DNA of 64,000 nucleotides from Echinarachnius parma (lineage: Eukaryota > Echinodermata > Echinoidea > Clypeasteroida > Echinarachniidae), in assembly GCA_037951105.1 (NCBI GenBank), contig JBAMJV010008350.1:29792-93791 (forward strand), given 5' to 3'. The notes beneath the pieces are model-generated. The model ran no database searches. It worked only from the letters and a program-made list of their open reading frames with translations, and was not told the DNA's origin. The translations under genes and the position numbers were made by a program. Shown piece by piece: positions 1 to 64,000 of the stretch (its first letter is position 1; each line of letters starts with the position of its first letter).

Positions 1-299
1 AAATACTGTAGATCTATGTTACAAGCCGAACCAAGCTAGAGTCTAGATCTACACAATATCAGACTAGATCTAGGCTAAGTCTATCTACAAAATTCAAAAA
101 TAAACAGACGGCTCCGTCCAGGATTCCGAGAGACATGAAAATACGAGAGACAAAGGCCAGAAACAACCTCTTTTTTTGTTTTAATTTGAATCAATTTCAA
201 CATTTTTTTATTTTTCCACTCCCCCCCCCCCCCCCCCCCCCCATCTCAACCAAGAATCAATAATTTATTTTCCCCCATATTTTTTATTGTTTGTTTCAG

Positions 300-503
300 C
301 CTAGGGTCCACTTGCAATCACGTCGCAGCATTGATATTCAAGGTTGATAATGCCTTTATGACTGGTGTGTCCCAAAGCCGAAATCTACCATGCACTTCAA
401 AGGTCTGCAGCTGGAACGTGTACAGTGGAGGTGCAGGAGCAGTCCTTCATGGAATCCCGGTGTCGGAGATGGATTGGGTGAAACTATGGCAAAGAAAGTT
501 CTG
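300..503 (+). CDS. Internal exon of a SWIM-type zinc-finger protein (partial)
   Basis: An acceptor (TTTGTTTCAG) and a donor (TG|GTGAGT) bracket an open frame of 67 codons. The frame contains TCNHVAALLFKVDNAF, followed by LPCTSKVCSWN. The CxHxxALLFK core followed by a C..PC.W motif is what I associate with the SWIM-type zinc finger found in invertebrate proteins that carry YqaJ-like recombinase/exonuclease domains, many of them mobile or multicopy. No neighbouring exon of the same protein was found in the window, so this is either the edge of a gene lying to the left or an isolated fragment. The exon enters one base before a codon and leaves two bases into one. Family assignment is from motif memory only. 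Confidence 0.45.
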
Positions 504-739
504 GTGAGTTGAATATAGAATCTGCATCTTCTCTTTATCTGAGATTGAATAGGCCAACAGTATAATGAGATGTCATATGAACTTATAAAAATAAAATTAT
601 AGGACCATTTCATATTTCAAAAATGGATCCATGAATATGACTCTGATGACTACTTGGTCTTGTCTTCTTTGTAGCCTGTTTGGCTTCCTGCACCCTGCTA
701 AACACCGATGTCGGTTTCTTACTAGGACTCTCCTTGGTC

Positions 740-1147
740 TCACGAAGCAACTCGTGAGATGGCTGGCTCTGGGTAAAGGTTAAAGGTCAAAGGGCAAAGG
801 TAAAACATTTTAATAAAACTACTTCTTGTGGGTAGACTCTCCTTGCTTGCCACATCTTGTTTCCTTGTCCGCTCTCTCATTGGAGTTGGGGTCTTGTTTG
901 ACTGTGATTCCGTGAACTCGTATGGATCTCTCCTTCCAATTTCCTTCATGCCCTGTGAGGTAGCATCCATGCTGCCACTCACTGCACCTTGATCTGTTGA
1001 GATGGTACTGTGTTTCTTCTGTTGTGCCCTAGCTGATCTTGCTGGTGATCGTCCTGTCCTGGGTTGTGCATTTCCTTGACAGTCTACAACAGTGTCTGCT
1101 TCACTGTTGACATTTTCTTTGTGCAGGAACTGAGCAAGGATGGACAT
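740..1147 (-). CDS. Unidentified open frame, minus strand
   Basis: A 135-codon frame begins with MSILAQFLHKENVN and is rich in S, T, Q, K and R. It has no membrane segment and no motif I recognise. Its low-complexity charged composition is compatible with a gag-like or ORF1-like region of a retroelement, and a LINE remnant lies about 200 bp away on the other strand, but nothing ties the two together. It could equally be chance. No convincing splice sites or promoter were seen. Confidence 0.15.
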   Translation of the reverse strand: MSILAQFLHKENVNSEADTVVDCQGNAQPRTGRSPARSARAQQKKHSTISTDQGAVSGSMDATSQGMKEIGRRDPYEFTESQSNKTPTPMRERTRKQDVASKESLPTRSSFIKMFYLCPLTFNLYPEPAISRVAS

Positions 1148-1348
1148 TTTATCTTCCAGGATGTTCTCAGGCGGCTTTCATTCAAGGATTTCATCAGCTG
1201 ACCTTTGTTCAAAGGTAGAGATGTCTCTTGTTTGTTCCTTGACAGCAAAGAGAATTTTTCACTCTTGTATAACTAAGGCACTGTTAAGACCACACCTAGA
1301 ATATGTCAGTAACTAACAGATGTAAAAATTATTTGTACATGCGTATGA

Positions 1349-1535
1349 GGAAGCCATGGAATTCTCTAATGACCTAGTTAATGCACCCAGTGTCTACAAT
1401 TTTGAAATTGGTCTGGACAAACATTGGAAGCATGAACCCATCAAGTTGAGGTTAGACCCCATACCACCTGGCGATGATCCAGCCAGCGCCAGCTTCAAAC
1501 GACGAAGGAACTTGGAACTGAATATAGAGGCATAA
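1349..1535 (+). mobile_element. 3' end of a decayed LINE reverse-transcriptase ORF
   Basis: The translation reads WNSL in one frame, then continues in the next frame as NDLVNAPSVYNFEIGLDKHW and finishes NLELNIEA-stop. The order W-N-S-L, V-N-A-x-S-V, F-x-x-x-L-D-K-H-W and a terminal L-(D/N)-I-E-A is characteristic of the C-terminus of CR1/L2-type non-LTR reverse transcriptases as found in echinoderm and other invertebrate genomes. The frame jump between WNSL and NDLV shows the copy is dead. A short AT-rich tail follows. The 5' part of the element is absent. The exact clade is not resolved. Confidence 0.55.
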
Positions 1536-2081
1536 GTCTGCGTTCAGAATCATCCATAGGTATCCATAGGTAGGTAAATAAGCTCATAAATAAATAGTTT
1601 GGAAAAAAAGTCATCCAGCTTGTAAGGCATGTGACAATGAATTTTTATGACACAATAACTTTTTTGTAAACAATTTATCATCAAAATTAATGACACTTCC
1701 CTGTTTGACTATAGGATCGTACATATGGAATATTTTTCATTATTTTGATAATATTGTGGTGGTGTTTCGTTTTTTTTTTTTTTTTTTTTTCTAAGACTAG
1801 ATTTCGAGTGACTGCTTGAAGTTGAAGAAAAAAATTAATAACATGCTCGGATGCATGAAATCGTAGTTATATTACAGTCCCACTCGTAATAATCTGTGTT
1901 ATGTTTTTATTAACTGGTGAAGTTTCGTTGAAAACACAGCAGGAAAAATCTATTTTGAACAAAGCTAACAATATATCAGGGCCTTGATACTTTGATCTAA
2001 ATATAAATGAAAATACTTACATTCACAACTAACACAAATAGCGGTAGAAATGAAGAAAATCCAATGATTATTGATATCTGA
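1536..2081. other. No gene seen
   Basis: AT-rich sequence with a T22 tract near 1770 and no open frame of note. It may include the untranslated tail of the preceding LINE remnant. Confidence 0.4.
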
Positions 2082-3398
2082 ATGAGTGAAAAATACGAAG
2101 CAGGAGTAAAGCTGCTATACACACAAAGATGCAATGCGTGTGCACGCAAAATTCATACACACCACATTCACTCAATACGCTCTTCTCACGGTCGCTCACG
2201 AGTTGTTTATCTCCAGAAACTCGTTGATAAGAAAATCTCGCGCATGCGCAGTCGAGACTGCGAAAAGGCTTATTGTGTTTGGATATTGGGAGTGTACGGA
2301 AACGGGAAAGAAAGCATTAAGAAAACCCAAATAATCGAATGGGATGAAGCTCATCTCATGCCCACTGTTCCGATCAGCGACATTCGCGGTTTCGAGCAAG
2401 CTCTTCACGTCAACGACAAGTGCTACATGGTACGATGGACGGGGAGGCAGCCACGGCCAGGTACGTCGGCAGAAGCTGCGGGTACCGAGCCCTCGCCCAT
2501 GGACATTGATGTCGATGACGAAGAATATTATAAAGCGCATATCATTTTGTTGGGTGGTGAGTACATTTGTTTTGCAAGCTAGGGTATCATTTATGAAATA
2601 CTCGGCCAGTTTAATATATACGCTTTGCCAAGGAGTAGAGTGCTAGTTAAGAAAGTCATGATGATCTAATTCTAAATCATAATTTAATTTTAATCCACAT
2701 ATTGAAGACAATGTGACTGACATTGACATATTACTAATTACTACTACCGTAGTGGCTAGAGAACTCGGCTGGGGTGAAAACTCGGCCAGAAAAAGGACAG
2801 GGCTGACTTTGAAATTAGATTTAGATTTGCCAAGAATCATGAGAATGCACTGAACATGTGACTCAAAACTTTTACAATCCAAAATTTGTTATTTTTTTAT
2901 TTTGTTCACGATAATTTCAGATTTCAATTTTTTGAATCTTGATTCTCACTCTTTTAGATCTACGCTCAGACATTCATTTCAAAAGAAACTTACACAAATT
3001 GGACTGCAATATCGCCGTGCCTTCGCTTGATCGAAAATTATCGTTCACGGCAAAGCGGGTTTCTGCACGGCGCAAGTTTATTATGTACAAAGGTTCAATT
3101 AATGTGTCAAAACTCAAATGTAGGAAAAAAAGGAGAAATCTGCAATTTTGGGCAATAACAAAATTGTTGAGTCGCCATGCAGACGTGATCTGCTTAATCA
3201 TCTGTGCCTTTGATCTCCCCATGCATTACAGTTACCAAGGAAGAATTAGTGGACCGGATAGAGAATGGGAAAAGAATCATTATTCCAGCAGTGTATGACT
3301 CGACTGTGGAGGAGATCGGCGGCAATGCAAAGCAGAGCGACAAGGCCAGGGCCAGTGCACCCCTGAAGAGGAAGTTGGATGAGGTGTTCAAGGAAAGT
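2082..3398 (+). CDS. Two exons of an unidentified charged, probably nuclear protein (partial)
   Basis: Exon A (2082-2556, donor GGTG|GTGAGT) and exon B (3232-3398, acceptor TTACAG, donor AGT|GTAAGT) join in phase across a 675-bp intron. Exon A contains IIEWDEAHLMPTVPISDIRG, then a stretch rich in P, S and T, then an acidic run MDIDVDDEEYY. Exon B gives VTKEELVDRIENGKRIIIPA and a basic, probably helical PLKRKLDEVF segment. The start at 2082 is the first Met of the frame; the first 50 or so residues look poor and the real exon may begin later. I do not recognise the family. Its KRK-containing helix is echoed at 6000-6035 and a BEN-like fragment lies at 7.05-7.4 kb, so it may be the front of a BEN-type gene. 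Confidence 0.45.
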
Positions 3399-4496
3399 GT
3401 AAGTTTCAAGGACAAAACAAAATGTAACACTCAGTCACTCATAACGTAAGCTTGGAGTGATCATTGCTCACGGAAAAACTGACTTAGGATGACACCCTTT
3501 TAATTTGATTTGTATATCAGTATGAATAAGCTTGACATAAAATGGCTGTTCAAGTCCATTCACAGAAATGTTGTTTTTGAAGAAAGGTAACACCCGTAAC
3601 AATAACGGGTGTTAGATATGGGTGGGAAGGATCAGCGGTATTTGTCAACACACCTCACAAGGGTGCATCACCTGAAAGATGCAAGTGCTAGGCACAGTTT
3701 CTTACAACAGGCACGCCAGGAGTAAGTAGTTAACGCATCAAATCTGGACTGTTATCATTTTAAATACCGGTTTTGTGTACATGTGTGTGCATGGCTTTAT
3801 TAATCCTTTCACATTTCATGAGCCAGTCGTGGCAAGCTTGATATCATTTCTTCATGGGACACTCTTCATTGAAGTGTGAACTCTGCATTTTATCAGGGCA
3901 TTTACATTGTAAACAAAATCTCCCGGCATAATATAGAATGGTTCTAGATGACATACAATATAGGTTTGAAATGGTAAGAATATTTTCTGGCAATAACTAC
4001 TTTCCAGCAGTTTCATCCATGCACATTTATTTGAACATTGAAGATATGAATGCAATGTTTTACAAAATATTCAGATTTTCCTTTAATTTGTGTGCTTTGA
4101 CCAGTGAAATTTGACCTTGTTGTATGGAAGACTCCGATTATTTTGTGGCATCTTTCCCACGACTGATATAACCCATTTTTGCAAGAAAATTCAATCATCA
4201 TGCCTCCAAATTTTGGAAATGTTATCATTTTCTATCAAATGTATGAAGTGGTTACCATGCCAACCATATATCTCCTGTGAAACCAATTCTCACAACTGGA
4301 AACAAGCCAATTCCTGAGCTGTGGAGAGTATTCTGTCAGAAAATACTTGTTGCCTATTTCTACCATTCGGAAGTCCCTAAATCGTTTTCTAATTCGTCAC
4401 TTTTCAGAGTTGACTATTGATCATTTTAGTTGCTCCAGTGGTACTACTAATATTTTTTTTTTTACTGCTAATGAATACTGTATTCAAAATATAATT
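3399..4496. other. No gene seen
   Basis: Mostly AT-rich, non-coding sequence on both strands. A short self-complementary stretch lies at 3590-3613 (GGTAACACCCGT, AACAATAACGGGTGTT). It may be intron of the gene begun upstream. Confidence 0.4.
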
Positions 4497-4716
4497 ACAG
4501 GTTAGCTATAAGAAATCAATTCAGTTCAATACATAGAGGAGGGAAACTATTCCAACAGTACATTGTGGACGCGTACGTTAAAACAGAAGGGAGCTGACTG
4601 TTCTTTGTCAGACAAAATCAAGCAATCCTGCGCGTGGAAAAATATCAAGGGCAAATTGCCATCAAGAGGAAGCCTCAATGTGCTTCGCAGGCCCTAGTGC
4701 GTCAGCCCCTACGCTG
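4497..4716 (+). pseudogene. Second, broken copy of a Helitron Rep N-terminal fragment
   Basis: About 215 bp nearly identical to 6232-6452, including the region encoding GGKLFQQYIVDAYVKTE. Here a TGA interrupts the frame where the other copy reads a sense codon, and a six-base insertion seen in the other copy (ACATGT) is absent. Directly preceded by ATTACAG, so the duplicated unit seems to begin near a splice acceptor. Confidence 0.6.
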
Positions 4717-4950
4717 CAAAGAGAGAACGCGGCTCTCCGGAAGGAGATGAACTACGGCCATTAAACAGGCGAGAAGGGGAAGAAGCGGAAGGAGACGCGC
4801 AAGGCCCCTCACTCAAAAACCAAGGCCCCAGCCCCAGACTCCTTCAAGCCGTTCACGACCCTGGCTTCAGGGAGCAGCAGGAAACCATGCAGCTGCCTGA
4901 GGCTGCAGGGAGAGAACACTGCTCTAAGGAAGGAGGTTACTGAATTAAGG
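4714..4950 (+). pseudogene. Repeated coiled-coil exon fragments
   Basis: Two short frames read LQRENAALRKEM and LQGENTALRKEVTELR, about 190 bp apart. They are evident copies of one leucine-zipper-like segment, separated by stops. A 70-bp piece (4770-4850, reading KRKETRKAPHSKTKA) recurs at 5330-5400. They look like decayed duplicate exons of the surrounding gene family. Confidence 0.4.
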
Positions 4951-5364
4951 ATCCTCGGGGTGTATTCTGAAAACTATTGTATCTATGTACGTCACTAAAA
5001 TATAGTTTAGCAAGTCGCTATTCCATTTAGTACATTTTAACATTTAAGTGACGTAGATATGACGTACATGTAGATCAAATAATTTATAACTTAAAATCGT
5101 TTTCAGAATACACCCCCAGAACAGGCGGTTGCAGACGAATGTGTTGGAGAGATTTCATACATGTATGTAAGATTCTGTGTAACCTCCTGCAATTACCTTA
5201 AAATCCTCACTTTTTATATATTTTGCAATTTTACTTATGTTACTTACATTTCTTTATTTAGAAAGAGAAGAATGCCACGACCCAATGAGCCAGAAACTCT
5301 GCAATAGCTGATATAATGGCCGAGAAGGTTAAAAAGCGGAAGGAGACCCACAAGGCCCCTCACT

Positions 5365-5475
5365 CAAAGACCAAGGCCCCACCCAGCCCCTCACCCCAAG
5401 ACCAAGGCCCCACCCAGCCACTCACCCCAAGACCAAGGCCCCTCACTCCAAGACCAAGGCCCCACCCAGCCACCC
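5365..5475 (+). repeat. Short proline-rich minisatellite
   Basis: Four to five imperfect copies of a unit of about 19-31 bp (CCAAGACCAAGGCCCC with CACCCAGCC...CTCACC extensions). It lies inside an open frame beginning at 5316 that has the same KAPHSKTKAP start as the fragment near 4790. Confidence 0.6.
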
Positions 5476-5720
5476 ACTCCTTCAATTTTCACTCCCTAAT
5501 TTTGAGCCAAGTTCAGGCTTATGGATCATACTTTGATCTGTGCAAGCTAAGCTGTGCATTATAACTTGATTTTTTTTTCTGTGTCTTCTTTGCTTGAATC
5601 TGTTCAGTCGAAGTGACACCCGGGGCAGGCTACTATGCCCAAGATTGTAATTTTTAAACTTTATTAAATACATTCTTTGCTTTTCTTTTTGTTTCTTTTA
5701 AAAATTTTGTTTACTACAGA

Positions 5721-6037
5721 CAGAAACGACAGACCTGGCAGACATGCCATCCTGCTCATACTACGTCGAGTCAGACTCGGACTTCGACGAAGAGCCAGCA
5801 AGATCACCAAGATCTCCATCACCACCCCCTCGTGTTCCAAAGGCCAAATCCAAAAAGCTAATTCAGCGAACACTGACAATGACGACGTCGCCCCCAACGA
5901 TTACAACACAGCGAAGGTCGCCAACATTGATGACGCCGCCCCCGACAATGACACGGCGCAGGTCGCCAGTGCAGCAAGACTGCACCAACTGCTCATCCCT
6001 TAAGAGGAAGATTGATGAGTTGGAGGAGGAACTTTAA
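5721..6037 (+). CDS. Exon fragment: acidic/proline-serine-rich region ending in a coiled coil
   Basis: After an acceptor-like TTTACTACAG the frame reads MPSCSYYVESDSDFDEEP, then SPRS/SPPP/TTSPPT repeats, then CTNCSSLKRKIDELEEEL-stop. The ending resembles the KRKLDEV helix of exon B at 3232-3398. Function not recognised. It is probably a terminal exon copy of the same family as its neighbours; a stop follows directly after the helix. Confidence 0.35.
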
Positions 6038-6059
6038 CAAGTTCCCTTTTGTTTTATCA

Positions 6060-6400
6060 TTTTTACCAGACTTTGGACAAAATATATCATATCTGTCTTC
6101 AAATGTAGACCCAATGACGTACCTAATGCTATTCCCTAGAGGAACCCCAGGTTGGACTCCAGGAATGATGCACAACTCTTCTCACAGAACGCAAACAAGG
6201 AACATGATTACACTGCTGCAATACTATAGTTACATGTTAGCAATAAGAAATCAATTCAGTTCAATACATACATGTAGAGGAGGGAAACTATTCCAACAGT
6301 ACATTGTGGACGCGTACGTTAAAACAGAAGGGAGCAGACTGTTCTTTGTCAGACAAAATCAAGCAATCCTGCGTGTGGAAAAATATCAAGGGCTAATTGC
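6060..6400 (+). mobile_element. Helitron Rep N-terminal (helicase-like) fragment
   Basis: The frame contains DPMTYLMLFPRGTPGW, GMMHNS, RTQTRNMITLLQYYSYMLAI, FSSIH, GGKLFQQYIVDAYVKTEGSR and LRVEKYQGL. This succession is the hallmark of the Helitron-like N-terminal domain of RepHel proteins. No rolling-circle HUH motif or helicase domain follows: the frame runs on into unrelated basic sequence (to 6599). A CATTTTTACCAG acceptor-like sequence precedes it. It is a fragment, possibly exonised, of an autonomous Helitron. The 3' half is duplicated at 4.5 kb. Confidence 0.8.
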
Positions 6401-6594
6401 CATCAAGAGGAAGCCTGAATGTGCTTCGCCGGCCCAAGTGCGTCAGGCCCTAAACTGCAAAGTGCCGCCTCACACAACTTCAGCTCCAGGCAGAGGAAGC
6501 GGCCAATCCTGCCAAGGCCAAAGGCAAAGCTGGCAAGCCAAAGAAGAATACCCCAAAGAAGGCGAAACTTGCTATCTAGAACATTTTACGACAG

Positions 6595-6790
6595 GGTGAG
6601 CGCGACCGAGTTCATGTGGAGTGATGGATCAGCCGTTGACCATACCTACTGGGCCCCTGGACAGCCAGAACCTGCGTGTGCCGGAGGAGCCTCGCAGAAC
6701 TGCATTTTCTTCATACCGGGAGACAATATTAAATGGCGCGATGCTGGTTGCACCAGGGCAGCTCTCACCACCATCATCTGTAAAGAGTGA
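6595..6790 (+). CDS. C-terminal half of a C-type lectin-like domain (single exon)
   Basis: The frame after an ACGACAG acceptor reads FMWSDGSAVDHTYWAPGQPE, then QNCIFF, KWRDAGC and ICKE-stop. WSDGS, W-x-P-G-Q-P-E, NC, W-x-D-x-x-C and IC-K are the second-half signature of a C-type lectin fold, with three of the expected cysteines visible. The QPE tripeptide is of the EPN/QPD class that in the family influences sugar preference; here it is neither canonical form. The first half of the domain (WIG, first cysteines) is missing. It sits directly downstream of the Helitron fragment, so it may be a captured host exon or just an adjacent relic. Confidence 0.6.
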
Positions 6791-6809
6791 CAAGTCAATT
6801 TCTTATTGA

Positions 6810-7021
6810 GAAAGGTCTGGAAAAAGACGCAAGGACTACAAGGGTGGGCAGCAAGCTTACCCAAAGGCCAAAGGGCTACAGGAGTTGCGCACCTCTTACA
6901 GGAAGAACGGCATCCTGCACCTTGATGACCTCTCATGTACTCTAGGGAACTATGCGGGGGATGTAATCCAGAGGCCTCTCAAGGATCATAACGGCCAGGC
7001 CAACAGAAGCCATTCACCCTA
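6810..7021 (+). CDS. Unidentified 70-codon open fragment
   Basis: A Met-less frame reads KDYKGGQQAYPKAKGLQE, RKNGILHLDDLS, LGNYAGDVIQRPLKDHNGQ and ends at a stop. It is conserved-looking (no low complexity, sensible residue mix) and precedes a BEN-like fragment in the same orientation, so it may be the upstream part of the same domain. Not recognised with confidence. Confidence 0.3.
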
Positions 7022-7049
7022 GATTCATACTCTTTGCTTACAGACAAGC

Positions 7050-7400
7050 AAATAGTACACATCTAAAGAGGAAAATAAAGGGGAAGCCCCTGATGGACCA
7101 GGGCAAGGTGGAGGCCATAGTGGAATACGTGACTGGGAGATGACTGGGTTTGATCTCCTCAGACATCAAAAGAAAGATGGCCAGGAGTAGCGTCCTCGGA
7201 GGTTAAACGAAAGATGGCCAGGAGTAGCGTCCTCAGAGATTAAACGAAAGATGGCCAGGAGTAGCGTCCTCAGAGATTAAACGAAAGATGGCCAGGAGTG
7301 ACCTCCTCAGAAATCAAGAGAAAGATGTGCCAGAAGCTAAAGGACACCAGGGTGGCAGCGGATCTGCTCACAAATATAACAGGGACGATGTCAAACAAAG
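7050..7400 (+). pseudogene. BEN-like domain fragment disrupted by a 37-bp tandem repeat
   Basis: After CTTACAG the frame reads LKRKIKGKPLMDQGKVEAIV then EYVTGR-stop. Further on, in another frame, come IKRKMCQKLKDTRVAADLL and NITGTMSNK. The pattern PLxxxKVEAIxEYVxxRxPG...IKRKMxQKLxD resembles the C-terminal half of BEN domains (DNA/protein-interaction modules in chromatin factors). Between the two pieces lie three to four copies of a 37-bp unit (AAAGATGGCCAGGAGTAGCG...), which is not a multiple of three and destroys the frame. I infer a functional ancestral exon wrecked by tandem duplication of its own interior. Confidence 0.4.
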
Positions 7401-9306
7401 TATGTTACAGCCGACATTAATAAATTAAACAAACTTACGTCTGTCAAAAAAGTGATGCGAGTGTCAAAACTGATGCGCAGGTCACCATTATACAGATAAG
7501 TTAAGGAACATTTCATCCTAGTCAATGAATACGTGGAGGGAATCTATACGAAACAAGTTCAAACAGAAAGGTTTGTGGAGGCCTTAAAGTGTATCATGGT
7601 CTTAAAGTGTAATACGGTGCCTAAGCTACTGAAAAAGATGTTACTGCGTGCGCGCAGGTCGCTTCTGCCTAATACCGCACCACGGTGCATGCATCACGTA
7701 TGGCCGTCCGGCCTACCTGATATTTTGCAGTTGTTTCCAAAGGAGTGGGACTTGGATCTTGATTACTGGCACAGACGTTGCCATAGATAAGTTGGGTAGT
7801 CTTTAGCTGTCTGTCATCAGCTAATGACAACGTCTATGAAAGAAAGAGAATAAAACCATATCACAATACTATAATCACGAACAGACATAAAATACACGAT
7901 TGGTAGAACAGAAGACAATCGGTTCAATAAAATAAACCTCTCTTCACCAATGAAGCACCCCTCATTCCTGTTCAGGCCAAAGAAGTAATGGAACGCATCA
8001 ACACACAGGACGTCATGGGCGGCGACGTTCCTCCTCGCATGCTGGAACGCCTGGGATCTCGAATTCGAGTGGTACACGGACAGAATTACTTAGAACCTGT
8101 TTTGGCAGCATGCAACTATATTCTGTAATTCGACGGCATCGAGGGAATGGATACCATATATACGCCATCGGTCTCAGCTAGCACACATCTTCGGTGGAAG
8201 TTCGCATTTTGATACAGCCAAGTATGTTAATGGATCATGCTGTATGGGTATCATGTAAAAGGAATCGCGCCAATATTGAAGGGGCCGTTGAAGCAAGGAA
8301 GCGAGCCCGGTAATGTAGCTCAGTCTTTAGATATTGCAACCATCACGCGGTCGACGTTGAAGAAACCTGCCCTACGTCTCTATAACAGACGCCTTAGCCG
8401 GAATTCTCCGGGCTGTAGGAAGTCGCCTTTCGACAACTCATCCGCGAACGTTTGATAAAGCACGACGCAGAAGATGAACGTTCCCCCCCAAGTGGATGAG
8501 AATAATATAGAGGCAATCTTTCTGCAATAAATTTGAGAAGGAACATCCTGGGGTCTATGGAGAAGGAATTTTACCTCAAGATAATGCTATGATCTTACAT
8601 AGAGAATGAATGTTCTACCAAGATATCTTTGGGGTCAGAATGTGTACGGCTGGGGTCTATGGAGAATGCCTGTTATACCTAGCTCAGCCTTGGATCTATG
8701 TTAATTGAATGTTATAGCAAAAATTATACCTGAACATGTTGCAACACTACAGGGTGTACCAAAAAAGAAAGAAAAAAAGATGACTTACAGTTTACTTACA
8801 AAAAGAGGCACCTTAAATTAGATTACCCTTTTTAATTTTTTGTTAGAAACACCTTGATAAGTCTACACATGGAGGCTATTACTCTGGTAGCTTTCGGTGT
8901 TCAACATTTGGTTCAGATCACTTCATTTGTAAATCATTTCAACATATATTTTTTAAATATAACTTTCGCTGACGAGTCAAAGAAATCAACAAGATCCCCC
9001 CCCCCCCCAAATAAAAAACCCACACAATAACATTGGTCACTTTCGTTGACTCTGATAGCTTTGTGGCTTTTATAGTTGGTTCAGCTCACTTCATTTTGGC
9101 TTTTATAAGCGTAATAAACATTCATTTATTTTGTTTAACATAAATTTTCTGTAAACCAAATTCATACGTATACCATCAAGACAGCAAACAAACATAACAT
9201 AATTTTGCTGACACTTCAAATAAATCAACACGATATATCACCAAGACAACACACAAATAGACAAACGTTAAATAACATAAACAAACTTGAACGCCCTTCC
9301 TTTCCA
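7401..9306. other. Mostly non-coding, with one open fragment and the YJU2 3' flank
   Basis: A Met-less plus-strand frame ending at 8128 reads EVMERINTQDVMGG, PPRMLERLGSRIRVVHGQNY, then LEPVLAACNYIL-stop. It looks coding but I do not recognise it. 8.5-9.3 kb contains the 3' flank and probable 3' UTR of YJU2 (minus strand), including a minus-strand AATAAA near 9126-9132. A short C10 tract lies near 9000. Confidence 0.35.
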
Positions 9307-12300
9307 TCACGAATCGGATCCGGAATCGCTAATGTCGCTGTCGCTGAAATCGTATCCCCCAAGGAGGCTCAGCCCGCTGGATTTCTCCTTGGTCGCTATC
9401 TTCGATGCCGCCGTTTGTTTCGCCAGCCCCTCCTGGATGCTCCTCGCGAAAAAGTCCTCCTTATCCTCCTCTTCCTTCTCATCCTTCTTCTCCGACGAAA
9501 CCGCTTCGCCAGAGTTTTCACTTTCGCTCGCTGATGTGCCAGGTTTACTTCCAGTGGGTTCTTTCTGGATACTGGTACTGTTTGAGGATTCCACTGTTGT
9601 CCCACTAACTGAAGTTTGTATAGTGTTGGCAGGTGTAAGTGTTGTCCCACTAGCTGAAGTTTGTGTAGTGTTGGCAGGTGTAAGTGCTGTCCCACTAACT
9701 GAAGTTTGTGCAGCGTTGGCAGGTGTTAGTGTTGTCCCACTAGCTGCAGTTTGTGTAGTGTTTGGAGGTGTTAGTGTTGCCCCACTAGCTGAACATTGTG
9801 TAGTGTTGGCAGGTGCAAGTGCTGTCCCACTAGCTGAACATTGTGTAGTGTTGGCAGGTGCAAGTGCTGTCCCACTAGCTGAACATTGTGTAGTGCTGGC
9901 AGGTGCAAGTGCTGTCCCACCAACTGAAGTTTGTGTAGTGTTTGGAGGAGTTGATGTTGTCCCACCTACTGATGCTTGTGTAGTGTTGGCAGGAGTGGAT
10001 GAACTCTTTTTCACCCTGACGAGTCCAGACAGTAGGGCTTTAGAGGACTTCTTTGATGAAGAACTAGAGCCGCTTTCTGCAAACTTCTGCTTCTTGATAT
10101 CTGGCGAATCCTGTAACAAGAAAAGGATATAGAAATATTGAAAATATACAAATTTAATAACTTATCACGTTATAAGTTAACTAGCATGAGCATTGAAAAG
10201 AAATTGTGAAGTACCATAATTATGCTGTGGCTTCAAGCACTGGTCTAGCCATCTAGAGGTCTTTGTATCAATTCCCAGCGAAACCCAATTTTTATTTGCT
10301 AACTACAATTTAATTCATTTCTTGTCAGGATTCCCTACGTTTTAAAACATACATACTATGTAAATCTTTTCAAAGCGCTTAGAAGGCTTGCCTGCTGTAA
10401 GCGCTATATAAATATACAGTCAAACCTGTGTATAGTGACCACCCAAGTGAAACAAGAAAAGTGGCCACTGTAGACAGGTGACCTCTATAGACAGGTTCTA
10501 TATTGTTTTTCTCTGCAGCGGATCATTTCTGGTGGCCACTATAGGCAGGTTGGCTGCTATAGACAGGTGGCCACTAAGACAGGTTTGACTGTACATTATT
10601 ATTATCATCCTTCTTGAACAAAACTGTTTTGCCAGAGCAACTCTACAAAAAAATAAAATAAAACTGTACATGTATAATAATTTCTACAACGATAACTGTT
10701 AATTTCGTTTAAACAAAATTCATTATCATTTACCTCTGTCAGGAAATCTGTTGGCCTTTTGTTTAGGTTCGAGTATGAGGGAGACGGTTTGGACAGGTCA
10801 TCCTCTTCATCATCATCGTCGTCATCAGCGAGCCTCTTGATGATGATGCCATCTCCTCCTTCCTTGCCAAAGAGTCTCCTGAAACACAACAAAAGACAGA
10901 AACATTTAATTGTGATTTAGATAGTAAAATAGTTTAAGCTATTTATATGGCACACTTGCAGTGAAATAAACCCATTTCTATTCACCATGTACTTCTTCAT
11001 CATAATGATGCCATCTTCACATTCTTTGCCAAAGATTCCTGAAATACAAAAGAAAGAATAGACAATAAAACACTGTAATATTGTGTTTTATGACATTTAG
11101 CTAATATCTTGTCATGATAAATTCATGACTTTGATATTGGACACCGACAGTAACCCAAGTCTGAATCTATCCACCATCGACACCATCATAATCGAGCCTC
11201 TTGATAATGATGCCATCTTCCCTTTCCTTGCCAAAGAGTCTCCTGAAACACAAAAGAAACATTTAATAGTGATTTAGCTAGTAAACAAAAAAAAACAATT
11301 CTATATGTACTATTCATCAGCGAGCCTCTTGATGATGATGCCGTCACCTCCTTCCTTGCCAAAGAGTCTCCTGAAACACAAAAGAAATAATAATAATAAT
11401 AATACAGCGGAATTATCCACCATCATCATGCTTTCACGATTATGATACATGTCAAACTGATGACGTCACCCTTATGGCTCTACAAACCCATTTGCCTGGG
11501 TCAAATTAAAATAAGTTGTACACAAGTACAATTTGATGTCAATTGCCTGAGCAATCATAATTGTCATTGTCGTCGTCATCATAATCACTACTCCCACTAC
11601 CACCACCAAAACCATCCTTGCATACCTAATTTCTGCCTCATCTTCCTCCTCCTGCCTGCTCAGATTCTCTGCCTCAACCTCGGCTCCCTGTTTGAGAATC
11701 TCCTCATAGTTGATGGCCCTTTTCCTCATGTTCAGCTCCCTGAGTTCCTCTAGATTCTCCATCACTTCCATCTCCAGTTTGGAGTCCTTTGTCCTATTCT
11801 CCAAAAGCTGGAAGATAGAAATATAGGTTGAAGGTATGTTTTCATTAGGTGATGAAAAGGTATATTGATTGATTTGTTGATAATTGATTCAAGTGCTTGA
11901 TCATCGACTAGAATAACAAACAAATCATCATACAGTAGTTCATAGCTCTTATCCTCATGTTAAATTCCCTTAGTCCCTCTAAATTCTCCATCGCTTCCAT
12001 CTCCAGCTTTTTTCTTCTTTTTTTTTTTTTGTGGGGGGGTTATTGTGAAAATATGAACCTATGGGAATGCACTTTAACCAATATACCTTGTAAATAACTT
12101 ATGAAATTCAGCCTCGGCTGTGAGGAAGCCATTTTTTAAATGATTGAATAGAACTTAATTGAATATTCAATGTGTTCTTACCTTCATCGGGTTGGTTGCA
12201 TCGTCCTCGGCCTGTTTCTTATCTGCCTCCTCCGCAGCTTGAAAGAGTTTGACGGCCTCAAACAACCTGGTGGCCCCCTGCTCCAGGGTGTAGTCTTGGT

Positions 12301-15300
12301 TCTCAGGATCAGTCTGCAAAAACAAACAAATTATAGTAATTTAAGAATCGACCACATTCTATAATTGTGTAGGGGTATAACTTGAAAAACAACCTTGTAG
12401 CTTAATCTCAGGATCGGTCAACAAATGGACAAATCAAAGTAATGATTAATAGATCTAGAAATAAACCTCATTCTTACTTATAAAGTTTACAAAACTTTTG
12501 AATGAACTACATTCAGAGAGCCTCAAACAACCGGGTGGCCCCCTGCTCCAGCGTGTAGTCTTGGTTCTCAGGATCAGTCTACAGAAAACAAATGATAGCA
12601 ATCATGAATGAAACGTATAAATGAACTACATGTACGTTCTATGATTGTAAGAATTTGACAGCCTCAAACAACCTGGTGGCCCCCTGCTCCAGGGTGCAGT
12701 CTTGGTTCTCAGGATCAGTCTACAAATGAACACATCAAAGTAATGGTTAATAACATATTTCTAATAAATAAACCACATTCTTAGAATGTATAAAGTTAAC
12801 TAAGTAAATAAAACAAAACTTTTGAAAGAACTACATTCTATGATTGTAATAGTTTGACAGCCTCAAACAATCTGGTGGCCCCCTGCTCCAGGGTGTAGTC
12901 TTGGTTCTCAGGATCAGTCTGAAATCAAAGAACAAATGATACGAGTATGAACTATTTACGCAGCCTGAAAGAGTTTGACAGCCTCAAACAACCTGGAGTG
13001 CAGTCTTGGTTCTCAGAATCTGTCTGAAAGAAAAAGAACAAATGATATGAGTATGAACTATTAAGAAATCAAGACAAAGCCACAGTGATTTATAAGCCTG
13101 GCACAAACAGGCCAGACAATCAACAATCAACAATCACAACATTGATACTTAAAAAAATAAAACAACAAATAATTAAAGGGACTTAGTAACATTGTCCAAA
13201 TCCTAAAAATCCAATTTGAATTCTAGCGATTCCCTCATACCTTGTTGTATTCGTATTTGTAAGATATGTACGAATGAAGTGTTAAGATAATAAAAACTCT
13301 GTTGGAGTTTTAAAACCGTGTACAAAGTGAGTGCAGTGAGTTAGTGAATATCACTTTGCATTTTTGCTCATTACTCGGCCATGCAACGTCCATTTGACTT
13401 GAAATTTTCACACAATATCCTGTGGACATATCAGATAACAACAATATACATTGGATCAACCATTCATCACTTTTTGCACACGTCAACAAAGTTACTAGAT
13501 CCCCGGGGGGGGGGGGGGGGGGGGGCACTCATGTATAATGTAAGACGGGTATGTGCCGCTTAAAAGACCCCCTTTTTCACACTCGATCACAGCTCTAAAG
13601 ATACCTGATTTTCAAAAATTTCTACTCCATAGACCCTCGGAATGACTTGGCTAGGTAGTTGAGTAGCGACAATCCATTATTCTTCTTTTAGTTCGGCTCC
13701 ATAGACCCCCGGAATGACTTGGCTTTGTATTTGAGTAGCGCCAAATCCATTATTCTTCTTCTAGTTCGGCTCCTTATAGACCACAATTTGAGCCTTTTTG
13801 AGGGTTTCCGTAGATATTTGGAATCTCCGAGTCTATATGTATTTTGTAGTTTTAGTCTGCTCCTTAGACCCCTTAACTCCTCTTTCAGGGATTTTGTAGC
13901 TCCAAAGACCCTATATTTTGTGCGTTTCAGGGATTTTGTAGCTCCAAAGACCCTATATTTTGTGCTTGTAGTTAGCTCTTCAGACCCCCATTTCAGAGTT
14001 CCGTGCGGCACACCCCCGTCAAAAAATAATTCGAGTGCCCCCCCCAGGACTAGATCCCTTTAAGGAAGGAAGGATGGGACAACAAGAGAAGAGAGGATGA
14101 AAAAAGGAAGGATTAAATTATTATTATAAACGATTCTTTTACCTTGAAGACGACCTCCGATATGCATCGGGGGCATCTGATGTAGAAGCGGTAGATGCGC
14201 AGTCCCAGGTAGTTCTCATTGTGGACATTCTCAGTCTTTGCGTTGAACTTCTTCCCCTTATAGATATAATCATTGCACATCTTACATCTGTGATTGAAAA
14301 GGAGATTTTAAAGCATTACAATTTGATGCAAACAAACCATGATCAACATTTTATTTTTAATGGCAACTTTTAAAGCTTGCATGAAGAAGAATATTATAAG
14401 AATTAGTTTACCTATATACATTCAATATTGTATACAGTTTAGTGCAGTCCAGTGACCAGACAAAACCAAACAGGTACAAACAATTGATTATGGAAATGTT
14501 GGTATGCAAGTGATCATGCCTACATGAAAATTGTTTATTTTTATACAATTGTAATGAAGTATAATTCCCTACTAGATTTTGATATTATTATACACAGCAC
14601 ACCAGGTTCACAGGGGAAAAAAAAAATTGGGGGGGGGGGTGCTACTTTTCAAGTTTGCATGCATGAAAAAAACAATCAAAACATTGTTTTGCATTGAACT
14701 CTATGTAAATTTACAGGGGATCTTTTTGGCATTTTGGGGCATGTATTCAATCACTGCAGGTTCCAGTAAACAATGGGTTAAAGGACAATTTAAAGGGTAC
14801 CACCACCTAAAAATAATAATTTTTTTTTATAGAAAGGTAACATCTTTAGTATTCCATTCCTTCAATAAGTTCACAAAAATATGTTTTCAGAAAAAAATAT
14901 ATAATTGGAAAACGCATCACCATTCTCAGCCATGCGGTCTGAATGCGCAGACTATTATGCGAGCACAGCCAGCGGCGCTCTATGCAGAGCGAACGAATCA
15001 TCCGGGATTCTATTGACGTACGCGTAAATTGCATTGGCGCACTCGCAAATGCCTGGCCCGTGTGGAACCACGAGATAGCCGTGGTTCCGTAAGTGGTGGA
15101 AAATTAATTGCTTTGTTTATGAATTACACAACCCTTTGCAAAATGTTGGGTATCTATTTGATATCACAAAACGGTACCAAAACATATAATAATATGTTGT
15201 CCTTTGCCTGGTGGTCCCCTTTAAAGGGGAATTCCACCCCAGAAATGTGATGTTTGCTATAAAATGAAGTGAATATGAAGAATTATGATCGAAAATCTGA

Positions 15301-18300
15301 GCCAAAACGGTAGAGCAATAAAAAAGTTATGACAGGATGAACTTTGCTCCGATTTTTAGTATCGTTCGCAATTGCTATCGATCGTGACGTCACTTGCGAG
15401 CTGCAGCCATTTTGACTTCTACATGGAAATTTAAAAAAAAAAAAATTTCTTAATAAGAAAGCAAATTTATGAGCTTACAAATTCCAAAGAGGTTGGCCTA
15501 TCGATATTCTTCTATGAATTCGTGAAAACAAGCAGAGAAAATTTAATTTTTAGCAACGAAAATGAGAAATAAGTGTATTTTCATGTACTAAAGCCATGGC
15601 GAGTTGCTCGTCAATGATGTTGCATATGGCGGCAATTTTGAAACGATCGCTCATTACTACATGATGTTCAAATAGGTATAACTCCCGTGTTTCTTGTCCG
15701 ATTTTGATCAAATTTTCACCAATTATGCCTCTTATTCTGCTTATTCAAATAACGAAAGGTTTTATCAGGCCCGGAATACCCCTTTAAGGGTTTAATTTGA
15801 TTAAATGCATTTCGATACTGTTACGATTATTCCCTCCAAGGTAACATATCCACGGGTTCACAAGAATATGATAAACATATACCAGATGATAAAATGTAAT
15901 TTGGAACTCAAACTTTTAGAACACTGAATTCCGCAGATGTGGAGATCATATTGTAGGAATAGGCAATCCTTTATACTAACTTTGCACAAAAAAAGAAAAC
16001 AACGGAAACACATCGTGCATGTGTTAATATTAATTTTTTGTTTTGGCATGCATTTTAATAATTTCATTCTATTTGCATTAATATTGTGCATACATTTAAT
16101 TAGGGTGTTCCGGGGAACGTACGCTACCGGGGATGGGTCAGATTTAAAAAGTTCATTAAAATGTCAACAAAAGAGTGGGGTGGGGGAGGGGTACGACGCC
16201 CAAGCCTCTTTTTTCTTACCATGTGGAAGACGTTTTATATATCTTGCAGAGGTTGTTGTATCAATAAATTTGTGGTCGCTTTTATCTGACTAAAAACCCG
16301 CGGATTTCCGCGGGTGCCGCTAGTCAAGATACTATTACTATTATATAATACCACATGTTGTATGTTTATGTCATCATGGACCACCAGAGTCCTACTCTTT
16401 GACCAAATAAAATATCAATCACTTGTCCTGCCAACTACCGAAGTAATAGCTGTACAATGCAGGAATTAATTTTTAATGTTAGGGGGCTACTTTTCCAATC
16501 TGATGGATATCCAGACATTTTTCACAATACAGTAATTTTAAAGGCTACCTACCGATTTCAGGGGGCTATTTTGACAATTAGGGGGCAACATTGCCCTCAG
16601 CCCCCGTATATTTCCTACCCTGTAGCTGTAGCATCTTTATTTGAGTTTTCCCCACAAGTACAAGTCACAAACATAACAAAATACATTACATTACTCAGAA
16701 ATATAAAAGAAATGACTTACTGCATGTTAAATGGAGCCATGATTCTGACCGTGTACTGCCTCTCTTTGGCAAGCCTGAGCTTCGGGATCTTCGCCGGATC
16801 AAAGTCCGGAGGGTAGTATTTCTGTAAAAGAAAACAAGAAGTCAAATGTTATTATTAACCAATTGTAAGATATTTGAACAGAGTATCATGTAAATCCTCC
16901 GATATAGATGCCGAACTGCGATATCAATATACACAAATTTACATGATTTAGGAGAATATGCAAATAAGGTAAAAAGCCTAATTATGCTCATTATATCCAT
17001 TGTTAGAGGTTGCCACGGTGGCAACCAAGCTGAAATATCTTTAATACACATTTAGAATATGATTTCAAAGTAATAACGTGTTATTTTTGCTCATTATAGG
17101 CTGTAGCCACTGAAAATGAATAATATTCATAAATATGCAAATTAGGGGCAGTCATCTTTGATTTCAGGGTGTTACCCATGTAGGACGCAGATGGGCATCC
17201 GAAATGGAATCCTTACCCCAAAATACCCTGAAATTTGTTTTGATTACTATTGTACTATTCCTATACCGTAAAACTCCGTGTATAAGGCGCACCCGTGTAT
17301 AAGTCGCACCCCCAACTTTCTAAAAAAAAAAAAAACTGCTGCTCATGAATATTCATGTTTTCATTAGATAGCAATGCTCATTAAATATGCAAAATGCTAA
17401 ATTCATTAATAACTGTTTTTTAATGAGAAAAATGTATGACCACTGGTTAGAAAATTGAATATTAAATGAATGCTGCTACTCATGAACATTGAATAATCAA
17501 TTAGTTGCAGTGTAACTGCTTACAGTTACAAAACTTGTATTTTGTTTTACTAACCACTATCATTTGTATGTAGGAAAAAGGTATATGTTGATAAATGTTC
17601 CCCTCACATCAAGCTCTTGTCATGCCTTATAGACCAGTGTAATACACATTGAACATGATTCTTTAAAAAAAAAAAAAAAAAAAATTTGCTGTACCTGTGT
17701 ATAAGGCGCACCCCCGACTGAAATTTTTTCTGACGGAAAAAAGTGCGCCTTATACACAGAGTTTTACGGTATATCAACTGACCTCTCAACTTATTTCACA
17801 ATTATGCAAATTATCAAATTATCTTATAATGCTTATAAATAAAGTGCCCAAAGTTGCGAAGGTGGCAACCTCACTGATTGTCTTATAGAAACCATTTAGA
17901 ACATGAATAACCAAACAAATTGGACCAATGAACGTCTCCGAGCCTAATACACGAAATATGGGATCATCTACAGGACAAATGGCTCTGGTTTTTTTAAAGG
18001 TGCCAAAAGGCTTAATGGCACTTTGAGGGCCTGTATTTTTAAAAACATACTGAACTGAAAACTTATTTTTGTATTTTCTTATAGCATCCACCTAGATTGA
18101 TCTCCCATACCTTAACGAAAATATTTGGACTTCCCTTTATATAGGTCAGATAACCCTAAAGGGCCAATTGTTAACGGAAATTTGTCAACCAAAAATGGGT
18201 TCAATTATGTTCAGGTATAAAAAAACACTAAAAGATTTTTTTGTTTTTTTATTTGTTGATAATTATGAACGAGTGTGAGTTAAACTTTCAGAAAATTAAC

Positions 18301-21300
18301 GGCGCTTAGTATGTAAAGTAATATTTTGACAGTACAATGCCATCAAAATTGGTGTTTCGGACGTTACATCCTCCGTTAACAATTTAACCCCTCATTACCC
18401 CTACCAGTATCATAATTTATTGAAATGATATCAGTATGAAAATTGAACTAACAGTTTCCTCATCATATTGCCTAAAAGGGAAATGACTGATTTCTTAAGC
18501 CAGCGATTAACAAAAAAACAAACATGAAATGCACACATGCTCTCTTTTTCCGTTAACAATTTTGTAACGTCCGAAACAATATTTCTTTAGAAATAATTTT
18601 TAAAAGGGGGATAACACAAACAATTATTTATCTCAGTTTTGAAGAGACTTGATGTACCTTCCCATCACAGAAAAAAAAAATGCAATAACTTATTGTATTA
18701 TGATTATATCTTTAAAGTTAACTTTCCGTTAACATTTGTAACGTCCGAAACAAATGTAACGTCCGAAACCAAAAATGTAACTTATAAGCTCATAAGTCAC
18801 AGGAAAGGGCACATTATATGAATCAATCATCATAATATAAAATAGTATTCATTTTGAAACAAATTTACACATGAATTGGGTAATTAATTGCCAAAACAAA
18901 TGTTTGAGATCAACCAATATAAACAAATGCGTTTCGGACGTTACATGGGGTAATTGTTAACACAAAATTGATATTTTAGTGCATTTATTTTCAAAATGAT
19001 AATATATGGTTATTATTATTCATTTAGATCATGTAAATGAAACATAATCATCAAAATACATGATGCTTTAATAACATTTAGATGCTTAGTCTGCCCCAAA
19101 TCCACATTTTCACCAATTTTTCATCGATTTTTCTCAGCTAATTTGTAACCACTAAAGATTTACAAGACACTTGATATAGTGAATGATATGACTAATCTAC
19201 TTGGAACAATAACCTTTCTTTTGTGGAACTGAAACACTACCTGCTGCAACAACTCCTGTATTTTGTTTACCATTTACAGAATATTTTGTATGGTATTGTG
19301 AGCTCGTTTCGGACGTTACAAAATGGTGTTAACACACATTTTGATTGCACAAAAAATTCAATTTGGAACATTTAAAAAAGTATTATCTACATTTTTCATG
19401 ATCTATATGCTTCCTGCTCCAAGCAAAAGTGTTTTGAAAAATAAATTATCAGTTACATGTATTTGTCTCTGGGAAGGAACTTTTATTTATAAAATGTGAG
19501 GAATTGCTATTTTTGCCCCATAATTGTTCATGTGGGCCATTCTTGGTCACGTGTGTGACCCAAAACATGACAAATTTTGAAATGGGATGCTTATATTTCA
19601 GTAAGTATGAGACTATAATGATTTTTACTTCATAAGTGACTTGAATATGGTGTAGTCTTTCAAACTTAACACAAAAGATTTTATAAGGATTACGTAACTC
19701 AATGTCAGAGGTCAAATGGCATGGGTCACGTGTGTGACTTCGCACGGAGCGCTTTTTTCATAACTAAATTTCATTTGGAAAATTCTTTAAAATATGAATA
19801 GCTATAATGTTCATCTTATTACCAGAGAAGTACTATACATTTGTAAGTACAACAATAGCAATGAATGAGAAGTATATCAAACCGTTGTTTTTTATAGTAC
19901 TTAATTATGTGGCAACGTCTGGTCACGTGTGTGACATTTTGGGGTGGTCACGTGTGTGACATGTACAATATGAATGGAAAAATGGGAATTTTATAATATC
20001 GGGTTTAGAAAAGAATGAAAGGTTGAATTTTTACAAAGTTGGTATCAACCTGTACAGGAAAGTGAGAAGAATGAGCTTGCTAATTATCCTTTTGATATCT
20101 TGATTATTTTCTGAATTATGATTATTAGAAAAATATTGAAATATGTAAATTTATGCAAATGAGTAAAAAAGTTTAATTTTAAACTTCAAATCATGTATTT
20201 CATGAAACTTTACACATGGATCATTCCAAATATGGAACAAAACTACAGAAAAATAAAACTTCAATTTTTCCGAAAAAGTTTCACTTTTCAAAGAATGGCC
20301 CATGTTGTAAAGTACACACAGAACTACATGTATAGTGTATACTGATTTTGTTTTTTTGTATCACATCAAATGCATTATTAGGTTGATTGCCTTTATAATG
20401 TTCTATATAAGAAACAAATGTTAAGTCTCTGTTTCATTATTCATTTAGTGGAAATATAGACATTTTCATTAACAGAGCCTTTTAGTGGTATACAAAAGTA
20501 CAGTATAACTATGCTAAATTTACTCAAAGTTGCAAAACATGTTTTTTCATATACTTAAACTTGATAAGAAGAAAATAAACTGCGTTGATCCACATGTTTT
20601 ACTGACACTAATTAAAATGTTAATCATTTGTATTAAAAAAATCCACATGTTAAAACAAGTTATTTTTGAAATACTATATGGCATATGCCATTGTAAACTA
20701 TAGGTACAGTACATGTACACCAAGATAATTCCTTATCTTATTCTTAAGGCAATTTCCAGAACATCACTGGTTTATGATCAATTACATTTTTGCGCAAGTC
20801 AGCTATGTTTGAAAAATGTAACCATATCTGCTGGAACAAATATATTTTCTTGACCATAACCTTATGTGGTACATACAAGTGTACTGTACATGTGCCATTA
20901 TAACTTGAATTTGAGGTATTGCTAATATCATATTGATCAGTAATGCATTTATGACAGTTATTCTAATTTTCTATAATAGTTTGATAATAGTTTGATAAAA
21001 TTAGTTTGAGCTTCATGTTTTATCAAAATAAGAAAATGGAAAATTCAAATCATATACAATGTATGTCATTGTACAATTTACATATACATGTACAATGTAC
21101 TTTTATCTTTTGTAAAATGATGAAGGAAACTCTGGAAAGTCACATCGATCATCCTTTGACTGTATATTAATAACAGTTTCTAATTGCATGTAATATTTGT
21201 ACAAAATCTTGGATTTTGTCTATCAATATGGACTTCATTCACTATCCCTTTCGTTGGGAGTTCAATTAATGCACATATTTATGGGTTTTGCTTGCAAAAT

Positions 21301-24300
21301 CGTGCAAACAAAGCGAGTTAAGATATGTTTTGAAGTGATGTTAACACCATGTAACGTCCGAAACAAAATAGGGTATGTCATAACATAATGCAACTTTACT
21401 ACAATAAATTACAGATCGCAATTCTCAAATTGTAGTTATTGTAGTACTAGGTACACAGTACTTCATAATTTCACTAAAACCCTTAAAATTGTCTCTACTT
21501 TGGAGATCTGAACATATAATTATATATAAATCAAGTTTACATGTACTGTACTGTACTATAATGTCTATGGTTGATAGAAGACCCCTTTCTGTGCTATGAA
21601 GTTAATTTGACCATTTCAAAGAAGAATTTGGATAGATTTACATCTAAACATATATTTTCTGTATTTAAATATTCCAAAATAGCAAAGATTTAAACCACAA
21701 CTGGTCATAGAAGTGTAAAAAAAAGGGTAAATGTTAACAATGTGTAACGTCCGAAACACATACAAGAATCAAATTTGAATTTTGTTTGCAAGTGTCTTGC
21801 TCCAATTTTATATCATGTAAATATGTCCTATCATGCAACCTTCTCGCCAGTGTATAAAACACTTGGCGGCGCCGCCAAGCGTATGAGTTGGTAGAGTTTC
21901 CCGCGCCAAGCGCAAACTTCCCCCGCCAAGTGTGCCGCCAAGCGCAATATTCAGCGCCAAGCGCCTGAAGTAAATTGCAAATAAATCATGTTTATACAAA
22001 CAGTTTCTCATGCTAAATGTTACGGAAATGTTTTCACCGCATGAAAGACTTTCTCATCATATTTTCTGCGGCGATTTCCCATTGATATGCGATCCCTATG
22101 CGATTTCCCTGCGCGCGCGGTCGTCGCGAGTATCTCAGAAACGAACCTCAAGACTCCCAGTCACACGTCGGAAAGCGTTCGGAAGCGGGCCAGGCGGCGC
22201 GGCGGGCTGCCCCGCGCCAGGCCGCTATGCGAAGAGGTGCTCTAGCTCTGATCGCGGAGCACCGTGCACGCACGTGGCCGGTTTGTTATTATTGTACGAT
22301 CGACAATAGCATTTTGTTTTCGCGTATTATGATCAGAGAAAATCATATATATGATTTTCCCGCGATCATAACACGCTACTACATGTTTTGATAATAATCT
22401 AACATGTTTTATTTCATATTTGCTTTCATTTACAGACAGTCAGACACTGAGAAAGGGATCGTCCAAATAGAGCTGAAGACGGACGCACAACATGAGACGG
22501 ATCATGCTGGGCATGAGATAATTATATTTATAAGACAAAGGGATTATAGATAGTTAAAGTCATAACCAATTAAGGGGAATAAACAATGAGGGCATTTTGG
22601 TCCGACTTGAGCGATTATAAGGAAACGTTAATTGGCTGTATAAGCTGTAAAATAATACCTAGACATGATCAACAGTTAGAACTTAGATTCGGATATAAAT
22701 GGAAAATAAATTGATAGAGAAAAAAGGGACAAACGGCATCAGATAACGGCCCGGGGAAAACAAACATGCAGAAAGAAAGGTTTAAGTTACAAACTTTCAT
22801 AGGATAGCTGATAATTTGTTTGCACAAAGATTAATCATTGGACTGAGGACGATCATGCCATGATGGGATAAGGATGAGGAAATAATAATGAAGATGGTGT
22901 GAGCATGACGATCTCGGGCATGTATGATTATGATATCGGAAATGATGAACGGATGATCAAGATGAGGATGACGGTGATGATTATGACATGAATGATGAAC
23001 GGACGAGGATGATGAAATGATAATGAAGATGATGAGCATGACGGTGGGGATGCATGATTATATCGGAAATGATGAACTGATGAATGTGATGGTAATTATG
23101 AAATGTGATGATCAAGATGAGGATGACTGTGATTATGACATAAAGGATGATGGTGCATGATCGGTGATCACTATATTATTGTAAAGCGCTTAGAGAAGAT
23201 TATCAATCATTATTAGGCGCTATATAAGTCGAATATATTATAAATTCCTACTGAAGAAAATTATCAGTGATGGTATACAAGGCCCGGTGTTTCTCCTTGG
23301 CGAATTATGAAAATATATCCCGACTGATGGTCGTCAGACGGACCGACACGAGACATTAAGATGGAGAGAGGCGAAGCCAAGGAAATAATATGTCGAACTG
23401 AGGCAGAGGCAATACCGCGATTACAGTACAAAATGTAAGTAGTGAGATTAGCTTGAATTGTTACTTTATGGGTGTTACGGGTTGGTCCTCGATACAATTC
23501 GAGTTTGACCCCCAATTTATATTTGTTAAAAAAAGGAATGGTGTGTAAATAAAATAAGTACGTGTCCCCATTGAATAATGTGCGTGCGCGCACCCCCCCC
23601 CCCCTACCCCACCCACCCCATACCCAGACCAAGAGTAATACGCTGTCAGAAGCAGTATAGTAAATTCTAAAACCCTATTCAACCCAGCCCGTACGCAAAT
23701 TATAGTTTCTCATGAATTTTTAAATACAAATATCAGAACTATCGCAACCTCGCCGTCAAGTCCATGATCAATATTAAATTATTTTCCAATAAACTACTTT
23801 CAAATCTCCAGAAAGACAGCCAAAGATAAATTTTGCGTCATTTTAACAGTGAGATACACGTTCAAATTGTGACTGTAAGTTCATTGCATTGGCATTCGTG
23901 TGTGCAGCTGCATGCTGCAAACAGTCCATGATTAGAACGTTGAAACGACGTAAAATACCATTTGTGTTTTCTTTCGAAGCATGCAAGTAGTCTATTCGAG
24001 GTAAAGGTAATTTAATATCAAACATGAACTTACCAACAATGATTCGGCGATCAAAATATCTTACAAGTTTTACGTGACATTATTTACGGTGATAGTATAA
24101 TAATCACGACTCGATCTCTGTGTGTACGGCCAGCTGTACGGTACCTTGTACATACATGCAACATGTACGTTCCCGGTCCCGCCCGCCCTAGCTATTTAGC
24201 AATTCAACTTCAACTTGCCTTACGATGTTATCGTTGTTATTTAGCTTTCAAAATCCACCACGTGGCGCGCGTGTGTTGTGTGATCACATCGCGGCATAGA

Positions 24301-27300
24301 TTCAAATATTGCTTTCCCATAGTTCATAGACTTGTTTGGGGCTTGTAATTTGTCTGATAATTTATAATAATATGTACATAAAGCAGATTAATAGCAGATT
24401 ACCTACCTGACAGACTTACCTTAGACTTTTTGGTACGTGAGCGCCGTGGAGTTTTAATTATGCCGACATTCCCAAATCCCGATCGATGTAGTCATACTTA
24501 GTCGTTTGAACAACACAATCATTATCAAGTTCACATACTCATTCATCACCAAGTCATACCAAGTAATCGTTTATTTTTCATTATTTATTATCAGTTGATT
24601 TTTTTGTACATCATCACATACTAAAGAAAAATCATCTCCAAGTTATTATTTTAAATATGACTATCAAATTATCAGTAAAACTGGGGTAAAACTATCATAA
24701 AATAGCCGAGCCATCATTTGAAATACTAAAGTAAAATGGTAAGTATTAATGATTAAACATCACAATCAAAATCATCGCTAGTCGGCAGGGCAGTCGCACA
24801 TGAAACTAAATCATACTCATACCAGGACCGTCAACAAATTAATTATTAAAAGAAGATGACTAAAACAACGGGGATAGACAAATTATGATAAAGCATTAAC
24901 TGCATTTTTTGTTCAAGCCCGAATTTCTGTAGAAGCTGAACGGTTTCCGATGATTTGAAGGAGCCTTGCAACAAAATGGATGTGGTATACTCTTACTGAC
25001 TCGGACCGTCTGTCATCTTCCTAAAAAGGAAAGAAAAAAAACATGTTATGATTATGTTGATAGTTATATTTTGAGGCCATTATTATGACAATGACATCAA
25101 CGCACAACTGTCCCGAGTAAAGTTTATGTACTAGCTTCCCCCGAATTATACAGCTTGCTGGCGACTATATAGAAAAATCTAATGTTTTCATGTCCTTTTC
25201 TACATTGTATTTCACTGTCGGCCGACAGTAAAATACTGCATTTTAATGTAAAAGAGGACACAAAAACGATGGAATTGTCTGGAGTCTAGCTGGCGATCTA
25301 AACCGCCCGTTTCAAACTGAAACGTTGCATGCACGCTCGCGGCGTCAGCTCCGACGACTGGGTCTTTTTTCTATCTGCATGCACGTGGGAATTGATCGAG
25401 TTACTTGCTGTTTAAGTACCCAAATGAGGTCAAAATTCGCTCCAAAAGATGGTCTAGTTTTGAGTTTTCGCGCTGCGCGCGGGAGGGGGGCACATCCCCC
25501 CTCCCGGCCCTCCCCCCTGCGCACGCTTCGCGTGCGCGATCGGCGCTATCGCGCCGATAAGAGCTCCGCCAAGCGCAATTTTTCCGATCTATAAATTTTT
25601 GATTTTGCGCCAAGCGTAAATTTTTTTCTGGCGAGAAGGCTGGTATTGTTTCCATACAATAAGTTTGAACCAACAACAGTAAACAAAATTTGCATTACAA
25701 AAACTTCAAATTGCAAAATTCAAATTTTAAGGCTATTTTTCACTTTAAAATGACCTAAAAACTAAAATTTAAGAAACAGAAGCCCCGAAAATGGCACACA
25801 TGATGTCAGAAGCCCACTTTAATTATTTGTATTATTTGTAATGCCATTTGGAATAGTAGGATTTTAGTATGGCAATGTGAAAATATATCATATTTTTCTT
25901 TTAAATATAGGAAATCCTAAATGTCCATAGATATTTCGCAGAATTGGGGATAGATTAAGCCCAGATATTTATATTTCACGAAAATATAAGTTGTGTCAAT
26001 GTTAAAAAAACATGTTTGAAGTTAGTTCACTTAATTTCAATTTTGACCATGTTGGTTGACACATTTGGCATCTTTAAAAAAACCAGTGCCAAATACAAAA
26101 AAAAATGAGCACAACTTAAAAAAGGGAAAATCCGAGGGTGGAGGGGTGGGGGGTTGAGGGTATTCCCCCTTTTCTCCACCACCACCCCCCTCCCTCTTCT
26201 ACCTAAGCCTGCCATGACATGTACACAGTCATCATACGCTAATCTATAAAAAACACATTTTTTTTTAATGAGTGCACTTTCAACCTAAAGTGAGAAAATT
26301 GAGGGTTTGCGAGGGGGGTGTCGGGGGCCTCTTTTCTACATTCCACCCCCCCTTCCGTTTACCCAACCCTTCCATGAAATGTACATCATAGTTCACTTGT
26401 ATATCAATAATATTATAAATATATGCAAATATAACATAAGTGAAACTTTCGACATAGCAGAAATGTGGGTGGTGGGGTTGCATCCCCCCCCCCCCTCCCA
26501 TTTACCCCCTAAAATAATCATCTATTAATTATAGTGGACATTATGAGTCTCGTGGGTTAGCTTTTTCCCATAAACATGTTAAGAAAATCTTATGTACCCA
26601 TGAAATGTTGTACAAATTCACTTTGCATCCCCCATTTTTCAAGACCCTCTCCCGCCCCTCAACGTCATAATTAGTAAACTTCCACGGGGAATATTAAACG
26701 TTATAATGATAAGAATGAACTGTGAAAATTTCATGCTTTCTTCATTTTGTGCACAATTGTTATGATTTCAAGCCCTTAACTGCCTAACTATGGTGGAGGG
26801 AAAAGCACGGAATGTTCCACTCCCGAGAGATTTTAAATGATATTGAGGGAAGAGTAAATAAGTCCCTCGACTACGTCTCGGGACTTATTTTCTTTACTAA
26901 ATAGCATTTTAAATTACCAAGGGGAACATTCCATGATTTTCCCCCGACAGCAAAATAACAATCAAGACTTATGAAAGTTGAGAAATATTTAGTCAATATT
27001 ATAAAAAGTTATAAAAGTATACATTATAAAAACAAGGGGAAAGAAAATTACAAAGTTGTATCAAAACTAAAAAGTAAAAAGAAATGAATGCAAGAAAATA
27101 ATTGAGGAAAAATGGAAAGCCATGAGAATCATTGATAAAAAAAACAGGATAAGAAAATTATAGGAAATCCATGGAAAATAAGTCAAGAAATTAAAAAACG
27201 AAGAGCCACAATGAATTTTAAAAAAAGGAAAAGGAAACAGAAAAACATTTGAAGATTAATTTACAAATATTTATATAATTTGGAATTGTAAATGGAAGAT

Positions 27301-27931
27301 TGAAATTTACGTAAAACAAATTGAGAAGAAACAAAAGCAGGAAAAGAAACGGGTCAGGATAATTGAAAAATACATCAACAAATAAATGTTGACAATTTGA
27401 AAATTGTAAATTTTATGTAATTTTCATAATTGATTGAATTGAATTGAAAGAAAGAAAAGAAAGAGACATGCATAATTAAGAAATTTTTCAAAACTACATC
27501 AAATAAAATATAAACAGGAAATGGCAGAGAATAAACCAATTTTTTTCTAATTTGAAATTAGATAATGTTGACTCAATGAAGTAATAATGTTCGTCTCTAA
27601 ATTGTTGTAGCTTGTGTTGCATTATCATAGCACAGGCTCAGCCATTGACATTTCCACACACTCACAATCATACACACACCTCAAAAAGGCACAGGGGCAG
27701 GGCCACAGCATGGCTTTTGAGCGGGCCAAGCATGCGGATATGCATGCATCACTACAACACCGCGTACGATTCGGTCAGTTTGTGTACCCGGAGTTGCGGG
27801 CACCGTGCACAGCTGCTGTCCGCTGGCGCTCGTTTGTTGCGTAGCGTTGCGTCGAGGGTTTCAAATTTCAGTGGACCAACTTAAAATTTCGCGCGCTCCA
27901 TACTTACATTCAAAACTTTTCTCTCAGACAT
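9307..27931 (-). CDS. YJU2: YJU2 / CCDC94 splicing factor, complete, seven exons
   Basis: Coding exons, 5' to 3' on the minus strand: 27931-27908, 16821-16721, 14287-14143, 12313-12182, 11807-11626, 10878-10734, 10110-9307. All joins keep phase and give 510 aa. Exon 1 encodes only MSERKVLN followed by GTAAGT; exon 2 opens [15 protein letters not shown] and contains APFNM. Exon 3 holds a CxxC pair at residues 43/46 and another at 80/83, with [11 protein letters not shown] and YLGL between, the zinc-binding core of the family. Exons 4-5 ([39 protein letters not shown]) form the charged helical middle. Known role: Cwc16-family factor that joins the activated spliceosome and promotes branching, acting in the nucleus. 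Human YJU2 is about 323 aa; the excess here lies in the C-terminal exon, a 15-residue repeat array. The related CCDC130/YJU2B is excluded by the [17 protein letters not shown] start. Confidence 0.93.
9580..10005 (-). repeat. 45-bp coding minisatellite in YJU2 last exon
   Basis: About nine units of 45 bp, each encoding a 15-residue T/S/A-rich repeat such as [15 protein letters not shown]. The central three units are nearly identical; outer ones diverge. The unit is an exact multiple of three, so frame is kept. It lies between the conserved basic segment ([18 protein letters not shown]) and the acidic [12 protein letters not shown] tail typical of the family's C-terminus. Many T/S residues make it a plausible phosphorylation substrate (inference). 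Confidence 0.9.
10218..10415 (+). mobile_element. tRNA-derived SINE-like sequence
   Basis: A degraded tRNA-like head (AGCACTGGTCTAGCCATCTA, then a B-box-like GTATCAATTCCC) is followed about 100 bp later by AAGCGCTATATAAAT, a 3' motif I associate with common invertebrate SINEs. A similar AGCGC...AGGCGCTATATAAG stretch stands alone at 23182-23232. Lies in YJU2 intron 6. Confidence 0.45.
10415..10593. mobile_element. Short inverted-repeat element (TACAGTCAAACCTG ends)
   Basis: Termini TACAGTCAAACCTG and CAGGTTTGACTGTA are perfectly complementary over 14 bp; internal GTGGCCACT/AGACAGGT words repeat. No ORF. TA at the ends suggests a Tc1/mariner-type non-autonomous element. A half copy lies at 44307-44395. 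Confidence 0.75.
10995..11386 (-). repeat. Three partial copies of YJU2 exon 6, upstream of the real exon
   Basis: Copies at about 10995-11052 (degenerate), 11190-11256 and 11314-11386 reproduce the intron-5/exon-6 junction: a CTTTTGTGTTTCAG-like acceptor plus the first 50-60 exon bases encoding [18 protein letters not shown]. None retains the exon's 3' end or donor. In the 11314-11386 copy the frame continues GAA-TAG, so use of that acceptor would truncate the protein. Confidence 0.9.
12520..13030 (-). repeat. Four partial copies of YJU2 exon 4, upstream of the real exon
   Basis: Copies at about 12520-12590, 12650-12728, 12848-12925 and 12961-13030 each reproduce the first 50-70 bases of exon 4 ([20 protein letters not shown]) with an AG acceptor in front, but none has the exon's 3' half or donor. 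The last is shortened internally. Similar intron sequence (AATGAACTACATTCT...) accompanies them, so the duplicated unit is intron end plus exon start. Confidence 0.92.
13177..14059. mobile_element. TTAA-flanked inverted-repeat element, interrupted
   Basis: Bounded by TTAA at 13173-13176 and 14060-14063, with complementary ends AGGGACTTAGTAAC and GTTACTAGATCCCT. The uninterrupted version of the same family lies at 46275-46662 in reverse orientation. Here it is split by the element at 13504-14048. TTAA duplication is typical of piggyBac-like transposition; no transposase is encoded. Confidence 0.8.
13504..14048. mobile_element. Inserted element with G/C-tract ends
   Basis: Begins with a long G run followed by CACTCATGTATAATGTAAG and ends GTCAAAAAATAATTCGAGTG plus a C run, i.e. 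an inverted repeat whose outer part is homopolymer. Flanked by the direct repeat ACTAGATCCC (13494-13503 and 14049-14058), which is single in the intact host element, so this is a target duplication. Internally several TAGACCCC...GGCTCC words repeat. A truncated copy starts at 49968. Confidence 0.8.
14794..15220. mobile_element. TTAA-flanked MITE, family 'GGTACCACC'
   Basis: Flanked by TTAA at 14790-14793 and 15221-15224; ends AGGGTACCACCACC and CTGGTGGTCCCCT. No coding capacity. The copy at 50551-50960 is highly similar. Confidence 0.8.
15225..15783. mobile_element. TTAA-flanked MITE sharing a junction with its neighbour
   Basis: Flanked by TTAA at 15221-15224 and 15784-15787; ends AGGGGAATTCCACCCC and GGCCCGGAATACCCCT, inverted over about 11 bp. 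It abuts the previous MITE with one shared TTAA. Confidence 0.75.
16090..16323 (+). mobile_element. Helitron-type 3' terminus
   Basis: A perfect GC hairpin (CCCGCGG-ATTT-CCGCGGG, 16297-16314) is followed five bases later by CTAG and then T, the canonical Helitron 3' end (hairpin, CTRR, insertion before T). The 5' boundary was not located; the start given is arbitrary. Non-coding. Lies in YJU2 intron 2, antisense to the gene. Confidence 0.6.
17262..17773. mobile_element. Inverted-repeat element (TACCGTAAAACTC ends)
   Basis: Ends TACCGTAAAACTCCGTGTAT and, inverted, ATACACAGAGTTTTACGGTA, continued by AAGGCGCAC on both sides (GTGCGCCTTAT on the right). TA at both edges suggests TA target duplication. 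Inside are an A-tract and AT-rich filler, no ORF. In YJU2 intron 1. Confidence 0.75.
18354..21757. repeat. Dispersed 15-bp motif array A (GTTTCGGACGTTACA)
   Basis: Eight exact copies: forward at 18354, 18931 and 19306; reverse complement at 18563, 18737, 18755, 21350 and 21743. Nearly every site has GTTAAC within about 4-18 bp on the TTACA side, giving a compound GTTAAC...TGTAACGTCCGAAAC unit. Spacing is irregular (18 bp to 2 kb) and the rest is AT-rich and non-coding. It is not a tandem satellite and not a plain inverted repeat. Lies in YJU2 intron 1. Confidence 0.85.
19545..19960 (+). repeat. Motif array B (GGTCACGTGTGTGAC)
   Basis: Four exact copies, all in the same orientation, at 19545, 19724, 19921 and 19946, nested within array A. 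The motif has an internal dyad (GTCAC...GTGAC). The last two are only 25 bp apart. Confidence 0.85.
21836..25642. mobile_element. Putative 3.8-kb non-autonomous DNA transposon
   Basis: Terminal inverted repeat CAACCTTCTCGCCAG (21836-21850) and CTGGCGAGAAGGCTG (25628-25642), 14 of 15 matching. Both ends carry GC-rich subterminal repeats of CGCCAAGCG/CGCCAAGTG (about seven on the left to 21970, at least two on the right from 25565), unlike the AT-rich surroundings. The interior has GC-rich islands, a GAT-rich stretch and no transposase frame I can recognise. Target duplication not evident. It might instead be two related copies of one terminus. Confidence 0.5.
22830..23165 (+). repeat. GAT/GATGA-rich degenerate simple repeat
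   Basis: Imperfect ATGATGA.../ATGACGGTGAT units with a longer-period word (ATGATTATGATATCGGAAATG) recurring. Non-coding. Confidence 0.7.
25643..27907. other. 5' part of YJU2 intron 1: AT-rich, no gene
   Basis: Contains two or three diverged copies of a roughly 200-bp unit with C/G-rich cores (26110-26250, 26285-26400, 26460-26515; shared words CCATGA(C/A)ATGTACA and TTTTCTCC/CTTTTCTAC). 26.9-27.5 kb is AAGAAA-rich. No exon with matching splice sites was found. Confidence 0.5.
27902..27907 (-). promoter_or_regulatory. YJU2 exon 1 splice donor (GTAAGT)
   Basis: Read on the minus strand, AAT|GTAAGTATGG follows the eighth codon. It decides the micro-exon boundary and pairs in phase 0 with the acceptor at 16822-16824. 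Confidence 0.85.
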
Positions 27932-29894
27932 CTTTGCTGATCAAATGTGTACCGTTGTTGTCCTTGGGGTGTAAGGTATTTGCCAACAGCTCTAGATGTG
28001 CCTCAGCTTTCAATTAAATTCGATTTTTAGCGGTCTTCAAAAAGCTTCTGAGAGCAGCAACTATTGCAAGTGTGTCCGATCGACGGCGTCTACTTTACGC
28101 AATTATAGTACCAATAAAAACTACAAATTACTTACGTACACAACGCACATATACATGACGGTAACTTCTACCGCACTTTACTGTATTCAAACAGCAATAT
28201 TGTCATTGTGTACAGTTTTCGTTATCTTTCTGCTATTTTGAACGTAATTTTCTCTGGCATTTCAAGACGTTTCGATGTACTAATTAAGGTATGATATGCA
28301 TTATTATATCAATGAATATATGGAGGGACACAAAGACTACTAATTCGATACTAGTTGGTGTTATGTTATCTATGAATTTGGTATATTTGTTACTCCAAAT
28401 ATCTCTCATTAGTCTTTACAGTCCCACAGTCCCACACATTATAATTTATGTGTGCTGTGATTATAAATTGCTCCTGACTGAGTTATTTAACTTTTAAGTT
28501 TTAACGACCGGTGATGTATGTATGGAGTGTAGTGACATTGCGTGTATCTGGATCCGGATGTACTGATAATGATGTATTTGTAAATGTGTTAGAAAAAAAG
28601 TAAACAAACCTTGACTTGAGTTGTGTAGAATAATATAAGAAGGAGCAGCAGCAGTAAGGGCCGCCTGCATCTAAACGCCCACCCCCCCCCCATTGTTGTT
28701 TGTGTTTGTTTGTGCTGTCGCGTCTCTGTTTTTGTTTTTGTTTTGTTTATTTTGTTTGCGTTCACTGTACTGTATGTGCACCTCACGCAGTGCGTAATCT
28801 TCAGTCATGAAGTCTGCACTACCAAGGAAGAAGAAGAAGGAACCAAACTTTGCCCCAAACTTTGTACCAAAGTCAAAGTAAACTCAGTTTCTGCAGGCTG
28901 CAGCATATACAGTTAACTGTTAACACCTTGACTATGACTTGTAGTTGTACTTGTAGTAGCGACGCCAAACGCACCCCGATTTTAGGGCTTGCTATTCCGA
29001 CAACACGCAAATTTCGATCTTGTTTTTGTGCTAATATCTCAAAAAATATTCACTTAGAATTTATCTTTTCATGATTTTTCCGGAGACTAACATTATTTGA
29101 ATGATGATATTATGTTGGTGTGATTAAATAAAGTGAATTTAACGAAGAAAAATGTGTGTTTTGTGTGCGTATTTTTTTAGTTGTGATGTGACTTTTGCGT
29201 ACGGAGCACTCGCCTGCGGCGAACACTTCCGGATTGAACGATCTCGTTCTTTCGTATTTTCCCGAAGTTTTCATGTGTCTACATGGCTTCAAAGTACATC
29301 AAAATAAAGGTAAGAGTTTTCTTCAGCATATCCATGAAATTTCTGATTTTTTAATGCTAAATTTTCTTGAGATTTGAATGGTGAAAAAGATGACAAATAA
29401 GACCAAAAATATGACCGGATTTTAACTGGCTATATCTTTGCACCTACCCCTACAGACAAGCTATGGACAAAACTTTTCGGACTCTGTGATTGGTCAGCTT
29501 TCATTTGATACCAAATTTATGGCCAATCACAGTGTCGCATATGTACCGCAAGAGCTAGTTTGATCGTATCCTTATTGAAAATTGTTAGAATCGATCCACT
29601 TGTGATCGATCTACTGCCCTCAATGTTGGATTATAGTACAGTTTACTGTAGTCCCAGTTACTGAAATTCATGTTATTAGTAATATTACAAGCAAATTATT
29701 AGGAATCGTGTTGAAATTATCTAAATTTCTTTATTTCATTGCTTGAATATTACTTTTTATTTGTGGGGAGGTTGGAAATATGACATTTGCAAGATTTATG
29801 TAGACTTTTTTCTTATAAAACTTGAATAATTTTCAAAAAGTGGGAAACAAGGGCCTGGGGAGTGGGGTAATTATAAATACAATTTTTTCTTTCT

Positions 29895-30250
29895 TTGGGG
29901 GGGGGGGGGGGGGGGTTCTTTGGGGGGTAGGGGGTGGGTTTTTTTCTTTGGGGGTGGGGGGGGGGGTGGGGTGCTGGGGGGGGGGGGGGGGGGAATTATA
30001 GCACTGGGGCTTTCTTCCTTCTAATCCTACCTTTTTTTAAAATTTTCAGCGGTGGATTAGTGGCACGCCCCTTCCATCTTTTTTGGGGGTTTACAAATGA
30101 ATTTAAAATGTTACCCTGCTATTTTTTTTCCCCTCCCCCCCCCCCCCCATGACAAATATAAATTCATTTTTCATGTTCAATTATTACAATTGATAGGGAA
30201 GTGCAATTGTGTGACTGTGGTGACCCCCTCCCCCCCCCCCCCCCCACCCT
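29895..30250. repeat. Poly-G and poly-C tracts
   Basis: Several G runs of 10-18 (29898-29992) are followed by C runs at 30130-30150 and 30226-30246. They resemble the homopolymer ends of the 13.5-kb element, but the diagnostic CACTCATGTAT sequence is absent. Confidence 0.5.
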
Positions 30251-31913
30251 CTTTTTGCTTTTTTTCCTTTTTTGTTTGCAATTAAAATGGGAATGTTATC
30301 TAGCTTTTTTTATAGGGCACTTAACGGCCCCTGTTAATTTTTTTTTTTAGTGATTAAGAACAGATTTTTTCCCATGTTTTTTTTTAAGGGTGTGCATAAT
30401 TAGAATGGGGGCATACCCCACATTATATGTTTATGTTTTTGTTACAGTAGATTTTTCTGCGCTGTTCTTTTGTTTACAATGGATTTGTCTGCACTGTTGA
30501 TTGTTTGTTTTTACTGGGGCACTCTTCCGCCCCTCCCATCTCCCATAATTGTTTTTTCTTTTCATGTTTTTAAGGTTCAGGAGGTTTTTTTTTTCAGGGT
30601 GTTTATAAAAGGGGGGCATAATCAGTACCTATTTGTTACTTAATTTTGTATCAATTTTGTAAAACAAGTGATTATAATAATTTTACTTAGCCTACCTGTT
30701 AAGATGTGTTTTAAAAATAGGGGGCATACCTCCTCCCCTTCTGTCCCAATTATTATTATACAGGTTTTTTTTTTCAAGGGGTGTTCATAAACTTGGCGAT
30801 GTGGAGGCATTTCCCACCCCTTCTTACACACCATCTTTCTTTCCTTTTTTACTCTTTTAAAATAAGCACACACGTTTTATACACAATTATTTTCATGTAG
30901 CATTCTGCATTTAATATCCTCTGTTTTGCTGGCAGCATCCCATACCTGTAAAAGAAAACAAAATCAAGTGACATAACAATGATCAAAACGGTAACATTTT
31001 GCTCATAGGATAACGTAAATTGCTAAATATGCAAAAAGTGCCTCATTATATATGCAAAAAGTACCTCATTATATATGCATTAATTTGCATAATTTGCATA
31101 TTGTTAAAATCAACATACATGTACAGTGCACACTGGTTTTCCTTAATCAATTCTTCTGCAGTTACATTAATTTTCCATTAAAAAACATAAAATTTATCTC
31201 ATTTAACATAAAATCTACATCAGTTGTATGCTCATGAATATGCAAATATGCGAGTGGAAATTTTTTGAACTTTTCCTCATTAAATATGCGCTAATTTGCA
31301 AAAACAACATTTTTTCAAAAAAAACGTTACCTCATTGCGTTCACAATTACATAAGCTTTAAAATGAGGGGTCACATCATATGGTTATTTTCAATATTTAA
31401 AAATCATGTGGCATTGCTACTTGTAGGGGTGAATAAACTCGACTATGTATGAACATGATTAATATTTCCGGCATTCTGACTGAGAGAATGAGTCTGAATC
31501 TGAGACTAGCAAAGGCCGACAGTCAAATATTTCAGTAAAAATGTCAAGACAAAGAGGCCATTATGAAAGCGCTACATGTAGATTTATCGATCTAAGTTAC
31601 TAGTGAAAACTAGTCTAGACTGAGTCTGACTCTAAAATCACTTAAATCGAAGAGGGGAAAATTAAAATTCTTCTAGTTTACATTTTCAATTTCATTTGCA
31701 AAGACAAAGTACTAATAATTATAATTCAAATCTGATTTTTGTCTGTATTATTATTTGTTAGTTTAAAGGGTAATGAACCATGAACAAACTTCCTTTTCAT
31801 ACTTTAGTCTTTGCATTTATGGTCATGAGGCTTTCATCAACTGTCTGTGGAGCTTTGCAGTGATTTGAAGAGCTAAATAAATGTTTTTCTTTCATGTTCG
31901 GAAACTCATAGTT

Positions 31914-32315
31914 TCAGAACTGTTTCTTGGAGCCTGTTACTGTTAGACTGAGTAGGATATGGTTGCTATTGTCACTGGTCTACTGAGGAGTGAGGGATGT
32001 AGTCTACTCTGCAGGTTTCATACTCATAGCCATCAAGCTGGGTTTATTTGTTATTCAAACCCTCTGTACTGCAGCTTTATATTTGACAACAAAGAATGGT
32101 AGTTAAATCATGTTACAGAATCACTTGATAACCATTTGAACATTTCTTTGGCTTAATCCAGCAAGATGTAGATGTCCATCAGTGGCACTGGTCTACAACG
32201 GGATGTAGTGTTTTCGGCAGTCATCTTAGCTTAGCTCTTGCCCTTATCTGTTACTCAAACTCTCTGTACTGTGGCTTTGCATTTGACAGCCGTGAGGTTG
32301 ATATCAATTGTTGAG
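31914..32315 (+). repeat. Two degenerate copies of TMTC3 exon 1 and its 5' leader
   Basis: About 31914-32095 and 32165-32315 resemble 32385-32545: CAGAACTGTTTCTTGGA, GTGGCACTGGTCTACAACGG and TCTGTACTGTGGCTTTGCAT recur. Reading frames are broken in both. Confidence 0.85.
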
Positions 32316-32419
32316 GTTTGCAGGACTATGACTATGACTATGAGGGGCTAATTGATTTTCTCTTTCATGTTTGGGAAATCTTTCAGAACTGTTCCTTGGA
32401 ACCGGTAAGACAAAGTAAG

Positions 32420-35400
32420 ATGGCTATCAGTGGCACTGGACTACCACGGGATGTAGTCTTTCCGGCAGTCCTCTTAGCCCTAGTCCTAATCTGCTACTCA
32501 AACTCACTGTACTGTGGCTTTGCATTCGACGACCGCGAGGCTATTGTCAAGAATAGGGACCTGCGGCCGGAGGCTTCAGTGCTGGATCTCTTCTTCAACG
32601 ACTTCTGGGGCACACCTATGCACAAGGTACATGTAGTTAACCAAGAGTGAAGGCAATGCTATAAATTTACTCCTTTTTTTTTTACCTTGTAGCCTGGTTG
32701 AGCAAGTTAAAGATTTTTCAAATTCTACTGGCCCAAACCCTGAATCTGGAGGCCCCAAACAAACCCCAAAAGTTAACAAATTATGTTTTTGGTTGTCCAT
32801 TTGTGCCAGTGGAATTGAGGATCAATGGACTTTGGTGGCATAAAACCTAATTGTTTTATTGGCCCTGGGCCAGTGGGCCAGTGCTAACATTGAGCCCTGG
32901 GAAGAGGTATGACACATTTGCAAACAACTTTTTAGTTATGTACGCTCATGATATAATGGTAAAGCTATGATTGTGCAGTGATTTAGCTTGTGAAGATGTA
33001 GAAAAGAACAAACCTTTTATCTTCAGTAGATGTGGAAATATTGATTGGATTTTATTTTATTTGTTTTTATTTATAGAGAAAAAATTACACACAGGCATAT
33101 GTGAAGCCACAAGTCATATTGCCCCCTCTGCATAGTGACATTTTGTATTTTATTTAACAACACTCAATTTAGATGTTGACTTAAAATATGAATTTTGATT
33201 TTATTTGATTGGTCTTTATTTGAATATTTTACATACAGGAGCGAAGCCACAAGTCCTACCGCCCTCTGTGTGTGTTGACCTTTCGTCTTAACTACTTCCT
33301 GGGTCAGTTGAACCCATGGGGGTATCACCTCACCAATTTGCTGCTCCACTGGGTTGTGTGTGTACTCTATCTTAAAGCATGCAGTCTTGTGTTGAGTGAG
33401 GGGGCCAGTGAAAAAGCTTCACTGCTGTTTGCTGTGCATGCTGTACACACAGAAGCAGTAAGAACTTGTTCTTTTTTTTGTTCAGTGTTTAATTTGATAT
33501 TACTGTTTAATTGTAGGAAATAGGTACAGATGCATTTTAAAACTTTAGTGCAACAAGAATAGTTCTAAATGCAGATATTTAATTTTATCATTAGTACAGA
33601 AGGGGAACTGAGCTTGGAATTTGATTGATGCTTCACACTTTCATCAGGACTATTCACAAAAAATGTTGATGCTAGTATTTTGATTGCCATCTTTTCATTC
33701 ACTTTTCAGTTTTATGATTATACAGAGTGTCCCAGAAAGGTTGCAACACTTACGATCGTTAATTTCTTCGACACCATCGACCAAATGTCATTATTTTTTA
33801 TTTCATTGGATAGAACATTCTTTTTCCAACAAAATGATACCATGAACATGGATTTTGGGTAAGGAGTTTGGATGCCAGGGCCATTTTTCTGAGGCAATGT
33901 CGTTTCCAAAATTTGCTACTTTTTCGTCTCCAGCGATCCTCTGAACAAGGAGGCATTCTCGCTCCACGGCCTCCCATAGACAGAAGAACCGCATGACTGC
34001 ACTCCCTTTGATAAGGAAGCCAACGTTGTGTAATCGAGTACCCTAGCATGGCCTAGCATGGCCCTAGCATCCAAACGCCTTACCCAAAATCCATGTTCAT
34101 GGTATCATTTTGTTGGGAAAAGAATGTTCTATCCAATGAAATAAAAAATAATGACATTTGGTCGATGGTGTCGAAGAAATTAACGATCGTAAGTGTTGCA
34201 ACCTTTCTGGGACACTCTGTATAGTAATCATAGTTATCAAGAAAATTACAAGTAGGTAATGGATATTTGATTCATTGTTCCCTTTCAACTTTGTATTGTA
34301 CTTTGACGGTAACCTTGAAATGGGAAAGTCATTAATTAGTAATTGGTTATGGATCAGGGAAAAAATTAATATATTTATTTCGGGGGCTCCCTATCTAATT
34401 TTATGGAAGTTTTCGGGGGCTACTTTTATCATTTCGGGGGCTACAAATTTACAGGGCTCTTTTTGTCTCTAATTTCAGTGGCTGCTATTTAGCTCTAATG
34501 CTGTGAGTGATCATCTGATCAGCATTCAATCACGATCCAATCAAAAAATCCAAAAAAATCAAAACAAAAACAACAAAACAAAATGATTTATTTTGTTAAC
34601 AAATTTTTTTGGGCTCTTTTGGGCATTTCGAGGGCGAATTCGCCCACCGCCCCCGTGTATTTTTCCCCCTGTTATAGATGGAAACTATGAACAATTGTAT
34701 TGTTTTGAGCTGTTGCATTATTCTCACCATGTCAGTCTGCAGTAAACCTTTTTGAATGGAATTGAATTTGTTCCCCCTTCTTGTCACCCCATCTTCCTGT
34801 ATCAGGTGACAGTATCAGGTGACAGTATCAGGTGACAGGAGTGGTAGGCTGAGCAGAATTATTGTTATCCATCTAAAGGAACATGATATAGCAATATTAG
34901 ATCTTATTCTATGAGTATTGTTGTCCATTGTTACTATTTTAAATATTCTGTTGCCTTCTCTCCATCTTCCTGTATCAGGTGACAGGAGTGGTAGGCAGAG
35001 CAGAGCTCTTATCCTCCATCTTTATGCTGCTTGCTTTCATGGCTTATTCTAAGGCAGCACAGAACACCAATAAAACAAGTAAGAATTTATTCTTTAATTT
35101 ATTCTTAAATTAATCTGTTCAAGACAATCTGATTTGGGCCTGATTATTTCTGCAACCAGTCATGAACAGTTGAACCCTTTCATTGACACTTAAACACCTG
35201 AAGATAACATATTAGTACAATCTAGTCATTCATCTTTATGCTACTTGCATTCATGGCTTATTCTAAGGTAGCTCAGAACAGGTAAGAAACTAATAATGTG
35301 TAATCCTTTCTGTTGTACACCTGCAATAACAAAGCCCCAAAAAGGCTGAAAATAAAACAGTTCAATTTAAAATAGTGATACATTTTGACATATAATTGAT

Positions 35401-38400
35401 TTTGTTATAAGTTTGCTCTGTCTCACACTGTGCCAGTTTGATTATAATTATTATTGTTTAGCGGTTTCATTTTTCCATCATTATCCTATCCTTTCTACTT
35501 GTGAATCATATTTTGGAAGTATTGTGACGTGTGTCGACCATTGGCACTCACTGAAAGAAAACCAATTTGTCATTTATTTTCTTTTCTTTTTTGCAGATTG
35601 GAATTCCATGTTTGTGACTGTTACTCTGGTAGTCATGGCAACCGTCTCCAAGGAGCAGGGTATCACCGTTGTGGGCATCTGCTGTGTCTATGAGGTCTTT
35701 TACCTGCAGAAGGTGTGTCCATAAATCATTCTTGGCCCTTGTAACATAATATAGATTTATAATTAATTTATTGATTTAATCATGCAATTAAGCATACATT
35801 TATTATGATTATGGGACCCAAGATATATAGAATACCATCATCGCATTTGTGATTATGTCTCTTAATATATAAATCTTCCTGTATATAAATGTTGCTAATA
35901 ATGCAACCCATATGAACCTATTGATTAATTGATCTTGATATTTTGATTCAAACGTTGGAAAACTAACCCCCCCCCCCCCCCCCACATAACCTTATATGAA
36001 TAAACTTTTGAACCAATGCTTTTGTGCTTCATAACATTCACAGGAAAAATGAGCTATGAAAGGGGTATGGTGGGAATCCAAAAAAAAGTTGAAGTTGCAT
36101 AGAATGATTTTTATTAATTATCTTTATTTGTTCTACCTTCAACAGTTAAATCTACTGACCTATATTCGCCAACCCAAAGCAAGCAGTACGAAACCATCAA
36201 AACAAAGAACAAAGTCACCAAGACCTTCTCTGGGAAAAGCATGGCCACGACTCCTGTTCCTGCTTATTTCAACCCTGGTCTTGCTATGGGGACGGATACA
36301 CATCATGGGAGCTAGGATACCCTCTTTCACAAGGTTTGTTAATCAGGCATTTTGTAATTCATGATTTTATATCTTTTGTTTGGAAATTTAATTTAGATAA
36401 TTTTGGACATTTCTTCTCTGGAGTTGCTGTAGGAACAAATTTAAATTAATGTAGCATCATGGGAGTTAGGTTTGAAAAAATAACAACAATATTTATTCTG
36501 CTGATTTATTGATGTATTTGAAAATCCTGTTAACCCGTTGCTTACGAGAACCTGGTGGACTATGTTCAAAGTCTATGGGGATTTCAGAATCTCGAAGTGA
36601 ACGGGTTAAGTGAATGTCTAGTTAAATTGTAAATGCCATTGTTATGACATGATCAGTCTGTGATAAGGTGATGGGTAGAGGGTTAAGGAGTGTGCCCTCC
36701 TTTTTAATTTTTATATGGTATTCTTTATAGCAAATGTATATTTCAATGAATATAATCTCAGAGTAGATTTTTTTTCTCAACAATACAGTAAGGTAATTTA
36801 AGAGCAAATTGATCAATATATTCAACTTAATCACTGTTTTGTTTTTTTACTCCAGAAGAAATAATACATTGAAATCAAGTTATAATACTTATCAATTCTT
36901 ATTTATTGTATACCCTGCTGTTTCCCAGGTTTGACAACCCAGCAGCGATGGCGCCCTTCCCGACGCGTCACATGACCTTTTTCTACCTCCTGCCCGTCAA
37001 CGCTTGGCTCCTCCTCTCCCCAGCCACGCTGATCTGTGATTGGACGATGGGCACCATACCCCTTGTGACCTCACTCAGCGACCCTCGTAACCTAGCAACA
37101 GCTTCTCTGTTGTGTTGCGTTGGTGCTTTGGGACTGTACGGATTGCTGAAGAATGGGACGATATCACGGCAGCTTCTTGTGGTAATTACATCGTCTTATA
37201 TAATCTTAACCTCTTCAAGATTGTATTATAAATACTCATCACTCAGCGACCCTTGTATCCTAGCAACAGCTTCTCTGTTGTGTTGTATTGGCGCTTTGGG
37301 ACTTTATGGATTGTTTCAGAATGGGAAGCGTTCACGGCAGCTTCTTGTGGTAAATACATCCTCCATAAATTGCTTTAACCCTTTCATGTGCATAGCAATT
37401 TACTAGACAAGAGTATGTCATAAGACAGGTCATGACAATGGCAGCAATTGCAGCAATGGGCTGATCGAGGACCAGTAAAAAGTGATGCCACTGCATTCAC
37501 GACACATACACCGTAGTTTGAGAGCAGCAAATATTTGAACTTGAATTTTGAATTTATTTCCATGTTTCACAAATAATTTTTTGAACAAGTAAATATACAA
37601 AACAAACAATATATTCATTAACGAAATACGATATAAAATACACAGAAGACTTAATATATACAATAAATATTGATACAATGTATTTCTAAAGAATATACAT
37701 GCCGAGGTTAGAAATAATACCCCTTACCTTTGTATTGATATCTTTACACTCCCACTGTACCAGTGTGCCTTGAAGGATTTCAATTTTTGTATTCCTCTTT
37801 TGATTCTCCAGGCCTTATCGTTCCTGATAATCCCATTCATCCCTGCAAGCAATCTGTTTTTCCCCGTTGGCTTTGTGGTTGCAGAGAGAGTCCTTTATGC
37901 GCCCAGCATGGGCTTCTGTATGCTGGTTGCTATAGCGATGGAGGAATACCAGACAAATTTGTAAGTGTTGTATTTAATTAGCTTTCAGAAAAACTTGTTT
38001 GAAAAAATGTTTGGCCGTTTCGAGAAATGTGTAATCAATCATGGATAAACTATTGTTATTTTGAATACCTTTGAATCTGTAATTCATTCTCAATCCAATT
38101 AACATTGATCCATCATTATCAGCAATCTATTCCTTATCTAAAGGAAATATATATAGTTTTAAAGGCCCTTTTTTTCCAGTGGAACACGAACATATTACAT
38201 CATATTCCAAATATTGCATGCTTAAAATGTTTTAAAAACTTATCATGCATTAAATATCTTGTTATTTTTGCCTAATCTGAATGCTTGGATTCTGTTGAAA
38301 CATGCGATTGATGTATTAATTATCATAACCATCATTTAAACAACTTTGAGCAGTTTGAGTTTTGGACTAAATGTGTCAAAGAGTGCACTTAAATACGTAT

Positions 38401-41400
38401 GTTCTCTTTCCAACATGTCTTTCTTATAGGATTATGAAGCGTATCATTATCTCACTCTTTGCCTTGCTTCTGGTGCTGCACACTGGGAGAACCATCAGGA
38501 GGAATCGTGACTGGTGAGTTTATATTTTCCTTTTTAAATGTAGATTTGTATCATTATTAGTACTTTTTGTGTGGTTATTGTCTTTGATTGATTACATTTG
38601 TTATATTCATAAGTATTATTTATATTTGTTTCATTGTTTGTGTGGAAAAAATATTCACAATCATCATTATCATCTTCTTGATGTCAGTGATGATGATGGT
38701 GATGGTCGATGATGATAAATTATTTTTATTTGTACACAATCAACTTACTATTTTGAAAGTTTCACAATCAGTTGAACCTCTTCAAAGATGATGATGATGA
38801 TGATGGTGATGATGCTGGTGATGGTGATGATGATAATGATGATGTTGTTGATGATATGATGATGATGATGATTTTGATGATATGATGATGATGATAATGA
38901 TGTTAATAATAACTAGTATGATGATGATTATGATCAGTATTCTTTTCATTTTCTTCTCTACCCAGGGAGAGTGAACTGACTCTCTTTCAATCTGCCCTTA
39001 GAGTGACAGAGAACAATGCCAAAGTGTGGAACAACGTCGGCCATGCCCTAGAGGCACAGACTCGGTGGGAAGAGGCATTGAAAAACTTCAACAAAGCTGC
39101 TTCGTAAGTTACCTGCTAATATTCTTTGTTATTTTACTTATTAGCAGTATTTTATTCTGTCCAGAACACAATATTTTGTCCTCAGGATGCTTGTGATATA
39201 AATCGATGAGATATAGGGTTAGATTTAGGCTTAGGCTTAGGGTAAGAGTTAGTCTAGCAATCAGATTCTGTACAACTTTTGAGGAAGAAGATCACCACCA
39301 TCATCACATTGTTCATTACTTTTGTAAATGCTGTTATGTAATGTTACTATGAATAAATAGCATACAGTACCTAAATGCATAATTGTAGTAATAAATTTTT
39401 GGTGCAAATATAACTCCAGAATTCAGAAAGATGACATGTGGGCATGGATGAACATGCGGAGGGCCGTCCGCCATCTTGGAAAATGACCACTAACGCAGGT
39501 TTGACTGTATTTTATTTTGTATCAACCACTGATCTAGAATTCAGCCGGATGACATACATGTAGGGGCATGGATGAACATGCGGAGGGCTGTCTAGCTGCC
39601 ATCTTGGAAAATTGACCAACTTGGAAGATGACCACTAACAAAGGTTCAACTGTATTTTATTTGTTATCAACCACTGATTTAGGATTCAGCCGGATGACAT
39701 AGAGGCATGGATGAACATTGGGCGAGTCTACCGCCATCTTGGAAGATTGGTCGACTCTGAAGATGCATGACCACTAATTTGTAATGATAAAAAAGAGGTT
39801 TCATTTACACAGGTAAATATAGGTGTGACAGTATTTTTTATTTTTTCAATCAACCACTGATCTAGAATTCAGCCGGATGACATAGGGGCGTGGATGAACA
39901 TGGGTAGAGCTTACCGCAATCTTGGAAAACTGTCCGACTCGGAAGCGGCATACCGAAAGGCAGTGGACATGATGCCCAAGACGATCCCGGGACAGCGCTA
40001 TGTGACGCAGATAGACCCAAATCATCTCAACGTATACCTCAACTTGGCCAACCTGATCAAAGATGATGAGAGCAGATTGAAAGAGGCTGAAGAGGTTAGT
40101 TGAAATTGCCTTCCATCAGTGCCTCTCAGGCCCACATATTTGTGGTTTGGTAGTCCTACACTTAAACAAGAATAAGACTAGTTATGTGAAGTGTACAGGA
40201 AGAAAGAGCATAAATCCCTCTATTTTTAGAGCCCTATTTTGTTACTCTACCTGCTTTCGTTATTTTTTAATGATTTTTATTATTGCGTAAATCACTATAA
40301 TTTAGAAACATCCTTAAATTGGCAACACATTGTGATATTGTAAAAACAGATATTGGCATTCAAATTGGCAACTTTGTGGCAAAGTCACTTCATATTTGTC
40401 TTACATGGTCATTACTAAATATTTTCCACCTATGTTTATGTCATTGATTGGTCAACAAAAGTTAGGAGTTGCCAATTTGTAGAGGAAAACAATGATAAAT
40501 TTTGCCTTAAAATAGCTCTCGTCCTTGATGGGTTAATAACAAGGTATTTGTTTTTATAGAGGCGGTACAGTGGTGTAATCAGTGAAAATAATAATAAATA
40601 ACATTTGTGGAGGTGTTATGGCATGATCCATGCAAAAAAGTTAGTCTTCTACATGTACCTATAATTTCAATTGTACCTGAAGGTGATTGGGATGCGGCCT
40701 GACTTTGTAGAGGCTTACATAAACCAGGGATAGCTGTTATTAATACAGTGAAACTTGGACCAAGCAGATACTCAACTTTGAATAGTATATAATGAACACT
40801 TTTTGATACATCATCATGAGTTGTACGAAATTTAAAGTTAAGCAGCAATATTTTATATTTTTTATTTGTAACTCTTCTTAATATCTTTATCTACATGTAC
40901 TTTGCAGTTGTATATGAAGGTGATCGGTATGAGGCCTGACTTTGTGGAGGCTTACACAATCTTGAATCATTGAATGATTGCCTGGAATAGTATATTGAAC
41001 ACTTAAATCATCATGCACTGTGTGAAATTGTCTATTAAGCTGCAGTATGAAAAGTTTGTCAATAAAACATTTTTGTCTTATATTCTTTACTTTAAAGTTG
41101 TACTTGAAGGTGATCGGAATGAGGCCTGACTTTGTGGAGGCTTACATAAACCAGGGAGAGTTGCTACTAAGACAGGAAAAACTGGACCAGGAACTTACTC
41201 AACTTTAAATAATATACTGAACGCTTTTTAATACTTCAATATGAATTGTATAAAATTGCCTGTTAAGCTGTCATATTTAGTATTACTTAACGCTTTCCAA
41301 TATCTTTATCTACTTTGCAGTTGTATTTGAAGGTGATTGGAATGAGGCCTGACTTCGTTGAGGCTTACATAAACCAGGGAGAGTTGCTACTGAGACAGGG

Positions 41401-44400
41401 AAAACTGGACCAGGCAGAGTCGTTGTATCAACAGGCTGTTAATCTGGAACCCCTCAATGCTGATGTACATTTTAACGTAAGTTATTTGATTCCTTTATTC
41501 TTTTTGTATTTCATTCAACACAGTAAGTTTTATTCCTTGAGTTATTCTTCCACTATAATACACGTATTGTATCACCAGGCAGTTCAACGGAAACCACTGA
41601 ATGGTGGTGTGCATTTCAATGTAAGTACATGACATCTGTTTGCTCTTTATTCTAACATACATGTAGTACACATGTGACCTGTCACCACAAAACTATAGTT
41701 GCAATATTTACATTTTCTACAGACTGCTGTTGGCGACTTGGCGTATTATCAAACTATCTAAATTTGGTATTTATACATTCTCAAAAATATCAGCTTTCTA
41801 GTGATAAATTACTTATTGTAAAGGGTCTGAAATCCAGCAATGCCATGGACACTGTATTGCCAAAGTCATTTATTTTTCCCAATAGAAATTGGCCATTTCA
41901 GAAGGGTTTTGTGCAAACGGTTCACACATTATTTTATTTATCTATCTGCCATAATATTTCAAGGGCCTTTCTATTTCCACTCCACTTCCACAGCTTGGTG
42001 TGGTATCTATGAGGAAGAGGGAGAAACAAAAGGCTCTGAAGCACTTTGACCGAGCGGTGGAACTGAATCCTAGCCACAAGATGGCGCTCTACAACTCTGC
42101 GCTCTACATCCAGGAATCAGGCAACGTGGCTCGCAGACAGGATGCAGTCAAGAGGTAATGTAATATAAAGTACTGTAATTGAAAAAGAGCAAAGAAAGTG
42201 GGATTCCAACGGGATTCTAACCCGAGACCTCCGGATTGCTAGACCGGTGCTCTTACCGACTAAGCTATAGACAACCCTAGTATGGCGTTCGTCCCAGAAA
42301 CCCCTTAATTTTCATTGCTCGTGAGGTCAGAAGCTATTATAAACCTGAACGATAGATATCAACTTGGGGATATACATGTATGCGAGGTATCACCAAAGTG
42401 ATGCAGCTTTTAAACAAAATAATTAATTCAAACATTCAAAAAGTACTGTACACGGCAGTTCTGACATAACTGGCAGCTTCCTCAAAAAAATGTTTTTTTT
42501 CTACAACAGCAGATTCTATCCTCTTTATGAAAAAATATCACCCCTTGATGTCGCTCCTCTACCAGCCGCTGGACCTGTATGTGAACCATGGAGGCAGCTT
42601 GCCAGAGACGAGTAGTTAAACATCGTCGCCAGTGTGGCAAAGATACCACGAGTCTCCTTTTTGATCCTGAAAAAATGGAACCTGTCATTATTTTCTACCC
42701 AAGTAAATTTTTTAGAAATGACAACCCCACCGATATACCTCTGTTGTCATGATTTCACAAATGGACTACAATGTACGAGACTTGCGCTTTAAAAAGTTTA
42801 AGTTAAAGTCCTTCCCGTGCCAATTTTGGCACATAAGGCGGCACCTTTCTCTGATTCATTAGCCCTAGGTCACACGTCTACTAAATGTAGCGAAAGCTAC
42901 AGAAGGGGGCCAGTCTATATATTATTATGTTCTTGATGTATCATCGTCATTAAGCATCTGAAGAAGATTCTGCTAGGATCAACAATTTAGGCTCTATAAT
43001 GACTCTTATTTTATTACACAGGCGTAATGATAGTAGATAAGCAGTTTTTAGCAGTATTTTGCATCGTAATAATTTTTTAGTGCATTATTTGTTTTCATGG
43101 CACACATTTATTTAGATTGGAGAAAGTTGTTGAGTTGGATCCAGACAGTGAGCTGAGCTATTCTACCCTGGGCATGTTGGCCATGGATGATAATAACAAC
43201 CAAGCTGCTGTGACTTACTACCAGAAGGCTTTACAGGTAAACAAATATCTATTGATGAGGCTGAGAAAGAGGATGATGATGATAATGATGATGATACTGA
43301 TGGGTATGGTGATGATGATGATGATGATGATGATGATGGTGAGGATGATGATAGTTGTGGTGGTGGTGGGGGTGCTAATGGTGATGATGATGATGATGCT
43401 GATGCTGATGATGATGATGGGTATGGTGATGGTGATGGTGATGGTGATGGTGATGGTGATGATGATGATGATGCTGATAATGGTGATGGTGGTGGTGATG
43501 ATGATGATGGTGATGGTGATGTTGATGACAACCATAACATTGATGGTTTCTTGATGGTGATTATGATGATGATAATAAGGGTGTGTAGGTGAGGTGGAGT
43601 CGGGAGTACCAGAGAGTGAGCTGAGCTATTCTACCCTGGGCATGCTGGCAATGGATGATAACAACAACCAAGCTGCTATGACTTACATGTACTACCAGAA
43701 GGCCTTACAGGTACAAAATGAGGATGAGGATGAGGATGATGATGGTGATGATGCTGATGATTATGATGATGATGAGAAAGGTGATGATGGTGATGGTGAT
43801 GAAGATTACGATGACAATGCCTATGGCAATGATGATGATCATGACATGGATGTGGAGGAGAGGTTGATGAGAAGTAACAAGAGAAAGCGGATGAAACTGG
43901 ATACTTAAGAAAATGGGAGAAGATGATGAAGTGCAGGAGGTGGTAATTAACAGAAACTTTATTTTCTTCACTATTAGATTAACCCTACTTCTCGCCATGC
44001 CCTCTTCAACATTGCCCTGATTCACTCAGATGCCAAGAAGCCTCTGGAAGCAATGCCTTATCTTGAAACACTCTTACAGGTAAGACTCCATATATATATA
44101 TATTGCCCTAATATAATGCTCCCGAGGGAGTAAAAAGTTTACCTCAGCATATGTCAGAGCTAGCTTACCAGGTTATCAGTGACTGGATACGCCACTTATA
44201 ATGACTGGAGTGATAATTTCTGTCTCGAATGTCTTGAGATTTGTTGCTATATTCATAGGTGTTAATAGTACGTTGGAACTAAGAATAAACTTAACAAATA
44301 ATGTGCAGTCAAACCTTTGTTTATTGATCACCTAAGTGAAACAAGATAATTTACCACTGTAGACAGGTTACCTCTATAGGCAATATAACTACTACACTTT

Positions 44401-46126
44401 CACTTATAGACCTGGGGGCGAGAGCTCGAACATGACCCAGGACCAGCCCTAGTTCCACTGATCTCTAGATATACCTGTGTAATCCTTGACGGTTGAATGA
44501 GTTAGGGAGGTATGCATGCTCTGTTGAGTTCTTTTGATTCGTATGCTATTTTAGCATATTGACATCAATGAGTTAGACCCAATGATGCTAATTACCATGG
44601 TAAATGTCGCTGGTCCGTAATCGAGCCCCCGGGCCCTGGTATCAAAATTTTGTATTTATTCAAATTTACATGCATATCTGTTGGTTTTCTCTCCAGCACC
44701 ACGCCAACCACACCAAGAGCATACTGCTTCTAGGAGATATCTACCTTACCCCAGTGCTTCCCCCCTGATCCCCATGGCTACCCGCATTGTAGCATCCGCA
44801 CAAATTACAATCTTTATCAATATAAATTGTTCTCTGTCTGTTCTCCCTCCAGCATCATGCAGACCACACCAAGAGCATGCTGCTCCTAGGAGATATCTAC
44901 CTTTCTCCATTGCCCTCCCCCCCCCCCCCCCCCCCCCCCATGGCTACCCGCATTGTAGCATCCGCACAAATTACAATCTTTAATCAATATGAACCTTTCT
45001 CTGTCTGTTCTCCCTCCAGCATCATGCAGACCACACAAAGAGCATGCTGCTCCTAGGAGATATCTTCTTTTCCCTAGTGCTTCCCCCCTGATCCCCATGG
45101 CTACCCCCCCCCCCCATGGCTACCCGTATTAGCATCCCCACAAAAATGACAATCTTTAATCAATATGAATCGTTCTCTGTCTGTTTCTTGCTCCAGCATC
45201 ACGCCAACCACACCAAGAGCATGCTGCTCCTAGGAGATATCTACCTCAACTCTCTCAAGGACGTCTCTGGAGCTACACAAGTAAGTACATTTGCTCTAAG
45301 AGAAAACTTTTCATGCCTCACCCAACGAAGTGGCCGGAGGCATTATGATATGGGGTTGTCTGTCTGTCCGTCCATCCATCCGTCCCGTTTTCATTCACTC
45401 GATATCTTAATGATAACCAGTTGACAGATCAATTCGAAATTTGGTATATGTGTCCAAGTGGCCGGAGGCATTATGATTTGGGGTTGTCTGTCTGTCCGTC
45501 CATCCATCCGTCCCGTTTTCATTCACTCGATATCTTAATGATAACCAGTTGACAGATCAATTTGAAATTTGGAATGTGTGTAGATATCGGGGTGAAAATT
45601 ATCTTATTAGATTGGGGGGTCATAAGGTCAAGGTCACAAGGCTCCTTATATATATATGCAAACATAGCTTGTAATCCCAATATTACAAGAACTGGATGAT
45701 GAAATACCATCAGACATGGTACCTGTATGTATCTTAGAGAGCCAACAAACTGGTCAGATTTTGGGGACAAAGAGTGCTACGCAAAACAGTTTTCTGAGTG
45801 CTAAATTATTGTACATAAGCTTGACAAATTTTCCCTTGTGTAATGTACTTTTTTTTCTCTTTTTTTCTTCATTTTTATCATTCTTGCAGATGTTTCAGCG
45901 CATCGTGGATCTGGAACCGTCAAACATCCAGGCCCAACACAACCTGTGCGTCATCTTGGTTCAGCGGGGTAGATTGCATGAGGCGGAGAAGTGTCTGTTA
46001 GATGTCCTCAAACTGGCACCCCAGGCTGATTATATCAAGAAAAACCTGAGCATTTTGAGACATCAGTTATCTGTCAAAGGAAATAGTGATATGGGAAAAG
46101 TAGATCGAGATGTACCAGAAAGGTGA
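32420..46126 (+). CDS. TMTC3: TMTC3, transmembrane and TPR O-mannosyltransferase, complete, sixteen exons
   Basis: Exons: 32420-32626, 33239-33457, 34979-35078, 35597-35712, 36146-36333, 36929-37181, 37812-37960, 38430-38513, 38966-39103, 39866-40094, 41321-41476, 41994-42154, 43116-43236, 43978-44079, 45197-45280, 45890-46126. Every join keeps phase; product 847 aa. Residues 12-32 form TM1, followed by the acidic luminal loop FAFDD (D37-D38) and [58 protein letters not shown] and [20 protein letters not shown] (DUF1736) and [17 protein letters not shown] follow human TMTC3 closely. TPRs run from about 444 to 835. Known role: ER membrane enzyme that adds O-linked mannose to cadherin domains, with luminal TPRs. 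Met at 32420 was preferred over the in-frame Met at 32318, because the upstream codons (MQDYDYDYEG...) precede a family-like start. The human C-terminal tail of about 70 residues is missing; [15 protein letters not shown] ends the frame. Confidence 0.93.
33090..33142 (+). repeat. Partial copy of TMTC3 exon 2 start
   Basis: ACAGGCATATGTGAAGCCAC then AAGTCATATTGCCCCCTCTG mirrors the acceptor and first 35 bases of exon 2 (33235-33275). It lies about 150 bp upstream, with matching intron sequence ahead. Confidence 0.8.
33723..34219. mobile_element. Foldback element with ~155-bp arms, TA flanks
   Basis: Arms 33723-33878 and 34063-34219 are inverted copies (CAGAGTGTCCCAGAAAGG... and ...CCTTTCTGGGACACTCTG); TA lies on each side. 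The central 180 bp is unique and non-coding. Probable mariner-type non-autonomous element in TMTC3 intron 2. Confidence 0.85.
34350..34678. mobile_element. Repeat with CAGGGAAAAA-type ends and GGGGGCTAC words
   Basis: Starts near ATCAGGGAAAAAATTAAT and ends TATTTTTCCCCCTGTTAT, a rough inverted repeat. It contains three TTCGGGGGCT words. Related sequence occurs at 16461-16625 (AGGGGGCTA words, CCCCCGTATATTTCCTACCC end) and at 14605-14745. Confidence 0.5.
34790..34880 (+). repeat. Copy of the TMTC3 exon 3 start with a triplicated acceptor
   Basis: The acceptor word GTATCAGGTGACAG occurs three times in succession (34800-34836), then GAGTGGTAGGCTGAGCAGAA follows. The real exon 3 starts at 34979 with the same word. 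Confidence 0.85.
35222..35290 (+). repeat. Copy of the TMTC3 exon 3 end, downstream
   Basis: CATCTTTATGCTACTTGCAT, TCATGGCTTATTCTAAGGTA and CAGGTAAGAAAC reproduce the last half of exon 3 with a donor-like GTAAGA, shortened before the donor. Confidence 0.8.
37238..37360 (+). repeat. Copy of the 3' half of TMTC3 exon 6 with its donor region
   Basis: Reads [20 protein letters not shown] then LYGLFQNG, nearly identical to the real exon end at 37072-37181. The following GTGGTAAATACATC matches the real exon's donor region. It lies just downstream of the donor. Confidence 0.9.
38680..38940 (+). repeat. (GAT)n microsatellite
   Basis: Long run of GATGATG/GGTGATGAT units in TMTC3 intron 8, ending about 25 bp before the exon 9 acceptor. 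Confidence 0.9.
39414..39775 (+). repeat. Three partial copies of the TMTC3 exon 10 start
   Basis: Copies at about 39414-39500, 39530-39640 and 39672-39775 share CACTGATCTAGAATTCAGCC, GGATGACAT, GCATGGATGAACAT and CCGCCATCTTGGAA with the real exon at 39866. Each retains an AG before A(A/G)TTCAG. The frame is lost in all (for example GACATAGAGGCATGG retained, then indels). Confidence 0.92.
40672..41200 (+). repeat. Three partial copies of the TMTC3 exon 11 start
   Basis: About 40672-40770, 40898-40970 and 41087-41200 reproduce GAAGGTGATCGGAATGAGGC, CTGACTTTGTGGAGGCTTAC and ATAAACCAGGGA with the intron words TATCTTTATCTAC and TTTGCAG before them. Units recur every 190-225 bp, so intron end plus exon start was duplicated as one block. 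Confidence 0.93.
41558..41625 (+). repeat. Copy of the TMTC3 exon 11 end with donor
   Basis: TATCACCAGGCAGTTCAACG then GGTGTGCATTTCAATGTAAG parallels the final 55 bases of exon 11 and its GTAAGT donor. Confidence 0.8.
42201..42277 (-). mobile_element. tRNA-Ala-like SINE head
   Basis: On the minus strand an A-box-like TAGCTTAGTCGGT, an anticodon arm CCGGT-CTAGCAA-TCCGG (anticodon AGC) and a B-box-like GGTTAGAATCC are spaced as in a tRNA. The acceptor stem pairs imperfectly (about five of seven) and B-box C-G-A is T-A-G-A-A, so this is more likely a tRNA-derived SINE than a working gene. In TMTC3 intron 12, antisense. Confidence 0.55.
43255..43560 (+). repeat. (GAT/GGTGAT)n microsatellite
   Basis: Dense GATGAT and GGTGAT repeats in TMTC3 intron 13. 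They generate spurious methionine-, serine- and isoleucine-rich frames in several phases. A shorter related run lies at 43715-43860. Confidence 0.93.
43590..43712 (+). repeat. Downstream copy of the TMTC3 exon 13 body
   Basis: [20 protein letters not shown] can be read here exactly as in the real exon; then [11 protein letters not shown], a 6-bp insertion relative to VTYYQKALQ, followed by GTACAAAA rather than a good donor. No clear acceptor remains. Confidence 0.9.
44693..45080 (+). repeat. Three partial copies of the TMTC3 exon 15 start
   Basis: At about 44693-44755, 44846-44915 and 45014-45080: TCTCCAG/CTCCAG acceptor, then CA(C/T)CA(C/T)GC..ACCACACCAAGAGCAT and CTAGGAGATATCTAC. Between them GATCCCCATGGCTACCC and a C tract recur, so each unit (~160 bp) is exon start plus a shared intron filler. 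None continues into [12 protein letters not shown]. Confidence 0.93.
45310..45700 (+). mobile_element. Partial copy of the 'GTGGCCGGAGGCATTATG' element
   Basis: CAACGAAGTGGCCGGAGGCA, TCTGTCCGTCC(ATCC)n and TCGATATCTTAATGATAACC, with one internal ~110-bp tandem repetition. The fuller relative is at 56790-57696. Confidence 0.75.
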
Positions 46127-46189
46127 CATAGTTAATAAATGATACTCAGTAATGAGAAATATGTATCCTGTAGACGTCTTTAGAATAGC

Positions 46190-47490
46190 TCCTAATGCTA
46201 TTTTTATAGGTTGGAAAAAAACCTGATTTTATCAAGAAGAACCTGATCATTTTGAGGCAACGGTTATCTGTTAAAGGGATCTAGTAACTTTGTTGAGATG
46301 TGCAAAAACTGATGAATGGTTGATGCAATGTATACTGTTGTTATCTCATATGTCCTCAGGGTATTGTGTGAAAATTTCAGGTCAAATGGACAATGTATGG
46401 CCAAGTAATGAGCAAAAATGCAAAGTGATATTGGGTGATATTCACCAACTCACTGCATTCACTTTGTACAGGGATGAAAATCTCGCCCGGAGATTTTCTT
46501 ATCTCAATACTTCAATCATACATATCTTTGTAATGAAAGGGAAATTTGAAAAACCGAAAGCTGTCCCATGATTTTATTGTTAATACGAATACAACAAGGT
46601 ATAAAGGAACCGCTAGAATTACAATTTTATTTTGAGGATTTGGACAATGTTACTAAGTCCCTTTAAAGGAAATAGTGATATGGCAAAGGGAGATAGAGAT
46701 GTACCAGAAAGGTGACATACTAAATAAACGAAACTTGATCATCTTTGTATCATCTAGACGTCCTTAAAATGGCTCCTAGCGCTAAATAGGTCTGAAAAAC
46801 CTGATTATATCAAGAAGAACCCTGCAAATTTAGAGGCAGCAGTTATCTGTGCAGAAAAAGAATGATATGGCAAAGGGAGATAGAGCTGTACCCAAAAGGT
46901 GACATACTAAATTCAGTAATGAGAAAAAATGTATCCTTTAGACGTCCTTAGAATACCTCGTAGTATGCTAAATCGGTTGGAAAAACCTGATTATATCAAG
47001 AAGAACCTGACAACTTTGAGGCAACAGTTATCTGTGCAAGTAAATAATGATATGGGAAAAGTTGAGAGAGAGAGATGTACCAGAAAGATGACATACTAAA
47101 TAAATGAAACTCAGTAATGGGAAATGAATTATTTAGTCGTCCCTAGAATGGCTCCTAGTGCTAAATAGGTCGGAAAACTTGGATTTTATCAAAATAACCT
47201 GCACATTTTTAGGCATCAGTTAATATCTGTGCACTAAAAGAATGATATGGGAAAGGTAGATAGAGATGTACCAAAAAGATGACATACTAAAAAAACAAAA
47301 CTCAGTAATGAGAAATCTATCATTTAGACGTCTTTCAAATGGCTCCTAGTGCTAAATAGGTCGGGAAAAACCTGATTATATCAAGAAGAACCTGAATATT
47401 TTGAGGCCGAAGTTATCTGTGCAAGAAAATAATGATATGGGAAAGGTAGATAGAGATGTGCCAGAATGATGACATACAATGTACTAAATA
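46190..47490 (+). repeat. Five partial copies of the TMTC3 last exon, downstream
   Basis: Copies at about 46200-46274 (continuing 46667-46740 after a MITE), 46785-46905, 46970-47105, 47180-47300 and 47365-47480. Each repeats TGATTATATCAAGAAGAACC, TTTTGAGGCA.CAGTTATCTG, AATGATATGGGAAAGG and a post-stop GACATACTAAATAAA. So the unit is exon end plus 3' UTR, about 190-200 bp. All are past the stop codon and cannot be coding. Confidence 0.93.
46275..46662. mobile_element. Intact TTAA-flanked MITE
   Basis: TTAA at 46271-46274 and 46663-46666; ends AGGGATCTAGTAAC and GTTACTAAGTCCCT. It splits one exon-16 copy exactly at TTAA: the flanks rejoin to ATCTGTTAAAGGAAATAG, matching the coding exon's ATCTGTCAAAGGAAATAG. 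Same family as 13177-14059. Confidence 0.9.
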
Positions 47491-48278
47491 AATGATAAAT
47501 GATAAAATTGTAAGTGAACAAAGAGAGGATATGGAAAAGTGATAAAGAGATGTTCCAGAAAGATTTATTATATAGATATATAGATTCATATACATGTATA
47601 ATATTTTAGGAAAATCTAAACATTTTATTAAAAATAGGTGTTAAAAGAAGTCGATTTGGAAAAAAAAGTATTATGTCATTGCCAAATAATTAAAATATCT
47701 GTCTTCCAGTTTTATGTATTCAATGTAGCCGTTTAAAAAAGTGTTTGTCAGCAAGTGCCTATGGAAAAAGAATTTCAATTCTTTAGTAAGATTACAATGA
47801 ACGTGCCTATATGATTTATCATGTTTTTTGTTTTGTATCTACATGTATATCACAATGGACATGTTGACTCATATGTGACCTGCTATAGCAAAACCCGGCA
47901 CTTGTCGGTTATTCATGTTTTGAAGAAATGGGCATTTAAGTTCACACAATGTGTGTAAGAGACCTATGATTGTAAAATTGAAACAATCATATCTTCGCCA
48001 ATTTGTTAGAACAAAGCATCAAATGAAAGCTTGTGATGAGGCCTTTATAATGGTGTGAAAATCTACATTTTGATTTTTACAGACAAGTGCCGGGTTTTGC
48101 TATAGCCGGTCACATATTTCATACAAGGTGAACATAGTGTAGGTTTATTTTACATAATTTCTTCAGTTATACAAACAAAATATACATTTATATATAAATG
48201 TATTATAAAAGAAACTTTTTGTTTGATATATTTGAAATGTCAGCAAGTAAGATGTCAAAGTCTGTAACTACCTTTTAA
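47490..48278. other. No gene seen (TMTC3 3' flank)
   Basis: AT-rich. An inverted word pair occurs: TGACCTGCTATAGCAAAACC then CGGCACTTG at 47876-47904, and CAAGTGCCGG then GTTTTGCTATAGCCGGTCAC at 48084-48113. These probably bound another 240-bp inverted-repeat element. Confidence 0.5.
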
Positions 48279-48814
48279 AGGGATAGTAGAGTTTTGTTAT
48301 AGAGGGCGCTACACAAAATATTTGTGTGTGTGAGATAATGAAAAACTGAGTGTCAAATTAAAAAGAGCATACAATTTTGATGACAGATTAAACTTTATTT
48401 GATCAAAATCGGTTCAGAAATGGCTGAAATATCCATAAACATAACCGTTTGTAATAATTGTGGGGCCCCACAATTATTCAATAATTTTGACAGCCGTTAA
48501 TTGTTTTAAAATGCTTCCTTTTTTTCAAAAATGTACAAAAGAGGTTTTTAAATAGTTGTTGATTATCTCTCTATCTAATCACTATTTCAACAAAACATCA
48601 CATGCATAATATTGTATTTAAAATGGTTGAAACCAGAGAGCGCCCTCTTAAGTTTTAACAGTTCTGTTTGAAAGTTGGTCATTTTTAATTTTGTATTCCT
48701 TTCGAGCATGGTGGAGTTATAACTATTAGTTTGTAAAGTAATGGTGCAGGTTTTGGTTACTCAAATTCAGTTTGACCAAAACTGTACTCTCTTTACCATA
48801 ACTCAACTATCCCT
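48279..48814. mobile_element. TTAA-flanked MITE, family 'GGGATAGT(A/T)GAGTTTT'
   Basis: TTAA at 48275-48278 and 48815-48818; ends AGGGATAGTAGAGTTTTG and AACTCAACTATCCCT. Relatives at 61329-61892 and, inverted and interrupted, 55849-57894. Contains GAGGGCGCTACAC and AGAGCGCCCTCTT words. No ORF. Confidence 0.85.
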
Positions 48815-48818
48815 TTAA

Positions 48819-49437
48819 ATGAGAAATTAGCAAAGACAATACATTTATATCACTAGTATATATTTCTGGTCAGTTTCCTCTATGTTTGATCGTAGACATT
48901 TTTAATGAGATTGTTATTTCAACCAAATCCCAAAGCAATGCAATTTTGTTGACTCATTGATTTAAAGCGTTTCCATTAACCAACATAAGTATGTTTTCTT
49001 TATTCAAAAGTATGAATTTGTTTCAGTTGGTGATTGTATATTATTTTTAACAAAAGTAAGATGTAAAAACAATTTTAAATAATTATGATTAAAAAAGGGG
49101 GAGGGGTTCCATTTTAATCAAAATGTATCATGTCTGTATTCATTAAGACCAGCAATTAATTAACTTTGTTTAAACAAATTGTATGTTTTGTTACATGAAA
49201 CCAAAACTGTCATTTTCAGATGCAGCTGTGCAATATATAGCTATAACATTTGATTGTTATTAATGTGTATATTTTTGGTAATAACTGCGGAATAAAGGGC
49301 CTTACTCATGAAATGTTATATCCAGTGTTCCTTTACCACTTCATTTTGGTTCCAGAAGAAGTAATTTTCCTTTTAGTAATGTGTATGTAACTATAGCTGT
49401 TAAAAGAACTCTTTCAGAAATAAGAAGTTGTTACAAT
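48819..49437. other. No gene seen
   Basis: AT-rich sequence without notable repeats or open frames. Confidence 0.4.
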
Positions 49438-49595
49438 TAGGCACAGACACACACACAAGCACACACTCACCCATACACACACACGCACAGACACACACAC
49501 ACACGCAGGCGCATCCACAGACACACACACAAGCACACACACGCACAGACACACACACGCACACACGCACACACAGGTGCATTCACACATTCACT
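49438..49595. repeat. (CA)n microsatellite
   Basis: CACACA runs interrupted by GCACAC and AGGCGC words. The cysteine/valine-rich minus-strand frame across it is an artefact. Confidence 0.95.
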
Positions 49596-49967
49596 CATGT
49601 ATGATTCATGCAAGCACAGACAAAACCATTTCCCCTATGCACTTAGCGATTCAGCGACTTGTCAAATGAAACAATGATTATCTTAGACTTAGATAATGGT
49701 ACATGTGTAACAGAAATCACATCTACTTTTTTTCTAATTTTAATAACGGTGACCAGAAAAACAAAATATATGTATGATTATTTTCTATTTAACTATCTTT
49801 TGTAGTCAATATTCCAGTCTGAAATGTATTTAAAAGAACTACAATAACATAATATGACACATTCCACAAGTTTCAAAACCTACTGTGACTTTCTAAGCCC
49901 CGCCCCTGAACATTCGCCATTTCAGAAGTATGGCCAAATAACGTCATTGCATGTGGAGGTTGCATCG

Positions 49968-50330
49968 GGGGGGGGGGGGGGGGGGCACTCATGTATAATG
50001 TAAGACGGGTATGCGCCGCTTACAAGACCCCCGTTTTCACACCCGATTGCCACTCTCAAGATACCCGATTTTCAAAAATTGCCGCTCCATAGACCCCCGG
50101 AATGACTTGGCTATAGGTAGTTGAGGGGTTGAGTAGCACCAAGTCCATTATTCTTCTTCTAGTCAGCTCCTTGGACCACCATTTTGAGGGTTTCCGTAGG
50201 TCTTTGGTAGCTCCAAGTCCATGTATTTTGTAGTTTTAGTCTGCTCCTTAGACCCCTTAACTCCCGTTTCAGGGTTTTTGTAGCTGCAAAGACCATATAT
50301 GTGTGATAAATACCCTATGTGTCTACACAG
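49968..50330 (+). mobile_element. Truncated copy of the G-tract element
   Basis: G18 run then CACTCATGTATAATGTAAG, ACGGGTATGCGCCGCTTA and TAGACCCCCGGAATGACTTG, colinear with 13504-13890. The C-tract end is missing. Confidence 0.8.
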
Positions 50331-50550
50331 GCAACGGTGAACTTTCGCATAACATGACGTCACACTTCCCTTGTGTAATGGGGGATAGCGTTCGGGCAAT
50401 TTCAGGGGGGCGTTCCCAATTGTGATTTCGGAGTTAGATTTTCTTTGAAGTGCCCCTTTTTAGGCAAAGAAAATTATTTTGTAGTTTCACCGGGGAACAA
50501 ATTACAAAAGTCAGTCATTTTGAACCCTGTTGATGCCGAGGCCACTTTAA

Positions 50551-50960
50551 AGGGTACCACCACCCAAAAATAATATTCTTATAAATGAAAGGTAACATCT
50601 TTAGTATTCCATTCCATCAACAAGTTCACCAAAATATGTTTCCAGAAAAGAAAACAACATAATTGGACAACGCATCACTATTCTAAAGCATGCGTTCATG
50701 GGTCTGCATACGAGACTACTTTGTCCAGAGCGAACGAATCGCCTGGGATTCTATTGTCTCTAAACGTACGCGTGAATAGCATTGGCGCACTCGCAAATGT
50801 TTGGCCCGTACGGAACCAGGAAATAGTAGTGGTTCGATCCGTAAGTGGTGGAAATTGATTGCTTTGTTTATGAATTACATAACCCTTTGCAAAATGTTGG
50901 GTATCTATTTGATATCACAAAACGGTACCAAACATATAATAATGTGTTGTTCTTTGCCTG
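50551..50960. mobile_element. 'GGTACCACC' MITE cut short by a LINE tail
   Basis: Begins after TTAA (50547-50550) with AGGGTACCACCACC and follows 14794-15208 closely. It stops at CTTTGCCTG, about 12 bp before its end, where an AAATGAAATTAAATG tail begins. Confidence 0.75.
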
Positions 50961-51475
50961 AAATGAAATTAAATGAAATTAAATGGATTTATTGTCAATA
51001 ATAATCGGTTCAATATTTACAACTTACAACATGGAAAATTACTTTTTAAAACCCTTTTGTCGGGGCCAGTTTAAAATGAACCATTTTAATGGCATATAGA
51101 ACAAATGAAATGAAATGAAATGAAGTAAAATGATATAGATTTATTGTAAAGAATAACCAGTTAAATATTTACAACTTGCAATATATATATATATATTCAT
51201 AATACAGATTAATAATACATCTTAACATTAAAAATACAATAGAATATTGACATAATATAAGAGGCTAACAAAATAGCACAATGCTAGTCGAGGTTAGCCC
51301 CGATAGCAAAAAATGAAAGAAACGAAACGAAACGAAACGAAACGAAACGAAACGAAACGAAACGAAACGAAACGAAACGAAACGAAACGAAACGAAACGA
51401 AATGAAGTGAAATGAAATGAAATGATATAGATATATTGTAAATAATAATCAGTTAAATATTTACAACTTGCAATG
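50961..51475 (-). mobile_element. Stack of three non-LTR 3' ends with pentamer tails
   Basis: Three tails, (AAATG/AAATT)n at 50961, (GAAAT)n at 51107 and (GAAAC)n at 51315-51405, are each followed by a similar body: GAT...TTATTGTAAA.AATAA(T/C)CAGTTAAATA then TTTACAACTTGCAA. This is the layout of a minus-strand LINE/SINE 3' end with a microsatellite tail, inserted or duplicated three times. Confidence 0.6.
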
Positions 51476-51659
51476 TACAGTCAACTCTGTCTAAGTCTTA
51501 TTTGCATAAGTCGAATAATCGCCTAAGTCAAAGGTGTTATACCAGTCCCTTTTCTTTATTTTCTATTGTTTTGACCTTACATAATTAAGTCAATTTCTTT
51601 CTAAGTCGAAGCAATTCATTCAGTCCCAACAGATTCGACTTAGGCAGAGTTGACCGTAT
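51476..51659. mobile_element. Short inverted-repeat element (TACAGTCAACTCTGTCTAAG)
   Basis: Left TACAGTCAACTCTGTCTAAG T and right CTTAGGCAGAGTTGACCGTA are inverted with few mismatches. Resembles in style the TACAGTCAAACCTG element at 10415. Confidence 0.7.
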
Positions 51660-52719
51660 ATTCTCATAGTACAGATTAATTATACACCTTGACAAGTTGA
51701 AATTAATAATAAACTAGAATTAGAATTGACAAAATAGCACAATGCTAGTCAAGGTTAGCCTCGATAAAAAAAAATGCACAAAGAAAAATATATTTTCACG
51801 CTGAATTAACTTATTTACACTATGTACACAAATCAAATTGTATCTATCACAACTTACAATAAATTCTTTGGAGTTAATAAATATTTGTTCTAATCATTGC
51901 ACTCCCTGCAAAAGTATTGTTTTCGTGATTGGTGATAGCTTTTCCGTCTAATATATTTTCTCTTAAATTCACAAACGGCCCCGAATATGATATTGATTGT
52001 TTTCCAACATTTTAAAAATAATTTTAATGACGCTTACTTGACAATTCTCTTTATTCCATCATGTCAGTGTTTCATATGGATTAGCAAGAAATGAAAATAA
52101 TCAATACTTTTTTTTAAGGTAGATTATTTTTTTATCAAATCATCCTGCAAATCATGCATGTACATCATATAACGGCATTACTTAAAGACGTCTAAAGTTT
52201 TAATTAAACAAAATTTGGACCTGAAGGATGTCTGAAATCTTCGCGCATATCGAAGAATCAAAACAGAATTTAAATTGGTTTGGTTTGCAGCACCACAAAC
52301 TCCAAAGATAAAAAAAGGAAATCAACAAAGGAAAGAGAGAAAAAAGAGAATCAAGAAAATGCAAGTATCCAAAGAGAATGCAAGTATCCAAAGAGAATGC
52401 AAGTATCCAAAGAGAATGCAAGTGAATTTACACTTCATAAAACATATTCACTTCAATGTTTAAAATGATTTCCATAACAATTTACTCGAACGTAATTCAA
52501 ACTTTGAACTTCAATGAAATATTATCGAGCATTACGAGTTAAATTGTGTGTTACACGTTACAAATCATTATGTTCGATTTGTTTCATAACGTTTTTTTCT
52601 AGGAAGTCACAAATCAGAGTATCACGAATATGTTAGGCGGATTAATTCACATTATGATTCGACCTCGCGCTCTATATTTTACTTTTTTTCTTCTTTTTTT
52701 TTCAATAGAGAGATTTTGA
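51660..52719. other. No gene seen; 19-bp tandem repeat at 52360-52425
   Basis: AT-rich. Between 52360 and 52425, three to four copies of GCAAGTATCCAAAGAGAAT are in tandem; the resulting short frames are repeats, not genes. Confidence 0.6.
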
Positions 52720-52886
52720 CTAAACCCAACAAAAAATAGGTTCCCCCCTAATCAAAATAGCGTAACTTTTTAACGATAATGTTTTGAGCATAATAACTTG
52801 GGAGGATTGTTCCTACACTTATTGACTAACTCCTGTGTGAAAATGAGATTGATCCGTCGAGTCATGCATGAGTGAGCACACATTAA

Positions 52887-53338
52887 AGGCAAAATCGTCA
52901 CTTTTCAAAAGTCACAAGAGCCATTTTTGGGGGTCTGTGAAACAAGATTTTGGCGAATTATGTTTCTGGTGTATGTTTAATCGTTTGACCCCTTCACACC
53001 TATCTTGACATTTTTCACTTTTTTTCACGGTTGGCTGAGCACAATTTTAGGGAAAAAGCATGTGGGATGTTCAATCCTCCTAACATTGCAAAATCCATTA
53101 AGTTTATTGCATGAATTGACATCAGATATTGTTACCAACATGTGTTTATAAAAATTAAAAAATAGTTGTGCTCAGCCAACCGTGAACAAATGTGAAAAGT
53201 GTCAAGATAGGTGTGAGGGGGTCAAACGATGGATGATACAACAACACTTAAACATGTACACCAGAAACAGAATTCGCCAAAATTTAGTTTCACAGACCCC
53301 CAAAAATGACTCTTGTGACTAAAATGAAAATTTTGCCT
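52887..53338. mobile_element. TTAA foldback element 1
   Basis: Ends AGGCAAAATCGTCAC and TGAAAATTTTGCCT; arms of about 180 bp (GTTGGCTGAGCACAA against TTGTGCTCAGCCAAC near the centre), leaving a loop of about 100 bp. Flanked by TTAA at 52883-52886 and 53339-53342. Confidence 0.88.
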
Positions 53339-53342
53339 TTAA

Positions 53343-53939
53343 AGGGTGACTAAATTTAAAAATGTAAAGACTTTGGTTGATCTATAATAATGAAAACATC
53401 ACATATCTGTTGACTATTTGATGTACTTTTTTGTCATATTTTTAATATTATTTTTTTTTATCACTTTTTTCTACCTGCTCAGCTTCACCCCTAAGAAAAA
53501 CCGGCCAGAAGCTATTGACTTCTGTGACATCATAATACCATTCAACCATCAGTCAGCTAGATGAACAAAAGATATTGGTATGTCCACTGATCACCTATTT
53601 ACAATAGCATTGTATGTTTTATACAATGCCCACTCACCATGAAAAGAAGGGTTTCAATGAAAACATCCAACGCTAATGCAATAAGGTACTTAGTGGGTGA
53701 GAACATATCTTTTGTTTATGTTTATCTAGCTGATCGATGGTTGAATGGTATTGTGATGTCACAGAAGTCAATAGCTTCTGGGTTTTTTAGGGGTGGATCT
53801 TAGCAGGTAGAATACAAATAATATAAAAAATAATATTACAAATATGACAAAAATGTACATCAAATAGTCAACAGATATGTGATGTATTCATTATTATAGA
53901 TCAACCAAAGTCAACAGGCGTTTTTAATTTAGTCACCCT
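53343..53939. mobile_element. TTAA foldback element 2
   Basis: Ends AGGGTGACTAAATTTAAAAA and AATTTAGTCACCCT; arms of about 230 bp containing CAGAAGCTATTGACTTCTGT and its counterpart ACAGAAGTCAATAGCTTCTG. Flanked by TTAA at 53339-53342 and 53940-53943. Confidence 0.88.
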
Positions 53940-54099
53940 TTAATGTGTACTCACTCATGAATGACGCGACGGATCAAGCTCATTTTCACACAGAAGTTAG
54001 TCAATAAGTGTATAAACAATCCTGCCAAGTGACGCTATTTTGATTAGGGGGGACTTTTTGTTGGTTTTAGATTGCCAAGTATACATATGGGCAACTCCA

Positions 54100-55379
54100 G
54101 CGTCACGGACATTACAAATCAGAGAATTTTCATGACTTTCCAATGCCACTACTAATTCATACCTCTAACTAATGTCTAACTTTTATTTTGATTACAAAAC
54201 AATATCCTGGTTAAGTATGCAAAAAAAAGTTTCAGAACATTTATCCAATTCGTTACTGAGTAATTCTGCAAAATGTGCGCCGTCACGGACATTACATCTT
54301 TTGGACATGACTTTTTGCATCCATATAGATCTTTGCAAAAGTCTGTGAGTTCTGAGACCTCACAAAGGTTATTTAGGTATTTAATTATAGACAAGGCAAT
54401 GATGAATTGAATCCAAGTTGTTTTGGGGGAAACGGGCCAGGCATATGTGATCTAGACAACAAAACGTTGCGTCACGGACATTACATTTTCAGCGTCACGG
54501 ACATTACACTTTTGTCCACTTTTTCTAAACTCAGAAATAACCCGCAAAAAATGCTCCATTGTGCATGACACTTTTTTAATTGTACATTTGATATGTAATC
54601 AAACAGTTTTGAGAAAAAAAATTATATTTCAATTTTGTTTTCAATTAGCAAAAAATTATTTTAAAAATATTAATAAGTTTTTCCAAAAGTATTGTAAAAT
54701 TTGAAATTTTTCAACAGAATGTGCAGTAAACCAAATGTTCAACTATTAAAAAAAATATTATACATTTTTAATGAGGTACAATGCTGTTTTGTGCCAAAAA
54801 ATTGTAAAATATAAAAAAGTTGTGTACATCATGGGCATAACACATGGAAAATCATGGACTAAGAGTATAATTTTTGCAATTTGATCATACTATATGAGAT
54901 TTAACCATCTCTTTCTCCTCCCAGTAAGTTATAGTCAAATCTGTATTGATTATTGAGACATGCATGTTCAAATTAAGCAAGGAATTTAGTTTTATAAATA
55001 GTTCAGAGTACTGACTCAAAGTTCACTATCTGATTAACGATACAATTTATTAAAACTTGAACCAGGAAGGTAGTAGTCCCCCTGTTACTTGGGATTATCT
55101 TATTTCTTGGCTAAAGTAAGACATTTACATAAGAAAATAATGCTTGATATTTTTTTGCTCTGCCTTTTTATACTTTTCACTGTGTATGTAATGTCCGTGA
55201 CGCAGCCTGACGTAATGTCCGTGACGCCATTCTAGACAAACCATCAAATATTTTAGTAAATGCTGTTGATATACTTTATGATATAACATTCTAGCTTTGC
55301 AAATGAATTTTGAATTAAATTGAATTAGGACTTCTGCTTCTACAAAAACTTTTATATCTAAAACGTCACGGACATTACA
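54100..55379. repeat. Dispersed motif array C (GCGTCACGGACATTACA)
   Basis: Seven copies of the 16-17 bp motif (occasional first-base or edge change): forward at 54100, 54281, 54469, 54492 and 55364; reverse complement at 55187 and 55211. Two close pairs are 23-24 bp apart. The background is AT-rich and non-coding. The core CGGACATTACA differs by one base from CGGACGTTACA of array A. Confidence 0.87.
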
Positions 55380-56076
55380 CATCAATGTTGTAAGAATCAA
55401 GATTTTATCGAATAACAGTTTTCAAAAAGTAAAGATTTGTACACAATTTCCTTTTCTATGATGTTAAAACAAAGCATAAACAAGACATTAGAAGTAGAAT
55501 TATTGTTCTGAAGTGATCCATATTTTTAAATTTTATTTCACAAACAACGGATGCAAATTTCATCATTTTGGGGGGTAATACATACAATTTTTGTCCCAAC
55601 TTCAATGGCCAAAAAAAAATATTCTGCATTGAATTTCAAACTTTTTTCCTTTAGTCATCAAAATATGGTCCTTCCTCATTACTATCCAGTAGTTAACAAG
55701 GCTGTCCCATGAGTTTCATTTTTCTATCCTTGGGTAACATTTTTCGTGGAATTGCCCATATAATCAAAATGAGGAAGTATATAAAACACAGTCATTTTGT
55801 AAACAATCATATATTAGTAATATCAGTGTTCAACCCCTAGCTGATTAAAGGGGTAGTACAGTTTTGGTAATTAAGGCTGAGCTTTAGTAACCAAAACCTG
55901 CACAATAACATTACAAACTAATAGTTAGAACTCCACTATGCTCGAAAGGTATACAAATTTACAAACGACCAAGTAAAAAGCCTGCTATCATTTAAAAAGT
56001 GCTATTAAAGCACAAGATGGCGCTTTCTATAAAAGCATTTGTTTCAACCATTTTTCATACAAAACTATGCATGTTG

Positions 56077-56690
56077 TTCAATGTTCAATGTTCAATGTTT
56101 TATTTCTCATGTCACCCTGTCGAAGGGTATTGAAGAAAATCACATTTAGCACAATATCACAAATATATACAGATCTATATATACACATATTCAAAACATA
56201 TATCACAACATTGACATGATTGATATACAATATAAGAAAACTAAAATGTAACGTAAAACAAACAGGAAGTAAGTTAATTGCAAATTTAAAATCGATCAAA
56301 AATATCAACTTTCGAAAATGTGAAGAACATTGAGATGATAAACTCGGTCGTGTCAAATTTAATTTCCCTATACCTATACTAAAACCTAGGTACTAAAATG
56401 TGATATTACATTAGGAGTGAAACCGCTATACAATGATGACCAAATAAATAAACAGTAATACCAACAAGTTAGCAGGAAACTATTGATGATAATCTAAAGT
56501 AAATTTATAAAAATGTACTATTCCAGAATCAGTATACTTACAGTAACTTTCATAATTATGGGGGCTAAATAATATGATGTGAAGACGGTATTTAGCAAAC
56601 AAAAAATAAAACGCAATCGTAAAAGAAAGAAAACAATGTCAATCGCAAGCTATGAATTGACCAAGGAAATGTTACTATCAAGAAAATGTG
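56077..56690 (-). mobile_element. Probable non-LTR 3' end with (ATTGAAC)n tail
   Basis: Starts with TTCAATG repeated three times, then TTTTATTTCTCATGTCACCC. Read on the minus strand this is a 3' UTR ending AAATAAAACATTGAACATTG. No reverse-transcriptase frame remains. Confidence 0.5.
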
Positions 56691-56789
56691 ATGTGATGTT
56701 TCGTTGAAATAATGATTCAATACATAGATCATCAACAACTATCTAAAAACCTCTTTTTTAAATTTTTGAAAAAGTGTAAGCATTTTTAT

Positions 56790-57696
56790 GCCTCCGCCAA
56801 CGAAGTGGCCGGAGGCATTATGTTTTCGGATTGTCCGTCCGTCCGTCCGTACGTCCCGTTTTCGTTCTCGCGATATCTCAAGAACCAGTTGACGGATCAA
56901 TTTCAAACTTGGTATGAGTGTACATATTGGGATGACAATGATCTGATTAGATTTTAGGGGTCATGAGGTCAAAGGTCAAGGTCACAGGACTCAATATATA
57001 TACAAAAATGCCTCGTTCTCGCGATATCTCAAGAACTGGTTGACGGATTAAATTCAAACTTGGTAGTAGTGTAGATATTGGGGTGGCAATGATCTGATTA
57101 GATTTTGGGGTTCATGAGGTCAAAGGTCAAGGTCACAGGACTCAATGTATGTGTAAAAAAGCCTCGTTCTTGCGATATCTCAAGAACCGGTTGACGGATC
57201 AATTTCAAACTTAATATGAGTGTACATATCGGGGTGCCACTGATCTGATTAGATTTGGGGGGTCATGCGGTCAAAGGTCAAGGTCACAGGACTCAATATG
57301 TATGCGAAAATGGCTTGTAATGGCAAAATTTCAAGAACTGAATGTCAGATTTCAATCAAACTCGGTACCTGAATGTATCATAAAGAGTCAACGTAGCCAT
57401 AAAATGTTGGGGTCATGAGGTTGAGGTCAAGGTCACGGGACTCATTATACATGCAAAAAAGCTTGTAATGCCAAAATCTCAAGAACTAAATGTCAGATTT
57501 CAATCAAACTTGGTACCTGAATGTTTTTTAGGGAGCCATCAAAGATTAGGGTCATATGGTCAAGGTCACAGGACTCAAAATATATGAAAAATATTGTTAA
57601 AAATTAAATCAGTGCATGTTAATTTGGGCTTGATATTAAAATCGCGTGATAGCGGAGGCATAATTTTCGATTGCGCGCAATCGAAGATCCATCTAG
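56790..57696 (+). mobile_element. Helitron-like element, 'GTGGCCGGAGGCATTATG' family
   Basis: Starts GCCTCCGCCAACGAAGTGGC and ends with the 16-bp palindrome CGATTGCGCGCAATCG (57668-57683) followed by CTAG-T (57693-57697), a Helitron-type 3' end. Inside, a roughly 150-bp unit (CGATATCTCAAGAAC..GTTGACGGATC, AGGTCAAAGGTCAAGGTCAC) repeats four to five times. A canonical 5' TC was not found. Confidence 0.65.
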
Positions 57697-58050
57697 TTTA
57701 TTATTTTTTTGTATCATCGGCTCGAATATATATATTGATATTTCAGCCGTTTCTTAACCGATTTTGATCAAAAAAAGTTTATTCTGCCATTAAAATGGTA
57801 TGTTCTTTCAAATGTTACACTCAGTTTTTCATTATCTCACCAACAAATTATCTTGTGCAGCGCCCCTATACCAAAACTGAACTACCGTACCCTTTTAACG
57901 CAAGTTCCCTCAATAAAACACAGAATAACAACAACAGATGGCATGATTGTCATGGCATTGAAAACCTGATACTGCATGTATGTACATGTACATTAATGTT
58001 GACATTATTGTTTTGGTAATAGGATACCCCGGTAGAAAGGTTCCTTCTCA

Positions 58051-60867
58051 TCATAAGGGGAGAAGACTGTTCATTATCTTGTTGTACCTCAAATTCCTCG
58101 CCAGTTTCTCCCAGAACAGTCTATTCCCGTAGTTTTCTTCAGTCCACTCGAAGTACGGCTTATTTCTACTAAGGAATAGCCTCGCCAGGTACGGCAAATG
58201 GTTGTCTGGGACCTCCTCTCTGAAGACCAGGACCACCTTCTCCAGTTGCACCTCGTTCATGTGCTCCACGGCCATCTGCAGCTGCGTCATGAAGTGGGCA
58301 TCGTTGACTGCGGCGTTGCTCACGATCACAATGATCTTGAAGCTGTTCTCGATGACGTAGTCGATGGCGTCAAGACGGGTTCCCCCTAGAGGAAGATCAT
58401 CCTCACCGCAGACCACTCTGTCTCGGCGGAAGTCTGGCAAGTGATCCTCAAATGCTGCTACGAATACCATCCGAGCCCACTCCTCATCATCATCCGGGAA
58501 GATCACATCGATGTCGTAGACGTATTCCAGATGTTCCCTTCCATCTTGCAGCTCATCGTAACCAATGACCAGGAGCTTGACATGGAAGCATGCATAGTTC
58601 AACCACCAGCGATGCCGGTATGCCATCACCAGCAATGCTATAAAGGTGACAGTCAGCAAAGAACCGAATGTGTAAGCAGTAATGAAAGGACCACAGTAAT
58701 GGTCGGGGTAGAATTCGAGTAAGGGTTTGCCAACAAATTTCTGAATGGATTTCGCCGAGCAATTCGTTTTATGCGCATTTTTCAGAGTAATATTGCCTTC
58801 GTCCAAATGATGCCTGAACCACACCAGGTCACACGTGCATGCTAGAGGGTTTCCGGACACATCGAGATCCCTGATTGCAAGAAAAGTGTTCTCTTTGAAG
58901 CCCGTAATGATATTATTGGATAAAATAACGGAGCGCAGCTTCTCATTGTACATGAAGAGATTGGGGTCAAGGACACCTCGAAGTTGATTATTTGCCAACG
59001 CAAGACTAATTAGTGATGACAGGGGCATCAAGTGTTCGGAAGAAAATAACTGGATGTAGTTGTGCGCCAAGTACAGGTTCTTAAGAGAGGTCAAATTCCT
59101 GAAGACACCAGGTTGAAGAGTTGTTATTTCACATTTACGTAAAAAGAGTTCATTCAGTCCCCAAAGGCCATCAAAAGATCCTGGTAACATATGATCTAAA
59201 TTATTTTTCGATAGATCAAGGGATCTAAGACTTGTAAGAGATGAAAAGACGGGAGTGTGAGTGCTTAGGGTTTCTTTACTGATCTGCGCATCATTTAGGT
59301 TTAACGACACAAGGGATTGCCGAAAAAGGAAGACATTTTGCAAACTCTTGAGGGAACCGTGTGACATGACAAGTCTTATCAATCCCCCTGCGCCCCTGAA
59401 AGGATAAAGGTAAGCAAAGTATTTCAAACGATTTAGGTTTGACATAACAAGGCTGGTGAGATTGCCAAGTCCTGCTAGGGCATTTCGCTCCCAAATAGTG
59501 ATGGGGTTAGAAGAAAGATCGAGTGTTGTCAAACTTTCCAATCCTTGAAAACATCCCTCATGCAAGGTAGATATAAAATTAAACTTTATGTCCAACATGT
59601 CCAATGAAGAGGTATTCCATGGAATACTGGTATCGCAACCATGTATATTATTTGTTGACAGATCCAGAACTTCTAATGAATATAATCCCCTGAACTGCGA
59701 TGGACTTAAAACAGTGAACTTATTACCTGATAGTTGAAGTGTCCGGAGATTCGGTATATGTCTAAATACTTCAGCTTGAACTTCCTGGAGAAGGTTTAGA
59801 CCCAATTTTAAGTGCCGTAGTTTTGTAAGGCCACAAAATGAATCATTGAGCAGATATCTGATCAGTGATCGTGTAAGGTCTAGATCTGTGACATTATGAA
59901 GTCCGACAAACACTTTAGGAGGTACCGTTTGTAACCTGTTGTTAGAAAGTAGCAGTTTGGTAAGAGGGGGTACAACGTCACTGTCCGAAACATTGGAAAA
60001 TCCATTCATCGATCTAATCTTACATGACTCAAGAGTAAGCATGTCAAGAGAAGCCATACCAATTGTTGAGGTAAAATTAAAGATGGAAAAACTATTGTAT
60101 TGTAAATTTAAAAATCTGACGAATTGAAGGTGTTGAAAAACCGAACTATTTAAGACCTTCATGTTGTTAGAACTCAGCTCGAATATCTGTATATGACTAG
60201 TTGACAGAGGGAAGAAATCACTTGCAATCACACGAGAAATCTTGTTCGCAGTGAGTATGAGTTTTGATATGTTTGTGAAAGAAATCCCTTTGAAATTTAC
60301 TTCTTCAATGAGGTTGTGGTCGAGTAAAATTTTGCTTGCATTTTTAAGCGACTTCAGAGCACTACTGGGCAATGACCTGAATTTGTTGGTTGACAAAATA
60401 ATTGTTTGAAGATGATGATTCTTCCAGAAGACGTTATCCGGTAATGAATCAAGCTTGTTCCCACTCAGCACTATGCTTTCTAAGCTTGGTACTCCACTGA
60501 ACGTATCATTGCCGATGTATCGTATGCGATTATTCTTCAGCGACACGACTTTCAGGTTCGGTACTCCAGCGAAAGAGCGGTGATCCAAGCAAGTAAAGTT
60601 GTTGGCGTCCATGCGAAGACTGGCTACGTCTTCGGGAAGGTCACATGGCGTCACTGATAACCCTCGGTTTGAGCAGTCAGCGTACAGCCCTGTACTTGTT
60701 TGCTTGAACGTGCATGGGTCTGGAGAAGGTTTGCATGCCGTCAGGAAACTTGATGCTGCTGCAACTGTTATCATGAAGACACATGGGATGAACATGAAGA
60801 TGAAACCCACAATGAAAACCTTGCACAAACGAAACCTCTGTCGTGATATGGATTCCATTTTCCCCAA
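58051..60867 (-). CDS. Toll-like receptor, single exon, complete
   Basis: 938-aa intronless frame from Met at 60867 to TGA at 58051. Hydrophobic leader at residues 16-40 (VFIVGFIFMFIPCVFMITV). LRR ectodomain from about 80 to 670, with many LxxLxLxxNx(I/L) repeats and numerous N-glycosylation sites. LRR C-terminal cap from about 673 to 727 with CTCDLVWF and matching cysteines. Transmembrane helix from about 728 to 750 (FGSLLTVTFIALLVMAY). TIR domain from about 782 to 925. Cell-surface or endosomal pattern receptor signalling through TIR adaptors (family knowledge; ligand unknown). Box 1 is YDIDVIFPDDDEEW instead of the usual YDAFVSY. Box 2 is GEDDLPLGGTRLDAI, lacking the RDxxPG arginine; box 3 FW is present (RLFWEKL). 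A second Met at residue 4 would change little. Intronless structure fits sea urchin TLR families. Confidence 0.95.
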   Translation of the reverse strand: MGKMESISRQRFRLCKVFIVGFIFMFIPCVFMITVAAASSFLTACKPSPDPCTFKQTSTGLYADCSNRGLSVTPCDLPEDVASLRMDANNFTCLDHRSFAGVPNLKVVSLKNNRIRYIGNDTFSGVPSLESIVLSGNKLDSLPDNVFWKNHHLQTIILSTNKFRSLPSSALKSLKNASKILLDHNLIEEVNFKGISFTNISKLILTANKISRVIASDFFPLSTSHIQIFELSSNNMKVLNSSVFQHLQFVRFLNLQYNSFSIFNFTSTIGMASLDMLTLESCKIRSMNGFSNVSDSDVVPPLTKLLLSNNRLQTVPPKVFVGLHNVTDLDLTRSLIRYLLNDSFCGLTKLRHLKLGLNLLQEVQAEVFRHIPNLRTLQLSGNKFTVLSPSQFRGLYSLEVLDLSTNNIHGCDTSIPWNTSSLDMLDIKFNFISTLHEGCFQGLESLTTLDLSSNPITIWERNALAGLGNLTSLVMSNLNRLKYFAYLYPFRGAGGLIRLVMSHGSLKSLQNVFLFRQSLVSLNLNDAQISKETLSTHTPVFSSLTSLRSLDLSKNNLDHMLPGSFDGLWGLNELFLRKCEITTLQPGVFRNLTSLKNLYLAHNYIQLFSSEHLMPLSSLISLALANNQLRGVLDPNLFMYNEKLRSVILSNNIITGFKENTFLAIRDLDVSGNPLACTCDLVWFRHHLDEGNITLKNAHKTNCSAKSIQKFVGKPLLEFYPDHYCGPFITAYTFGSLLTVTFIALLVMAYRHRWWLNYACFHVKLLVIGYDELQDGREHLEYVYDIDVIFPDDDEEWARMVFVAAFEDHLPDFRRDRVVCGEDDLPLGGTRLDAIDYVIENSFKIIVIVSNAAVNDAHFMTQLQMAVEHMNEVQLEKVVLVFREEVPDNHLPYLARLFLSRNKPYFEWTEENYGNRLFWEKLARNLRYNKIMNSLLPL

Positions 60868-61328
60868 ATTTAGATTAAAATAGAAGTCATGTATGATAAT
60901 AAGTAAAACTCAGTCTGGCATGCGTTGGCAATAAGGAAATATCATGACTCTGCATGCCCATTCATAAGTCCAAGTGTTCGAAATATAGGGTTATTCAGTC
61001 CAGAGTGATTTAGATGGTAATTTAGATTGCTCTTACACTACTATTAGAACATGAATTAGGAAAATACTGCTGAAAACTGCTTGTCTACTAAATATCGCCA
61101 ATGTGGTAAAATGAGAGTCGTATACAGCCTAGCTTTCAATCCTAGCAGGATCTTCATCAGGGCAAATGACAGTTACTACAGAGAGACAACAGAATATATA
61201 TACCAACATAAAACATATGGATGGGGGGAGGAGGAAAGCTAGGAGGCGGAGACACAAAACAATGAAAGCAACTGTGAGTGGGTGAGTGTCAGGACTGTCT
61301 GACCAATCAGGCCCAGGTGGGTGCTTAA
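60868..61328. other. TLR 5' flank
   Basis: No open frame. AT-rich; no convincing TATA box or conserved promoter element seen. A GGATGGGGGGAGGAGGAAAG purine tract lies at 61218-61241. Confidence 0.4.
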
Positions 61329-61892
61329 AGGGATAGTTGAGTTTTGGTAGAGAGGGCGCTACACATAATAACTTTGTTGTGAGATAATGAAAAACTGAGT
61401 GTAAAATTTGAAAGAGCATAATATTTTAATTACAGAATAAACTTTAATTGATCAAAATCGGTTTAGAAACGGCTGAAATATCCATAAACGTAACCATTTG
61501 TAATAAATGTGGGGCCCCAGAATTATTAGATAATTTTGAACCAACTGTTAAAATTTTTTGTTAAATGTTTCCTCTTTTCAAAAATGTTCAAAAGAAGTTT
61601 TGTAATAGTTGATTATCTCTCTATCTAATCACTATTTTTGCGAACCTTCACATGCACAATATTTTATTTTAAATGGTTTAAACCAATGAGTTTTTTAGAA
61701 CGCGCCATCTTGGGTTTGAACGGCTCTATTTGAATGATAACAGGCTTTTTACTTAGTCGTTTATAATTTTGAATTTCTTTCAAGCATGGTAGAGTTATAA
61801 CTATTAGTTTGTAATGTAATGGTGCAGGTTTTGGTTACTTAAATTCAGTTTGACCAAAACTGTACTCTCTTTACCAGAACTCAACTATCCCT
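61329..61892. mobile_element. TTAA-flanked MITE, same family as 48279-48814
   Basis: TTAA at 61325-61328 and 61893-61896; ends AGGGATAGTTGAGTTTTGG and AGAACTCAACTATCCCT; colinear with the 48.3-kb copy throughout. Confidence 0.88.
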
Positions 61893-64000
61893 TTAAATGG
61901 CTACAGTCAAAGAACATTAGAATATTAGAACATGATAGATAGTGAAATAGCCGAAAACGAATTTCTCTTACAAACGCCTTTCAAAGAAGTGTAATTTCAT
62001 TTCGTCTGTGAACTGCTAGCAACAACAACCAATAACCCACGGAAGAATACAGTGGCTTATTACGAAGAACAATTATATCCCGTGCAATAAATATGTCATC
62101 ATTCATCATTCAAAGAACAGAAAGTAAAACATGAAACTTGCTTTTATTGTCTGACATCGGTTATAATCAATTAGCTACTTTACGGATACAAAACATGATT
62201 TATCTTATCTAATCTATAAATTATATGTTTTGAAAAGCTATTACGGGAAAATAAATAATGAATTAACAATCGTTAGCAGGAAAAAGTAATTTAGGTTCTG
62301 CATAGCAGAGGCGTTCACTTACATGCACTGTTAACTGAAAGACTGTATTTATAAATGTTCCTGCTTCAATTGAGATTGCCTGTTATATAGTCAGTGAAAG
62401 AAAATAATAGAAAACTATTCTTTACATAGTTTATGGGAATTGGGGGGGGGGGGGTGGTATTGCAGATGACCAATGAAAAATAACAAGGCAACGTTGGCCC
62501 ACCGTCGGTCGCGGTCTGATAGCCCTCCATCCAATGTTTGGCCAACATTGGGCCAACTATTTTGTCCATGAAAGTTGTTGGCTAATGGTTATTTAGCTGG
62601 ATGACGTAATGCCAATTCTACCACAATAGCACATGTTGATGAGTGGCCTTATATTGGTTGTCTGGATGTCATAATTGGAACAATGTTGGGCCATCTACTA
62701 CATTTTGTTGATGATGAGCGCCGTAATATCGTAATAGTATAATGACTTTATTCAGGTTTGCATTGTAATAGTGATTACTCTATTTAGCTCTTCGCTAATT
62801 TTGAACAAATTGTGGTTTTCAGCACTCATTAGAAACAAAACACAAAAAAGGGTATACCGTTTCAGCTATAGGGGCACAAGTTTTCGACGATATGGTCCAT
62901 TCTAGGGGTTGATGGCCACGGGTGGGTAGCACTTTTGTATGAGAGTGACCCCCCCCCCCCCCCGGGTTCGCTCCCTCGACGAAGATGGTCGAAATGACGT
63001 ATCACCCCCCCCCCCCCCCCCCCCAATGGCGAGAATTTTAAATTGACGCTTATACTCCTAATTATGCCATGTCTCGAAGAAGGTGGCTGAATTATTTCCG
63101 CTTTCATGTTCTTTTCAATTTGTATCTGCTTCGAGTTTGTAGCTTACTGCATTGTGCCAATGTTTGATGGTTATATGATTACACCCAAGATAAATATAAT
63201 TACAAATGATAATGTTGTGCGATCAGGGGCGTCGATCACGGGGGGGATGGGGGGGGGGGGGGATATATCCCCCCCCCCCCCCCAATATTTCAGGTGTGTG
63301 GGGGGGGGGGGGGGTGGCCTGTATTATCATCCCCAATATTTGGGGTCCAAAAATATATAATAACATTAAGATTAAGGAGCATTGCCCCCTCTCATAAATG
63401 GAAGTTGTTACTATAGTCTTCTTTAAACCACTTTTTGATAATGCTAAACTGCTCAAATCCAAAATCTTCCGGGGCTGCGCCCCTGGAACCCCCATTAAGG
63501 TTATTTGACCCAGTACCAGCCATGTACTCATTAAATAGTTTTATTCAGGACTTCTCTCTTGGCAAACTTTCAGGCGATCCTGGCCCACTGTGCGTTTGCG
63601 CTTCGCTCACTAAAATTAAGCTAACTATTCAATAGTTAATTGTATTTCTGGATATTACAAATCCCAAACCTTCCGGGGGCTTCGCCCCCAATGTGGGTGT
63701 CCCTTGACTTATTCTATATAGGGTTCCATCAGGATGATTGCAATCGACAGTATTTATCTATCACGCGAAAATTCAGCCATACTTGGACAGTGCCCTCATC
63801 ATAATAGGATGCTTGCAATGTGCACTTAAAGGAACTACATCGTCTGGATGGCCTAATTTTCACAATTCGGCTCTCTACATGTAATTTTCCCGAAGAAAAG
63901 GAATTTGGCAGTCATTTCTCATGAAATCAATCAATTTTGGGGTAATTAGTAAATATATAATTGTCCTGGGGACGCCCCTTTTAAATCGCCAAAATGTGAC
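61893..64000. other. Repeat-rich right edge, no gene seen
   Basis: 62480-62710 repeats GTTGG(C/G)CCA(A/C)-type words (TTGGCCAACATTGGGCCAAC), likely another inverted-repeat element. 62950-63315 has several C and G tracts (C15-C19, G12-G13). Near 63235 the word GGGGCGTCGATCACGGGGG opens a stretch bearing CTTCCGGGGCTGCGCCCCTG (63467-63486) and CTTCCGGGGGCTTCGCCCCC (63670-63689), each a GC hairpin and probably part of one older element. Confidence 0.5.

Follow-up and report, generated by a model that had tools for sequence, protein, structure and literature searches.

Two adjacent, unrelated genes on opposite strands of Echinarachnius parma contig JBAMJV010008350.1 both carry copies of exon ends beside their exons, which raises the question of how these copies arose and whether they do anything. 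The window, that is, the whole stretch of DNA that was analysed, is 64,000 nucleotides long and holds both genes:

32420..46126, + strand: TMTC-family gene, 16 coding exons, 847-aa protein, PF08409 plus TPR
9307..27931, - strand: YJU2 gene, 7 coding exons, 510-aa protein, PF04502 (E = 3.5e-93)

Residues 1-279 of the YJU2 query matched PDB chains named CCDC94/YJU2 (E = 7.8e-85). The TMTC-family paralogue had been named TMTC3 in an earlier reading made from the DNA letters (the sequence-only reading); here it is assigned at the family level. Both gene models were clean: the real exons by themselves encode full-length proteins, and the copies lie inside introns.

Partial exon copies adjoin 12 of 23 exons

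Each exon, extended by 60 bp on both sides, was compared with the surrounding 2.5 kb in either direction on the same strand (E<=1e-3). This local search gave 34 matches, 33 of them containing exon bases, and assigned partial copies to 12 of the 23 exons: 9/16 in the TMTC-family gene (exons 1, 2, 3, 6, 10, 11, 13, 15 and 16) and 3/7 in YJU2 (exons 4, 5 and 6). The number of exons was again 12 at E<=1e-6, and was 11 at 1e-10. The alignments were 24-165 columns long and contained indels, with 70-97% identity to the exon apart from a single 24-bp match at 100%. The arrays were as follows:

31884..32540, +: TMTC exon 1 array; exon 32420-32626; upstream copies 32046-32090 and 32170-32297
31888-31937, +: TMTC exon 1 array, extra match without exon bases
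33036..33289, +: TMTC exon 2 array; exon 33239-33457; single upstream copy, acceptor included
34789..35280, +: TMTC exon 3 arrays; exon 34979-35078; upstream acceptor copy 34825-34874, 24-bp match at 34789
35231-35280, +: TMTC exon 3 downstream copy; GT donor 1 nt past it; alignment ends 12 nt short of the exon end
37071..37363, +: TMTC exon 6 array; exon 36929-37181; downstream donor copy 37242-37363
39415..39951, +: TMTC exon 10 array; exon 39866-40094; 3 upstream copies, exon parts from 39420, 39538 and 39683
40659..41626, +: TMTC exon 11 arrays; exon 41321-41476; 3 upstream copies, exon parts from 40671 (AG lost), 40908 and 41098
41567-41626, +: TMTC exon 11 downstream donor copy
43141..43806, +: TMTC exon 13 array; exon 43116-43236; downstream donor copy 43609-43758
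44677..45246, +: TMTC exon 15 array; exon 45197-45280; 3 upstream copies, exon parts from 44697, 44853 and 45020
46026..47562, +: TMTC terminal exon 16 array; coding end 46126; 7 downstream matches to the coding tail and the DNA after it; period about 191/385 bp
12239..13062, -: YJU2 exon 4 array; exon 12182-12313; 4 upstream copies, exon parts from 13023, 12918, 12719 and 12578
11707..12009, -: YJU2 exon 5; exon 11626-11807; 1 upstream copy of an internal stretch, 11936-12009, alignment without splice site
10822..11399, -: YJU2 exon 6 array; exon 10734-10878; 3 upstream copies, exon parts from 11370, 11242 and 11038

The nine TMTC exons are those that the sequence-only reading had named, and its claim that unrelated opposite-strand neighbors share the pattern was borne out; its YJU2 list was correct for exons 4 and 6 and had overlooked exon 5. 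As it had also stated, complete second copies were absent: none of the 34 local matches in the two genes spans a full exon.

As controls, 150 random non-exonic intervals per region were chosen so as to avoid the copies. The numbers with a match at E<=1e-3, 1e-6 and 1e-10, respectively, were:

TMTC introns: 6, 6, 5
YJU2 introns: 37, 14, 7
1-9.3 kb: 43, 35, 27
27.9-32.1 kb: 32, 0, 0
47.6-64 kb: 27, 17, 16

Overall, 4-29% of the copy-avoiding intervals had a match, as against 12/23 exons. When copies were not avoided, the intron controls rose to 68/150 (TMTC) and 42/150 (YJU2), because sampled copies match back to the exon.

Copies retain splice sites and carry frame damage

Eighteen acceptor-side copies, spread over seven arrays, were found, and AG was retained in 17, in agreement with the earlier description of mostly upstream copies that keep the acceptor. 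Acceptor-to-acceptor spacing was 105-265 bp; the unit size of usually 60-225 bp given previously holds for 16 of the 18 spacings. A GT donor was present in all four donor-side copies; at TMTC exons 6, 11 and 13 the alignment crosses the junction, and at exon 3 it falls just short. One donor-side copy lies 468 bp away, with a microsatellite in between.

We considered whether the copies are functional, either as decoy acceptors and donors that tune splicing (e.g. through nonsense-mediated decay) or, at exon 11, as translated exons. The retained AG dinucleotides would suit such a role, as would the scores of the four donor copies (5.6-11.3; real donors, 3.0-10.6) and the fact that reading from every one of the 18 copied acceptors meets an in-phase stop ahead of the real exon; however, AT-rich intron sequence would itself give stops soon past the end of a copy. 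Also arguing against function, at least 10 of 30 copies carry frame damage (an in-frame stop or a non-triplet indel), and 12 of the 18 decoy acceptors score below their real counterpart (5 score higher and 1 equal). This distribution of scores was counted in favor of decay, being expected from once-working sites.

A missing donor provided no general rule for why decoys would be ignored. A donor-like GT before the next acceptor scored >=3.0, the value of the weakest real donor, for 8/18 decoys and >=5.0 for 4/18; among random intronic stretches the corresponding numbers were 1302/2000 and 784/2000, so that the decoys do not have clearly fewer.

Copies of TMTC exon 11 look better kept than neutral decay predicts

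The large number of synonymous codon differences (115, against 113 nonsynonymous; 675 codons, 30 copies) raised the suspicion of coding selection on the copies. The synonymous:nonsynonymous counts were 60:45 between real exon and copy and 47:50 between copies, or 40:39 and 30:44, respectively, without TMTC exon 11; a random single change is synonymous in 26% of cases, and the share in the copies lies above this neutral reference. We used an intron clock, restricted to the 11 copy-exon pairs whose intron halves are still alignable (z >=4.7), the other copies being dropped. With a lenient gap cost, nonsynonymous differences over all 11 pairs numbered 31 against 44.9 expected (P = 0.018). The TMTC exon 11 copies contributed 2 against 15.9 expected, even at this gap cost, and the nine pairs outside exon 11 contributed 29 against 29.1. 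With stiffer gap costs, the expectation for these nine rose to 39.9, 54.5 and 71.1 (P = 0.044, 1e-4 and 1e-8). The verdict on constraint varies because the expected counts depend on how the intron halves align. Neutral decay outside exon 11 is thus compatible with the clock at the lenient gap cost, short of being proven by this gap-cost-dependent estimate, and constraint or conversion may extend beyond exon 11.

The nonsynonymous depletion at exon 11, and overall with stiffer gap costs, is what functional copies would predict, but under the lenient gap cost no deficit is left outside exon 11, and gene conversion would produce the same deficit. Taken with the splice-site data, we regard function as improbable; most copies look like intron debris, not working parts.

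Arrays in the TMTC-family gene are biased toward exon edges

Arrays were defined by a spacing of 30-700 bp, a length of >=40 bp and a score of >=45 bits, with low complexity masked. Exon sequence was included in 9/10 arrays of the TMTC span and 3/5 of the YJU2 span (a coding 45-bp repeat of exon 7 was left out of the count), leaving one purely intronic array in TMTC and two in YJU2. In a simulation that covers differences in exon/intron composition and low-complexity masking only in part, edge duplicates were detectable to ~0.3 substitutions per site per lineage and intronic ones to ~0.21. This effect, about 1.4-fold, is too small for detectability to be the sole cause of the TMTC bias: against 9/10 observed, the expected fraction was 0.34 at random and 0.41 after correction (P = 0.0023 at 1.4-fold, 0.011 at 2-fold). 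For YJU2, P was 0.032 for the whole gene and 0.25 for the 3' part. A bias exceeding detectability therefore persists in TMTC (P = 0.002) and is uncertain in YJU2. Since the TMTC bias survives the correction, the earlier wording that duplication is targeted or tolerated at junctions was fair.

The same excess, together with the presence of copies in both genes, could point to a mutational process that favors exon-intron junctions, for instance through breakage or template switching associated with transcription, with R-loops or with steps in base composition at exon edges. The sample, however, consists of two genes and 15 arrays, the significance for YJU2 varies with the introns counted, and the simulation accounts incompletely for composition and masking; we consider such a process unlikely.

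Homology within arrays and nearby transposon-like DNA

Unit-long homology was detected at TMTC exons 10, 11 and 15. In these three arrays the intron part of the outermost copy is hardly or not at all homologous to that of the inner copies; YJU2 exon 6 is less clear and YJU2 exon 4 is mixed. The exon part of the outermost copy is as near the real exon as the inner copies are at TMTC exon 15, and is the nearest of all at YJU2 exon 6. Matches of inter-copy DNA elsewhere in the window comprised poly-C tracts, the end of a dispersed repeat and short marginal matches (E >=0.02). The repeat end lies in the TMTC exon 10 array, and the repeat also occurs at 10.4-10.6 and 44.3 kb.

The interval 6.2-6.4 kb contains Helitron-like DNA (PF14214, E = 2e-10), with a 92% copy at 4490-4721. 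Transposon capture was nevertheless rejected for the exon copies, which are local, same-strand and accompanied by adjoining intron. The 4.5-7.4 kb region had been described as a scatter of the same sort; as it is at least partly Helitron-like, it lends no support to the same duplication process there.

An assembly artefact, in which haplotypes or misjoined reads were placed side by side, has a precedent, since the amphioxus literature reports one comparable array misassembled in a draft genome. Haplotype duplicates, however, would be long and nearly identical, whereas the inner homology here is unit-specific and the copies are truncated, 3-30% divergent with indels, up to seven per site and present in both genes. 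The sequence-only reading, which named an artefact as the main alternative, had likewise pointed to many substitutions between the copies. According to the same literature, re-examined reads and new data confirmed the repeats of amphioxus PGBD5, although its authors keep heterozygosity as a possible explanation. We regard an artefact as very improbable.

The arrays resemble the mirages of amphioxus

The sequence-only reading knew of no described mechanism that fits. Tandem duplications of exon-intron boundaries have, however, been published as mirages in amphioxus, in Adh3, the globins BflGb6 and BflGb9, troponin C and PGBD5; the published account gives units of 10-160 bp, 81-100% identity among BflGb6 units, and AG/GT kept in many, not all, copies. 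It also describes edge units left out of homogenisation, an undisturbed normal mRNA, and copy-number polymorphism or somatic instability; the origin of mirages is stated as unclear (PMC3087553). The anatomy is alike, in that tandem copies here also span exon-intron boundaries and usually keep their splice sites. In contrast to the one or two boundaries per gene of the cases covered by that account, about half of the exons of two adjacent genes are involved here, identity falls to 70%, and spacing reaches 265 bp.

Tandem exon duplication as a class copies whole exons with both splice sites. The present copies are similarly local and on the same strand, but none is a whole exon. Intron gain by tandem duplication (the Rogers model) is tied to mirages in PMC3087553, and there too duplicated sequence with AG or GT lies inside a gene; here, unlike in that model, the real exons suffice for full-length proteins and the copies are intronic, and no recruited intron was found in the TMTC-family or YJU2 models within the window.

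We therefore favor, at a probability of roughly 0.7, mirage-type arrays formed by local head-to-tail boundary duplications that were tolerated and then decayed as intron debris. The duplicated stretch would have one intronic and one exonic breakpoint, with re-amplification to 4-5 units in five places. Such a duplication would be tolerated because an intact exon remains between its own acceptor and donor, and splicing most likely favors the acceptor nearest the real donor (exon definition). A duplication confined to an exon, or one that takes in the complete exon, would alter the protein and be lost, which may explain the lack of any but partial copies. The tolerated copies would then stay on in the introns while they decay, and could be recognized for longer than duplicates that lie wholly in intron, since one of the two partners, the real exon, evolves slowly. 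Gene conversion by the exon probably renewed those that look too well kept, chiefly the ones at TMTC exon 11. Counted against mirage-type duplication were the scarce intron homology of the outermost copies and the inter-copy DNA with so few other matches in the window, neither of which is expected from a single clean tandem duplication, as well as the part of the TMTC exon bias that detectability leaves unexplained, the above-neutral synonymous share, the dependence of the intron clock on gap cost, the nonsynonymous deficit at exon 11 and the donor-like GT that follows 8/18 decoys.

Implications

The density in these adjacent genes suggests that mirages are frequent enough in some animals to count, so that their rate, exon bias and link to intron gain would be measurable within one genome. 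Gene predictors call for caution, as copied acceptors resemble exons. A bolder proposal, which we put forward with low confidence, is that a duplication process starting preferentially at exon-intron junctions in this lineage rings roughly one in two exons of ordinary genes with splice-site fragments, some kept protein-like by conversion or exon use, as at TMTC exon 11. If true, such fragments would be a lasting stock from which new splice sites and introns could be drawn.

Genes and other elements in the window

The exon copies lie in and beside two genes:

32420–46126, + strand: TMTC-family gene, 16 coding exons, 847 residues
27931–9307, − strand: YJU2, 7 coding exons, 510 residues

The first encodes a protein with PF08409 and TPR repeats (Pfam), and TPR proteins were among the best 60 of 148 rows in a PDB search; the gene, named TMTC3 in the sequence-only reading, is assigned here at the level of the TMTC family. 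The YJU2 protein contains PF04502 (Pfam), and its residues 1–279 matched PDB chains named CCDC94/splicing factor YJU2 (E 7.8e-85). Exon 7 of YJU2 (9595–9993) carries a coding tandem repeat of 45 bp (15 residues, ~8.9 copies) with the frame intact. Elsewhere in the window are a Toll-like receptor gene (58057–60909, − strand; a single 951-codon open frame encoding leucine-rich repeats and a TIR domain), an imperfect palindrome of ~600 bp (53339–53943, 81%), and two copies of a sequence at 4490–4721 and 6225–6462 (92%), the second of which encodes a Helitron-like N-terminal domain (PF14214).

Partial copies adjoin 12 of 23 exons

Every exon, extended by 60 bp at each end, was compared on the same strand to 2.5 kb either side, with low complexity masked (E≤1e-3). 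This search gave 34 match rows, 33 of them including exon bases, and none was a copy of a full exon. Copies adjoined 12 of the 23 exons, namely TMTC exons 1, 2, 3, 6, 10, 11, 13, 15 and 16 and YJU2 exons 4, 5 and 6. The sequence-only reading had observed partial exon copies correctly and counted them well. Identical searches were run with random non-exonic intervals that avoided the copies.

Control intervals with a match, of 150 per region (E≤1e-3; E≤1e-6 where given)
TMTC introns: 6
YJU2 introns: 37; 14
1–9.3 kb: 43; 35
27.9–32.1 kb: 32; 0
47.6–64 kb: 27; 17

When the copies were not avoided, the numbers were 68/150 for TMTC introns and 42/150 for YJU2 introns.

Exon bias, chance and detectability

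Above our cut-offs, the window contained 20 arrays of local direct repeats. Exon sequence was present in 9 of 10 arrays in the TMTC span and in 3 of 5 in the YJU2 span (the coding repeat of exon 7 left out). With random placement of the observed unit lengths, the fractions expected to overlap an exon by at least 25 bp were 0.34 and 0.12, respectively. In simulated decay, detection was half lost at ~0.3 substitutions per site per lineage for an exon-edge duplicate and at ~0.21 for an intronic one, a detectability advantage of ~1.4-fold. After this correction the exon excess gave P 0.0023 for TMTC (0.011 with a 2-fold correction), and for YJU2 P 0.032 for the whole gene and 0.25 for the 3′ part alone; when events that selection should remove were left out, the values were 0.0006, 0.008 and 0.10, respectively. 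Because the corrected P remains this low in TMTC, its exon bias exceeds what chance or detectability can fully account for. The YJU2 bias is uncertain.

Anatomy and origin of the arrays

Five acceptor-side arrays (TMTC exons 10, 11 and 15; YJU2 exons 4 and 6) have 3–4 upstream copies each, and two (TMTC exons 2 and 3) have a single one, with 105–265 bp from acceptor to acceptor. Donor-side copies lie downstream of TMTC exons 3, 6, 11 and 13, and the terminal exon 16 has seven matches downstream, with a period of 191 or 385 bp. GAT-type microsatellites occur in TMTC introns (38787–38934, 43272–43528 and 43718–43814), and one separates exon 13 from its copy.

Inner copies shared significant intron homology with the flank of the real exon at TMTC exons 10, 11 and 15 (z 5.3–23.4) and in some pairs at YJU2 exons 4 and 6 (z up to 12.6 and 9.5); at TMTC exons 2 and 3, z was 5.1 and 5.7. 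The outermost copies of TMTC exons 10 and 11 are devoid of the intron homology common to the inner copies, and those of TMTC exon 15 and YJU2 exon 6 have little (z 2.0–4.6). A search within the window for another source of the inter-copy DNA found only poly-C, the end of a dispersed repeat (exon 10) and marginal matches of short length. Taken together, these observations on the outermost copies and on the inter-copy DNA indicate that the arrays did not each arise by a single clean tandem duplication alone. The dispersed repeat lies at 10408–10610 and 44292–44382, and one of its ends recurs in the intronic portion of the array at TMTC exon 10.

A local duplication that breaks once in an intron and once in an exon would preserve a complete exon between its own acceptor and donor, and boundary-spanning duplications would be tolerated for this reason. 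Duplications within an exon, or across a whole exon, would alter the protein. Under such a model every copy should be partial, with acceptor copies lying upstream and donor copies downstream, and the arrays show this pattern.

Splice sites and reading frames of the copies

The AG was kept in 17 of 18 copied acceptors, the exception being the TMTC exon 11 copy whose exon part starts at 40671. Scores came from matrices built on the real acceptors (21 in all), excluding the exon to which the array belongs. On this scale 12 of the 18 fell below their own real acceptor, 5 lay above it and 1 equalled it; AGs within TMTC introns had a median of −5.9 (553 sites). Read from the decoy acceptor, all 18 met an in-phase stop ahead of the real acceptor, and at least 10 of 30 copies contained an in-frame stop or a non-triplet indel. 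A donor-like GT (≥3.0, the weakest real donor) preceded the next acceptor in 8 of 18 decoys, compared with 1302 of 2000 length-matched stretches taken at random from introns. Exon definition would favour the acceptor closest to the real donor.

Rate of change and TMTC exon 11

Changes in the exon part were predicted from the divergence of the duplicated intron halves, with the copy free and the exon fixed, in 11 copy–exon pairs. In the nine pairs outside TMTC exon 11, nonsynonymous changes numbered 29 (29.1 expected) and synonymous changes 26 (17.0 expected; P 0.026), but with stiffer gap costs the nonsynonymous expectation rose to 39.9, 54.5 and 71.1. Intron mismatch was nearly constant over the first three gap costs in five pairs (TMTC exon 10 c2, 11 c2, 15 c2 and 15 c3; YJU2 exon 4 c3; c numbers the copies of an array), and in the remaining six the intron alignment itself is doubtful. 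Because the expectation shifts with gap cost, neutral decay of the copies is compatible with these data, not demonstrated by them. All 11 pairs together had 31 nonsynonymous changes against 44.9 expected (P 0.018), and the deficit is clear at TMTC exon 11 only, whose two inner copies (41098–41191 and 40908–40959) had 2 against 15.9 expected from the intron halves. These inner copies may be used as exons, since one carries a donor-like GT that scores 4.7; in the other none exceeds 1.1. We prefer recent conversion from the real exon.

Relation to known duplications

Tandem duplications of exon–intron boundaries have been called mirages. The first mirage report is cited as Nucleic Acids Research 2002, and a survey by Gao and Lynch is also cited. 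Among the matches listed in our literature searches, mirages in this sense appeared only in PMC3087553 and PMC3902484, both on amphioxus. The latter adds PGBD5 and troponin C to the cases and reports confirmation of the PGBD5 repeats by re-examined and new reads. The kind is already known, contrary to the sequence-only claim that no described phenomenon fits; the interpretation made there is right in part. New here are the density of the copies, the exon bias left after correction and the good preservation of copies at TMTC exon 11. The repeat families and the Toll-like receptor gene in a single open frame would suit a marine deuterostome, for instance a sea urchin or amphioxus. If the host is amphioxus, the arrays are a further case of a described phenomenon; if it is not, they extend mirages to another lineage.
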